Part shown: piece by piece, positions 1-41,732 of the stretch
Layout: each line of letters starts with the position of its first letter
Position numbering within the stretch: the first letter of the stretch is position 1
IMG/VR virus record: IMGVR_UViG_3300020213_000048
Coordinates: 1-41,732 of that record
Reading direction: 5' to 3' (one strand)
Origin: a virus
Length of the DNA stretch: 41,732 bases
Notes under the pieces: model-generated
Told to the model about the DNA's origin: nothing
The model's input: only the letters and a program-made list of their open reading frames with translations
Database searches by the model: none
Translations under genes and position numbers: made by a program

Positions 1-399
1 GGAGCTGGGGTCGGCGGAGCGGAGGTCGGCGTAGCGGAGGTTGGCGGAGCTGAGGTCGGCGGAGCTGAGGTCGGCGGAGCGGAGGTCGGCGTAGCAGAGG
101 TCGGCGTAGCAGAGGTCGGCGGAGCGGAGGTTGGCGGAGCGGAGGTCGGCGGAGCGGAGGTCGGCGTAGCTGAAGTCGGCGGAGCTGAGGTCGGCGGAGC
201 TGAGGTCGGCGGAGCTGAAGTCGGCGGAGCTGAGGTCGGCGGAGCTGAGGTCGGCGGAGCTGAGGTCGGCGGAGCGGAGGTCGGCGGAGCGGAGGTCGGC
301 GTTTGCCCGTGCCGCCTCCTGAACCGCTGCTCGAACATCCTGTGCATTCTCGGCTGTGTAAAGAACACTTCTGTCAAACCTGTTCTTAATTTCAATCAC
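1..399 (-). CDS. Pentapeptide-repeat protein, N-terminal part (cut by window end)
   Basis: Starts at GTG 399 with GGAGAG seven bases upstream; the ORF is open through base 1 (133 codons). A short leader (VIEIKNRFDRSV...) precedes about 20 five-residue units of the type A(D/N)L(R/S)(S/Y), encoded by a 15-bp DNA repeat. Pentapeptide repeats fold into a right-handed quadrilateral beta-helix; some such proteins mimic DNA, but nothing here shows that function. The gene has no stop in this piece. Its C-terminal part is at 41095-41732, so the gene spans the window ends. Phase requires about 7 bases plus a multiple of 15 to be missing at the junction. Last proximal units are almost identical, which explains a short-read assembly break. 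It lies 53 bp downstream of the resolvase-like gene in the leftward operon. Confidence 0.9.
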   Translation of the reverse strand, partial: MIEIKNRFDRSVLYTAENAQDVRAAVQEAARANADLRSADLRSADLSSADLSSADLSSADFSSADLSSADLSSADFSYADLRSADLRSANLRSADLCYADLCYADLRSADLSSADLSSANLRYADLRSADPSS

Positions 400-452
400 T
401 TTGTCTCTCCTGCTGTGTAAATATCAGGGGTTTGTTTTCTTTTTGGCCTTGC

Positions 453-812
453 TCACGCTGCGACCTTTAAACTGCGTAGTTCTTCAAGCTCAGCTAGGTA
501 GCCCCAATAGTCAGCGGCGCGAACCGTCACCATCCATTCAGTGTTATTGCGACGGTGCATGACTATCGCCGTCTTGCTTGGAGGGCAGTCATCGCAAGCC
601 TGCCGCCAAGCCTTAGGCAGGTTCAAAGCCTCGACGCGCTTGATTTCGATGTGATGGTCGCGAACGATGCCGTCCTCAAGCGTTTGTACGTCACCTTTGA
701 ATTCCATGCCTCCCGACAATGGTGTCCTGCGTAACTTGGTGCCGGTAATGGAGCGAATAAGGTCCGCAGCTTCGCGTTCGCCGCTAGCTCCTTTGGTGCG
801 TGACTTCTTCAC
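453..812 (-). CDS. Holliday-junction-resolvase-like PD-(D/E)XK nuclease
   Basis: 119 aa. The pattern KGASGEREAADL near the N-terminus, then RRTPLSGG, a GDV aspartate and HIEIKR is the order of motifs seen in archaeal/phage Hjc-type resolvases: conserved E, an R-x-x-SG turn, the metal-binding D, then E-x-K. The predicted role is a metal-dependent nuclease acting on branched DNA in the cytoplasm during recombination or before packaging. The start ATG overlaps the stop of the upstream gene by 4 bases (ATGA), so translation is probably coupled. Family assignment is from motifs only; a more general VRR-NUC-like or other restriction-fold nuclease is possible. Confidence 0.7.
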   Translation of the reverse strand: MKKSRTKGASGEREAADLIRSITGTKLRRTPLSGGMEFKGDVQTLEDGIVRDHHIEIKRVEALNLPKAWRQACDDCPPSKTAIVMHRRNNTEWMVTVRAADYWGYLAELEELRSLKVAA

Positions 813-1153
813 AATTCTCTCTGCATCCGTAAGAGGGATTGACCGATTCCTACTCTTGTCTCTAACACCCTGATCGCAGCCTTAGCGGCTTCGTAATCGG
901 ACTCGGCTACTACGAGGGTCTTGTAGGACTCCTTGTTGTAAAGCTCCACTACTGTCTTGTTGTCTAGGTCTGTTTGGGTCAGCTTCTCTGAAGACATTTT
1001 GAACCGTAGACGTTCTTGGGCGAACTCGTATTCGTAGTCACGCTTTGCCCTGAAGTAAGAACGTGCGCTTGACTCAATGTCGTTCATGCGGTCGGCAAGG
1101 TCTGTGTCTATGTCTGCAAGGGTTTGGGCGATGGAGCCTGGGTCAGTCTTCAT
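809..1153 (-). CDS. Conserved-looking phage protein, coiled-coil
   Basis: 114 aa from the ATG at 1153, chosen because it overlaps the upstream stop as ATGA like the neighbouring junctions. A longer reading frame to 1228 exists but would run into the upstream gene. The protein is charged and mainly helical, rich in A, E, D, R and L, with heptad-like stretches through much of its length. There is no recognisable catalytic motif, signal peptide or membrane segment. It sits between a small unknown protein and a resolvase-like nuclease, so it may serve the recombination module, but that is context only. Confidence 0.65.
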   Translation of the reverse strand: MKTDPGSIAQTLADIDTDLADRMNDIESSARSYFRAKRDYEYEFAQERLRFKMSSEKLTQTDLDNKTVVELYNKESYKTLVVAESDYEAAKAAIRVLETRVGIGQSLLRMQREL

Positions 1154-1386
1154 CTGTGCATCCGGCTCATCCAAGGTTTCTTGTAGCTGCGGAAGAACTC
1201 GCCCATGTGCAAGTCGTGAGTCGTGCAAAACCGATCAAAGCTCTCAAGCGTGGCCGTAGCGTTAGCGCGGCGACGGTGATACCAACGCTGGGCGGTCTCG
1301 TCCATGCGCTTTCCGTTGCAGTAAGTCTTTCCATCCATGTAGGGGCGAAGCCAAGCGACGATCATCTTGGGATTCAAGTTCTTCAC
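1150..1386 (-). CDS. Small basic hypothetical protein
   Basis: 78 aa, rich in R, K, W and H (for example QRWYHRRRANATATL). Coupled at both ends by ATGA overlaps with its neighbours, which is the main support for it being a gene. No domain is recognised. Its basic, aromatic character is compatible with nucleic-acid binding, but there is no motif to claim it. Confidence 0.6.
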   Translation of the reverse strand: MKNLNPKMIVAWLRPYMDGKTYCNGKRMDETAQRWYHRRRANATATLESFDRFCTTHDLHMGEFFRSYKKPWMSRMHR

Positions 1387-1586
1387 GCCACTTCAAGAGA
1401 GTAGAAGTCGTTTAGCTGTGAGAGCAGCATCCGCCCGACGTTGGTGGGAAGCTCCAAGAGCATCACTGTCTCGAAAGAGAGAATGTCTTCGGGATTCGAC
1501 TCGTCAAAGCGAACGTCATTGAACTCAAGCTGGACGTAAGGGCCTTCGGTGTCTCTCACGACGGCCTCGTTAGCAAACCGTGTCAT
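1383..1586 (-). CDS. Small acidic hypothetical protein
   Basis: 67 aa, acidic, with alternating hydrophobic stretches (YVQLEFNDVRF, VMLLELPTNVGRMLL) suggesting a small mixed alpha/beta fold. ATGA overlap with the RecB-like nuclease gene upstream and with the next gene downstream. No family recognised; it could be an accessory factor to the nuclease next door, on position alone. Confidence 0.6.
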   Translation of the reverse strand: MTRFANEAVVRDTEGPYVQLEFNDVRFDESNPEDILSFETVMLLELPTNVGRMLLSQLNDFYSLEVA

Positions 1587-2395
1587 GCTGCCACCTTCTG
1601 CGTCCTTGACTCCAGTTCTTTGAGCCGGTTGTGAAGGTCAAGGGTTGCGAGAAAGTCGCCAGGGGTTGCGCTGCCTTGGACGGGATGTGGCTCGCCCTTC
1701 ATATCTAGGCCGATAATCCACTTCTCATCTATCTCGATGCCGTAGCTCTCGTACAGGGCGAGTTCATACCCCGCGGCTTGTAGGTGGGCTTTGGTGTAGA
1801 CCACCCCCTTCTTAGAGGTCTTGTAGTCGATCAGGCAACGCTTACCGTCAATCGTGCAAAGTCCGTCGAAGGTCCCGGCGAAGCGATGCTCCTTAGAGGC
1901 CACAACTATTTCCGAGTGGGTGAACTTGGGCTTGGCGAACTTGACCCATTTCTTTAGCGCACGTACATAGCCCATGTGTTCGGCCGGGACTGTGACCTCG
2001 GGGAACTTCCCCTCTTTGACATAACGCTCGGCTATGTCGTGAATAGCTGTACCTCTGTTGGCAGCCGATTCGCGGTTGTGGTTGACCGTTAGCTTTGAAG
2101 CCGTCAGGGCCTTTTGCAGTTTGTCGTCATCGGCTTTGATGAGCCACATAAAGAAATCCTCGGGCGTGTCACGCTCAAGCCTTGCGAGTTGCTTTACGCC
2201 TCTCGCCCCTACCTTCTGGCCGTACCAGGACGCCACTCCAAACAGAGAACCGTCATTCGCTGCATCGACAATCGTTGAAATGGAATCCACCTTCACCGGA
2301 TCAGGCGGGAAGTAATACTCATGGCGTGGGTTCTTGTAGAACTCAACCGTCAGTCCCGAAGGTAGTTCGTGAATGGTGCTTACACTGCGCGCCAT
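1583..2395 (-). CDS. RecB/Cas4-like PD-(D/E)XK nuclease
   Basis: 270 aa. The C-terminal half carries the RecB-type signature in order: GTAIHDIAERY (His119), E162, FAGTFDGL (Asp177), LIDYKTSK (Asp190, Lys192) and QAAGYELA (Gln206...Tyr210). These are the metal-binding and catalytic residues of RecB/Cas4/lambda-exonuclease-like enzymes. The expected role is DNA end processing for recombination or replication, acting with the SSB-like protein encoded upstream. A GGAGGG ribosome site lies eight bases before ATG 2395. It overlaps the upstream winged-helix gene by 16 bp. No RecT/Erf annealase was recognised in the operon. Confidence 0.85.
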   Translation of the reverse strand: MARSVSTIHELPSGLTVEFYKNPRHEYYFPPDPVKVDSISTIVDAANDGSLFGVASWYGQKVGARGVKQLARLERDTPEDFFMWLIKADDDKLQKALTASKLTVNHNRESAANRGTAIHDIAERYVKEGKFPEVTVPAEHMGYVRALKKWVKFAKPKFTHSEIVVASKEHRFAGTFDGLCTIDGKRCLIDYKTSKKGVVYTKAHLQAAGYELALYESYGIEIDEKWIIGLDMKGEPHPVQGSATPGDFLATLDLHNRLKELESRTQKVAA

Positions 2396-2688
2396 AGAAT
2401 CGCCCTCCGGTTGCTGGGGAGGGTGGCGGTCTTGCCGGTGTCTTTGACAAGCCCCTTCTTTACGAGTTCCGCCCGGCGGGTACGAATGCCTGAATCAGAC
2501 TGCGGGATGATCGTTCCGTAGATGAACTGGTACTGCTTGACTAACTCAACGTCTGTCATCTCATCGAAACCTTTGAGGACCGACAGGACTGCGGTTTGCT
2601 TGTTGGTCAGGTTGCGTACCGACCTGGCGGCTTCCTTAGCAGTCCAGGGGTCGCTTCTACGCGCTTGGGGTTTGAGTGCCAGTTGCAT
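2380..2688 (-). CDS. Winged-helix DNA-binding-like protein
   Basis: 102 aa. The middle and C-terminal parts (TNKQTAVLSVLKGFDEMTDVE, then SGIRTRRAELVKKGLV) look like a small winged-helix domain: helices ending in a recognition helix with a TRRAEL(V/I)KKGLV pattern, followed by a short beta wing ending in AILW. Phage proteins of this shape are usually annotated as helix-turn-helix or MarR-like DNA-binding proteins. Its ATG overlaps the SSB-like gene stop (TGATG). Regulatory target unknown. Confidence 0.65.
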   Translation of the reverse strand: MQLALKPQARRSDPWTAKEAARSVRNLTNKQTAVLSVLKGFDEMTDVELVKQYQFIYGTIIPQSDSGIRTRRAELVKKGLVKDTGKTATLPSNRRAILWRAV

Positions 2689-3320
2689 CAGAACGGCACT
2701 CCATCGTCTGCGCTCAGGGCGTTGCCCTTTGCATATGCAATAGCTGCGTCGGCCAAGCGAGCGCCTACATGATCGACTTCGATGTCCGAGATACGTCCTG
2801 CTGCTGCCATGATCGCCGCGGAGCGCGTCGTGTTCTGAATGACGATTAGCCGTTGGCGTTCATCGTCGCTAAACGACCTGTCGGCCGGCGCTTGGGCGGG
2901 AGCCTGAGTGGTGGGGGTAGTTTGGACAGGCTGGCTAGGTGGCTGGCCTCCGCTCTCTACCCCGTTTAAGTAGAAGGTACGTCCGCTGAGTTGGCCGGTG
3001 AGCTTGTCGCCCTTGGTTATGCGCAAGATGAGCGGATCACCTACCGGCGCGTAGATGCTGAACCACTGGTCCCCTAGTTCTTGGAACTTCACTCCCAAGC
3101 GAACCTGAGGGGAGCCGTCTTGCTTTGATACGAGCTGACGACCTTCTCGGTCTGTCGTATCCAATGCCTTTGATCTTGCCTCAATGGTGTACATGGTTCC
3201 TTTCTGTGCCTGGTAGTTGTTCCAGGGAATGTTCTTTGTCAGTTGGTTGAACGGAAGTTTTTTGAACGGCTTTGGTTTCTTGGAGGCCGGTAATGCGTAT
3301 GCGACGTTTGGATGGGTCAT
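2688..3320 (-). CDS. Single-stranded-DNA-binding-like protein
   Basis: 210 aa. An N-terminal beta-rich region (about residues 40-118) could form an OB fold. It is followed by a P/Q/T/A-rich flexible linker (about 122-148), a helical segment and an acidic tail ending SADDGVPF. The D-D-x-(I/V)-P-F tip is the hallmark by which bacterial SSBs dock partner proteins. The job inferred is coating single-stranded DNA and recruiting host or phage enzymes, consistent with the nucleases downstream. The N-terminal domain is not a textbook SSB sequence, so the call rests on the tip, the architecture and the context. Start has GAGG four bases upstream. Confidence 0.6.
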   Translation of the reverse strand: MTHPNVAYALPASKKPKPFKKLPFNQLTKNIPWNNYQAQKGTMYTIEARSKALDTTDREGRQLVSKQDGSPQVRLGVKFQELGDQWFSIYAPVGDPLILRITKGDKLTGQLSGRTFYLNGVESGGQPPSQPVQTTPTTQAPAQAPADRSFSDDERQRLIVIQNTTRSAAIMAAAGRISDIEVDHVGARLADAAIAYAKGNALSADDGVPF

Positions 3321-3353
3321 AGAGCCTCAAACGCACTTTCATCTCGTCGGTGT

Positions 3354-3578
3354 TCACTCAACGTCACCCTTCGTTCCGCAGTCAGGACAAGTCGGACTGC
3401 CTGACCAGCGACGAGGGATGTAGTGGACGGCGCACTCAACGACCTCGCCGTCTGCGCCGTCGCACTCGGTGTTGGGGCAGACGTAGCTCTCGCCAGAGGG
3501 GTCGGGGCTTGAGGACGGCTGGAACGCCACCCCTTTATCCCCGGCTCCAACCACCGGGGCTTCCCCCTCTGGCGTCAT
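3354..3578 (-). CDS. Small zinc-ribbon-like protein
   Basis: 74 aa. Two cysteine pairs, CPNTEC and CPDCGT, separated by about 30 residues that include a further Cys and a His, look like a treble-clef or zinc-ribbon metal site. The first 30 residues are low in structure and rich in P, G and S. ATGA overlap with the upstream gene. The overlapping frame at 3317-3550 has no such features and is treated as a shadow. Possible nucleic-acid or protein-binding adaptor. Confidence 0.6.
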   Translation of the reverse strand: MTPEGEAPVVGAGDKGVAFQPSSSPDPSGESYVCPNTECDGADGEVVECAVHYIPRRWSGSPTCPDCGTKGDVE

Positions 3579-3826
3579 GCGTTCCTCTCTGTGAGGAACT
3601 GAATCGACTCAGCTTTGATCCCCGACGGGATTACCTGTCCGTCAATAGCAACAGCGAAGTCCTCTACCAAGGCGTCCAAGTGTGAGATGCGCCTCTCACC
3701 CCAAACGAAGATGTTCAAGACGACATCACCCACTAAGAGGGGAAACCACAGACACTTTTTCTTCAGCATCTCGGGGTCGGCCGTAAGGGTGCCGGTGACT
3801 ACAACACGGTTAAGCGAGTGCTTCAT
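3575..3826 (-). CDS. OB-fold (SSB/PriB-like) small protein
   Basis: 83 aa from ATG 3826, chosen because it overlaps the upstream stop as ATGA; nine further codons upstream are open. The sequence MKHSLNRVVVTGTLTADPE, then FPLLV, VVLNIFVWGERR and VAIDGQV, follows the strand order of a minimal SSB-type OB fold (NRVxLxGxLxxDPE ... VWG ... VxGxL). It lacks the C-terminal acidic tip present on the 2688-3320 protein. It probably binds single-stranded nucleic acid. Two OB-like proteins in one operon is unusual for a phage with no visible polymerase. Confidence 0.6.
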   Translation of the reverse strand: MKHSLNRVVVTGTLTADPEMLKKKCLWFPLLVGDVVLNIFVWGERRISHLDALVEDFAVAIDGQVIPSGIKAESIQFLTERNA

Positions 3827-4020
3827 GCGGCCTCCTGACAAAACAAGGCCCAACCAGTAAGCGATCCGTCCCAGACTTCTTTCATCTCAGCGGTACAGAT
3901 CGTGCAGTAAATGCCTGCGTCCCAGCTAAGGATTAGGCAGTAGGCCCTTGCCGCACGACGGCAGCCGTCGTTGTTGCATTGGCGGTTCTGGCGACCCTTG
4001 GGACGGCGCTTCATCTCCAT
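3823..4020 (-). CDS. Small basic zinc-finger-like protein
   Basis: 65 aa from ATG 4020. GGAGGT lies eleven bases upstream of it, and a GTG at 4038 in the same frame is the alternative start. A basic N-terminus (MEMKRRPKGRQNRQC) leads into C-N-N-D-G-C, then YC and YCTIC, a set of cysteines that could bind one zinc. Similar short Cys-rich proteins are common in phage early operons and are seldom characterised. Stop overlaps the next gene's ATG. Confidence 0.6.
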   Translation of the reverse strand: MEMKRRPKGRQNRQCNNDGCRRAARAYCLILSWDAGIYCTICTAEMKEVWDGSLTGWALFCQEAA

Positions 4021-4028
4021 GGCGCTCT

Positions 4029-4124
4029 TTACCTCCACCTTCGCACCCCCCCGCCCAAAGGAATCCGCTTCCAGGCACAGAAAGCCAGGATGAGAATCAG
4101 GAGAAATGCGACTGCAATGGTCAT
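4029..4124 (-). CDS. Tiny single-span membrane peptide
   Basis: 31 aa. MTIAVAFLLILILAFCAWKR is a clear hydrophobic span, followed by a basic tail (GGGVRRWR), which predicts the C-terminus inside. It would be the first gene after the leftward promoter (4186-4214), starting about 50 bases into the transcript. No strong ribosome site is visible, so the gene call is tentative. The longer frame to 4268 starts upstream of the promoter and is not credible. Confidence 0.45.
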   Translation of the reverse strand: MTIAVAFLLILILAFCAWKRIPLGGGVRRWR

Positions 4125-4185
4125 TTGCTCAAACTCAGATACGGGTATGTGGGTTGTGTTACCGGAAGTTTCATGGCGTTTTAGT

Positions 4186-4214
4186 GTTATAGCCCTATCC
4201 CTATCGTCCGTCAA
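4186..4214 (-). promoter_or_regulatory. Leftward early promoter (sigma70-type)
   Basis: On the minus strand, -35 TTGACG (4209-4214), a 17-bp spacer and -10 TATAAC (4186-4191). This is the best consensus-like promoter in the window. It faces left into the genes at 4124 and below and, through tight spacing and overlaps, probably serves the whole leftward block including the part beyond the window ends. Confidence 0.8.
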
Positions 4215-4573
4215 GGGTAGAACTTGAGCACTAACACAACTACACCGCAAATTGGGCGAAAAGCTCACCCAGCCTTTGGCGCTGGCTTACAAGTTCCTCC
4301 TGGGGTTTGTAGCTCCCCCTCCGTGAGTCGCTGACCCTCAAGTCAGTTACAAACAAATATCCCGCAATTTGCGGGGTGTTCCCGTTCTGGTGTCGGGTGC
4401 TTATGCTTGCATCGTCGCGATGACTTTTACCGACTCGACAATTCTCTGAAACGTCAGGCTGGCCGAGCGAGGAAAAACGCAAAGGGCAGTCGAGTTGTAC
4501 TGACAGGAGCGTTCTCCGCTTGACAGAGATGTGGACTGCCACCTGAAGTTAGGAAAGGCGCTGAATCTGTTGT
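4215..4573. promoter_or_regulatory. Intergenic control region with palindromes
   Basis: No convincing gene. It holds a palindrome at 4361-4376 (CCCGCAATTTGCGGGG), a second imperfect one near 4409-4421 (CATCG-TCG-CGATG) and a related half-site at 4247-4254. It lies between the leftward promoter and the first rightward gene, the usual place for operators. A TTGACA at 4520-4525 could be a rightward -35, but no good -10 follows at 16-18 bp. An ORF on the minus strand (4240-4542) reads like chance sequence. Confidence 0.5.
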
Positions 4574-4942
4574 GTGGTTGTGGGAGCCGTGTCCAGTCTG
4601 GCGCATGAGTATCAATACTTAGTTACAACTAACCCGCGCTTTGGGGTGGCTGCCCTTAGGCGTGAAGGAGGCAAGGTGTTGGTGTTGCACTTTGATGGTG
4701 GGATGAAAGGCGAGCTTGCATCGTGTGGTGCGTTGGCTCGCGTCAACGGCAAGACAATCGCCGTGGATTCAAAGGCTCTTGGTGAAGCATGGGAGAAAGC
4801 CAAACGCTTCAGACACGTCGACTACAAATGGATTCCCAGAGAACAAAATGAGGAAGCCGACGAAATCGCCGGACTTGTTTGGGAGTTTTCAGAAACCTTT
4901 GACGAGACACTTTGTGAGATTGATCGTATTGTCGAATCCTAA
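4574..4942 (+). CDS. RNase H-like protein, shortened
   Basis: 122 aa from GTG 4574 (start uncertain). The C-terminal segment RHVDYKWIPREQNEEADEIA matches the end of RNase HI-type domains (W(V/I)PREQNxEADxLA). Upstream there is a first-strand aspartate (HFDGG) and a central V-D-S. However, only about 60 residues separate the DGG from EADEIA, roughly half the usual spacing, and the N-x-A-E helix with the catalytic Glu is missing. It is either a minimal divergent fold or an internally deleted copy. The expected activity, RNA removal from RNA:DNA hybrids, is therefore doubtful. First gene of the rightward side. Confidence 0.55.
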   Translation: MVVGAVSSLAHEYQYLVTTNPRFGVAALRREGGKVLVLHFDGGMKGELASCGALARVNGKTIAVDSKALGEAWEKAKRFRHVDYKWIPREQNEEADEIAGLVWEFSETFDETLCEIDRIVES

Positions 4943-5555
4943 CCTCTTAACCCAAACCAGAACTCTCTTATTCAAAGCAGAACTAATCTCAGAAGCTCCA
5001 ACCGCCCGAGCAGCCCAAGAGATTCGTAAGGCTGCGACGAAGACAGAGACGATTGAGCCGAAGGGAACCGGCGAAAGTGTCTATGACCGGATCATGCGGG
5101 CGCTCAACAAGTGGGTGACTAGGTACGAGGGAGGCGGCAAGCCGGTTGTCTCGACCGATCGTGAGTTTCTTTTAAAGCGAATGTCGGGCATTCTCGTCAT
5201 AGCTAATGCCACCAAGAAGGACAAGCCACAGAAGGACCTCGAGACCCTCCTACAAGTCGCCCAAGTGCAGATAGCCGAGATAAAGACAAGACGTCCCTCA
5301 CCGCCACAGGAATGGCGAGAGTGGGCACAGTACGTCTTTGACACCAAAGGCGATCTAACACTTGAAGCCCTAGCCGCGAGAGAGAAACTGACACATAGAC
5401 CAGGCGGCGGGCTTCCACTACTCAAACGCGCGATCGGATTCATCGAAGCGCGCAACCGCAGAATGGGTCTCACACCAAAGACAGGCTCCCCTCCCACCGC
5501 TCAGCAGTTAGTCCGTCGAGCAAGGAATCAGCGTTACCGCGATAACGCCGCTTGA
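4929..5555 (+). CDS. Hypothetical protein, charged, helical
   Basis: About 208 aa if started at TTG 4929; the frame is open back to 4716 but overlaps the RNase-H-like gene, so the longer start is unlikely. The product is basic and mostly helical, with segments such as RIMRALNKWVTRYEGGGKP, PPQEWREWAQYVFD and a basic tail (QQLVRRARNQRYR). No family is recognised. It could bind DNA given the charge, and its position next to the control region would suit a regulator, but there is no clear helix-turn-helix. Confidence 0.55.
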   Translation: MSNPNLLTQTRTLLFKAELISEAPTARAAQEIRKAATKTETIEPKGTGESVYDRIMRALNKWVTRYEGGGKPVVSTDREFLLKRMSGILVIANATKKDKPQKDLETLLQVAQVQIAEIKTRRPSPPQEWREWAQYVFDTKGDLTLEALAAREKLTHRPGGGLPLLKRAIGFIEARNRRMGLTPKTGSPPTAQQLVRRARNQRYRDNAA

Positions 5556-5602
5556 CTATTTGGGTTGGGCGTCTTAGAATTAGATAACGTTTTACTCGGC
5601 TT

Positions 5603-5743
5603 CTACGCCCGGCGGTCAGAAGTCTCGCCCAAGAGTTGAGACACTCGCTGTTTGGAAACGCCCAGAGCCGCCCCAATTACCTTCTGGGTAGCTCCACCCT
5701 CACTAGCTTCTTTCAAGGCCTCTAAGAACCCTATGGTCCATTT
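5603..5743 (-). CDS. Small helix-turn-helix ORF, start unclear (possible pseudogene or repressor)
   Basis: The frame encodes up to 47 residues with a good helix-turn-helix core: GATQKVIGAALGVSKQRVSQ, with the A-x-x-L-G-V-S turn and a QRVSQLL recognition helix, ending at TAG 5603-5605. No ATG or GTG opens this frame. TTG 5716 is possible (37 aa). ATG 5741 is in another frame, so a frameshift near 5725-5735 would be needed to join it. The upstream end overlaps an operator-like repeat, and two more copies lie further upstream. It is a candidate for the missing Cro or repressor-type switch protein, or a remnant of one. Confidence 0.45.
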   Translation of the reverse strand, partial: KWTIGFLEALKEASEGGATQKVIGAALGVSKQRVSQLLGETSDRRA

Positions 5744-5837
5744 CTATGGTTCGAAAGGGCTTTTTGGAAATACCACGATTTCCCATTGTGGTGGGCTTTT
5801 TGCCCATGTCTATAGGTTGCCCTATGCATTTCTATGA
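5738..5837. promoter_or_regulatory. Three operator-like repeats
   Basis: Three related sites: CCATTTCTATGG (5738-5749), CCATGTCTATAGG (5804-5816) and GCATTTCTATGA (5826-5837). Two GGGCTTTTTG direct repeats lie between the first and second sites (around 5757-5766 and 5793-5802). The first site is nearly palindromic. They sit between the leftward HTH ORF and a rightward ORF, the arrangement expected of a phage immunity switch. Function is inferred. Confidence 0.5.
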
Positions 5838-6016
5838 TTTTTGAGAATGTCGCCGCTACCGAGTTCGACAAGTTCACGCGCGCCCTTGAACGCCTACATC
5901 GCATGGTCCGCAACCTCCCGCCGGCCGAGTTCCCATCGACGCACGCGCACAGGAAAACCGAGAAAGAAGCCGCTCCGCCTCCCGGCTTCCTCGAAGGGTT
6001 AGCGGATGGCGACTGA
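5834..6016 (+). CDS. Small hypothetical protein
   Basis: 60 aa from ATG 5834 with no ribosome site; it could be leaderless. N-terminal helix (FDKFTRALERLHRMVRNL) followed by a P/E/K-rich tail. Overlaps the next gene by 11 bases. It begins the GC-richer accessory stretch. No family recognised; support is moderate because it depends on open frame and position. Confidence 0.4.
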   Translation: MIFENVAATEFDKFTRALERLHRMVRNLPPAEFPSTHAHRKTEKEAAPPPGFLEGLADGD

Positions 6017-6317
6017 GCCCGACTGCGCGGTCTGCGGCCATCGCCCCGCCGAGCATCCCGGCCACGACTGCGAAGATCCGTGCATGCGCTTGGAGTGCCG
6101 CTGCCAAGGCTACGCGCCGAAACTGGTCGAATACCTCGAATATCAGGGAAGCCGAGACGCTGAGCGGCTTCCTAGGCCTGAGAACGCACCCGGCCCTACT
6201 GAGCTCGCTCACTGTGTAGGACCCCTCCTCGGTCGAAATGTCCATTTCTCCAGCTTCCACCCTCCGTCCAAGCGCCGCCAGGTCCAGTTCTTGTGGCCAA
6301 TGCTCACGCTCCAGTAG
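6006..6317 (+). CDS. Small Cys/His-rich (zinc-finger-like) protein
   Basis: 103 aa from ATG 6006, with GAAGGG seven bases upstream, which supports the start. The first 35 residues contain CAVCGHRPAEHPGHDCEDPC and then CRC, a dense Cys/His set likely to bind zinc. The C-terminal third overlaps the convergent gene at 6209-6562 by 109 bp and looks less protein-like, so a frameshift or a shorter real product is possible. Function unknown. Confidence 0.5.
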   Translation: MATEPDCAVCGHRPAEHPGHDCEDPCMRLECRCQGYAPKLVEYLEYQGSRDAERLPRPENAPGPTELAHCVGPLLGRNVHFSSFHPPSKRRQVQFLWPMLTLQ

Positions 6318-6562
6318 CGGCGCTTGCAAGCGTCGAGATTGGACCGGAGCGAAGCCCAACGTCTAAGGCTCAGCTCGAAACGAGCAGCGCATACCGTTCG
6401 TCCCGAAGGGTCGGTTTCAGAACTGATCCCGCAGCAGTCGCAGAACCACATTATGGTTCCGCTTCCGATCAAGTTGCCCTCAGCGTCCATATCCATCAGC
6501 GAAGTCCACTTAGACCACTGGTGCCCCTCTCGACGACATTTACGTTTCCGTAGCCACTTCAT
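6209..6562 (-). CDS. Small zinc-binding-like hypothetical protein
   Basis: 117 aa. Cys9 and His14 with a following Trp pair (CRREGHQWSKW) and CDCCG at 41-45 resemble a C-x4-H ... C-x2-C phage zinc motif found in short 'H-x-W-x-x-W ... C-x-x-CG' proteins. The C-terminal half is W- and R-rich. Last gene of a leftward cassette with its own promoter (7826-7854). Start has only a weak ribosome site. Confidence 0.5.
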   Translation of the reverse strand: MKWLRKRKCRREGHQWSKWTSLMDMDAEGNLIGSGTIMWFCDCCGISSETDPSGRTVCAARFELSLRRWASLRSNLDACKRRYWSVSIGHKNWTWRRLDGGWKLEKWTFRPRRGPTQ

Positions 6563-6674
6563 GTATACCCGCTTCTAGTTGATCTAGTGGACGCTTTGAT
6601 AGGTCCTGCGTCATAGGCTCGGCAACCTCGCGACTGTGGTCTGCCATTCGGTAGCTTCGCGGTTTGCGGGTTGT

Positions 6675-7280
6675 TCAGACTGCGGCGAGCTGCTGCGCGT
6701 ATCCTGCCTCGATCCGCCCGATGATATCTTCGTAGGTGCCCGCGATCTCGGCGTTTCCCGGAGTGTCGTGCCGCTCGGCCGTTCTGCGCTGGTCGTCCGC
6801 CTCCCACTGGATAGCCTCAATCACCGGTCGCGCGTCCTCGATCGCCGGCAGGTTGTAGGTCGCGCCGCAGCCGCCACACTGGCAGATAATCGCTAGGTGG
6901 CCGTTGCGGTAGCCCTGCTGCACTAGCTTGACCGAGCCAGAGAATCCGTTGCGCGCGACCCTCAACCCGTGGCTAGCCTCGCCGGCCTCCGGGCAGGGCA
7001 GGCTCACAAGGTAGCCCGCGCTCTGCGCCACGAACTGCACCGAGTAATGATAGACCTCGGCCGGCACTTCGATGCCGTGCAGGTACATGCCGCGGTTGTA
7101 ATCCTCGAAGCGTCCCGGCTCGATGCTGTCCTCTTGCGGCCACGGAAACCGAAACCGCATGACTTCGAGGTTGTAGCCGCCCAGGTTGACTAGGTGTTGT
7201 TGATCCGCGCGCAGGTAGTAGAGATCCTCGCACGTACCGATCTTGATGTCCTCGCCGTTGAATGTTACGTGTTCGCCCAT
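6675..7280 (-). CDS. Hypothetical protein with CxCGGCG cysteine cluster
   Basis: 201 aa from ATG 7280, with AAAGGA nine bases upstream. Begins MGEHVTFNGEDIKIGTCEDL and contains a possible metal site CQCGGCGA near residue 135-142. I recall similar uncharacterised proteins from plasmid- and phage-borne accessory regions, but no function. High GC compared with the flanking phage core suggests a transferred accessory gene. No membrane span or signal peptide. Confidence 0.65.
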   Translation of the reverse strand: MGEHVTFNGEDIKIGTCEDLYYLRADQQHLVNLGGYNLEVMRFRFPWPQEDSIEPGRFEDYNRGMYLHGIEVPAEVYHYSVQFVAQSAGYLVSLPCPEAGEASHGLRVARNGFSGSVKLVQQGYRNGHLAIICQCGGCGATYNLPAIEDARPVIEAIQWEADDQRRTAERHDTPGNAEIAGTYEDIIGRIEAGYAQQLAAV

Positions 7281-7342
7281 GCTTGTTCATCCTTTCAATC
7301 CGGTGGACACATCAGTACGGGTTGCCGGTACAGAGCCCGCAG

Positions 7343-7362
7343 ACGGCTGCATACGCAGCCGT
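7343..7362. terminator. Perfect 8-bp inverted repeat with 4-nt loop
   Basis: ACGGCTGC-atac-GCAGCCGT lies between the genes at 7373-7618 and 6675-7280. The hairpin has no T-run on the minus strand, so it may be a processing or pausing element rather than an intrinsic terminator. Confidence 0.35.
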
Positions 7363-7372
7363 TTCGCCGTGT

Positions 7373-7618
7373 CTAGTCGGTATCGAGCCCTATCTGCCCT
7401 TTGACCTGCTCGCCCGAGTCGTCGACTAGCCGATCCTGCTCATGTTTTGGATCGGGTGCTGGCACGGTCTCGAATCCTGGCCCAGGTCGAACCGATGCCG
7501 GCGGCAAGCGTTCGCCATCAGGTAGGCGTCCTGCGTAGGCGCGCGGATCGGCAGGTGCTTCCGCGACCGCTCCTCCGTTGTCGCGCATACGCGGACTCTT
7601 GACTTGTTTATCGGACAT
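7373..7618 (-). CDS. Small disordered hydrophilic protein
   Basis: 81 aa from ATG 7618; AGAAGG lies nine bases upstream, preferred over an in-frame GTG at 7627. Almost no hydrophobic core: rich in P, D, G, A, R and E throughout (for example GERLPPASVRPGPGFETVPAP). Likely intrinsically disordered. Lies between the 27-aa peptide gene and the 201-aa gene in the same leftward cassette. No function can be assigned. Confidence 0.55.
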   Translation of the reverse strand: MSDKQVKSPRMRDNGGAVAEAPADPRAYAGRLPDGERLPPASVRPGPGFETVPAPDPKHEQDRLVDDSGEQVKGQIGLDTD

Positions 7619-7681
7619 GAAAATCACCCTTCTCTATGTAGAGCCGAGTCAGCTTGCAGACTGATTCGACGTCGACTGTGA

Positions 7682-7765
7682 CTAGATGCCGCTGGCGGTC
7701 CCGAGAAAAGCGACTAACGCGGGACCGCCAGCGCCACCTAGCGCAAGTGTGAAAAGAAGTGTCAT
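7682..7765 (-). CDS. 27-residue hydrophobic peptide
   Basis: MTLLFTLALGGAGGPALVAF followed by LGTASGI, from ATG 7765 with AAAGG seven bases upstream. It is hydrophobic enough to lie in or on the membrane. The coding DNA contains a perfect 14-bp inverted repeat (7690-7703 and 7720-7733). First ORF after the minus-strand promoter at 7826-7854. Too short for certainty; the hairpin rather than the peptide may be what is selected. Confidence 0.4.
   Translation of the reverse strand: MTLLFTLALGGAGGPALVAFLGTASGI
7690..7733. repeat. Perfect 14-bp inverted repeat, 16-nt loop
   Basis: CGCTGGCGGTCCCG pairs exactly with CGGGACCGCCAGCG. No T-run follows on either strand. It could be a leader-RNA structure, a protein-binding site or a factor-dependent terminator upstream of the small terminase gene. 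Confidence 0.6.
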
Positions 7766-7825
7766 ATTGTCGCCTTTCTTGTGGGGCCGAGCGTTAGGCC
7801 GAGCCCAATTGCTAGTCGCGATGCG

Positions 7826-7854
7826 AGCGTACTAGCACGCCCGACGAGAGTCAA
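7826..7854 (-). promoter_or_regulatory. Leftward promoter of the accessory cassette
   Basis: Minus strand -35 TTGACT (7849-7854), 17-bp spacer, -10 TACGCT (7826-7831). It would drive the 27-aa peptide gene and the genes at 7618, 7280 and 6562, making this a self-contained cassette inserted before the rightward packaging genes. Confidence 0.6.
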
Positions 7855-7946
7855 GACAAAGTGGGCAAGTCGCGGAATGTCTGCGGGAAACTACTGACTC
7901 GCGCAGTAGGAATTGCAAGAGAATAATTTCAACCGACAGGAACGGA

Positions 7947-8441
7947 ATGCCCGCAGAGCTTGAGCGCAAGCAGGCAAATCAGCCCGGAACGGAAACACTC
8001 GAAGCTCTGACCTGCCTAGCCCACTTTGGCGGCAGCTTTACCAGGGCCAGTGCGGAACTAGACATCCCGACCTCAACCCTCTTTGATTGGAAAGCCAAGT
8101 ACCCAGACGTCTACACCGGCATAGCCCAGAGACTCGCAGGGCAGACAATCGCCCGCACTACTACTGAATCGAGAGAGCTGACTCTCAATGCTTTTAAGGC
8201 CGCTTCTGAATCAGTAGATGAATACCGGACCAAGCTGGAAGCCAAGGAGATTAAGGACCCAGCAGGCGGCGGATTGAGGATGGCGACGATAGGCGGGATT
8301 GCTTATGACAAGACGGCATTGGCAGATAGTCGCCCGACAAGTATCAACGTACAAGTCAGTCCTAAGGAATTAGTAGAGAGTCTGCGTAAGAGGCTTTCCC
8401 ATGCGCCAGAGAGTGTGAAGGATGAAGGATTGCCCCAATGA
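7947..8441 (+). CDS. terS: Terminase small subunit (probable)
   Basis: 164 aa, ATG 7947 preceded by AGGAACGGA. The N-terminal part FGGSFTRASAELDIPTSTLF-DWKAKYPD is a helix-turn-helix of the kind used by small terminase subunits to recognise the packaging site. A helical middle region (about 60-110) fits the oligomerisation core. It would load DNA onto the large terminase. The large subunit lies about 1.5 kb downstream rather than adjacent, which is unusual. Assignment is by motif and position; a transposase-like HTH protein is the alternative. Confidence 0.65.
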   Translation: MPAELERKQANQPGTETLEALTCLAHFGGSFTRASAELDIPTSTLFDWKAKYPDVYTGIAQRLAGQTIARTTTESRELTLNAFKAASESVDEYRTKLEAKEIKDPAGGGLRMATIGGIAYDKTALADSRPTSINVQVSPKELVESLRKRLSHAPESVKDEGLPQ

Positions 8442-8538
8442 CTTTTTACAGGCACCTCAGAACGCCGTACAATCGCCCGATAAGTAGCTTTCAGTGCTGG
8501 TTTCCCTGTATGTAGGCATAGACAGCCATAGAGGCAGT

Positions 8539-8745
8539 GGCGTGATTGCGTTGCGTGAGTGATAGATAGATGGCGTGATTGATAGGTAGGTAGCGTTGCG
8601 TGCGTTGCGTGCGTTGCGTGATAGGTGGCGTGAGTGAGTGCGTGATAGGTAGGTAGGTGCGTGCGTTGCGTGATTGATAGACAGGTAGCGTTGCGTGATA
8701 GATGGCGTGATAGATAGGTGGCGTGATAGATAGACAGGTCCGCAT
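8539..8745. repeat. Degenerate GCGTTGCGTGAT / GATAGATAGG repeat block
   Basis: About 200 bases built from interspersed GCGTTGCGTG, GCGTGAT, GATAGATAG and GGTAGGTAG words, repeated many times in irregular order. Shortly after the block CATCACGCAAGCGC (from about 8743) is complementary to its GCGTTGCGTGAT words, so transcripts could fold back. Could be iteron-like protein sites or foreign simple-sequence DNA. Confidence 0.75.
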
Positions 8746-8784
8746 CACGCAAGCGCCTTCTTAAACAGGCGCAGGCGCACAGGC

Positions 8785-8854
8785 ACAGGCGCATGGGTAC
8801 AGGCGCATGGGCACAGGCGCATGGGCACAGGCGCGCAGGCGCATGGGCACAGGC
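8785..8854. repeat. 14-bp tandem repeat ACAGGCGCATGGGC
   Basis: Three consecutive copies at 8785-8826 (the first ends in T), then an interrupted copy to about 8854. Period 14. Confidence 0.8.
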
Positions 8855-8866
8855 AGCAGGCACCAT

Positions 8867-8908
8867 GCCTACATGCGTACGCCTACATGTGTACGCCTAC
8901 ATGTGTAC
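8867..8908. repeat. 14-bp tandem repeat GCCTACATGTGTAC
   Basis: Three adjacent copies, the first differing by one base (GCCTACATGCGTAC). Same 14-bp period as the preceding unrelated array. Confidence 0.85.
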
Positions 8909-9149
8909 GTACATAGCTATCACCCCAATCATCACCCCATACTCTGCACATTAGGCTTGTGCAAGCGCAGTGTGAGAGGCCAGGCAGGCCTGTAATCCCC
9001 GAATGCAGCAGGCAGAGGCAGGCGATCAGGGTCAGGCCACGGGAGGCGGGAGTGTGGGCGGCCGCCGGCGTGGGTGTATATGTATATAGGTCAGGGCACA
9101 CGCAAATCCCCAGAAAGGGTTCCGAAGCCCCGAAACGGACCCAGCCCTA

Positions 9150-9197
9150 AAAGGGGCTTGCGGTATGTTCTCGGTACATATGCGGTATAGTGCTGCT
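9150..9197 (+). promoter_or_regulatory. Leaderless promoter with repeated CGGTA sites
   Basis: TATAGT at 9186-9191 lies six bases before the ATG at 9198, the spacing expected for a leaderless actinobacterial-type transcript. Three CGGTA(T/C) words occur across 9163-9188 (for example GCGGTATG, CGGTACAT, GCGGTATA) and are plausible operator half-sites for the ribbon-helix-helix protein encoded just downstream. No consensus -35 was found. Confidence 0.5.
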
Positions 9198-9467
9198 ATG
9201 CCCAAGACCTCGATCTACTTCACAGAATCCGAGCTTGCGTGGCTTCGCCAAGAGGCTGAGGGCCAAGAGGCTGAGGGCCAGTCCGTGTCTGGGTACATCC
9301 GCAAGGTCATCTTCAACGACATGCTCAAGCTGGAAAAGAACGCACAAGCTGAGATCAACGAGAACGCACAAGCTGAAGTTGACCTCCACGCCATGCTCAA
9401 GCTGGAAAAGCAAGTCCAAAACCTTGAACGCCGCATGGGTCTGATCGAAGACCTCGCCAACAGGTAG
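9198..9467 (+). CDS. Ribbon-helix-helix (CopG-like) protein with coiled-coil tail
   Basis: 89 aa from ATG 9198. MPKTSIYFTESELAWLRQEA, then SVSGYIRKVI, is a ribbon-helix-helix pattern: a beta strand followed by two helices, normally a dimer that binds DNA through the paired strands. The rest is a heptad-like tail with two tandem duplications: EAEGQ twice (15-bp unit) and NAQAE(I/V)(N/D) twice (24-bp unit), plus MLKLEK twice. Flanked by repeats on both sides, so it could be an autoregulator or a centromere/iteron-binding protein; no ParA was seen. Longer start at 9165 is not needed. Confidence 0.7.
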   Translation: MPKTSIYFTESELAWLRQEAEGQEAEGQSVSGYIRKVIFNDMLKLEKNAQAEINENAQAEVDLHAMLKLEKQVQNLERRMGLIEDLANR

Positions 9468-9472
9468 ATACG

Positions 9473-9513
9473 CGGTACTAGGACGCCCCAGGCCGGTACT
9501 AGGACGCCCCAGG
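9473..9513. repeat. 21-bp direct repeat, two copies
   Basis: CGGTACTAGGACGCCCCAGG occurs at 9473-9492 and 9494-9513 with a one-base C spacer. It begins with the same CGGTA word found upstream of the ribbon-helix-helix gene, so it may also be a binding site for that protein. Confidence 0.8.
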
Positions 9514-9525
9514 CGTTCTCTAGGG

Positions 9526-9589
9526 CGGCTACTAGCCAACAAACGGCTACTAGCCAACAAACGGCCCCTAGCCAACAAACGGCCCCTGG
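9526..9589. repeat. 18-bp tandem repeat, about 3.5 copies
   Basis: CGGCTACTAGCCAACAAA at 9526-9543 and 9544-9561, a variant CGGCCCCTAGCCAACAAA at 9562-9579, then a partial copy. Period 18. Confidence 0.85.
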
Positions 9590-9740
9590 TCTTGATGGAC
9601 TCTCACGCGAGAGAGAAAGTCAAAAGCCGGGGCTAGGCACCACCACCCTTTCAGCGGCCTCCTTCTAACTCGCTGAGCCAATAGAGGTTCGAAAATGTAC
9701 GTCCTGCGGGGGTAGGTGGTGTCTTCATCTGAAAGGAACA

Positions 9741-9920
9741 ATGCGACCACCCGACCCACCCCACCGCTTCAAACACATGAGACGAACCAAGAAACTCCTC
9801 AAAGACCTTGGACTAAACCAAGAAGGCCTTGGACTAACCCAAGCCCGCTCTGGACTAACCCAAGCCCGCTCTGGAAAGCGTCCAAACACAACCCCCTCGT
9901 ACCAAAGGCACGGGAGTTAA
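9741..9920 (+). CDS. Small basic ORF in frame with terminase
   Basis: 59 aa from ATG 9741, with AAAGGA three bases upstream. Basic and polar, with three 7-residue units (GLNQEGL, GLTQARS, GLTQARS) encoded by 21-bp repeats at 9810-9872. It ends at TAA 9918-9920, and the next codon in the same frame begins the large-terminase reading frame. It is either an independent small protein whose termination is coupled to terminase initiation, or a terminase leader separated by a stop. No family recognised. Confidence 0.45.
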   Translation: MRPPDPPHRFKHMRRTKKLLKDLGLNQEGLGLTQARSGLTQARSGKRPNTTPSYQRHGS

Positions 9921-11438
9921 CTGGCCGCTAGCCTCACCGCTTGCGAGCTTGAAGCTCTAGAGCACTACATCGAAGAGAATCCCAAAGACGTTGCCGCCCA
10001 ACAAGAACTAGCCCAGCTCAATGCAATCTACGAAGACAACCCGCTCCATTTTTTCGAACCGCATAAAAAACAAGCCACCTTTTACGAGGCAGGGCGGATT
10101 GCATTCAAGATGTTTGCCGGGGGTACGCAGAGCGGCAAGACGCTTGGCGGGATCGTTGACGACATCATCCAATGTTGTGACGAAGATGCCATCCCCGAAC
10201 ACCTCAAGCCCTTCAAGTATTGGCAGCCACCTTTTAAGTGCCGCGTTGTAACACCCTCCTTCGGACACACCCTCGATCAGTTCCAAGAAAAAGTCAGAGA
10301 CTGGGTGCCAAGGCACCAACTCAAAGGGGGAAGATGGGAGTCGGCCTACTCCCGTTCTGACTACACACTTCACTTTGAAAACGATTCCTATATTCAGTTT
10401 CTCTCGGGGGACCAGGACGTTTCCAAACACGCCGGTTGGACGGGTGACAGGGTTCACTTCGATGAAGAACCGCCTGGCGATCACGGTCGCAAGCTCTACA
10501 TCGAGAACAAAGCTCGTGTAGCCGTAAGAGAGGGTCAAGTCATGTTCACCATGACTCCCACCGAAGGAATCACTTGGACCGGCGATGAGGTTTGGGAAAA
10601 GCGCGGGGAGCCGAACTACTTCGGCATCCAGGTTGACATGGACGACAACCCCACTCTCACCGAAAATGCCAAGCAGATTGTTCTGGATGGGCTTTCCAAG
10701 GAAGAACGCGCTGCTAGGAAGTCAGGTGAGTTCGTCTACCTCAAGGGAAAGGTCTACCCCGAGTTCGACTACGACCTTCATGTAGTTCAAACGCCGGACC
10801 CAGAACACGTTAATAGCCAAGACGTAATTATTTGCATCGACCCCGGCCTAACAATGACTGCGGTCACATGGACTTGCTTCGACTCAGACAACATCGCTCT
10901 GGTCTTCGATGAGCTTTACACAGAAAACACGAACATCGAAACGATTACGCAACAGATCAAAACCATGAACCACATGTGGAAGATCAAAGATCCGTACTAC
11001 ATCATCGACCCCACAAGCCAAAACAGAAGCCAGGCGACTAGCTCTACAGACATGGTTGGCATAGATCAGGTCTTTTTCCAGCACGACATATTCCCCATCT
11101 ATGCACACAACGACGTAGACCCCGGCATCTTCCAGATAAAGCGAAGGCTTCAGTCTGATCCGCCTGCCTTGCTCGTTTCCGAAGACTGCTCAAAACTTTT
11201 GTGGGAACTAAAGCGATACCGCTACCACGAAATAGACACCCCATCAGGGCGAAAGATCGTCCCGGTTAAAAAGGACGACCACGGCCCAGATTGCATTAGG
11301 TACACCTGCGCAGAACGCTTTTGGGGCGTCGAGCCGGATTTCAAAAAGCGCAGAAAGCAATCTACTTACGGCTTCCAGGTTCCCTACAAAGAAGAACGGT
11401 TCTACCAGGAGGTAGGGCCAATGGGGGCCATGTCATAA
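9921..11438 (+). CDS. terL: Terminase large subunit
   Basis: About 505 aa if started at CTG 9921. No ATG, GTG or TTG exists in frame between the upstream TAA and ATG 10110, which lies only three residues before Walker A and is too late. GGGAG precedes CTG 9921 by four bases. Walker A is GGTQSGKT (about residues 67-74), Walker B RVHFDEE (about 177-183). The RNase-H-fold nuclease is marked by the aspartates in ICIDPGLT, YIIDPT and HGPDCIRY. It is the ATP-driven motor that pumps DNA through the portal and cuts it, probably headful given the P22-like portal. Confidence 0.9.
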   Translation: MAASLTACELEALEHYIEENPKDVAAQQELAQLNAIYEDNPLHFFEPHKKQATFYEAGRIAFKMFAGGTQSGKTLGGIVDDIIQCCDEDAIPEHLKPFKYWQPPFKCRVVTPSFGHTLDQFQEKVRDWVPRHQLKGGRWESAYSRSDYTLHFENDSYIQFLSGDQDVSKHAGWTGDRVHFDEEPPGDHGRKLYIENKARVAVREGQVMFTMTPTEGITWTGDEVWEKRGEPNYFGIQVDMDDNPTLTENAKQIVLDGLSKEERAARKSGEFVYLKGKVYPEFDYDLHVVQTPDPEHVNSQDVIICIDPGLTMTAVTWTCFDSDNIALVFDELYTENTNIETITQQIKTMNHMWKIKDPYYIIDPTSQNRSQATSSTDMVGIDQVFFQHDIFPIYAHNDVDPGIFQIKRRLQSDPPALLVSEDCSKLLWELKRYRYHEIDTPSGRKIVPVKKDDHGPDCIRYTCAERFWGVEPDFKKRRKQSTYGFQVPYKEERFYQEVGPMGAMS

Positions 11439-11496
11439 CGGACGGAACCAACAAACGGATAGTGCTCGGACGGAACCCTTCTAAAGAAAGAACCCA

Positions 11497-12600
11497 ATGT
11501 CAGATTTCGTAACACTAGATACCACCAAAGCGGTCTTCTTCAGCGCTGACTCGCTACGTCAGCTCAAGATCACCAATTCCACCAACTCAACGCTTTACTA
11601 CAAAACGACCTCCGACGTAAGCGCGTCCTCAAACGACGGCAACCTGACGTTGGGAACTTCGGCCACTTTCACTACGGGTCAGTGGGTCATCCCATCGATC
11701 AACACCCGTTTGACGATTGAGTACCTCGAAGGCATTACGTTCCAAGACGTAACTGTCACCGACGATCTGGTTGTCTCAGACGACGTAACGATCACCGATG
11801 ATCTCGCAGTCACAGGTCTTGCGACGGTTGGCGAAACACTTGGCATTACAGGTGTTACTTCCCCCGCCGGAGGCATCGTGGTCGGTGGCGCAACCCCGAC
11901 AACGGCTGCTAAGGGAATCACCTTCGGTACAGGTGCAACTCCCGCCACGCTTTACCGCTCGGCGGCAGACACCCTCACGACCGATGACGCGATTATCGCC
12001 ACGGGCGGGGTAACGTCAACCGGAACCCTCGCTGCTACGAACGCAGCGACCGTTGGCACGACGTTGGCTGTCACAGGGGCTACGACACTGACCGGCGGAG
12101 TTGCTCAAACCGCTCCGATGACTCGGTTCTTCAGCACCCCGACGGTTCAAGCGTCAACGGACGGGACGAACGCCACTCCGTCGATCACGGTTGTTTATCT
12201 GTCACAGATTCTCATTCCCTTCAACTGCACGTTGACGGGGGCGGCAATCTTCAACGGAGCGACGGTCGGTACGGACAAGTGGATTTATGCTCTGTTCAAT
12301 TCATCGGGAACGCCAGTTGCTAATACAGCAACAGCGGGAACTACAACTTCTGGAGCAGACGCTTTTCAGCAGATTGCGTTTACCACTACCTACGCAGCAA
12401 AAGGACCGGAGACCTACTGGGTTGGTTTGTACGCCAATGGAACGACAGATCGTTTCAACGCAATCCCAACCGGACTGCTTGGTCTAAGCCAAGCCGCTCT
12501 TGCTGGGAGCGTATCGACGCAGACCTTCGGGACAGTTGCAGCGGTAACGCTCCCGACCACGCAGACAGCCGACGTAGGGCCGTTCTGTTACGTCTATTAA
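11497..12600 (+). CDS. Virion appendage/fibre-like protein with repeat stalk
   Basis: 367 aa. After about 85 residues it has beta-rich repeats (VTVTDDLVVSDDVTITDDLAVTG-type, then TVGTTLAVTG), typical of trimeric fibre stalks. The last 170 residues form a separate beta-rich domain related to the C-terminus of the next gene's product (LTGAAIFNG, GTDKWIYALFNSSGTPVA, YWVGLYANGTTDRF). S/T/G/A-rich with few charges, as in phage fibres and head decorations. Position between terminase and portal suggests a head fibre or decoration, but this is inference. Confidence 0.65.
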   Translation: MSDFVTLDTTKAVFFSADSLRQLKITNSTNSTLYYKTTSDVSASSNDGNLTLGTSATFTTGQWVIPSINTRLTIEYLEGITFQDVTVTDDLVVSDDVTITDDLAVTGLATVGETLGITGVTSPAGGIVVGGATPTTAAKGITFGTGATPATLYRSAADTLTTDDAIIATGGVTSTGTLAATNAATVGTTLAVTGATTLTGGVAQTAPMTRFFSTPTVQASTDGTNATPSITVVYLSQILIPFNCTLTGAAIFNGATVGTDKWIYALFNSSGTPVANTATAGTTTSGADAFQQIAFTTTYAAKGPETYWVGLYANGTTDRFNAIPTGLLGLSQAALAGSVSTQTFGTVAAVTLPTTQTADVGPFCYVY

Positions 12601-12639
12601 TCCGTAACCCCTATACCAATAGGGCAACGAAGGAGAACC

Positions 12640-13389
12640 ATGCCTAGCTATATGAAATGCGACACAAGCAGGCCAATCAATCTCGTCGGGTCAGAACAAG
12701 CAGCCGTTATAACCAACGGTGCAACCACAGGGACTCTGTACGTCGGAGGTCCGACAGTTAGTGCGGCTTCCAGCTCCTACTCGATTGCCGCTGGTGCTTC
12801 GCGGCCGGTCAAGGGACCGGCGTGGGGGATTGCCTCTACTTCGATCCCGGTATCAACTAACGAAATCTTCATTCCCAAGCTAAAGCCCAACGCTCCTACT
12901 CGCTGGTGGGTAGGGAACACTCCGTTAGATGACGCGGCAGCAGGCGGCGGGGCATCGGCTACCCCTACGGCCGGGACGGCCTTCTTGGGGCAGGTGGACA
13001 TTCTTGAACGCTGCACGCTCACGGGTATCCGCTACCTCGCAGGAGGAACCGGTGGAACAGACGACGTTCTCGTTGCGCTGTATGACTACAAAGGTAACCC
13101 CTTGGTGTGGTCTGCAATTACCGGAGCGGTATGCGGAACGGCGAATGAATACACATCGCTCGCTTTTACCGCTGCGTATGAAGTTGTGGTCCCTGGCCGC
13201 TACTTTGCTGGCATTACTGCGGCGGGTACCACCTGTCGTTTGCAGGTCCAAAACGGCACCACGGGTCTGGCCGGGGATGTATCGGTTCTAGGCGGTACAC
13301 ATGCTTCAGCTTGGACCGATGGTTCTGCTCCCGTCGCAGTCACAGCGCCTACGACAGCAGGCGAAATCCCCGTTCTCTGCACGTACTGA
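12640..13389 (+). CDS. Virion surface protein, paralogous C-terminal domain
   Basis: 249 aa, ATG 12640 after GAAGGAG. The last 165 residues match the preceding protein's C-terminal domain in order: CTLTGIRYLAGGTGGTDDVL, VALYDYKGNPL, AFTAAYEVVVPGRYFAGI, then a C-terminal tyrosine. The N-terminal 85 residues are unrelated to its neighbour. The two genes probably arose by duplication of the domain and may form a mixed or alternative appendage. No catalytic motif is visible. Overlaps the next gene by one base. Confidence 0.65.
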   Translation: MPSYMKCDTSRPINLVGSEQAAVITNGATTGTLYVGGPTVSAASSSYSIAAGASRPVKGPAWGIASTSIPVSTNEIFIPKLKPNAPTRWWVGNTPLDDAAAGGGASATPTAGTAFLGQVDILERCTLTGIRYLAGGTGGTDDVLVALYDYKGNPLVWSAITGAVCGTANEYTSLAFTAAYEVVVPGRYFAGITAAGTTCRLQVQNGTTGLAGDVSVLGGTHASAWTDGSAPVAVTAPTTAGEIPVLCTY

Positions 13390-13619
13390 TGCTCAGGTTC
13401 AAAGTCACAGACAACACCAAGATCAAGGCCACAAAGAAACTGCCCAAGACGATTCGGTTCGTTTCAGGCGACCCCCTTTTCTATGCCAACCGCAAGGACG
13501 GCAAGGAAATCGAGTTGGACGAACCTCGCACGTTTGACAAGTCCTTCTGGGTTTGCTCAGAGGGAGAGTCGTTTGTGACTATCACCATTCCGAAGGAGAA
13601 GCTAAATGCAAGTCGTTGA
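13389..13619 (+). CDS. Small hypothetical protein, possible beta-fold
   Basis: 76 aa from ATG 13389, overlapping the previous stop as TGATG; an ORF to 13311 exists upstream but lies inside the previous gene. Charged beta-like strands (MLRFKVTDNTKIKATKKLPK, FWVCSEGESFVTITIPKEKL). Overlaps the next gene by 14 bases. Perhaps a minor head protein by location; no family recognised. Confidence 0.6.
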   Translation: MLRFKVTDNTKIKATKKLPKTIRFVSGDPLFYANRKDGKEIELDEPRTFDKSFWVCSEGESFVTITIPKEKLNASR

Positions 13620-13974
13620 ACGTGGGGAGTTCCAGCCCGGAACGTGTTGTATCTCGCACGACTCGACTGGTCCCTTTCTCGATACAGGGGTCTACTTGAA
13701 CTGCGAGCGCGTGGGTATCAACCCGCGCCTCTACATTCACGTTCCCGTTGCAGAGCAGATCGGCAGAGAAGTAGGGATGGTTCCGAAGCCCGTACTCGAC
13801 TCAGCCGAGAGTGAGATTGAGAACCTGCGTAACACGGTCCAGGCTCTGGAGGAAGAACTAAACCAAGCCACCACCGTTCTCGATGCTGTGGACACCCTCA
13901 AGAATCAGGGCTTTGAACAAAAGCGCGGCCCCGGCAGACCGCGCAAGCCACGGCATGAAAGCGTGGCCGCGTGA
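13606..13974 (+). CDS. Hypothetical protein with coiled coil and AT-hook-like motif
   Basis: 122 aa. The first 60 residues are globular (ERGEFQPGTCCISHDSTGPF), about 65-100 forms a heptad-like coiled coil (ESEIENLRNTVQALEEELNQ), and the tail contains KRGPGRPRKPR, which fits the AT-hook core G-R-P-R-K that binds the minor groove of AT-rich DNA. In a structural gene block this could aid DNA contact or be a chance basic tail. GTGA overlap with the next gene. Confidence 0.6.
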   Translation: MQVVERGEFQPGTCCISHDSTGPFLDTGVYLNCERVGINPRLYIHVPVAEQIGREVGMVPKPVLDSAESEIENLRNTVQALEEELNQATTVLDAVDTLKNQGFEQKRGPGRPRKPRHESVAA

Positions 13975-14369
13975 GCGCCGCCGTGAATACAGAAGATCTA
14001 ATCCTCGCGAGTGCATCAAGGACAGCTACTACCAACTCCGTAGAACAACGCAACATGTTCGGCAAGGGAGTGGTGGTTGTCGTGGATGTAACCACCGTGG
14101 CTGGTGGTACCCTGACGATCACTCCGGTTATCCAGGTCAAGGCTCTCGATTCAGGTGCTTGGAAGGCGTACTGGACGCCTTCTGCGGGGATAGATGCAAC
14201 AGGAGCAGCCGCGCAGTTTGTCTACGTCCTATATCCCGGAGCAATCGACTCAGACACCACGGCAAAGGACATGTCCGGTCTTCCGCTCCCGAGAACATGG
14301 AGACTCTCAGTGACCCACACGACCTCACAGGCCATTGTCTACTCCGCTTCTGCCTACGTGGTCAAGTAA
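13971..14369 (+). CDS. Probable minor structural protein
   Basis: 132 aa from GTG 13971 (GTGA overlap). A beta-rich, S/T/A-rich protein with strands such as GVVVVVDVTTVAGGTLTITP and ends TTSQAIVYSASAYVVK, typical of small head or tail structural proteins. No named family. Sits just before the portal gene. Confidence 0.6.
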   Translation: MSAAVNTEDLILASASRTATTNSVEQRNMFGKGVVVVVDVTTVAGGTLTITPVIQVKALDSGAWKAYWTPSAGIDATGAAAQFVYVLYPGAIDSDTTAKDMSGLPLPRTWRLSVTHTTSQAIVYSASAYVVK

Positions 14370-14644
14370 TGGAGATTCTGCTTGGTGTTTCAATCATTGC
14401 CAACGTCGGTTTCGGCTACATGCTTTTGCGGCTGAACCAGGACGCAGCCATAGAACGTCAGTCCATTCTCGCCGAAGTCCAAGCAGAGCGGGTGGCGCTT
14501 TTGAACAGAATCCAAGCTCCCGAAGCAGCGGTGGCTATTTCGATGGACGATGACTCCGGGCTTTTGAATACGAAATGGGAAGACGACCAGGACTTCAACA
14601 ACTCCATCGAAGCCATTGAGAACCTAGAAAAGAAGCTTGGCTGA
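14369..14644 (+). CDS. Small membrane-anchored protein
   Basis: 91 aa from ATG 14369, overlapping the previous stop as TAATG. An N-terminal hydrophobic span (ILLGVSIIANVGFGYMLL) is followed by a helical region (AAIERQSILAEVQAERVALL) and an acidic C-terminus. Its stop overlaps the portal start. A short anchored coil beside the portal is unusual; it may help localise assembly at the membrane, or be a spanin-like or otherwise unrelated small protein. Confidence 0.6.
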   Translation: MEILLGVSIIANVGFGYMLLRLNQDAAIERQSILAEVQAERVALLNRIQAPEAAVAISMDDDSGLLNTKWEDDQDFNNSIEAIENLEKKLG

Positions 14645-16649
14645 ACTATCGGAAGCTCGTCAAAGACGAATAACCCGTGGCGTCAAAAGGATGCGCGATG
14701 AAGCACCGGCCCGTAATCTCTGTATGGAGTTTTGGCGCGGAAAGCACTTCGCCTACCTAAACCAAGACGGCGGGGTCAACTACCAAGCCACTGTCTCTCC
14801 CGAGAAGCCCCAACACCGTTTCCGGCTCTCAAGGAACTTCATCTTCGACATTATCGAGCGCGAAGTTTCCAGAAGCATTCAGAGGGTTCCAGGCTACGAA
14901 GTCTCTGCCTCAACCACCGAACCGATGGACTACTACGCGGCCAAGACCTCAGAGAAGGTCGCTAGATACGGTTACGATAAGTGGGGCCTTAGGGACGCGA
15001 CAGAGGAAACAGTCCGTTTCGCGCTAAACCAGGACATGGGTTTTGCCTGGCCTTACTTCGACAACACCAAGGGGACGGTGATCGACCCCGAACAGGGGAT
15101 TGCAGAGGGCGAGATTTGCATTGAACTCTACGGGCCGAATGAAGTCTTTTGGGAGCCGGGAGTCAAGTACGCCCAGTCTGCATGGATGGGGATTCAGCAG
15201 GCCAAGCCCTTAGAGGAAGTCCAGGCCATGACACCCCTGAAGTTGAAGGCCGACGCTTCTGCAGGGTTTAAGGACACTAACCGCACCAAGCAGTCAGAAA
15301 ACCTTTGTCTGGTGACGAACTACTTTGAACGCCCCACCATCCAAAACTCCGAAGGCACCTGGCTGGTAATCGTTCAGGGGAAGGTCATAGACGAGAAGGC
15401 CTACCCCGTCGTTGACTCAAAGAAACAAGTCCTAGACGAACCGCTTTTGGTCCCGCTCTCTTACGCGATGGACCCCGACTCCGATACGGACGTAGGGCTT
15501 ACCCGTCACTTGATTGATCCGATGAGGACGGTCAACGACTGCATCGCAAAGCAGTTGGAGTGGAAGAACCTCTGCCTCAACCCGCAGTTCATCATGCGAA
15601 ACGGTGTCTGGAAGGGGGCGAAGCGAAACGACGCCCCCGGGATGATTTACAAGGTGTTCGGGAACTCAGATATTCAGATCATTCCCGTTCCGCCGATCCC
15701 CCCGGAGCTAGAGCAGATGAAACAAGCGGCGGTGGACGACATGTACCGTATCGCCGCCCAAAACGAACCCCCTTCCCAGGTTGAGTCGGGGAAGGGTCTA
15801 CAGGCGTTTGAGTCCATTCAGGAAAGAAGGGCGGCATTTATTAGCAAGCTCGCTCAGTTCCACTCAGCATTGATGAGAAGGTGCCTCTTACTCGTCCAGA
15901 CCTACTACACAGAGGAAAGACTGCTCACCATCCAAGGCCGCTACGGCCCTGAGATTCTTTCCGCCTTCAAGGGTGCTGACCTTCATTCCCAGGTCGATGT
16001 GACGGTCAGACCGGCTTCGCTTGAGCCAAGAACCAAAGACGGCGTGAGGCAAGAACTGATGAACCTGACCCAGATGTTCCCCGGTGCCTTCTCGCCTGAA
16101 CAGGTAATGGCGGCGATGGATCAGGGTTCGGGTGAGAAGCTGATCGAGTCTTACGAGCAAGACGTTCGCAGGGCGCATGAAGTCATCCAGAAAATCAAGT
16201 TTGGTCCAGAGGTTCTGTTCAACGAATCCAAGCGCCCACTAGCACCAGGGGAAGGGATGACCACCGATCCCCTCACCGGCCAAGAGACTCCGATCATGGA
16301 ACCAATCGAAGGTCCGGACGCCCAGCCGATTCTTGACGAGAAGGGCCGGCCCCAAATGACCCCGATGGTAGAAGCCCCCGGCTGGCTTCCGCGCCCCTTC
16401 GACAACATCCCCGTCCAGAAGAAGGTCTTCGAGGATTTCATGAAGACCCCAGACTTCGACATGCTGGACAACGGCATGAAGGCTGCCTGCTTTCAGTATT
16501 ACGCAGCACTCGAAGAAGGCGAAGCACGCAAGGCCCAAAAGGCCCAGATGCAACAAGCACAGATGGCACAGAACATGGGCGAGCAAAACGCCGCCCGCCC
16601 AACGCCCAACGGGGACAAGCCCCTCCCCTCAATGCCTGCTCTTACTTAA
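14637..16649 (+). CDS. Portal protein (P22-like)
   Basis: 670 aa from TTG 14637, close to the size of podoviral P22-type portals. The N-terminal region (about 20-130) with FWRGKHFAYLNQDGG, RFRLSRNFIFDIIEREVSRS and VPGYEVSAS is the characteristic start of this family, followed by QDMGFAWPYFD and PNEVFWEPG. The long, P/M/Q-rich C-terminus would form the barrel/crown. Twelve copies form the DNA entry ring and bind the terminase during packaging, then the connector proteins. Followed by a scaffold and coat gene, as expected. Overlaps the preceding gene by 8 bases. Confidence 0.85.
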   Translation: MAELSEARQRRITRGVKRMRDEAPARNLCMEFWRGKHFAYLNQDGGVNYQATVSPEKPQHRFRLSRNFIFDIIEREVSRSIQRVPGYEVSASTTEPMDYYAAKTSEKVARYGYDKWGLRDATEETVRFALNQDMGFAWPYFDNTKGTVIDPEQGIAEGEICIELYGPNEVFWEPGVKYAQSAWMGIQQAKPLEEVQAMTPLKLKADASAGFKDTNRTKQSENLCLVTNYFERPTIQNSEGTWLVIVQGKVIDEKAYPVVDSKKQVLDEPLLVPLSYAMDPDSDTDVGLTRHLIDPMRTVNDCIAKQLEWKNLCLNPQFIMRNGVWKGAKRNDAPGMIYKVFGNSDIQIIPVPPIPPELEQMKQAAVDDMYRIAAQNEPPSQVESGKGLQAFESIQERRAAFISKLAQFHSALMRRCLLLVQTYYTEERLLTIQGRYGPEILSAFKGADLHSQVDVTVRPASLEPRTKDGVRQELMNLTQMFPGAFSPEQVMAAMDQGSGEKLIESYEQDVRRAHEVIQKIKFGPEVLFNESKRPLAPGEGMTTDPLTGQETPIMEPIEGPDAQPILDEKGRPQMTPMVEAPGWLPRPFDNIPVQKKVFEDFMKTPDFDMLDNGMKAACFQYYAALEEGEARKAQKAQMQQAQMAQNMGEQNAARPTPNGDKPLPSMPALT

Positions 16650-16722
16650 CCGGACTCGGCTCTTTTAGCCACCCGGTAACTAGCGAACTCGCCTCAAGGC
16701 ACTCGCTCAACGAAAGGAAGAT

Positions 16723-17409
16723 ATGCCGGATGACGGCACGCTGGCCCCTGAGGAAACTCCGGGGGTCGAAACAGAGGACACCGACCAAGGTACTCCCTCA
16801 CCACCCGCTACCGAAACTCCTGAGAACTGGGAACAACGATTCAAAGACACACAAGCGCAGTACACCCAGTCTCAACAGGAACTCTCCGAGTACCGGGACT
16901 ACATGGAGAAACTGCAATTCGATCCAGATGAGCAAAAGAAGCTTCTCATGGAACTCGCAGATCGCCACAACTACGTTCTTCCCGACGAGGAGGAACCCGA
17001 ATACCAAGACCCCGGCGAACTCGCACTCCAAAAGCTAGAAGCTTTCGAAACTCAAAGAGCCCAAGAGCAAGAAGAACAAGAGAAAGACGCCTACTGGCAA
17101 GAACAAGGAGAGGGCTTTTTTGAAGAACTCTCCAAGTTCCAAGAAGCCGAAGGCATTGAACTCTCTGACAAGGCAGTGGACTTTCTAGGAGCGAAGGTGC
17201 TCTTAGGCGGTGCTGACGCCCAGGAGACATTCAAAGCCTGGCTTGAGGAACAGCAGGCGGGCTATGAACGCATAGTCAACTCTAAGAAGAACGCTTCAAG
17301 GGCAACATCGGGTAGCGCAGGTTCTCCTAAGTTCGATCCCAACAATCCCGAAGAAGTCGAAGCAGCCCGTATCCAAGCGGCACAGGAGGCTATCGACTCA
17401 GCGGAGTAA
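16723..17409 (+). CDS. Capsid scaffolding protein
   Basis: 228 aa, ATG 16723 after GAAAGGAAG. Strongly acidic and Q/E-rich, with a disordered P/E/T-rich first 40 residues, long helical or coiled-coil stretches in the middle (QAQYTQSQQELSEYRDYMEK) and a short basic/mixed C-terminal part. This composition and the place between portal and coat genes are diagnostic of a scaffold that templates procapsid assembly and then leaves or is degraded. No protease was seen nearby, so P22-like exit is more likely than cleavage. Confidence 0.8.
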   Translation: MPDDGTLAPEETPGVETEDTDQGTPSPPATETPENWEQRFKDTQAQYTQSQQELSEYRDYMEKLQFDPDEQKKLLMELADRHNYVLPDEEEPEYQDPGELALQKLEAFETQRAQEQEEQEKDAYWQEQGEGFFEELSKFQEAEGIELSDKAVDFLGAKVLLGGADAQETFKAWLEEQQAGYERIVNSKKNASRATSGSAGSPKFDPNNPEEVEAARIQAAQEAIDSAE

Positions 17410-17424
17410 CTATTAGGAGAAACT

Positions 17425-18654
17425 ATGAGCGCAACGCTCGCGGCATACAACGCCGTCTTGAGGCGGGTCGATACCGGCTCGCTGGTAAAGCAGTATTTCA
17501 CGGACGATGAAATGCTGAAGAAAATCCTCACCACGAAGAAGTACGACCACGGTGAGGTAGTCCGAGTCCCCCTACACACTTCCCGCAACGGCGGGTACAC
17601 GCCCCTTCCTGAAGGTGGCGGGAACCTAAACGACGCAGGAAACCAGGGAACCGACAAGGCAGAGTACAAAAAGGCCAACCACCACTACCAGGTTGCCATC
17701 CAGGGTGACGTCATTGACAGCACCGAAGGTGATGCCAAGGCGATTGCCCAGGCGACAACGACGGAGCTTGACGGAGCGATGGACGACATTCGCTTCCAGA
17801 TTTCCCGTCAGTGTTTCCAAAACGGAGAGGCAATCCTGGCAAGGGCAGGGACGACCACGACCTCAAACATCGTCCACTTGACTCCTACTGCGTCAGCGCA
17901 GTACACAAGTGGAACCAACGCCATTGAGCGTGGGTGGATTTACGAGGGCATGGAAGTAGACATTGGTACGGCTTCCTCGGAAGCCTCCCTTGTAGACGGA
18001 GAGGTTGTTACGGCGATTGACGAAACTCTGACCGATCCCACGATCACGGTTTCAACGTCGATCACCACGACCACATCCAACTACGTGTCGTTCAAGAACG
18101 CTCGTAGCGGTGCAACCTCAAATGAGGGGAATGGATTCCGCAACATCGTTTCCCAGTCTTCAACACTGGCTGGGTTGACGGTCGCAGGACAGCCGCGCTG
18201 GAAGGCGGCATATGAGTCCTCAACGCCCACCGCTCTCACCCTGGCTGTTCTTTTGAACATGGACCGCAAGATTCACCAAAAGACCGGCAAGAAGGCTGAT
18301 GTGATTTTCACGGGCCTAAAGCAGGAGCAGAAGTTCTATGAGCTACTTCAGCAGCAGGTTCGCTACAACAACGATAAAGGCATCGAAGCCGGAAATCAGG
18401 AAGTCGCAAGGTGGCGCTCCAAGGATGTAATCGGCCACCCCAACTGCCACGACGAAGACCTCTACATGGGATTGTGGAAGCACATCTTCATCGCGCAGGG
18501 CAAGGACCCCTACTGGCAGAACGCAATCACGGGTTCTAAGAACGCATGGGACCATATACAGGGGACAGACTCCTACGGTGGAAAGCTCACCTGGCGTGTA
18601 AACCTCTGTACCGACCGTCGCCAGGCGTTCGCGGCCGAGAAAGCACTGACGTAG
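17425..18654 (+). CDS. Major capsid protein
   Basis: 409 aa, ATG 17425 with TAGGAG upstream. N-terminal helices then an E-loop/P-domain pattern (GEVVRVPLHTSRNGGYTPLP, QVAIQGDVIDSTEGDAKAIA), a variable T-rich insertion at about 150-215 and a C-terminal half with a helical spine (RKIHQKTGKKADVIFTGLKQ) and KLTWRVNLCTDRRQAFAAEK, consistent with HK97-fold coat proteins of the P22/podovirus-like type. It forms the icosahedral shell. A terminator-like hairpin follows immediately. Confidence 0.85.
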   Translation: MSATLAAYNAVLRRVDTGSLVKQYFTDDEMLKKILTTKKYDHGEVVRVPLHTSRNGGYTPLPEGGGNLNDAGNQGTDKAEYKKANHHYQVAIQGDVIDSTEGDAKAIAQATTTELDGAMDDIRFQISRQCFQNGEAILARAGTTTTSNIVHLTPTASAQYTSGTNAIERGWIYEGMEVDIGTASSEASLVDGEVVTAIDETLTDPTITVSTSITTTTSNYVSFKNARSGATSNEGNGFRNIVSQSSTLAGLTVAGQPRWKAAYESSTPTALTLAVLLNMDRKIHQKTGKKADVIFTGLKQEQKFYELLQQQVRYNNDKGIEAGNQEVARWRSKDVIGHPNCHDEDLYMGLWKHIFIAQGKDPYWQNAITGSKNAWDHIQGTDSYGGKLTWRVNLCTDRRQAFAAEKALT

Positions 18655-18665
18655 AAACCGTAAAC

Positions 18666-18693
18666 GGGGGGTCGCTTATTGCGGCCCCCTTTT
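18666..18693 (+). terminator. Intrinsic terminator after coat gene
   Basis: GGGGGTCGC-ttatt-GCGGCCCCC followed by TTTT. Partial read-through here would lower expression of the downstream genes relative to the coat protein. Confidence 0.75.
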
Positions 18694-18709
18694 GCATGAA
18701 AGGAACACG

Positions 18710-19045
18710 ATGGCTGTATCCGTTGCAAGAGTCCTACAAGGCGGGTTGCCGCACACTACGGTTGGCGCGCAAAAACAGACCGTCACTGATGTGACGATGG
18801 ACGATGACTACACCACGGGTGGTAAGGCAGTAACAGCCGCTCAGTTGGGCCTGAGTGCCGTTTATTCAGGGCAGGTAGAGGTTGGCACTTCGGCTTCTGG
18901 TGCCGATGATTTTGCCAACGTCGCTCTGATTCCACAAACAAACGGTTCGGTGCTTTTGAAGTCCCACATCTCCTCTGGCGCAGAGTCGTCTAGCTCGGCA
19001 GATCAGACCGGCGTGGTGTTGCGAGTGACCGCTCAGGGTTACTAG
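18710..19045 (+). CDS. Small head protein, possible decoration
   Basis: 111 aa from ATG 18710, preceded by AAAGGA; an upstream in-frame ATG at 18692 lies within the terminator hairpin. Beta-rich (GGKAVTAAQLGLSAVYSGQV, VALIPQTNGSVLLKS). Proteins of this size straight after the coat gene are often head decoration or stabilisation proteins; no named family recognised. Confidence 0.6.
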   Translation: MAVSVARVLQGGLPHTTVGAQKQTVTDVTMDDDYTTGGKAVTAAQLGLSAVYSGQVEVGTSASGADDFANVALIPQTNGSVLLKSHISSGAESSSSADQTGVVLRVTAQGY

Positions 19046-19046
19046 G

Positions 19047-19550
19047 ATGCTCTACCTCCCTCCGGGGGTCGCGCAAGGCATTGTTCAAGAAGAAGAGCTA
19101 GATCGCCAGGAGGCGGTCGCAGTCTATGGGAACCGTTTTCTTCGGGCCAAGGACGACCGGCTCTCGCTCGTCTTCGCAAGGGAAGGTGCCATCGCGCCTG
19201 ATTTGACTCCTGGCCGCTGGCATGTCGAACGACAAAATGACGGTGGCATCCCTCACACCTACATGCCCATCGCAGGTCCAAACGGAGAGTATATCGAGCC
19301 CTCTGTAGATCGGATTATCAACGTCCTAAACGAGCGGGATATGTGGAAAAGCGGAGCGATAGACAAGATCAATAACCACAAGAAGGCGCTGCGTGAAGCT
19401 GACCGCCAAACCCGCCAGGCAGTTCTAGACGAACTACGCTACGAGGCAGAGATAACAGCCAAGGTGATTCTCGGCCAAAGCTCCGCCCCTAAGAAGGCAA
19501 GTGCAGCCCGTCGGGCCCACAAGGAAGCTGGCGTGGAGCACATGCTGTGA
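19047..19550 (+). CDS. Hypothetical head/connector-region protein
   Basis: 167 aa. The N-terminal half is mixed (AVYGNRFLRAKDDRLSLVFA, GRWHVERQNDGG), the C-terminal half helical and charged (HKKALREADRQTRQAVLDEL), ending in a basic stretch. Stop overlaps the GTG at 19547 as GTGA. It precedes the connector gene, so a role in head completion is possible. Confidence 0.6.
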   Translation: MLYLPPGVAQGIVQEEELDRQEAVAVYGNRFLRAKDDRLSLVFAREGAIAPDLTPGRWHVERQNDGGIPHTYMPIAGPNGEYIEPSVDRIINVLNERDMWKSGAIDKINNHKKALREADRQTRQAVLDELRYEAEITAKVILGQSSAPKKASAARRAHKEAGVEHML

Positions 19551-19630
19551 CGCTCGCAGACGTTAAACTTCAAGAAATTGCACCCGCGCCGTGTGAGGGC
19601 CGGGTGCGCGACACCAGGAGGTCAGTCCTG
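19547..19630 (+). pseudogene. Remnant of the connector gene's original 5' end
   Basis: GTG 19547 opens VTLADVKLQE, which parallels VTLAELRQEV at the start of the connector gene at 19918. Both starts overlap an upstream stop as GTGA. The simplest reading is that the HNH gene entered here, leaving the first codons of the connector upstream. An inverted pair GCACCCG (19580-19586) and CGGGTGC (19601-19607) follows. Confidence 0.5.
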
Positions 19631-19921
19631 ATGCAAGAACAAGGTTACTGCAAATGTGGGTGTGGGGAAAGAACAAACGTCGCTCCGCAGGCCATCAAGA
19701 AACATGGGCTCAAAAAGGGCGAGCATTATCGGTTCGTTCATGGGCACAACGGGGTCGCTTCCACAGATAAATACCGCATTGACCCCTTAACGGATTGTTG
19801 GGTTTGGCAACGATTTCTGACGCCCGACGGTTACGGACGCTTTGTTCGTGATGGAGTTGCTGCTTGCACTATTTCTAATGTTCGGGCAGAACGCTTTTGG
19901 AAAGAGAAGGATCGACCGTGA
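19631..19921 (+). CDS. HNH homing endonuclease, truncated
   Basis: 96 aa from ATG 19631, preceded by AGGAGG at the usual distance. It keeps the N-terminal zinc module (YCKCGCGERTNVA, then KGEHYRFVHGHN) and the CWVWQRFLTPDGYGRF segment typical of phage HNH endonucleases. The catalytic part normally following (a histidine-containing L-D-H-L-C, then N-P-x-H-L-E) is absent, so nuclease activity is probably lost. Inserted between the 167-aa gene and the connector; its stop overlaps the connector start as GTGA. Translation may also begin at 19547 in the same frame. Confidence 0.7.
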   Translation: MQEQGYCKCGCGERTNVAPQAIKKHGLKKGEHYRFVHGHNGVASTDKYRIDPLTDCWVWQRFLTPDGYGRFVRDGVAACTISNVRAERFWKEKDRP

Positions 19922-20520
19922 CCTTGGCAGAGTTAAGGCAAGAGGTGGCAGCCCGCGGGTTTGACTTTGTGTCTTCAACAAGGCTCGACCGCTGGATAAA
20001 TCAGGCCTATACCGAAATCTGCAACTACGCCCCGTGGCCGTTCCTCGAAACCTCCACCACCAAGACCAATGCCCAGGCGATTACGGATTTGGGTTCGGTC
20101 CTCTCGGTCTATGACGCTGCAACCAAGAGTGAACTCCACGCTGCCGACCGGGACTGGATAAAGCAGAACATCTCCAACGACCTGACCATCACCGGAACAG
20201 CTTGTTACTGGTATCTCACATCCTCTAACACCTTCAACGTCTACCCCGTAGACACAGCCACGTTCACCATCTACTACCTAGAGGTTCCAAATGAGCTTGA
20301 CAGTGACACTGATGAACCGCTCATACCAGATCGTTTCCAAGACCTCATCGTGGACCGTGCCGCAATTAAGGCTTACAAGGACAATGACCAATACGAGGCT
20401 GTTTCCGCGCTAAGGGCTGAGTACAACACCGACCTAGAACAGATGGGCTGGGCGTTTTTCGGGCGCAACCTGCAAGAACCAGAGCAAGTCAATCGTATTG
20501 CGAGTCATGAATGGGCCTAG
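19918..20520 (+). CDS. Head-tail connector/adaptor protein
   Basis: 200 aa from GTG 19918, which overlaps the HNH stop. The N-terminal pattern TLAELRQEVAARGF ... RLDRWINQAYTEIC and the later DRFQDLIVDRAAIKAYKDND are features of phage adaptor proteins that bind below the portal ring. The middle is beta-rich (YWYLTSSNTFNVYPVDTATF). It should join the portal to the nozzle protein encoded next. Its start was probably rebuilt after the HNH insertion. Confidence 0.75.
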   Translation: MTLAELRQEVAARGFDFVSSTRLDRWINQAYTEICNYAPWPFLETSTTKTNAQAITDLGSVLSVYDAATKSELHAADRDWIKQNISNDLTITGTACYWYLTSSNTFNVYPVDTATFTIYYLEVPNELDSDTDEPLIPDRFQDLIVDRAAIKAYKDNDQYEAVSALRAEYNTDLEQMGWAFFGRNLQEPEQVNRIASHEWA

Positions 20521-22121
20521 GCAGCTATCAGGTAATTCAATTCCCCGGATTTGGTCGCGGCTTGAATCTGCACGATAAAGCCGACGCGGTGTTGATGGAC
20601 GAAGCCGTTGATGCTTTGAACGTAGAACACACCCGCCACGGCGCTGTTAGACAGCGGGACGGCTACGACAACCTCACGGCCTCAGAGCTAACCAACCAAC
20701 CGGACTCCATGCACCCCTACACAACCACAGGGGGCACTCGGTATTTAGTGGTAGGTAATGGAGTGGACTCTGGTGCTAATGCTTCAATCCATAGTCTGAA
20801 TACATCGGGTACGGCTGTTAGAAACAATCTTCAGGATTCGGTTGCTAATACCGCTTCGCCTAACTTTTTCGCAGCTTACGCGGCCCCAGGGGGCGCTGAC
20901 CTCTTTATCTCGAACGGGACAGATGAAGTCAGGATGCTCAGTGGAACTACGTTTTCTGTTCCCGACTATGAATTGACAGCGGGCGGCACGGACGTAGGGC
21001 TGAAAGCAAAGTTCGTTAGCGTGGACACGACTTCTAACCGGCTTGTGGCAGCAGAGAATAAGAACTCCACCGGGTTTGCGGCAGCGACAAACACTCAAGA
21101 TACGGTTCGCTTCTCAGACGCAGGCGACCCAACGGTTTGGGGGGACAACAATTACGTCCACCTCTCACCGGGCGACGGCGAGCCGATCATGGGGGTGATC
21201 GGCTGGAGAGAACTCGTCTTCGTCTTCAAGCAGACCAAGTTCTTTGTCTTCTACGGCGAGGGGGTAGACGGTGCGGGTGAGCCAGAGTTCCAATTTAGAA
21301 CATTCGACACCGGGATCGGGCTGGCTTCTTCTCGCGCATTGTGCGCTGGGCGCGACGGCGTGTATTTCATGGATCGCAAGGGCGTTTACCAAACGACGGG
21401 GCAAGAAGCCAAGCGTGTTTCGGAGAACGTAGAACCGATTTTCTTTTCTGGTGCCAGCCCGTTCTTTCAGGGCGGCACCCTGCTTCAGTCTCAGATAACA
21501 AACTGCGTGATGCACTGGATAAACGAACGTGTCTATTTGGCTTACACATCAACCTCAACGACCAACAACTACATGCTGGTCTTCGATACGAGATATGGCT
21601 GGTGGACGCTTTGGAACATCCCCGCTTCGTGTATGGCGACCTTCCGCCCCTCAGACAACGACGAGTTGGTATTCGGCTACTCAACTGGAAGCAACTACGT
21701 AGGACGCTTCTCTTTCGTGCCCGACACCTATGCCAACGATGACGCGGTGGCGATAACGAGTAGGTGGCAGTCCGGTTGGGCTGACCTCGGAACTCCAAAC
21801 GAGAAGTACATTCGCCAGACAAGGGTTTCAGGCGAAGGCAAGGTTTCCGTAGGCGTAGCTGACGACTTCCAAACCTCCGCCAACACCCCGACGCTTCTCG
21901 ACTTCTCAGTCACTCAACCGCTTACAGGGACGGCAATCGTCGGAACCGCAGTAGTCGGCCCCATTCCCTCTTACAAGACAAAACTTCACCGCGTAGCTGG
22001 CAAAGGAAAGGTTTTCTCTCTCATGGCTTCTAATTCCACCCTAAACCAAGGGTTCACAATACAAAGAGCAGATTACGAGTTGAAGGGAATGCGTGGGCCT
22101 GCGCTCTCGGTGGACGCATGA
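20511..22121 (+). CDS. Tail nozzle/hub protein (P22 gp10-like)
   Basis: 536 aa. After QFPGFGRGLNLHDKADAVLM come repeated beta-blade-like segments (for example GTRYLVVGNGVD, ADLFISNGTDEVRM, ELVFVFKQTKFFVFYG, RVYLAYTSTSTTNNYMLVFD) consistent with a beta-propeller, as in podoviral nozzle or stabilisation proteins. It would cap the portal-connector complex and hold packaged DNA. Ten-base overlap with the connector gene and ATGA overlap with the following gene. Confidence 0.7.
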   Translation: MGLGSYQVIQFPGFGRGLNLHDKADAVLMDEAVDALNVEHTRHGAVRQRDGYDNLTASELTNQPDSMHPYTTTGGTRYLVVGNGVDSGANASIHSLNTSGTAVRNNLQDSVANTASPNFFAAYAAPGGADLFISNGTDEVRMLSGTTFSVPDYELTAGGTDVGLKAKFVSVDTTSNRLVAAENKNSTGFAAATNTQDTVRFSDAGDPTVWGDNNYVHLSPGDGEPIMGVIGWRELVFVFKQTKFFVFYGEGVDGAGEPEFQFRTFDTGIGLASSRALCAGRDGVYFMDRKGVYQTTGQEAKRVSENVEPIFFSGASPFFQGGTLLQSQITNCVMHWINERVYLAYTSTSTTNNYMLVFDTRYGWWTLWNIPASCMATFRPSDNDELVFGYSTGSNYVGRFSFVPDTYANDDAVAITSRWQSGWADLGTPNEKYIRQTRVSGEGKVSVGVADDFQTSANTPTLLDFSVTQPLTGTAIVGTAVVGPIPSYKTKLHRVAGKGKVFSLMASNSTLNQGFTIQRADYELKGMRGPALSVDA

Positions 22122-22735
22122 GCCAGATCGTGCAAGGCAAAACATGGGTCAACGGCGAACTCATCACCCATACGGCACTTAATGCTTCGCAGGCCAATCT
22201 TGTTACGACTGTGAATGACTTGGCGGGGCAGTATAAAACTCTTTTAACAACAACGGCTGGGATTACGGCTGGCGAGACAGCCGCTACAAAGATTTTATCC
22301 CCGACTGATGTGGACCTCGAACAGATATACGAGAGTGGCAATGACATTATCGCTGGTACCAGATTCCGGGCATTCGTTCCCATGATTTATTTTGACGATG
22401 CCGACGCAACGGCAACATCATTGATACAAAAGCTGCGTTTGCGGGCGCAAGTCAATACGAATAATGCGTCCCCGACGATTACCTTTACGTTTGGTCTATA
22501 TCCAGTGACCTTCGCAGGCGGGACCGACACGTTCACAGTTACATTAGGAACTGTCGTTTCAGGCTCAACGGTAGCCATAGCTTCGCCTGCGGCGACTTCT
22601 ACGACTTCGGCCAACTCTGGCGACTTCACGATTCCGTCCGATGGTCAGTATGCGCTTGGTCTCGTAACTAGTGCCACAATGACGACTGCTAGTGCTGCTC
22701 TGCTTACAGCCCAGTTGCAGACGCGGAGTGTCTAA
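22118..22735 (+). CDS. Tail appendage protein
   Basis: 205 aa. Starts MSQIVQGKTWVNGELITHTA, an N-terminal pattern common in phage tail fibre and tail-tip adaptors (ALNASQANLVTTVNDLAG), followed by a beta-rich, T/A/S-rich domain. It probably attaches a fibre or forms a short spike. Its 3' end overlaps the opposite-strand metalloprotease gene by 32 bases. Confidence 0.65.
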   Translation: MSQIVQGKTWVNGELITHTALNASQANLVTTVNDLAGQYKTLLTTTAGITAGETAATKILSPTDVDLEQIYESGNDIIAGTRFRAFVPMIYFDDADATATSLIQKLRLRAQVNTNNASPTITFTFGLYPVTFAGGTDTFTVTLGTVVSGSTVAIASPAATSTTSANSGDFTIPSDGQYALGLVTSATMTTASAALLTAQLQTRSV

Positions 22736-23213
22736 AGACATCGCAGGCGCGCTTGTGTTGTCGTGGCGTGGCGTTGTAGCTTCCCCCTACGGCGGTCCTT
22801 AAACGTCGCTTTACGGCGCAAAGGGAATAGGCCTCGGCTGCGAGTTCATGGTCAAAGGTTTTCCAGCGAAAGATATGCCCGAAGGCGCGATAGTGGGCAT
22901 ACCTGAACCAACGCGCGATTCCTACATGCCCTAGTTCATGTAGGAATGTTTGTCGCGGTGTTGTCGCTGTTGGGTGGATGTAGATCGCTGAAAGGTCGTT
23001 AAACGTGCAGCCTTGCGCGGATGTGAATGCAGGAGATGGGCAGGGAGCCGCAATGACGATGATGATGTCTTTGGTGGTAGGAACCTTTGATGCATTGGCC
23101 CAAGTTTGATACGGCTCGGCAACCCGACCATCAGGCGTAACCAACGTAACCGCCTCCGCCCCACTCGGCAACACCGCGAGACACAACAAACTGAGAAGCA
23201 GACCCTTCTTCAT
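22704..23213 (-). CDS. Secreted HExxH metalloprotease
   Basis: 169 aa from ATG 23213 with a G-rich ribosome site upstream. Residues 1-21 are a signal peptide (KK then LLLSLLCLAVLPSGAEA). HELGH at 92-96 is the zinc-binding HExxH motif, and DHELAAEAYS at 121-130 could supply the third ligand. Three cysteines may form disulfides outside the cytoplasm. It is the only leftward gene within the rightward virion block, so it is probably an independently expressed cargo gene acting on the cell surface or medium. Substrate unknown. The rightward start at 23242 is only 29 bp away. Confidence 0.75.
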   Translation of the reverse strand: MKKGLLLSLLCLAVLPSGAEAVTLVTPDGRVAEPYQTWANASKVPTTKDIIIVIAAPCPSPAFTSAQGCTFNDLSAIYIHPTATTPRQTFLHELGHVGIARWFRYAHYRAFGHIFRWKTFDHELAAEAYSLCAVKRRLRTAVGGSYNATPRQHKRACDVFRHSASATGL

Positions 23214-23241
23214 ACCCCCCACCCTACCCGAAGGCACCCTT

Positions 23242-23820
23242 TTGTCTACTTTGCCGGACCCACTTGTACGCGAACCTGGAATTCAGAGGAATTTCGACGC
23301 TCTGGCAGCCAGAATCAGGCCACCGGACTTCGTTACCACGCTTGCCAGTTCTCCTTCGGTCGGTACAGAGGTCTATTACGCCCACTCTCAAGGCTTCTGG
23401 CACCTGAAGTTCTATTCGGATTCCTACTGGTACTTCCTTGGAGGGGTGGCGCTTTATACACAAGACCCCAACACGCGCACCGGGACAACGGCCAGCACTT
23501 ACGACACCACAGGCGCACCCTCGGTCACGCTTCCCCTGGCGGGCGATTACGACATTGAGTTCGGAGCGCAATCAGTCCTGAGCGTCGAAGCTGGCACCAA
23601 CGATGGGCGCATCGGCCTCCATGTCAACGGCACCCTCACCAATCAAGCCTTTTGGAGAATGACCGCTTCCGGCCAGGGGTCGGCTGGCAGCACCCCAATA
23701 CGTCGTACCGGGATAACGGCAGGACACGTTGTCGCTGCTCGTTACTCCGGTTGGGCGGGGCTTGACGTTGCGTTTTCCCAGCTTTTCATCTCGGCTATTC
23801 CGGTAAGGGTTCAAGGTTGA
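23242..23820 (+). CDS. Fibre/appendage protein with jelly-roll-like domain
   Basis: 192 aa from TTG 23242, with GAAGG seven bases upstream. N-terminus DPLVREPGIQRNFDALAARI resembles a fibre attachment segment. The remainder (GDYDIEFGAQSVLSVEAGTN, RIGLHVNGTL, HVVAARYSGWAGLDVAFSQL) is a beta-sandwich pattern like C1q/TNF-type or capsid-spike domains used for receptor binding. TTGA overlap with the next gene. Confidence 0.65.
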   Translation: MSTLPDPLVREPGIQRNFDALAARIRPPDFVTTLASSPSVGTEVYYAHSQGFWHLKFYSDSYWYFLGGVALYTQDPNTRTGTTASTYDTTGAPSVTLPLAGDYDIEFGAQSVLSVEAGTNDGRIGLHVNGTLTNQAFWRMTASGQGSAGSTPIRRTGITAGHVVAARYSGWAGLDVAFSQLFISAIPVRVQG

Positions 23821-24059
23821 TAACGCGCTCCACTCAAAATCACAAGCCCGCCAAACGGATCAAGGTCAAGCGCCGCTTCTATGAAGAACTTGTCGCAGAG
23901 AACGCCATGCTCAAGCTGGAAACCGAACACCATGAACACAACAAGGCCCTGCTGGAACAAACCGTTGCTTACCTACAAGCCATTCAGACCAACAACACCG
24001 AAACCCAAAAAGAACTTGAAGCCCGCACCGAAGAATTAAGGACAGATATTCGTGGCTGA
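23817..24059 (+). CDS. Small coiled-coil protein
   Basis: 80 aa from TTG 23817. A basic N-terminus is followed by a nearly continuous heptad-type coil (EELVAENAMLKLETEHHEHN, LLEQTVAYLQAIQTNNTETQ). A 21-base stretch coding NAMLKLE is identical to one in the ribbon-helix-helix gene at 9388-9408. It probably acts as a trimerising or linking element among fibre proteins. Confidence 0.6.
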   Translation: MITRSTQNHKPAKRIKVKRRFYEELVAENAMLKLETEHHEHNKALLEQTVAYLQAIQTNNTETQKELEARTEELRTDIRG

Positions 24060-24354
24060 TCGCATACCCGGTAATTCACTTTCAGGCAGAAAGGTAGTCG
24101 CGCTTGCCGGAACCTCTGAGCAACTTTCCACCAACCCAACTTCTACCGTCGAAGTGACGATTTGCGCCGAACTTGACAACGCAGGTGTCGTGGTTGTGGG
24201 CGATGCGAACGTTGACGCCACAGCATCCACTAGGACGGGCGTTCCCCTAAACGCAGGCGACACCTACACCAAGGGCATCAACTACCTCGGGGAGATATGG
24301 CTTGACTCCGCAATAAGCGGCGAGGGCGTTACTTTCGACGCAGACTGTATCTAG
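24052..24354 (+). CDS. Small structural protein, beta-rich
   Basis: 100 aa from GTG 24052. Strands such as TVEVTICAELDNAGVVVVGD and GVPLNAGDTYTKGINYLGEI, with few charges; a typical small virion surface protein. The stop is followed directly by the ATG of the long fibre gene. No named family. Confidence 0.6.
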   Translation: MADRIPGNSLSGRKVVALAGTSEQLSTNPTSTVEVTICAELDNAGVVVVGDANVDATASTRTGVPLNAGDTYTKGINYLGEIWLDSAISGEGVTFDADCI

Positions 24355-26289
24355 ATGGGAACCAAGGTTGAACGCGCGCCAGCTTCTAGCCTCCCTCCCT
24401 CAGGTGTAGCAGGAGGCGTTCTAAGCGGTACCTACCCCAATCCCGGCTTCGCTGCCGATATGGCGACTCAAGCCGAGCTAGACGCAGCCTACGCAGCAGC
24501 GATCCAACGCGCCAACCACACCGGCAATCAACTAGCAGCGACCATCTCAGACTTCGCTAGCACCAGTAATACGCTAATCGCAGCCTATGCCCAGCCACTC
24601 GACGCCGAACTCACAGCACTCGCTTCTACAATAAGCGCCGCCGACGCCCTCCCTTATTTCACTGGATTGGGCACCGCTACAACAACGACCCTGACCACCT
24701 TCGGCCGTTCGCTCATTGACGATGCCAACGCGGCAGCGGCTATCGCCACGCTCGGCCTCGACGCTGACATCGCCACGCTGTCGTTGCCGGGCTCAACCAC
24801 AATCACGGCGTTTGGTGCTTCGCTCATTGACGATGCAAATGCTGCGGCGGGTATTGCCACGCTCGGCCTCGACGCCGATCTAGCCACGTTTGCAGTTTCC
24901 GCGAGTACCACAATCTCTGCCTTCGGCGCGACTCTGGTTGACGACGCCGACGCGACTACGGCGAGGGCCACGCTTGGGGCGGTTATCGGAACGAACGTCC
25001 AAGCTTGGGATGTAGACCTCGATGAGATGGCTGCTCTGTCGAACGTCGCAGGCGACATTCTCTACACCGACGCAGGCCCGAACTGGCAAAGACTTCCGAA
25101 GGGCACATCGGGCACGTTCCTAAAGCAGGGCGCAACAATTCCGGCATGGACGGCTCTTGCCTCCACGGATATGTCTAACTTCTCAAGCTCGGTTACGGCA
25201 CTTCTTACCAACGCCAATATCCCGAATGACCTGACACTCGACAACATCACGCAGGTAACGACGCGCTCGCATGCGTCGATGCAGAACCTCTCGGCCGACG
25301 ATCACACGCAATACACCCTGTTAGCGGGACGTGCAGGTAGTCAGACTTGGGTCGGTGGCACGGCTCCTGGTGAGAACGCGACGATTAAGTCAACAGCCCA
25401 CGCGACCAAGGGTTCGATCGTTCTTGATGATGCAGTCAGCCTGTGGCCCTCGATCCCCGACAACCCTGGGATCACCTCGGCATTGACGTTCAATCCGACC
25501 TTTGCGGACTCTGGAAGCGGAGGTGGCTCGACAATAAAAGGCCTCGACTTCAACCCGACCTTCTCAAATGCCGGGTCGCAATTACTCTCCCAGCTCTCCG
25601 CGGTGACAGGTCGAGGAACCTTCACCTACAACATCAATCCGCTTTTCACCAACCTGTTCCAACTGTTCGTAGCTCAGCCGACTTTGTCGATGGCTGGTGC
25701 CGGTGCTGTAGTGAACTCGTGGACGATTCTCTCGCAGCAGGTAATCGCTGGAGCTTCAACGATTGCCGCAGGTTCTACGAACGTCCATATCGGCTTTGAC
25801 GAGAACTCCCAGGTCTCAAGCACCGGCGCAGCAGGCTCGGCCGGTTGGTCGCGATTTACCGGGTTCAGGTTCGCGCCGCGCATGGACTCTGTAACAGGTG
25901 GCGGCAGCCCGTCGGTCACAACGATTACCGATCTGCGGGCACTATGGGTCGTAGATGTTGCAAAGGCGGGGGCTGGAACCAACACCGTCACTAATCAGGT
26001 CGCCGTAGATATTGCTGACTTAACGGGCGCAACTACCAACCTATCGTTGCGCTCTGCCGGAGCTGCTGTAGCAATGCGCCACGGCGGACCAGGAGTCTTT
26101 GGAGCCAACGCAGCGCCAACCAATGCGAGTGTAGGGCTAGAGGTTCAATCAACCACCAAGGCGTTTCTACTGCCGCGCATGACCACCGCCCAGCGTGACG
26201 CCATGACTGCCGTAGATGGCATGGTGATCATGAATACCACTACCGCTGTAGTCGAAGCACGCGAAGCAGGAGCCTGGGTGAACCTATGA
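24355..26289 (+). CDS. Tail fibre protein
   Basis: 644 aa. The start (SGVAGGVLSGTYPNPGFAAD) is a common fibre leader. Three 37-residue modules follow (111-bp period; SLIDDANAAA...IATLGLDAD), then DDHTQYTLLAGRAGSQT, another frequent fibre motif, a long S/T/G/N-rich beta region and a C-terminal LLPRMTTAQRDAMTAVDGM-VIMNT end seen in many fibres. Expected to form the receptor-binding trimer. The module repeats suggest length change by recombination. Confidence 0.85.
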   Translation: MGTKVERAPASSLPPSGVAGGVLSGTYPNPGFAADMATQAELDAAYAAAIQRANHTGNQLAATISDFASTSNTLIAAYAQPLDAELTALASTISAADALPYFTGLGTATTTTLTTFGRSLIDDANAAAAIATLGLDADIATLSLPGSTTITAFGASLIDDANAAAGIATLGLDADLATFAVSASTTISAFGATLVDDADATTARATLGAVIGTNVQAWDVDLDEMAALSNVAGDILYTDAGPNWQRLPKGTSGTFLKQGATIPAWTALASTDMSNFSSSVTALLTNANIPNDLTLDNITQVTTRSHASMQNLSADDHTQYTLLAGRAGSQTWVGGTAPGENATIKSTAHATKGSIVLDDAVSLWPSIPDNPGITSALTFNPTFADSGSGGGSTIKGLDFNPTFSNAGSQLLSQLSAVTGRGTFTYNINPLFTNLFQLFVAQPTLSMAGAGAVVNSWTILSQQVIAGASTIAAGSTNVHIGFDENSQVSSTGAAGSAGWSRFTGFRFAPRMDSVTGGGSPSVTTITDLRALWVVDVAKAGAGTNTVTNQVAVDIADLTGATTNLSLRSAGAAVAMRHGGPGVFGANAAPTNASVGLEVQSTTKAFLLPRMTTAQRDAMTAVDGMVIMNTTTAVVEAREAGAWVNL

Positions 26290-26528
26290 CCACAGACCAA
26301 GCTATCCAGTTGTTCTTAGTCTCTTTCGACACGCTCGACAATCCGGCATTGGCCGAGCTGGTCAAGAAGACTAAGACGCAACAGACCGCAGCCCTGCGCG
26401 CGTGCATGATTGTGTTGCGCGATGAGCAGCAAGCCACACTAGACGGGCTGCCCGCACAACACGCCGCCGCGCTTGCCGGAACCGAAGCCTACATTGCTGA
26501 ACTCGACCAACTGATTGGAACCCTTTGA
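26286..26528 (+). CDS. Small helical protein after fibre gene
   Basis: 80 aa, ATGA overlap with the fibre gene. Mostly helical and A/L/Q-rich (NPALAELVKKTKTQQTAALR). Its position suggests a fibre assembly chaperone or accessory, but nothing in the sequence proves it. Confidence 0.55.
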   Translation: MTTDQAIQLFLVSFDTLDNPALAELVKKTKTQQTAALRACMIVLRDEQQATLDGLPAQHAAALAGTEAYIAELDQLIGTL

Positions 26529-26543
26529 TGGAGAGACGGACGG

Positions 26544-26729
26544 ATGCCAGCTAAGAAGCCAAGTAGGCAGGCTTCACAAGAAAAGACCGACAGTTTCGTT
26601 ATCGAGTTCTCAGAGCTTGAGTTGCGCTTAATCGCTGGGGTCTTGGCTGCCTTTACTTTCCGTACGCCACAGGAGAAAGTCATCGCTGCCCAAGCGCAGC
26701 AGAAAGCAGAGCAAGCTCTTGGCTCGTAA
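26544..26729 (+). CDS. Small hypothetical protein
   Basis: 61 aa. Basic N-terminus (MPAKKPSRQASQEK) and a helical C-terminus (ELRLIAGVLAAFTFR). Overlaps the next gene by 11 bases. No family recognised. Confidence 0.5.
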   Translation: MPAKKPSRQASQEKTDSFVIEFSELELRLIAGVLAAFTFRTPQEKVIAAQAQQKAEQALGS

Positions 26730-27582
26730 AAAGGCTTCGATCAACAAACCGAAGAAGCTCAAGGGTGGCATTCCGATACCGCCTGCCAGCAATCCCTGGC
26801 ATGGACTTCAAAGCCCCGTTGACCCCAAGAATCCTTATAAGGGCTATACCTCGTACAAGGGCAAGCTCTATGCGGGGCCGAACGTAGGAAAGAAGTCAAC
26901 GAGTACCGGGGCAGGCGCGGCTCCTCCCCCCGTGGCCCCACCGAACGTAGGCGGGGTTCCTCTTGGCTCTTCGGGCTTCCCCGAAGACGCGGCCTACGGG
27001 CAAGAAGTCGGGATTCAGCAAAAGAGCTACGCCGACACGATGGCCAACATTCAAAGGCAACGTCAGGATGCTGCAAACGAATCAGGATATAGCACGGATC
27101 AGGTAACGGCAGTTGCCAGTCCTTATTCGCAGGCGAACATGCTGGAACGCAGCTACAAGCAAGACCAAGCCCGTTCAACGAACTCATTCGCCGCAAGGGG
27201 CCAACTGTATTCCGGCTCCCTTCAGAACTCCCAAAATCAGAATCGTTTTGGCTATGACCAAGGTGTTGACTCTGGGCGAAAGAAGTTTGAACAACTCATG
27301 GCTGGGCTCGGTTATCAGGAACAGCAAGCCGGTTCTCAACGTGACCTATCTGTTCTAGGGGCTGGTCAGGGCGCACTCGGGCGTGCGCAGGCGAATGAAC
27401 CCGTAGACCCTGGTTATTCAGCCAGCCCCGGCATCCCTTCACCTGGGAACCCCACTCAGGGTTCTCGAACGAACCCCACTCAGGGTTCTCGAACGAACCT
27501 CACGCCGGCTCAACGCAAGACACTAACGAAACGCACAACGCCCACTTCCAAGCAACGCTACATAAACAAGTACGGGAAATAA
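26719..27582 (+). CDS. Probable internal virion/ejection protein
   Basis: 287 aa from TTG 26719. Basic, G/P/Q/N-rich, with little hydrophobic core and a polar helical middle (YADTMANIQRQRQDAANESG). Contains a 24-bp tandem repeat coding NPTQGSRT twice (27448-27501). In podoviruses, three consecutive genes of rising size after the tail genes often encode proteins ejected ahead of the DNA; this is the first of such a set. Function inferred from order and composition. Confidence 0.55.
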   Translation: MARKKASINKPKKLKGGIPIPPASNPWHGLQSPVDPKNPYKGYTSYKGKLYAGPNVGKKSTSTGAGAAPPPVAPPNVGGVPLGSSGFPEDAAYGQEVGIQQKSYADTMANIQRQRQDAANESGYSTDQVTAVASPYSQANMLERSYKQDQARSTNSFAARGQLYSGSLQNSQNQNRFGYDQGVDSGRKKFEQLMAGLGYQEQQAGSQRDLSVLGAGQGALGRAQANEPVDPGYSASPGIPSPGNPTQGSRTNPTQGSRTNLTPAQRKTLTKRTTPTSKQRYINKYGK

Positions 27583-28745
27583 TGGCGACCACACTGGACC
27601 CCAAGAAATACAGCAAGCTCCTACACGCTCGTAAGACGGACTCATCGCGTGAGCGCTTCCGCAAGAAGTACAACCCCAAGAAGGGTGGAAGCGAGGGCAA
27701 AGGGAAAAGGGCTTCCGACCCCTTCACCCCCCAGATCAAAGCCGCAGAAGAACTTAGATTCGGCCCACAGACACGGGAACTACAAAGCCAACAGCGCGCA
27801 GAAGCCCAGAGGACCGCAGACGCAGGCTCTTGGTACAACGACTACCTCAACAAGGTAAACCAGGCCAAGCAGGACTCAGCCGCCAGGGACGCCCAGCTAG
27901 TCCAGCAGGCCCAACAACGTGCTTCCAGCGCCCAGGCACAATCCCAACAGGGAAGCGAGCAGACCCAACAGGCAGCCGAAGCAGACGCAGCCAAGCGCGG
28001 GGCAGCGGTCAACCCCCAACTTGCCCAACAGGAAAACCAAGCTTCCGCTGCGCGTAGGTCTTCAGCCGAACAGGGAACCAACTTCTTAGACACCCTCGCC
28101 AGAAATCAGTCCCAGCACATGACCACCTTTCAGACCTCAGCAGCCAAAGGTGGAATAGAAGCCAAGCAAACCCAACAGCGCAGGGAACGCAAGATAGCCC
28201 AACAGCTTCTAGACCAAGCCAGGGAAAAGGGAGCGTTCAGGACAGACTTCACCCGTCAACTTCGTGACGACCTATCCAAGCGCCAAGCAGAAGCCGCAGC
28301 CTTCAGTTTGGACTCAGAGAAGCTGAGTCTCGATAAGCAGTCCAAGGCTTTCGACCAGTGGCTACAGAAGAACAAGCTCTCCCTAGACGCCAGCCAGTTT
28401 GACGTTACTTCGGGTATTCAGCAGCAAAACGCCAATGCGAATACGCAGCGGGCTAATAAGCCTTCTGGCGGCAGTAAGGGGCCGACCCAATCTCAAAAGC
28501 AGTCGAATCAAAACCTATGGCAAAACGTCCTCCAGTTCGTCAAGGACAACCCGAAGCTAAAGAAAATCCCCACAAAAAAGAAGGTGGGCCTCTTGCTCGA
28601 AGGCACGCGACGCGACATTCCTTCTTACATCAAGAACAACCCGCGCTGGTTCGCCGCCGCTCGGCACGTTTACGGGAAGCGCAAGGCAGGGAAGAAACTC
28701 AACCCTGGTGATATTGCCTTCCTAAAGCAAAAGGGATTGCGCTAA
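27582..28745 (+). CDS. Probable internal virion/ejection protein, Q/A-rich coil
   Basis: 387 aa. Long Q-, A- and S-rich helices (AQQRASSAQAQSQQGSEQTQ; KSLQ-type heptads around residues 200-260) and a basic C-terminal part (RRDIPSYIKNNPRWFAAARH). Likely ejected or located inside the head with the large protein encoded next. Stop is followed immediately by the next gene's GTG. Confidence 0.6.
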   Translation: MATTLDPKKYSKLLHARKTDSSRERFRKKYNPKKGGSEGKGKRASDPFTPQIKAAEELRFGPQTRELQSQQRAEAQRTADAGSWYNDYLNKVNQAKQDSAARDAQLVQQAQQRASSAQAQSQQGSEQTQQAAEADAAKRGAAVNPQLAQQENQASAARRSSAEQGTNFLDTLARNQSQHMTTFQTSAAKGGIEAKQTQQRRERKIAQQLLDQAREKGAFRTDFTRQLRDDLSKRQAEAAAFSLDSEKLSLDKQSKAFDQWLQKNKLSLDASQFDVTSGIQQQNANANTQRANKPSGGSKGPTQSQKQSNQNLWQNVLQFVKDNPKLKKIPTKKKVGLLLEGTRRDIPSYIKNNPRWFAAARHVYGKRKAGKKLNPGDIAFLKQKGLR

Positions 28746-31700
28746 GTGCCGATCACAGACCCTCCTAAGCGACCCGTAGGGAGCAGGCCAAAAAGCGGCT
28801 ATCCCCAACGCGCTCCCAAACGCAAGGAAACATCACCAATCGGCCCCTGGCGCTCGGAGAGCGAAGAAAACAGCAGGCAGAAAGCGCGACGGAAGGAAGC
28901 GCGATGGGACAAACGCAATCTCAAGGCAGAGAAGGAAGCGCGACGGGAGGAAGCGCGATGGGACAAACGCTATCCCAAGGCAGAGAAGGAAGCGCGACGG
29001 GAGGAAGCGCGATGGGACAAACGCTATCTCAAGCGTGAAGCAAGCCGTGAGGCCGGAAGCCGAGTTGGGCTGGCCATACGCAACATAGCCACCACCCCAA
29101 GGGTTAGGAAGTTTGAATCCGAGAAGGTGCATACCTTCGGTCGAGCGGTAGCGGGGATAGAGCGAAGCACCCCTCTCAAGCGCAGCGAAGCACGAGAGTA
29201 TGTGCGGGAGGTAGTAAGACAAGTTCCGCAGCGTGAGCTTGTAAGGCATCCCCGAAGGTACTTCCCCGGCTACAAGACACCGAGAACGACCAAGCTCGAT
29301 GTTGACTTGAAGAAGGGCCAAGTCTTTTCCGACACACGCCCCGCCGAACAACGCTATGCGCGAAAGCTCTCAGCAGATGTTCGCAAAAGCGTCCGCCCAC
29401 CCAAGTTTCCCCAAGCCGGTCAAATCTCGGCAACGAAAGCTCTAGAGCTAGAGAAAACAAAGAAAACAGAGAAAACCCTCACCGACGAACAAATAAAACT
29501 TATGACCGATCCTGTGATGGAAGATATCAAGGCCTTGAAGCCTTACACCACCCCGCTCGGGCATGGCTCAAAGGGTCAGAAGTTTCTTGAGACTGTGCTT
29601 AACGTTGCTTCCATCGCGGTTCCCGTAACGAAGCTCGCCTTAATACCCAAGGGAGTAAAGGCAGCCAAGGCTGTCGTAGCCGCAGGTGGAACCAAGGCAG
29701 TCGCCAAAGCAGCGGGCAAGAAAACAGTGGTAAGCGTCAAGTCCTACCCCGCCCGCAAGGCGAGGCGCGTCAAGTCCTACCCCGCCCGCAAGGCGAGGCG
29801 CGTCAAGACTTATCCCAAGCGTAAGGTCGCTCAAGCGAAAGCCGCGCCAGGACGTATCAAGGCTTCTCCTGCAACTGCTAAACGCGCCGCCAAGACTCCG
29901 CTCAAAACCACTGGGCGGATAGCCAAGAGGGCGCTTCGCCATCCGATCAAAGCAACGGGGCTGGGCTACGCTGGTGCCTCCCCCGTCATTGCTGCTTCTG
30001 GGACCGTTCCCGACGCTCCCCTAGAGCTTGCCAAAGCCCAGGCTTCAGAAGCCGTGAATCATCCAGGGCGCTATATCCGTAGGTCCGGTGCGTTCGTCCC
30101 CGGCGCGGCCACAGGGGCGGTGTCTTTGGCGCTAAACCTTGGTGCCGCTCCCTTCACAAAGGGCGAGTCGGCTAAACGCGCTTTTGAAGAACTGGTTGCT
30201 TCCAACAAAGAGTTCGCTGGCTATCTGTCGTCTGACCCGAAAAAGCAGAAGAAGCTCGCGGAAGAATACGGGCTTGGGCCTGCTGTTATCGCTGCGCTTC
30301 CTCTCGCTGCTAGGCGCTCTCGCAAACCGAAGACAGAACTGAAGAAAGCTGTAGACGCTAAGGGCAAGCCCGTTGAGGTTGTAGAAGTTCCAGCCTCTAA
30401 GAAGATCGCCAAGGGTCCAATCGGGCGCAGGCGTCAGAGGCTTCGCATGACTCGCAACGTCACCCACGCAAGCAATGAGGGTCAATCCAAGATAGCTCGC
30501 GCTCAGAAGCGGCTTCACAAGAAATCCACCTACTCAAAGCTAGACGATCAGCACAAACGCGCAGCAATCTTTTTGACAGATGCCAGGGTCGCTACCAAGA
30601 ACGTCGCCCAAGCAAAGAAGGACCTTGAGCAGATTGCAAGTCGTGGGGAGAAAACACCGGGCACAGACCCCCACACAGCTTCATGGCTACTTGAGCGCAT
30701 TGAAAAAGACCCCAGCTACTTAAAGACTTCGGGGATCGACGCGGGACGGACTGAATACGCAGGCCAGGTCGGGCGGCTTGATCCCCGTTTGATGGACGAG
30801 AGGGCGCAACAAGTTCGGCGTGAAGCCCCTCACATGCAAGAGAAGGGATTCAAGACTCCTCTCCAATCCAAGCAGAAACAGGTCAAGATAGCTGGCAAGG
30901 AAGTAGGCGAAACTTACGTTGCCGCGAAGGCAGCACGGGTTCAGCAGGGACGGCGATTGGGGGTTCCTCCCGCTGAAGCTGACCGTTTACGCAGGGCGCT
31001 TGCTAAGGCAGAAGAAGCCCAAAAGCCGGTGTCGCCCCAAGCGCAAGACGCCTTTTTAGAGCAGGCAGCCGCCATCCGTAAAACCGAAGGCCGGGACGAC
31101 CCCTCCTACTCCAAGCAGACCCCGCTCACCGCCCTAGAGCAAGCAGAACTACGGGATATGGCTCCAAGCGGCAGGGGATTCCAGTCAGTCGGCACACGAC
31201 TTCGTAAGCGCACCGGCAAGACCCAGGAAAAGGGAACCCGCGCAATAGACATAACGACCGCTGAGCACGCCGACATAGTTGCCCCGCGCCACCGCAACAC
31301 GCTTCTCAAGCTCACCGACGCGCTTTCTCAGGAACGCCATGTTCTGACCAAAGCCGAAGTGGAAGCAATCGGGGACGCGGGGACCAAGTTCCGGCCCAAC
31401 CAAAACCGCGGATCGCTCACCCCCCAACAGGCTAGGGCCGCTCTCGATGCTGGCGTTTTTGATTCTAAGAACTGGACGTTCATGCCTGAGTCGAAGCGTC
31501 TGCGCGAAGAAGCCCTACAACGTCCAGGTGAACTGGCTGGCAAACTGGCCGAACCGGGGGCAAACCTCAATGCCTGGCTAGACACAGCAGAAGCCACTTG
31601 GGGCAAGGGGACCACGCTACAGGCCATCCCTCGCACACTTGCAGATGAATGGGTATCTCAAACAATCAGAGGCTCAGAAGTCCTAGGGAAGATCGCCAGA

Positions 31701-33227
31701 ACGTCGGGACGTACCCAGTCAGCGGCTCTTTTGGCACACAGCCCTTTCTGGATTCCCGCCGGGATCATCATTGAAGGCGGAACGGCTGCTGTGCAGGTAG
31801 CAGTTCATCGCTGGCCGGGGCTGGTCAAAGACATTTGGAAGATGACTGACGAGCAGAAAGCCAAGCTCGATGCTGACGGCGGACAAGCTGCTGCGCTTGG
31901 ACAGTTAGACGACTGGGGCAAGCGCCGCCAAAGCACAACTGACTTCGTGAAGGAAGGCGAGAAGCTACAGAAGGGATTTCTCCGCTCGCATTGGTACCGG
32001 CCAGTAACAGAGTTGTTTACAGGGGCTATCAAGATTGACCGTGCTAAGGGCCGACAGTTTCGGCGGATCGTCCAGTTCGGCACAGCAGTCAAGGCTGCGG
32101 ATTCGGTACGCAAGGCCGCAGGGCTCTCCAAGAACATCCCCCGTGCCAAGAAGTACGAATGGCTAGAGAAGCACCACCCCAAGGTTTTAAAGGAAGTCTC
32201 CGATAACACGACGGACATGATGGGCGATTGGTCCTCTGTCACTCGTAGCGGGAAGCTGGGCGGGGAACGTGCCTTTGCTACCGGGGGGCTTTTCTACGCA
32301 ATGGTTCGCTACACCACCCACTTTATCTTCTCTGCTTTCCCGCGCCAGCATCCGATTGTTGCTCCCGTTGTTTATGCGATTGGGATTCAGAACACCAAGC
32401 GGTTAGAGGAACTCCTTGGTGGCGATCCTGATTACTTGGCCCAGTTGATGCAGGCTCTCGTCTACACCAAGGGGGCTAACAAGCCTCCGCGTCCCGCTGA
32501 CATTTCAAGGATCGTTCCCGGCGGGAACCCCGCTCTTGAGCTTGGCCTATCGGCAAAGGCTCGTCCCAGTTCTGCGCTGAAGTTGGCCCAACCCATCCTC
32601 TCTACAGTTGGGCTTCCCGCCCTTGGGTTAGACCCGCAATCAGGCAGGCCAATCGTTCCCCCTGGCGCGACCGTAACTTCGTCAGGGAAGATTTTGCAAA
32701 AGGCAGGAACGGTAGAGGGGCTAACGAGTCGGCAGACCGTTAAGGCGATTCTAGGCTCGACACTTGGGCTGTCTTCTGGCGTAAGGCTCGCAGAGCAGCT
32801 AACCGGACGGACAGGACGCGGGATTGGACCCGGCGGGGAGTTGAACCTTCCCTTCACCAAGGCACCCAACTTTGATGAGAAGTTCCCATCGTCGGCCTTT
32901 TACAAAGCTGTCTTGCCTACAAGCGGCGAGCGGTTAAGGAAAGGGCTGGCTCCACCCCTTGTAACGCTTCCGCTTTGGAAGCAGCGGGCCCTACGCGAAT
33001 ACCAAGAGGCCAAGGTGAAGAAGGACTTTCTCGGCAACATCGACGTTCAGGATGGACAGATCATTCCCGATGAGTTGATAGGCAAGGTCAACAAGAAGCA
33101 ACTCACCAGGGGTCAAGCCCAACGTGCATATCGGGACGGAGTGAAGGCAATGGAGCGAATGGCAATCATGCAACGGGCGGCTAAGGCCGGAACCCTTCAA
33201 CGGCTCATGGAGAAGAAGATAAAGTAG
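28746..33227 (+). CDS. Large internal/ejection protein
   Basis: 1493 aa from GTG 28746, the largest gene. The N-terminal 100 residues contain three 18-residue units (EARWDKR..., 54-bp period, 28896-29045), and around residue 331 there are 11-residue VKSYPARKARR units (33-bp period, 29736-29834). A basic A/K-rich region, hydrophobic stretches near 400-470 and 995-1020 (PFWIPAGIIIEGGTAAVQVA) and long helical parts follow. This suits an ejection protein that inserts into the envelope to form a DNA channel, since the particle is short-tailed. No peptidase or transglycosylase motif was found inside it. Confidence 0.65.
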   Translation: MPITDPPKRPVGSRPKSGYPQRAPKRKETSPIGPWRSESEENSRQKARRKEARWDKRNLKAEKEARREEARWDKRYPKAEKEARREEARWDKRYLKREASREAGSRVGLAIRNIATTPRVRKFESEKVHTFGRAVAGIERSTPLKRSEAREYVREVVRQVPQRELVRHPRRYFPGYKTPRTTKLDVDLKKGQVFSDTRPAEQRYARKLSADVRKSVRPPKFPQAGQISATKALELEKTKKTEKTLTDEQIKLMTDPVMEDIKALKPYTTPLGHGSKGQKFLETVLNVASIAVPVTKLALIPKGVKAAKAVVAAGGTKAVAKAAGKKTVVSVKSYPARKARRVKSYPARKARRVKTYPKRKVAQAKAAPGRIKASPATAKRAAKTPLKTTGRIAKRALRHPIKATGLGYAGASPVIAASGTVPDAPLELAKAQASEAVNHPGRYIRRSGAFVPGAATGAVSLALNLGAAPFTKGESAKRAFEELVASNKEFAGYLSSDPKKQKKLAEEYGLGPAVIAALPLAARRSRKPKTELKKAVDAKGKPVEVVEVPASKKIAKGPIGRRRQRLRMTRNVTHASNEGQSKIARAQKRLHKKSTYSKLDDQHKRAAIFLTDARVATKNVAQAKKDLEQIASRGEKTPGTDPHTASWLLERIEKDPSYLKTSGIDAGRTEYAGQVGRLDPRLMDERAQQVRREAPHMQEKGFKTPLQSKQKQVKIAGKEVGETYVAAKAARVQQGRRLGVPPAEADRLRRALAKAEEAQKPVSPQAQDAFLEQAAAIRKTEGRDDPSYSKQTPLTALEQAELRDMAPSGRGFQSVGTRLRKRTGKTQEKGTRAIDITTAEHADIVAPRHRNTLLKLTDALSQERHVLTKAEVEAIGDAGTKFRPNQNRGSLTPQQARAALDAGVFDSKNWTFMPESKRLREEALQRPGELAGKLAEPGANLNAWLDTAEATWGKGTTLQAIPRTLADEWVSQTIRGSEVLGKIARTSGRTQSAALLAHSPFWIPAGIIIEGGTAAVQVAVHRWPGLVKDIWKMTDEQKAKLDADGGQAAALGQLDDWGKRRQSTTDFVKEGEKLQKGFLRSHWYRPVTELFTGAIKIDRAKGRQFRRIVQFGTAVKAADSVRKAAGLSKNIPRAKKYEWLEKHHPKVLKEVSDNTTDMMGDWSSVTRSGKLGGERAFATGGLFYAMVRYTTHFIFSAFPRQHPIVAPVVYAIGIQNTKRLEELLGGDPDYLAQLMQALVYTKGANKPPRPADISRIVPGGNPALELGLSAKARPSSALKLAQPILSTVGLPALGLDPQSGRPIVPPGATVTSSGKILQKAGTVEGLTSRQTVKAILGSTLGLSSGVRLAEQLTGRTGRGIGPGGELNLPFTKAPNFDEKFPSSAFYKAVLPTSGERLRKGLAPPLVTLPLWKQRALREYQEAKVKKDFLGNIDVQDGQIIPDELIGKVNKKQLTRGQAQRAYRDGVKAMERMAIMQRAAKAGTLQRLMEKKIK

Positions 33228-34096
33228 TGGCCCTTAGCGCAAACCAGCGGCGCATAGCACAACAAATAATCCAGATCGGCAAACGCCAAGGCGCAACGCG
33301 CAAGCAGATCAAGGCTGCACTAGCCGCAGGCCAGGTTGAATCCAACCTCACCAACACCCCCGGTGGAGACAGAGATTCAGTAGGCGTTTTTCAAATCCGC
33401 TCCGGTATCCACGGACCCATCGGTGGTTCGGTTCGCAAGTCAGCCAAGTGGTTCTACAAGAACGCCAAGAGTGCAGACAAGGGCCAATCTTCAGGCCAAC
33501 TTGCCCAAGACGTAGAACGCTCTGCCTTCCCCGACAAGTATGGACAGCGAGACATTCAACGAACGGCGGGCAAGCTGCTTCGTCAATACGGTGGTGGTTC
33601 ATCTGGCGGCTCTAGCCGTAAGAGCACTCGCACCATCCCCGGCCTAGACAACTCAGATGCCCGCAAGTCCCTGCTTATGGATTATCTCTCCCGTCGTAAT
33701 GACCCCAGCGCCCTGCTTACCCTAGGCGCAGGACTCAAAGACGCCCAGGACACCCCTGACCGAACCGTGACCACTCGTACCAGAGGCAAGGCCAAGGGTC
33801 CAACGAGCGATGGCAGATTACGCGATCCCCGCAAGGGTGGACTAGTTCAATTCGGCAGGCAACTACAAAAGCAAGGGGCCAGCGTTCGAGAGCATCCAGC
33901 TTTTGACAAGGTTGATCCCGTTCATGTTCAAGGCTCTGAGCATTACAAACGTCGAGCTATCGACGTTCCTGTTTCAGACAAAGCCCAAGGTGACAAGATT
34001 GCCCAGCGTGCTCGTAAGCGTGGATTTGATGTTCTCTGGCAAGTCTCGGGGCATTACGGGCATGTTCATATAAGTAAACCCGGTGGATTGAAGTAA
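33227..34096 (+). CDS. Virion-associated lysin: transglycosylase-like plus M15-like peptidase
   Basis: 289 aa from GTG 33227. The N-terminal 100 residues resemble a lysozyme/SLT fold with a candidate catalytic Glu38 (AGQVESNLTN) and GVFQIRS after it. After a S/G-rich linker the C-terminal part has H239 and D246 (SEHYKRRAID) and GHYGHVHIS (H276, H279, H281), the metal-ligand arrangement of D-Ala-D-Ala carboxypeptidase-type M15 enzymes. It should open the cell wall locally during DNA entry. Placed directly after the ejection proteins. Confidence 0.7.
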   Translation: MALSANQRRIAQQIIQIGKRQGATRKQIKAALAAGQVESNLTNTPGGDRDSVGVFQIRSGIHGPIGGSVRKSAKWFYKNAKSADKGQSSGQLAQDVERSAFPDKYGQRDIQRTAGKLLRQYGGGSSGGSSRKSTRTIPGLDNSDARKSLLMDYLSRRNDPSALLTLGAGLKDAQDTPDRTVTTRTRGKAKGPTSDGRLRDPRKGGLVQFGRQLQKQGASVREHPAFDKVDPVHVQGSEHYKRRAIDVPVSDKAQGDKIAQRARKRGFDVLWQVSGHYGHVHISKPGGLK

Positions 34097-34572
34097 TGAG
34101 TCAGGTCAGGTTCTCGATGCCAATGCCCCGGCTGAAGCTAGTCGTGGAAGAAGTGCTTGCCCCGAATCTCATCATCTTGGTTGTCATGTCGCTGTTTGTG
34201 CTTTGGGCGGCCTTGTTGTTGGTGCCCTCCTACAACGCCGGCGATGCTACGCCGACCTCATACCTCGTCTCACTCTGCGGCACCCAAACCGCTGCTGCTA
34301 TCACGCTGATCGGGGTGATCTTGGCGAGTTTGCTGGCACTCTCACGCCCAATCGGTGGGGTGTCGCTGATGTTGCTTGCTCCGCAGCAGAGCGTCTTGGC
34401 GATTGCTGCTGCTGCTTCTATCAAAGCCATCGTGGTTGCCCACTACGCAGATGGGGTAATTCGTGACCGTGGCTTCCTTGCAGCCGACCAAGTTCCGATC
34501 ATCCTCCTGTTCTTCACGCACTCGCTCGTGTTGGGAGTCCTCATCATGCAGTGGGTCTACCGTGGCAAATGA
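34096..34572 (+). CDS. Four-span membrane protein, holin candidate
   Basis: 158 aa. Four hydrophobic segments are visible (about 24-45, 66-84, 91-113 and 132-155), separated by short polar loops. It overlaps the next gene by 11 bases and begins the lysis block. Multi-span proteins here are often holins, which release endolysin, but four spans is more than the usual two or three, so a membrane-remodelling role linked to DNA entry is also possible. Confidence 0.55.
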   Translation: MSQVRFSMPMPRLKLVVEEVLAPNLIILVVMSLFVLWAALLLVPSYNAGDATPTSYLVSLCGTQTAAAITLIGVILASLLALSRPIGGVSLMLLAPQQSVLAIAAAASIKAIVVAHYADGVIRDRGFLAADQVPIILLFFTHSLVLGVLIMQWVYRGK

Positions 34573-34894
34573 GCCGCTAACCAGACACGAGCTGCGCGCC
34601 GACCTGGCCGAGTTCAAGCTGGACATAGAGCGTGTGATCTATCGCGGGTTGGCTGAGAAGGTCGCTGTCTCAGAGCTAGGTTCAGTCAAAAATGAGGTCG
34701 CCAAGACCAACGGTCGCATCCAAGCATGGGAGTCCGGTTCTTTCTCCGATGCCCAGCGCCGAGCAGTCCACGAAATCATTCATACCTACATCACCAGCCG
34801 CACAGCGACGAACTGGACAACGACGCAGAAGTGGATGGCTGCTGCTTTGTTTGTGGTCACAGTGACGGCCTTTGTGCTGACGCTGATCGACTGA
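34562..34894 (+). CDS. Holin-like protein with C-terminal membrane span
   Basis: 110 aa from GTG 34562; the track frame to 34463 overlaps the preceding gene too far. A helical charged N-terminal two-thirds (ELRADLAEFKLDIERVIYRG) ends in one hydrophobic span (WMAAALFVVTVTAFVLTLID). This layout is common for small phage membrane proteins of lysis cassettes, including some holins and antiholins. Confidence 0.55.
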   Translation: MANEPLTRHELRADLAEFKLDIERVIYRGLAEKVAVSELGSVKNEVAKTNGRIQAWESGSFSDAQRRAVHEIIHTYITSRTATNWTTTQKWMAAALFVVTVTAFVLTLID

Positions 34895-35021
34895 CCCAGA
34901 GTTTCCGTGCCAACGGCTAGTCCGTAAGGGCTAGATAGCGCGAAGGCACCTAAGCCAAGGACCCGCCACGGATGGCGGGTTTGGTGTGCCCTGAAAACGA
35001 CGAAAGGCCACTATCCGGTTA
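34895..35021. other. Intergenic region with terminator
   Basis: Contains the terminator at 34961-34985. CGGCTAGTCCGTAAGGGCTAG at 34914 forms an imperfect repeat. A weak ribosome site (AAAGG) lies well upstream of TTG 35022. No promoter was recognised with confidence. Confidence 0.4.
34961..34985 (+). terminator. Intrinsic terminator
   Basis: ACCCGCCA-cgga-TGGCGGGT followed by TTGGT. A stable 8-bp stem with a short T-rich tail, separating the first two lysis-block membrane genes from the endolysin genes. Confidence 0.65.
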
Positions 35022-35528
35022 TTGATCGGACCCATAGTCGCGCTCTCAATGAGCGCCCCGGCACCAACGCCGGAACCTATATGTGAAGTCAATCAAGGCG
35101 TAACTCGGGACTACATAAGGACCGTTTACGCCAGACCAGAAGTCACAAAGAAGGCAAGGGACCGCATCAAGTATCTGATCGGGTGCGCGAATGAATGGGA
35201 ACGGAAACCCTTACGTCGTTCTCTAAAGCGTGTTCGGCAAGAACGCAACGAACGTATCGCGGCAGAGAAGGTGACTCCGTATCAATGTGGTGGAGACAGG
35301 TACGCAATCCCCTGTTACATCGTGTCGTGCGAATCCTCGCTTACGAATGCCCGACCAAACTACGCCACGGCTAGCGGCTACTACCAGTTCATCACTTCGA
35401 CCTGGCTATCAACGGGTGGAGGCAGGTACGCGCCGCAGGCATACCTCGCAAGCAAACACGAACAGGACATCATCGCGGCTCGATTGTGGAGTGGCGGTTC
35501 GGGAGCCGGTCATTGGGACTGCGCGTAA
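35022..35528 (+). CDS. Rpf/transglycosylase-like endolysin
   Basis: 168 aa from TTG 35022. The N-terminus has a short hydrophobic run (IGPIVALSMSAP) that may act as a signal. The C-terminal 80 residues, YAIPCYIVSCESSLTNARPN, then ATASGYYQFITSTWL and EQDIIAARLWSGG, match Rpf-like/transglycosylase domains, with Glu104 in the CESS position as the expected catalytic residue. Cysteines around it may form disulfides. This domain is typical of actinobacteria, which supports the host inference. It would cleave the glycan strand of peptidoglycan. Confidence 0.75.
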   Translation: MIGPIVALSMSAPAPTPEPICEVNQGVTRDYIRTVYARPEVTKKARDRIKYLIGCANEWERKPLRRSLKRVRQERNERIAAEKVTPYQCGGDRYAIPCYIVSCESSLTNARPNYATASGYYQFITSTWLSTGGGRYAPQAYLASKHEQDIIAARLWSGGSGAGHWDCA

Positions 35529-35540
35529 AGGAAGGAATGA

Positions 35541-36095
35541 ATGGCTAAGTCCAAAGACCCACAGATAAGACGATGGCGCTCAGTCAGAAGGCTGAAGCTG
35601 CGTCGTGCCGATAGGGCAAGGGGCAGGCGTGAAGCTGCGCTGAAGTCAGGCAAGAAAGCCAAGGCTAACTCTGCCCTGAAGGTGCTGCGGCGAAACCGCA
35701 CTGAAGCCAGTGCCCTGCTGAAGAAGATACGCCACCGCCGCAAGGTTCTCTCAGGGCCTAAGGGTCTTGTTTGGTTCGACGGTAAGAAAGTGCCTTCATG
35801 GATCGCAGACGAGCTTCAGAAGGCTCGTAAGGCAGGCAGGTGGAAGGGCTACGTCGTATCAGGTTGGCGTGATCCGGTCTATTCGGAAAAGCTCTGTTAC
35901 GACATGTGTGGCAGGGCTGCGTGTCCTGGCAAGTGTGCCGGTCGGGCTTCTAATCACTCAGGTATCTACTACCCCGCCGGGGCCGTGGATGTGACCGACT
36001 ACACGACCCTGAAACGGGAATGCGCCCGCCTGGAACTACGGATCAAGAACAACCTCCCCGTAGATTTGGTCCATTTCTCGGCGAACGGAAAGTGA
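35541..36095 (+). CDS. M15-like D,D-peptidase endolysin
   Basis: 184 aa from ATG 35541 (AAGGAA upstream). The first 70 residues are strongly basic (RRLKLRRADRARGRREAALK) and may bind cell-wall polymers. The catalytic part contains GWRDPVYSEKLC, SNHSGIYYPAGAVDV (H139, D150) and VDLVHFS (H178), the H...D...H ligands of M15 zinc peptidases. Cysteines at 119-132 probably cross-link. With the Rpf-like enzyme it forms a complementary pair cutting glycan and peptide. Confidence 0.75.
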   Translation: MAKSKDPQIRRWRSVRRLKLRRADRARGRREAALKSGKKAKANSALKVLRRNRTEASALLKKIRHRRKVLSGPKGLVWFDGKKVPSWIADELQKARKAGRWKGYVVSGWRDPVYSEKLCYDMCGRAACPGKCAGRASNHSGIYYPAGAVDVTDYTTLKRECARLELRIKNNLPVDLVHFSANGK

Positions 36096-36100
36096 GAAGC

Positions 36101-36262
36101 ATGAAAACCCGTCCAGCAGGAACTACCGCAGCGATTGCCTCAATGCTTGTTGTCTTTTTGGGGCTGGCTGGCGTTGAACTCACCCAGGAGGCTTCTGCCG
36201 TAATCATCGGTGGATTAACCGCCCTGGTATCCCTGTTCTACCCATTGGAGGAACTCATTTGA
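36101..36262 (+). CDS. Small membrane protein, holin-like
   Basis: 53 aa from ATG 36101, with GTGAGAAG upstream; a frame further upstream lies inside the peptidase gene. Two hydrophobic stretches (AAIASMLVVFLGLAGVEL and AVIIGGLTALVSLFYPLEEL) make a two-span protein of class II holin type. It follows two cell-wall enzymes, the usual company of a holin. Confidence 0.65.
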   Translation: MKTRPAGTTAAIASMLVVFLGLAGVELTQEASAVIIGGLTALVSLFYPLEELI

Positions 36263-36333
36263 GCATTGAACGTGTTTTGGTCATCATCCTGTTAGTCATC
36301 CTCGTAGTGTGGCTAGCGAACCGGCTCCTCTAA
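36259..36333 (+). CDS. 24-residue membrane peptide
   Basis: TTG 36259 overlaps the previous stop; GGAGG lies eight bases upstream of it. The product is a short hydrophobic helix (LVIILLVILVVWLANRLL) with a basic end. Similar very short single-span peptides occur in phages and bacteria. It could tune holin timing; function unknown. Confidence 0.6.
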   Translation: MSIERVLVIILLVILVVWLANRLL

Positions 36334-36349
36334 GCCCTCTCCTCACATC

Positions 36350-36376
36350 AAGGCCCCGCCTTCGCGCGGGGCCTTT
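36350..36376 (+). terminator. Strong intrinsic terminator at end of rightward block
   Basis: AAGGCCCCGC-cttc-GCGCGGGGCCTTTT. It closes the rightward transcript just before the region facing the leftward integrase gene. Confidence 0.85.
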
Positions 36377-36380
36377 TGTG

Positions 36381-36620
36381 TTTGGGGGCAAACTACGTTT
36401 GGGGTGAATCTGGGGTAGGCGTTTGGGTAGTCCGATTTTGGCGGAGAATGTTTCCCCTGCAACTAGCGCCTTGCGCTGTAATGGCTCTGACTAGCCCCAA
36501 CGGGCTCTGTGACCGCTCTGACGCCAACGATCAAGAGGCCACCGTTTCCTACCTGGATCATGGTCAAAAGGTGTCCATATGCAGGCGAAAGGCTAAAGGC
36601 TTGGGTGATTCCTTGGGTAG
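36381..36620. repeat. Putative attP region with TTGGG direct repeats
   Basis: No gene seen. Similar words occur in one orientation: TTTGGGGG (36381), TTTGGGGTG (36398), CTGGGGTAG (36410), TTTGGGTAG (36422), then CTTGGGTGA (36600) and CTTGGGTAG (36612). Groups of four and two on either side of about 170 bases resemble integrase arm-binding sites around a core. The core itself could not be identified without the host sequence. Confidence 0.45.
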
Positions 36621-36623
36621 GAA

Positions 36624-37676
36624 CTACCGCAAATGGACCACATTGTTGCCGGTGCGTTGGTCCGCTAATTGCATGATTCGGGCACTTGCTCGGTCAGTCG
36701 AAGGGTGGCCGTACAGCTTCTCGACCAAGGAGCCGTCCTCATGGCCCATCTGCAATCCGATGTCCCACGGCCGCGCCCCAAGCTCCAAGAGGTAGGTGGC
36801 GAAGAAGTGGCGGAGCATGTACCAACGACCCGCTTTGCCTTCAGGAAGCCCTGCCTTGGTGCGGACGATCTTCCAGTAGCGCCAATGGGTTTCAAAATTC
36901 AGCATCCCCCGCTGAGAGTTCCAAACATAGGGAGATGTGTCGAAAGGGGCGGTTGAGCGGATAGCTTCTTCTGCCTCGGGGAGCAAGGCAATGGTTCTCG
37001 GCTTCCCTCCCTTGCCGCCTTCAAGGATTTTCCCGGTACGCTCTAGTCGCCGTCGCACATATAGCTCGCTGCGTGGCACGTTCACATCTTCAAACATCAG
37101 AACAAGTTGCTCCTGTGGGCGCAAGCCGGTGTAAGCGGCGAACTCGATCATGTAGCCGAACTCGGGGAAGATTTCGTTCCCCCCGATTTCTGCCAGCCTC
37201 TGCACTACCTCGATCCGCTTGTCGGGGTCGGGTTCGTTGAAGGGAACGATCTTGGCTAAGCCGTGACTGCGCTTGATCTTGATTTTGTGAAATAGCTCGG
37301 GGTGATCCATCTCCTTGAGCATCAGCTTTACCGTTCGGGCGGCAGAAGTGTGTTTCGATACCCAGGCCCTTAGAAGGTCGGGCGATAGCTCATGTGGGTA
37401 GAGATGCCCGAAGGAGTCTGTGAAGACCTTGAGTCGGTGAGTGTTGCCGCTGTTCGTTACCGGAGAGGGTCGGGGGTGCTTCTCTAGCCATTGCTTCGCT
37501 AGGCCTTCTAGATTGGCCTTAGCCTCGGGCGGGGGTTCGTGGAGCATGATTGCCATGCGCGCTTGCTTTTTGGTGTCGAACTTCCCATCGGGACGGTCGG
37601 GGTTGCGGATCGTGACCTGTTTTCCGTCAACGTACTTGCGGGCGCGATAGCCGTTCTTAACTCGCTCGATTCCCAC
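36624..37676 (-). CDS. int: Tyrosine-type integrase
   Basis: 350 aa from GTG 37676, with AAAGGAGG six bases upstream. N-terminal arm-binding and core-binding regions (about 1-150) precede the catalytic domain. Active-site residues: Arg186 (YTGLRPQEQL), Lys225 in the beta-hairpin, Arg289 within WYMLRHFFAT, His312 (MGHEDGS) and Tyr322 (EKLYGHPS) as nucleophile. The usual first His of H-x-L-R-H is Tyr286 here, a known kind of variation. It catalyses site-specific integration and, with an excisionase, excision. Marks the phage as temperate. Confidence 0.92.
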   Translation of the reverse strand: MGIERVKNGYRARKYVDGKQVTIRNPDRPDGKFDTKKQARMAIMLHEPPPEAKANLEGLAKQWLEKHPRPSPVTNSGNTHRLKVFTDSFGHLYPHELSPDLLRAWVSKHTSAARTVKLMLKEMDHPELFHKIKIKRSHGLAKIVPFNEPDPDKRIEVVQRLAEIGGNEIFPEFGYMIEFAAYTGLRPQEQLVLMFEDVNVPRSELYVRRRLERTGKILEGGKGGKPRTIALLPEAEEAIRSTAPFDTSPYVWNSQRGMLNFETHWRYWKIVRTKAGLPEGKAGRWYMLRHFFATYLLELGARPWDIGLQMGHEDGSLVEKLYGHPSTDRASARIMQLADQRTGNNVVHLR

Positions 37677-37878
37677 TCGGGGCCTCCTTTAGCCAGTGGT
37701 CAACCTCAGACGCCTTAAACCGTAGTCGGGCCTGCGGGGATTTGCCTAGACGTTGATGGGGGATGGATGCCATGCGACGGCTGATCCACGATTCAGACAC
37801 CCCAAGGTGTTCGGCCAACTGACGTTTAGTCAGCCAAGGCTCGGGGCGAAGTGTTGCGAGACTAATTACGTCGCCCAT
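37657..37878 (-). CDS. Excisionase-like HTH protein (copy 2)
   Basis: 73 aa from ATG 37878, with AAGGA seven bases upstream, preferred over ATG 37893. A MerR/excisionase-type winged HTH: WLTKRQLAEHLGVSESWISR, then IPHQRLG and LRFKASEVDHWL. Overlaps the integrase gene start by 20 bases. Paralogue of the protein encoded just upstream. Likely a DNA-bending factor that directs integrase toward excision, or a regulator of int. Confidence 0.75.
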   Translation of the reverse strand: MGDVISLATLRPEPWLTKRQLAEHLGVSESWISRRMASIPHQRLGKSPQARLRFKASEVDHWLKEAPSGNRAS

Positions 37879-38101
37879 GCGACTTTCCTTCATAGCCGGA
37901 TTGGCCGTCAGCGATCCATCTTCTCACCTTCGAGAGTTCAAACCGAAGTGGTGATTGGGGGTGCGGGCCTAGTTTTTCGTGAGGGATGTGGGGCATCCTC
38001 TGTTCGATCCACGAAACAGAGACATCCAAGGCTTCAGCTAGGGACTTCTTTCTCAGAAGCCTCTCGGGGTTGCGCTTCCTGAAAGGAATTACATCTCTCA
38101 T
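37862..38101 (-). CDS. Excisionase-like HTH protein (copy 1)
   Basis: 79 aa from ATG 38101 with GGAGG four bases upstream. Same plan as its downstream neighbour: LRKKSLAEALDVSVSWIEQR, IPHEKLG and LRFELSKVRRWI. Shared residues (SW-I-x-x-RM-x-x-IPH-x-x-LG-x-x-PQ-x-x-LRF) show the pair arose by duplication. The recognition helices differ, so the two may bind different half-sites. Confidence 0.75.
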   Translation of the reverse strand: MRDVIPFRKRNPERLLRKKSLAEALDVSVSWIEQRMPHIPHEKLGPHPQSPLRFELSKVRRWIADGQSGYEGKSHGRRN

Positions 38102-38168
38102 AGCGCCTCCAAGCCCAACAGGGCGAAGGAGAAAAAAGAAAGAAAACCCCCTTTAACCAAGTAGCCCA

Positions 38169-38351
38169 TTACCTACTCTGAGCCCCCTTGGCTTGGGTGT
38201 TCTCGGGGAATCCATGCGGACCGTCAGACCCGTTGTGCATCGGTATCGAAGACTCGGTATCGCCTTCCCGCCACGGCATCATTTGACCGCAGCTGCATTT
38301 CCAGTACCGCTGTATCTCGCCTTTGGGGGTCACCGTTCCATCGACTCCCAA
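38169..38351 (-). CDS. Small hypothetical protein, possible zinc knuckle
   Basis: 60 aa if started at TTG 38351 (AAGGA six bases upstream); GTG 38333 would give a GTGA overlap with the previous stop and 54 aa. A short YWKCSCGQMMPWREGD motif has two cysteines. The remainder is polar. No family recognised. Confidence 0.4.
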   Translation of the reverse strand: MGVDGTVTPKGEIQRYWKCSCGQMMPWREGDTESSIPMHNGSDGPHGFPENTQAKGAQSR

Positions 38352-38641
38352 GTGAGTTCCTTGGCATCGAGATCCTTGCGAAGCTCTGCGACGCACTCCG
38401 CCGCGAAGTCCGGCAGGGAAGGTTCTGTTGGGAACCCACCCGAGAGGTCTGCTCCTGAGAGTTCGCAGCAGCGGCGTAGGGCATCCTCGGCTCGTAGCAG
38501 TTTGACTCGCAACTCCCCCTGGGACGGCTCAAGGCCGTGTTTTGTAGCCAAGGTGGATGCGAGGGCGGTTGCTTCGCGATAGGAACTGCACCGTTTACAT
38601 CCGCAGTCGGGACTCGCAAGATTGTCGGGCGCAAGGATCAC
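38330..38641 (-). CDS. Hypothetical protein with Cys cluster
   Basis: 103 aa from GTG 38641, overlapping the upstream stop as GTGA. CGCKRC near the N-terminus and CC at about 58 could bind metal; helical, acidic C-terminal half (FAAECVAELRKDLDAKELTW). Position between the SA-repeat protein and the excisionase genes gives no firm clue to function. Confidence 0.55.
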   Translation of the reverse strand: MILAPDNLASPDCGCKRCSSYREATALASTLATKHGLEPSQGELRVKLLRAEDALRRCCELSGADLSGGFPTEPSLPDFAAECVAELRKDLDAKELTWESMER

Positions 38642-39912
38642 GCAGGTACCGGGAGGGCTTTAAGAGCATCCAGTAGCGCAGCCAACTCCGCCGACCACGC
38701 CGCCGACTCAGCAGCCGACCTAGCTGTCTGAGCAGCCGACTCAGCTGTCCAAGGAGCCGACCACGCCGCCGACCGAGCAGACCGAGCAGCCGACCCAGCT
38801 GCCCAAGCAGCCGACCGAGCCGACCGAGCAGCCGACTCCGCCGAATTTCGGCGATCTTCGTCGCCATCGCGAAGTGCCGCGATGACTTCCTCGATTGCCT
38901 CGGATACCTGGTCCGCGATGTTCTCCGGCCAGTTTGGTTTCAGCTCCAGTGTGCGCTCAAGGCGTTTGATCGACAGCTCGTCAGCCAGCTTTGAGAAATC
39001 AGCACCAACAGGGATCGCTTCTGCGAACCTGCGCGGCCAAGTCGTGGCCTCTTTCTCGGGTAGGCTCTCAAAGATTCGGTCCTCAAGGTAAGCCAGCCAA
39101 GCCGGTAGGCCCAGGCGCTCGGGGTAGAGCGCATGCATGTTGGAATTGATGACTTCCTTGGTGTCCCAGTCGTGCAGCGAACAGCCGACTGCGCACCCTC
39201 GAAAATGACCGTTCAACTCACCATAGGTGCCCTTGATGATCGCGTCTCTGCGTTCGTGTTCCCCGATCCGTTCGAGCAGCTTGTCCTTGATGGCTGGGTC
39301 GTCTTTGAACGCTAGGAGCGTCACGGGGTCCTTTCTAGTAGTTGGTCTGCTCGGGGTTGGGGCTTCAACTCCAGATTCTTGGACAGGTTTGGATGGATCT
39401 GGAGTTGAGTCCGAGCGTCCTTCTCTCTCCAGCTTTTCTAGATAGGCGTCTGCCGATTCGTGCAGACGCTTGACTGCGGGATCGCGCCGCGCTTCCTCGA
39501 ACTCGGCAGCGTCGATCTCGCAGAACACTTCTTCGTCTGGTTCTTGCTCGCTCTGCCTCTCTCCCGGCCCAGCTTCCTTCCTGATGGAGTCTGCGAGGTC
39601 GTGAAGTTCGTCGTAGGCGTCTTTTGCCCCCAGCAGTTGTTCTAGGAGGGACTCGACTTTGGTTACTCGAACCCGTCCGTTCAGTCTTTCCGCTTCGACT
39701 TGATACCGCTCAATTGTGATCGTTTCCACGAACCGCTGTAGCTTGTCCCGTTCCCGCTCGGCTTTCTTAGCTTGGGTGTTGGCTGCGCGGCACTGCTCAT
39801 TTGCCTTCCCGAGTTCAACCTGAAAGTAGTGTGCGTTGTCTCTCCAGTATTGCCAACGTTCGGGGTCTGGCCCCTCCCCCTTGAACGCTCGGAACATGGA
39901 AGCGAGGTTCAT
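38638..39912 (-). CDS. Large phage protein with coiled coil and SA-repeat tail
   Basis: 424 aa. Residues about 25-120 form a coiled coil (AKKAERERDKLQRFVETITI), followed by an acidic, P/S/T-rich linker. A conserved-looking domain (about 195-310) contains GHFRGCAVGCSLHDW and LPAWLAYLEDRIFESLPEKE, then WPRRFAEAIPVGAD. I recall this domain from other phage proteins without known function. The last 70 residues are S/A-rich repeats (SAARSARSAAWAAGSA-type, 38641-38840) predicted to form helices. ATGA overlap with the mini-gene upstream. Confidence 0.7.
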   Translation of the reverse strand: MNLASMFRAFKGEGPDPERWQYWRDNAHYFQVELGKANEQCRAANTQAKKAERERDKLQRFVETITIERYQVEAERLNGRVRVTKVESLLEQLLGAKDAYDELHDLADSIRKEAGPGERQSEQEPDEEVFCEIDAAEFEEARRDPAVKRLHESADAYLEKLEREGRSDSTPDPSKPVQESGVEAPTPSRPTTRKDPVTLLAFKDDPAIKDKLLERIGEHERRDAIIKGTYGELNGHFRGCAVGCSLHDWDTKEVINSNMHALYPERLGLPAWLAYLEDRIFESLPEKEATTWPRRFAEAIPVGADFSKLADELSIKRLERTLELKPNWPENIADQVSEAIEEVIAALRDGDEDRRNSAESAARSARSAAWAAGSAARSARSAAWSAPWTAESAAQTARSAAESAAWSAELAALLDALKALPVPA

Positions 39913-40022
39913 AGCTCCTTACGCTTTCCACAAAAGTCGCAAAAGCGGTAGGCCCCGGCAAAGCCAGTCCAGTAGTGCAAGCCGAGTTTGCAGGGTAGCC
40001 GTGACAAAAAGTGTCTAAACAT
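39909..40022 (-). CDS. 37-residue zinc-finger-like peptide
   Basis: ATG 40022 overlaps the upstream stop (TGATG), and the stop overlaps the next ATG (ATGA). A Cys-x6-His pair in PCKLGLHYW, then FCDFCGKRK, fits a single small zinc site. Both overlaps argue that it is translated. Confidence 0.6.
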   Translation of the reverse strand: MFRHFLSRLPCKLGLHYWTGFAGAYRFCDFCGKRKEL

Positions 40023-40177
40023 CACTCCCCACCTTCTGACCAACCACACCAGGCACAAGTTCCAGTAGCCGCAGCGATCATGTAGTTCTCTTTTCCGTGC
40101 TCGGGTTCACACTTAAAACACCGCACGAGATAGAGCTTTCCTTCCTTGCGGAAGTTGGGTGGTCGGTCTTGGTTCAT
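40022..40177 (-). CDS. 51-residue zinc-ribbon protein
   Basis: ATG 40177 with GAGAAGGA just upstream. CFKCEPEH and CAWCGW give two C-x2-C pairs 21 residues apart, a typical zinc ribbon. Lies 15 bases after the RNA ligase gene and overlaps the next mini-gene. May bind nucleic acid; unknown partner. Confidence 0.65.
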   Translation of the reverse strand: MNQDRPPNFRKEGKLYLVRCFKCEPEHGKENYMIAAATGTCAWCGWSEGGE

Positions 40178-40192
40178 TCCTTCTCCATCCAT

Positions 40193-40852
40193 CTAGCTAT
40201 TCACCCTCTCCTGTCTCTTGCGCGGGGGCTTGATCCTGAAGTCGTCTTGCTTGAGTTTCACCACAATGCGCTTTCCCCGGCGGTCAAAGAGGGGTTCGAT
40301 GGGACGCGCCACGATGCCCTCGGCCACGCGTTCCGCTTGCGCATGAGGACTCTTGAAGCCGTCCCGAACCTGGGCGACAATCTCCTTGAGCGTCCACTGC
40401 CCGAGAATCGGCACGCGGGGGATTTCCAACTTCTCGGCAATCTCTGTGACCGCTTCATCTAGCAGCCACCACTCGCCCACCTTTACGTCAAAGAGGATGA
40501 AACCTTTATCCTCGCGGTAGTCGCCGCCGTTCTGTATCCCGGCTCCGTAGCCCTCTCCGTAGAGCGCGATCGGCACTGGCTCGTCGTCTAGACGCAGGGC
40601 ACGCATGTTGTCCTGCGTGAATGTCTCTTGAAGGTGGCGATAAAGGTCGCTGTGAATCTGGGCGTTGTCTGTACGTCCACCGAAGCGCACCTGATCGTCC
40701 TCGGCCAGCGCTACCCGGATGTTGGTGCCGTCGATCTTCTCCGTGACGGTCCAGGGGTCGATTGTTCCGTAAACCGGGTTGCGAAGTTGATCGGTGAGGT
40801 TGAAGTCCTCGTCCCGCAAGAACAGCGTTTCAATCTTGTGATACGGCTCCAT
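40193..40852 (-). CDS. RNA ligase (nucleotidyltransferase)
   Basis: 219 aa from ATG 40852 (TGATG overlap; a GTG one codon earlier is possible). Motif I EKIDGTN has Lys39 as the AMP-accepting residue. Motif III is ALYGEGYG (Glu100), IIIa FILFDV, motif IV AEGIV (Glu178) and motif V VVKLKQ (Lys199/201). These define the covalent nucleotidyltransferase superfamily, and the short length with no OB domain fits phage Rnl2-like RNA ligases. It would seal RNA nicks, for example tRNAs or other RNAs cut by host defences. DNA ligase is less likely given the length and motif spacing. Confidence 0.8.
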   Translation of the reverse strand: MEPYHKIETLFLRDEDFNLTDQLRNPVYGTIDPWTVTEKIDGTNIRVALAEDDQVRFGGRTDNAQIHSDLYRHLQETFTQDNMRALRLDDEPVPIALYGEGYGAGIQNGGDYREDKGFILFDVKVGEWWLLDEAVTEIAEKLEIPRVPILGQWTLKEIVAQVRDGFKSPHAQAERVAEGIVARPIEPLFDRRGKRIVVKLKQDDFRIKPPRKRQERVNS

Positions 40853-41094
40853 CACTCTCCTGTCTGTGTAGGTGGGAGGGACTCAAGGTTCTTTGCCTCT
40901 TTCCACTCAGCGAACTCCCGCTCTACGGCTTCAAGTTCGGTTACGGCGCGTACCTTCACCGCGTCTTGCTCGGTTAGGAACCCATCGCACTGCGAGTTCG
41001 GGCAAGGCATTGAGTGAAGCATCCCGGTCGCTATGCCGTCCGTCGCGTAGTCGTTGCACTTCGAGCAAACCCAAATCACCCACTGCTCGCTCAT
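40852..41094 (-). CDS. Small zinc-ribbon protein
   Basis: 80 aa, ATG 41094 one base after the pentapeptide gene's stop. WVCSKCND and MPCPNSQCDG supply two cysteine pairs for a zinc ribbon; the rest is a charged helix (AVTELEAVEREFAEWKEAKN). Lies between the pentapeptide and RNA ligase genes in the leftward operon. Confidence 0.6.
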   Translation of the reverse strand: MSEQWVIWVCSKCNDYATDGIATGMLHSMPCPNSQCDGFLTEQDAVKVRAVTELEAVEREFAEWKEAKNLESLPPTQTGE

Positions 41095-41732
41095 TCAGGC
41101 TCCCTCAGGTGCTGGGACCAGGATGTCTCCTGTGTCGCGCCCGTCTGAGTCGATTCCGTAATCCTCGGGCTTCAGTTCTTTGACCACCTTGCACTTGTGA
41201 ACCCGGAACTTTCCATCGGTTGCGTACGGAATACAGGCAATGTCTTCCTTGGTGAACTCGCAGAGCAGGAGTCGAAAGCCGGGATAAAACGCAGCGAGAC
41301 ACCAGGGCAGAGTCGCGAGGCTGATTCCTGCTCCGCATTGGCTTGACTCGCCTGTGTTGGCCTTGGCTTCGTAGCTTTGGCCGACTTTGTATTGGATGCC
41401 GCCGTTAAACGGGCCGTAGCCGTCTTTGGTGACGATTTTGTAGGCCCTGATCATTCCCGGTTGGTCTAAGAGGATTCGTAGGTCGTCCACGCGGTTGAAG
41501 TTGACGTTCTCGGCGTAGCGGAAGTCGGCGGAGCTGAGGTTGGCGTAGCGGAAGTCGGCGGAGCTGAGGTCGGCGGAGCTGAGGTCGGCGGAGCGGAGGT
41601 TGGCGTAGCGGAGGTCGGCGGAGCGGAGGTCGGCGGAGCGGAGGTCGGCGGAGCTGAGGTTGGCGTAGCGGAGGTCGGCGTAGCGGAGGTCGGCGCAGCT
41701 GAGGTCGGCGGAGCGGAGGTCGGCGTAGCGGA
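41095..41732 (-). CDS. Pentapeptide-repeat protein, C-terminal part with globular domain
   Basis: Continuation of the gene at 1-399: about 15 pentapeptide units (41505-41732) run into YAENVNFNRVDDLRILLDQP and then a globular C-terminal domain of about 130 aa. Its features (IRAYKIVTKDGYGPFNGG, CGAGISLATLPWCLA, LLLCEFTKEDIACIP, FRVHKCKVV) match a domain often found at the end of phage pentapeptide proteins, which I recall as DUF7666; function unknown. The stop TGA is followed by the next gene's ATG. With the other part the protein would be at least about 347 residues. Confidence 0.88.
   Translation of the reverse strand, partial: RYADLRSADLSCADLRYADLRYANLSSADLRSADLRSADLRYANLRSADLSSADLSSADFRYANLSSADFRYAENVNFNRVDDLRILLDQPGMIRAYKIVTKDGYGPFNGGIQYKVGQSYEAKANTGESSQCGAGISLATLPWCLAAFYPGFRLLLCEFTKEDIACIPYATDGKFRVHKCKVVKELKPEDYGIDSDGRDTGDILVPAPEGA

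Follow-up and report, generated by a model that had tools for sequence, protein, structure and literature searches.

Few functions are known for pentapeptide-repeat proteins (PMC8145042), and a marine metagenome yielded such proteins 26 times more often from long reads than from assemblies (PMC9238414). The phage considered here shares a colinear set of terminase, portal and head genes with Arthrobacter phage Jasmine, Microbacterium phage Shocker and Cellulosimicrobium phage DS1. Its endolysin gene is also colinear with that of Jasmine, and one of its tail genes with that of Shocker. In both Jasmine and Shocker, a resolvase and an exonuclease are encoded together on the minus strand, in a single block behind the lysis genes, and their order is that of the present sequence.

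This sequence is the IMG/VR record IMGVR_UViG_3300020213_000048, analysed over its whole length of 41,732 bp (hereafter the window) and carrying part of a pentapeptide-repeat gene at each of its two ends. The window very probably corresponds to the nearly complete genome of a temperate phage whose map is circular; a short-read assembler would have opened it within a single gene.

Gene layout of the window

The genes that define the general organization of the window are the following.

453-812, minus strand: RusA-like / PDDEXK resolvase, upstream of the pentapeptide start (phrog_244, E 2.9e-22; PF24608)
1583-2395, minus strand: PD-(D/E)XK exonuclease of the leftward block (phrog_298, E 1.5e-34)
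10110-36095, plus strand: virion and lysis block (terminase, portal, major head protein, tail, endolysin/transglycosylase)
10110-11438, plus strand: terminase, in the virion block
14637-16649, plus strand: portal, in the virion block
17425-18654, plus strand: head protein, in the virion block
36624-37676, minus strand: tyrosine integrase (phrog_1, E 1.6e-35; PF00589, E 2.3e-12)
40193-40855, minus strand: RNA ligase, used as the right-arm synteny marker (PF09414, E 2.2e-21)

The virion block is flanked by minus-strand genes, with the integrase, the RNA ligase and the array gene on its right and the resolvase, the exonuclease and others on its left. The phage is temperate as judged by its tyrosine integrase, and an actinobacterial host can reasonably be inferred from the colinearity with phages of Arthrobacter, Microbacterium and Cellulosimicrobium. 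No tRNA or RNA family was found in the window. Among its ORFs, the PHROGs and Pfam profiles recognised neither a DNA polymerase or replicative helicase nor any host gene.

A number of other loci are repetitive or variable. Comparison of the head protein to viral contigs retrieved two contigs of the same phage, L083 and L084, which bear other IMG/VR dataset numbers and cover positions 7302-28484 only. The region 8550-9880, located between the ORF at 7947-8441 and the terminase gene, contains many short tandem repeats with differing units (GCGTTGCGT/GATAGATA, ACAGGCACAGGCGC, CCTACATGTGTACG, CGGCTACTAGCCAACAAA and TGGACTAACCCAAGCCCGCTC), as well as a small ORF (9165-9467) with weak similarity to NikA-like DNA-binding proteins; it is a possible replication origin or packaging region. 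The numbers of repeat units at 8573-9543 differ between the window and L084, which points to fast length change. Further repeats comprise a 111-bp direct repeat (24698-24944) in the tail fibre gene 24355-26289, a 54-bp repeat in 2.8 copies (28882-29033) in the gene 28746-33227, whose 1493-aa product matches nothing in PHROGs or Pfam, and several overlapping repeats of 21 to 54 bp at the 3' end (38678-38838) of a 424-aa ORF (38638-39912). The protein encoded at 22118-22735 is 89% identical between the window and L083/L084, as compared to 97.6-100% for its neighbours, and is possibly the product of a fast-changing virion gene. The ORF at 4574-4942 matches an RNase H-like domain (PF13456) at the cut-off (21.7 versus 21.6 bits).

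The two half-genes and the phase of their ends

The extremities of the window carry the features listed below.

1-399, minus strand: 5' part of the pentapeptide-repeat gene (PF00805, E 7.5e-26), open at base 1
1-301, no strand assigned: left portion of the 15-bp tandem array (TRF, 20.1 copies, period 15)
40852-41094, minus strand: 80-aa ORF, 0 bp from the pentapeptide stop and overlapping the RNA ligase gene by 4 bp
41095-41732, minus strand: 3' part of the pentapeptide gene (PF00805, E 2.9e-19), stop at 41095
41510-41732, no strand assigned: right portion of the 15-bp tandem array (TRF, 14.9 copies, period 15)

As already reported in the preliminary description of this DNA, a start-bearing half on the left and a stop-bearing half on the right, both on the minus strand, are read in the sequence. 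The left half begins with a GTG start at 399, preceded by an AGGAGAG ribosome-binding site. Its frame, followed on the minus strand from 399 to 1, consists of VIEIKNRFDRSVLYTAENAQDVRAAVQEAARAN and then of 20 units A(D/N)(L/F)(R/S/C)(S/Y), the N-terminal cap before the array amounting to about 33 aa. The frame of the right half, followed from 41730 to 41095, contains RY, 14 units, one degenerate unit and a C-terminal domain of about 130 aa before the stop. The 20 and 14 contiguous units score 89.8 and 68.7 bits against PF00805, for a cut-off of 20.2, and on the coding strand this family is present at the two ends of the window only. The 3' half, the 80-aa ORF and the RNA ligase gene form one leftward operon. 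No base separates the pentapeptide stop from the next gene, so the upstream part that is missing lies in this same operon, beyond the contig end.

The last bases of the window (...gtagcgga) and the first (ggagctgggg...) are in register solely if 7+15n bases lie between them. The length previously proposed for the missing segment therefore agrees with the phase of the 15-bp units, and the predicted protein comprises at least 347 residues (133 + 3 + 211, n = 0). An overlap of the two ends would measure 8+15n bases; every length from 10 to 400 was tested and gave no exact in-phase match, the best in-phase overlaps being 8 bp with 3 mismatches, 23 bp with 3 and 38 bp with 2. As none of these is exact, a terminal redundancy hidden in the repeat was ruled out. 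This agrees with the class 'linear' assigned to the record in IMG/VR, i.e. without end repeats. The identical direct repeat at both ends by which complete circular contigs are recognised is absent; the halves at the ends do have their counterpart in a single uninterrupted gene of a relative, the ORF of contig L030 described below.

The 'linear' class would also suit true physical genome ends at this location, or a prophage piece cut by chance in two arrays. Ends within a reading frame would however destroy the gene, and the window is devoid of tRNA and of recognisable host genes. Furthermore, the probability that two random cuts both fall inside these 524 bp is about 1.6e-4. The placement of the ends is therefore not a matter of chance and would reflect repeats halting the assembly, and an origin of the ends in physical termini or in chance cuts is very improbable.

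The preliminary description attributed both halves to a single gene broken on a circular map, on the basis of the location of the start and stop and of the joinable frames. A single gene is still the best explanation and is backed by the relatives, but the original argument is weak. A minus-strand gene cut at the left edge of a contig keeps its start and one cut at the right edge keeps its stop, which makes this placement automatic. Moreover, the A-D-L frame fixes the phase and the 15-bp unit is divisible by 3, so that any two pentapeptide genes joined in register stay in frame. Neither property can separate one gene from two. Unit identity was also considered as a proof of one gene, with values of 0.895 across the ends versus 0.905 and 0.886 within each array. 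It was dropped upon comparison with a two-gene control, E. coli phage P64441, whose two separate array ORFs give the same pattern (0.808 between versus 0.815 and 0.803 within).

Gene order in relatives

The RNA ligase served as the synteny marker, with 80 related loci kept. The contig L030 (IMGVR_UViG_3300021420_000065), which bears another IMG/VR dataset number, contains an N-terminal cap, 16 units and a C-terminal domain in one intact ORF. The identity between L030 and the right half of the window is 52-56% (56% over 197 aa), and the window and the intact L030 protein can also be aligned in their N-terminal caps. An RNA ligase gene is located 2.9 kb downstream of this ORF on the same strand. 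In L068, a homologue of the left-end resolvase lies 1.1 kb upstream of the RNA ligase, and in L020, a homologue of the left-end exonuclease lies 3.7 kb upstream of it, in both cases on the same strand. Pairwise values were used for these two homologues, the iterative E-values being inflated by iteration on the hit itself. A left-end gene located upstream of the right-end ligase on one strand is the order predicted by a circular join. The relatives being distant, the weight of this synteny is moderate; it draws on three of them (29-58% identity), each with only one marker besides the ligase.

The two halves could alternatively belong to two different minus-strand pentapeptide genes, the window being then a fragment and the gap holding other genes, for instance a replication module. 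Such an arrangement has a precedent in the two array ORFs with mutually similar units of E. coli phage P64441. The polymerase and helicase genes present in Jasmine-like phages were not recognised in the window, and the genomes of the relatives reach 45.4-46.7 kb. Against these points, a single array ORF is present in 7 of the 8 array-bearing records surveyed, P64441 being the one with two array genes, and the same cap and C-terminal domain are found within one protein in L030. The resolvase of L068 is just 1.1 kb away from the RNA ligase, and a temperate phage may be served by the replication proteins of its host. We grant this two-gene arrangement a small chance.

Further searches addressed the junction and the relatives directly. 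Exact probes from both ends and an array probe retrieved no contig or genome crossing the junction. Searches for relatives with the exonuclease, with the C-terminal domain and, in genomes, with the head protein returned none or L030 alone. The C-terminal domain had no match in phage and plasmid records, and P0001 had none in phage records, probably owing to the low-complexity filter.

The genome had also been described as circular or circularly permuted. Its circular map is supported by the relatives, but permutation is not singled out by such a map, which fits headful permutation, cohesive ends, concatemers and an excised prophage circle alike. A terminase gene is found in the window, and circular permutation would need the packaging type beyond the presence of this gene.

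Origin of the break and comparison with known systems

With one gene on a circular map as the preferred reading, the pentapeptide gene would be part of a leftward early operon (exonuclease - resolvase - pentapeptide protein - RNA ligase - ... integrase) and would encode a long pentapeptide beta-helix between an N-terminal cap and a DUF7666-like C-terminal domain. The 15-bp units would be too alike for the middle of the array to be resolved, or the number of units would vary in the population, and the assembler would have stopped on both sides, leaving 7+15n bases unassembled. The two half-genes, their phase, the lack of an overlap and the one-protein architecture in a relative are observed; the union of the halves in one gene, a gap made of array alone, short reads and the assembly graph as the cause are deductions. 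The 'assembly collapse' previously invoked is inaccurate: the contig contains two distinct flanks of the array, whereas a collapse would yield one joined, shortened array. Instead, the array was interrupted and its central part stayed out of the assembly.

The longest exact internal repeat is 51 bp in the left array and 33 bp in the right one, and the longest exact match between the two is 47 bp. Exact repeats of up to 51 bp should be resolvable at the usual k-mer sizes of assemblers. The missing middle is therefore probably a longer identical run or a strain-variable segment, and the missing part is probably longer than 7 bp. The phase would permit a contig complete except for 7 bp (n = 0) and halted by low coverage instead of a repeat, in keeping with the lack of exact repeats above 51 bp in the assembled arrays. 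An assembler with k above 51 should however have closed such an array, and low coverage is unlikely to have stopped both ends at neighbouring points, which makes this explanation hardly credible.

Other contig ends also fall in or near repeats. L083, a 99.7% identical contig of the same phage, has its first base within a 21-bp repeat at 9857, and the end of L084 falls 39 bp before the 111-bp repeat at 24698. G004 (IMGVR_UViG_3300014838_000065; L127 1-180) starts in the middle of a pentapeptide array; it was rejected as a second contig split in one array, its far end lying in a different gene, and is an example of a break only. Comparison of the window to L084 revealed length differences of a whole unit or more in other arrays, with indels of 90, 16, 14 and 18 bp at 8573, 8817, 8867 and 9526. 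This variation between strains favours a strain-variable middle of the pentapeptide array. It is conceivable, although doubtful, that the gene contains an unusually long array of variable length (well over 35 units) whose unit number differs between phages of one population. The assembly break would then be the trace of a real size polymorphism in a beta-helix protein.

The sole consequence of the break is that the contig does not fix the true length of the gene; it is otherwise, in all likelihood, an ordinary effect of short-read assembly. The record can be used as a circular-map phage genome that is nearly complete, not as a fragment, and annotating its pentapeptide gene as two proteins would be an error. 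Contig ends consisting of the two halves of one repeat gene constitute a signal of completeness which is missed by end-repeat tests.

Sequence matches to solved pentapeptide proteins were found, and an AlphaFold2 model of the L030 relative places, with modest confidence, one strand per five residues along the array (block pLDDT 74-89 there, mean 66.9 overall). The C-terminal domain would be at most a relative of DUF7666 (PF24703) as judged from profile scores, the curated cut-off of 27 being reached neither by the right half (25.2 bits) nor by L030 (19.4 bits). The pentapeptide repeats alone do not indicate a function for the protein.

As in MfpA and Qnr, pentapeptide repeats are present and a right-handed beta-helix is expected, quadrilateral in the PF00805 superfamily; unlike them, the window protein has an extra C-terminal domain and shows no sign of gyrase binding. 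L030 shares with the window the succession of N-terminal cap, array and DUF7666-like C-terminal domain in one ORF and the same-strand RNA ligase downstream. It differs by its 16 units versus at least 35 in the window, with a unit identity of 72%, and by its codon set (GCG..TCT versus GCC..TCC). Jasmine and Shocker display the same terminase-portal-head block followed by a leftward block with resolvase and exonuclease, but they lack a pentapeptide gene, possess polymerase and helicase genes and are only remotely similar at the protein level. The break itself resembles those described in assembled viral metagenomes, where pentapeptide arrays fragment or vanish (PMC9238414), with the difference that both flanks of the array are kept here as the ends of one nearly complete contig.
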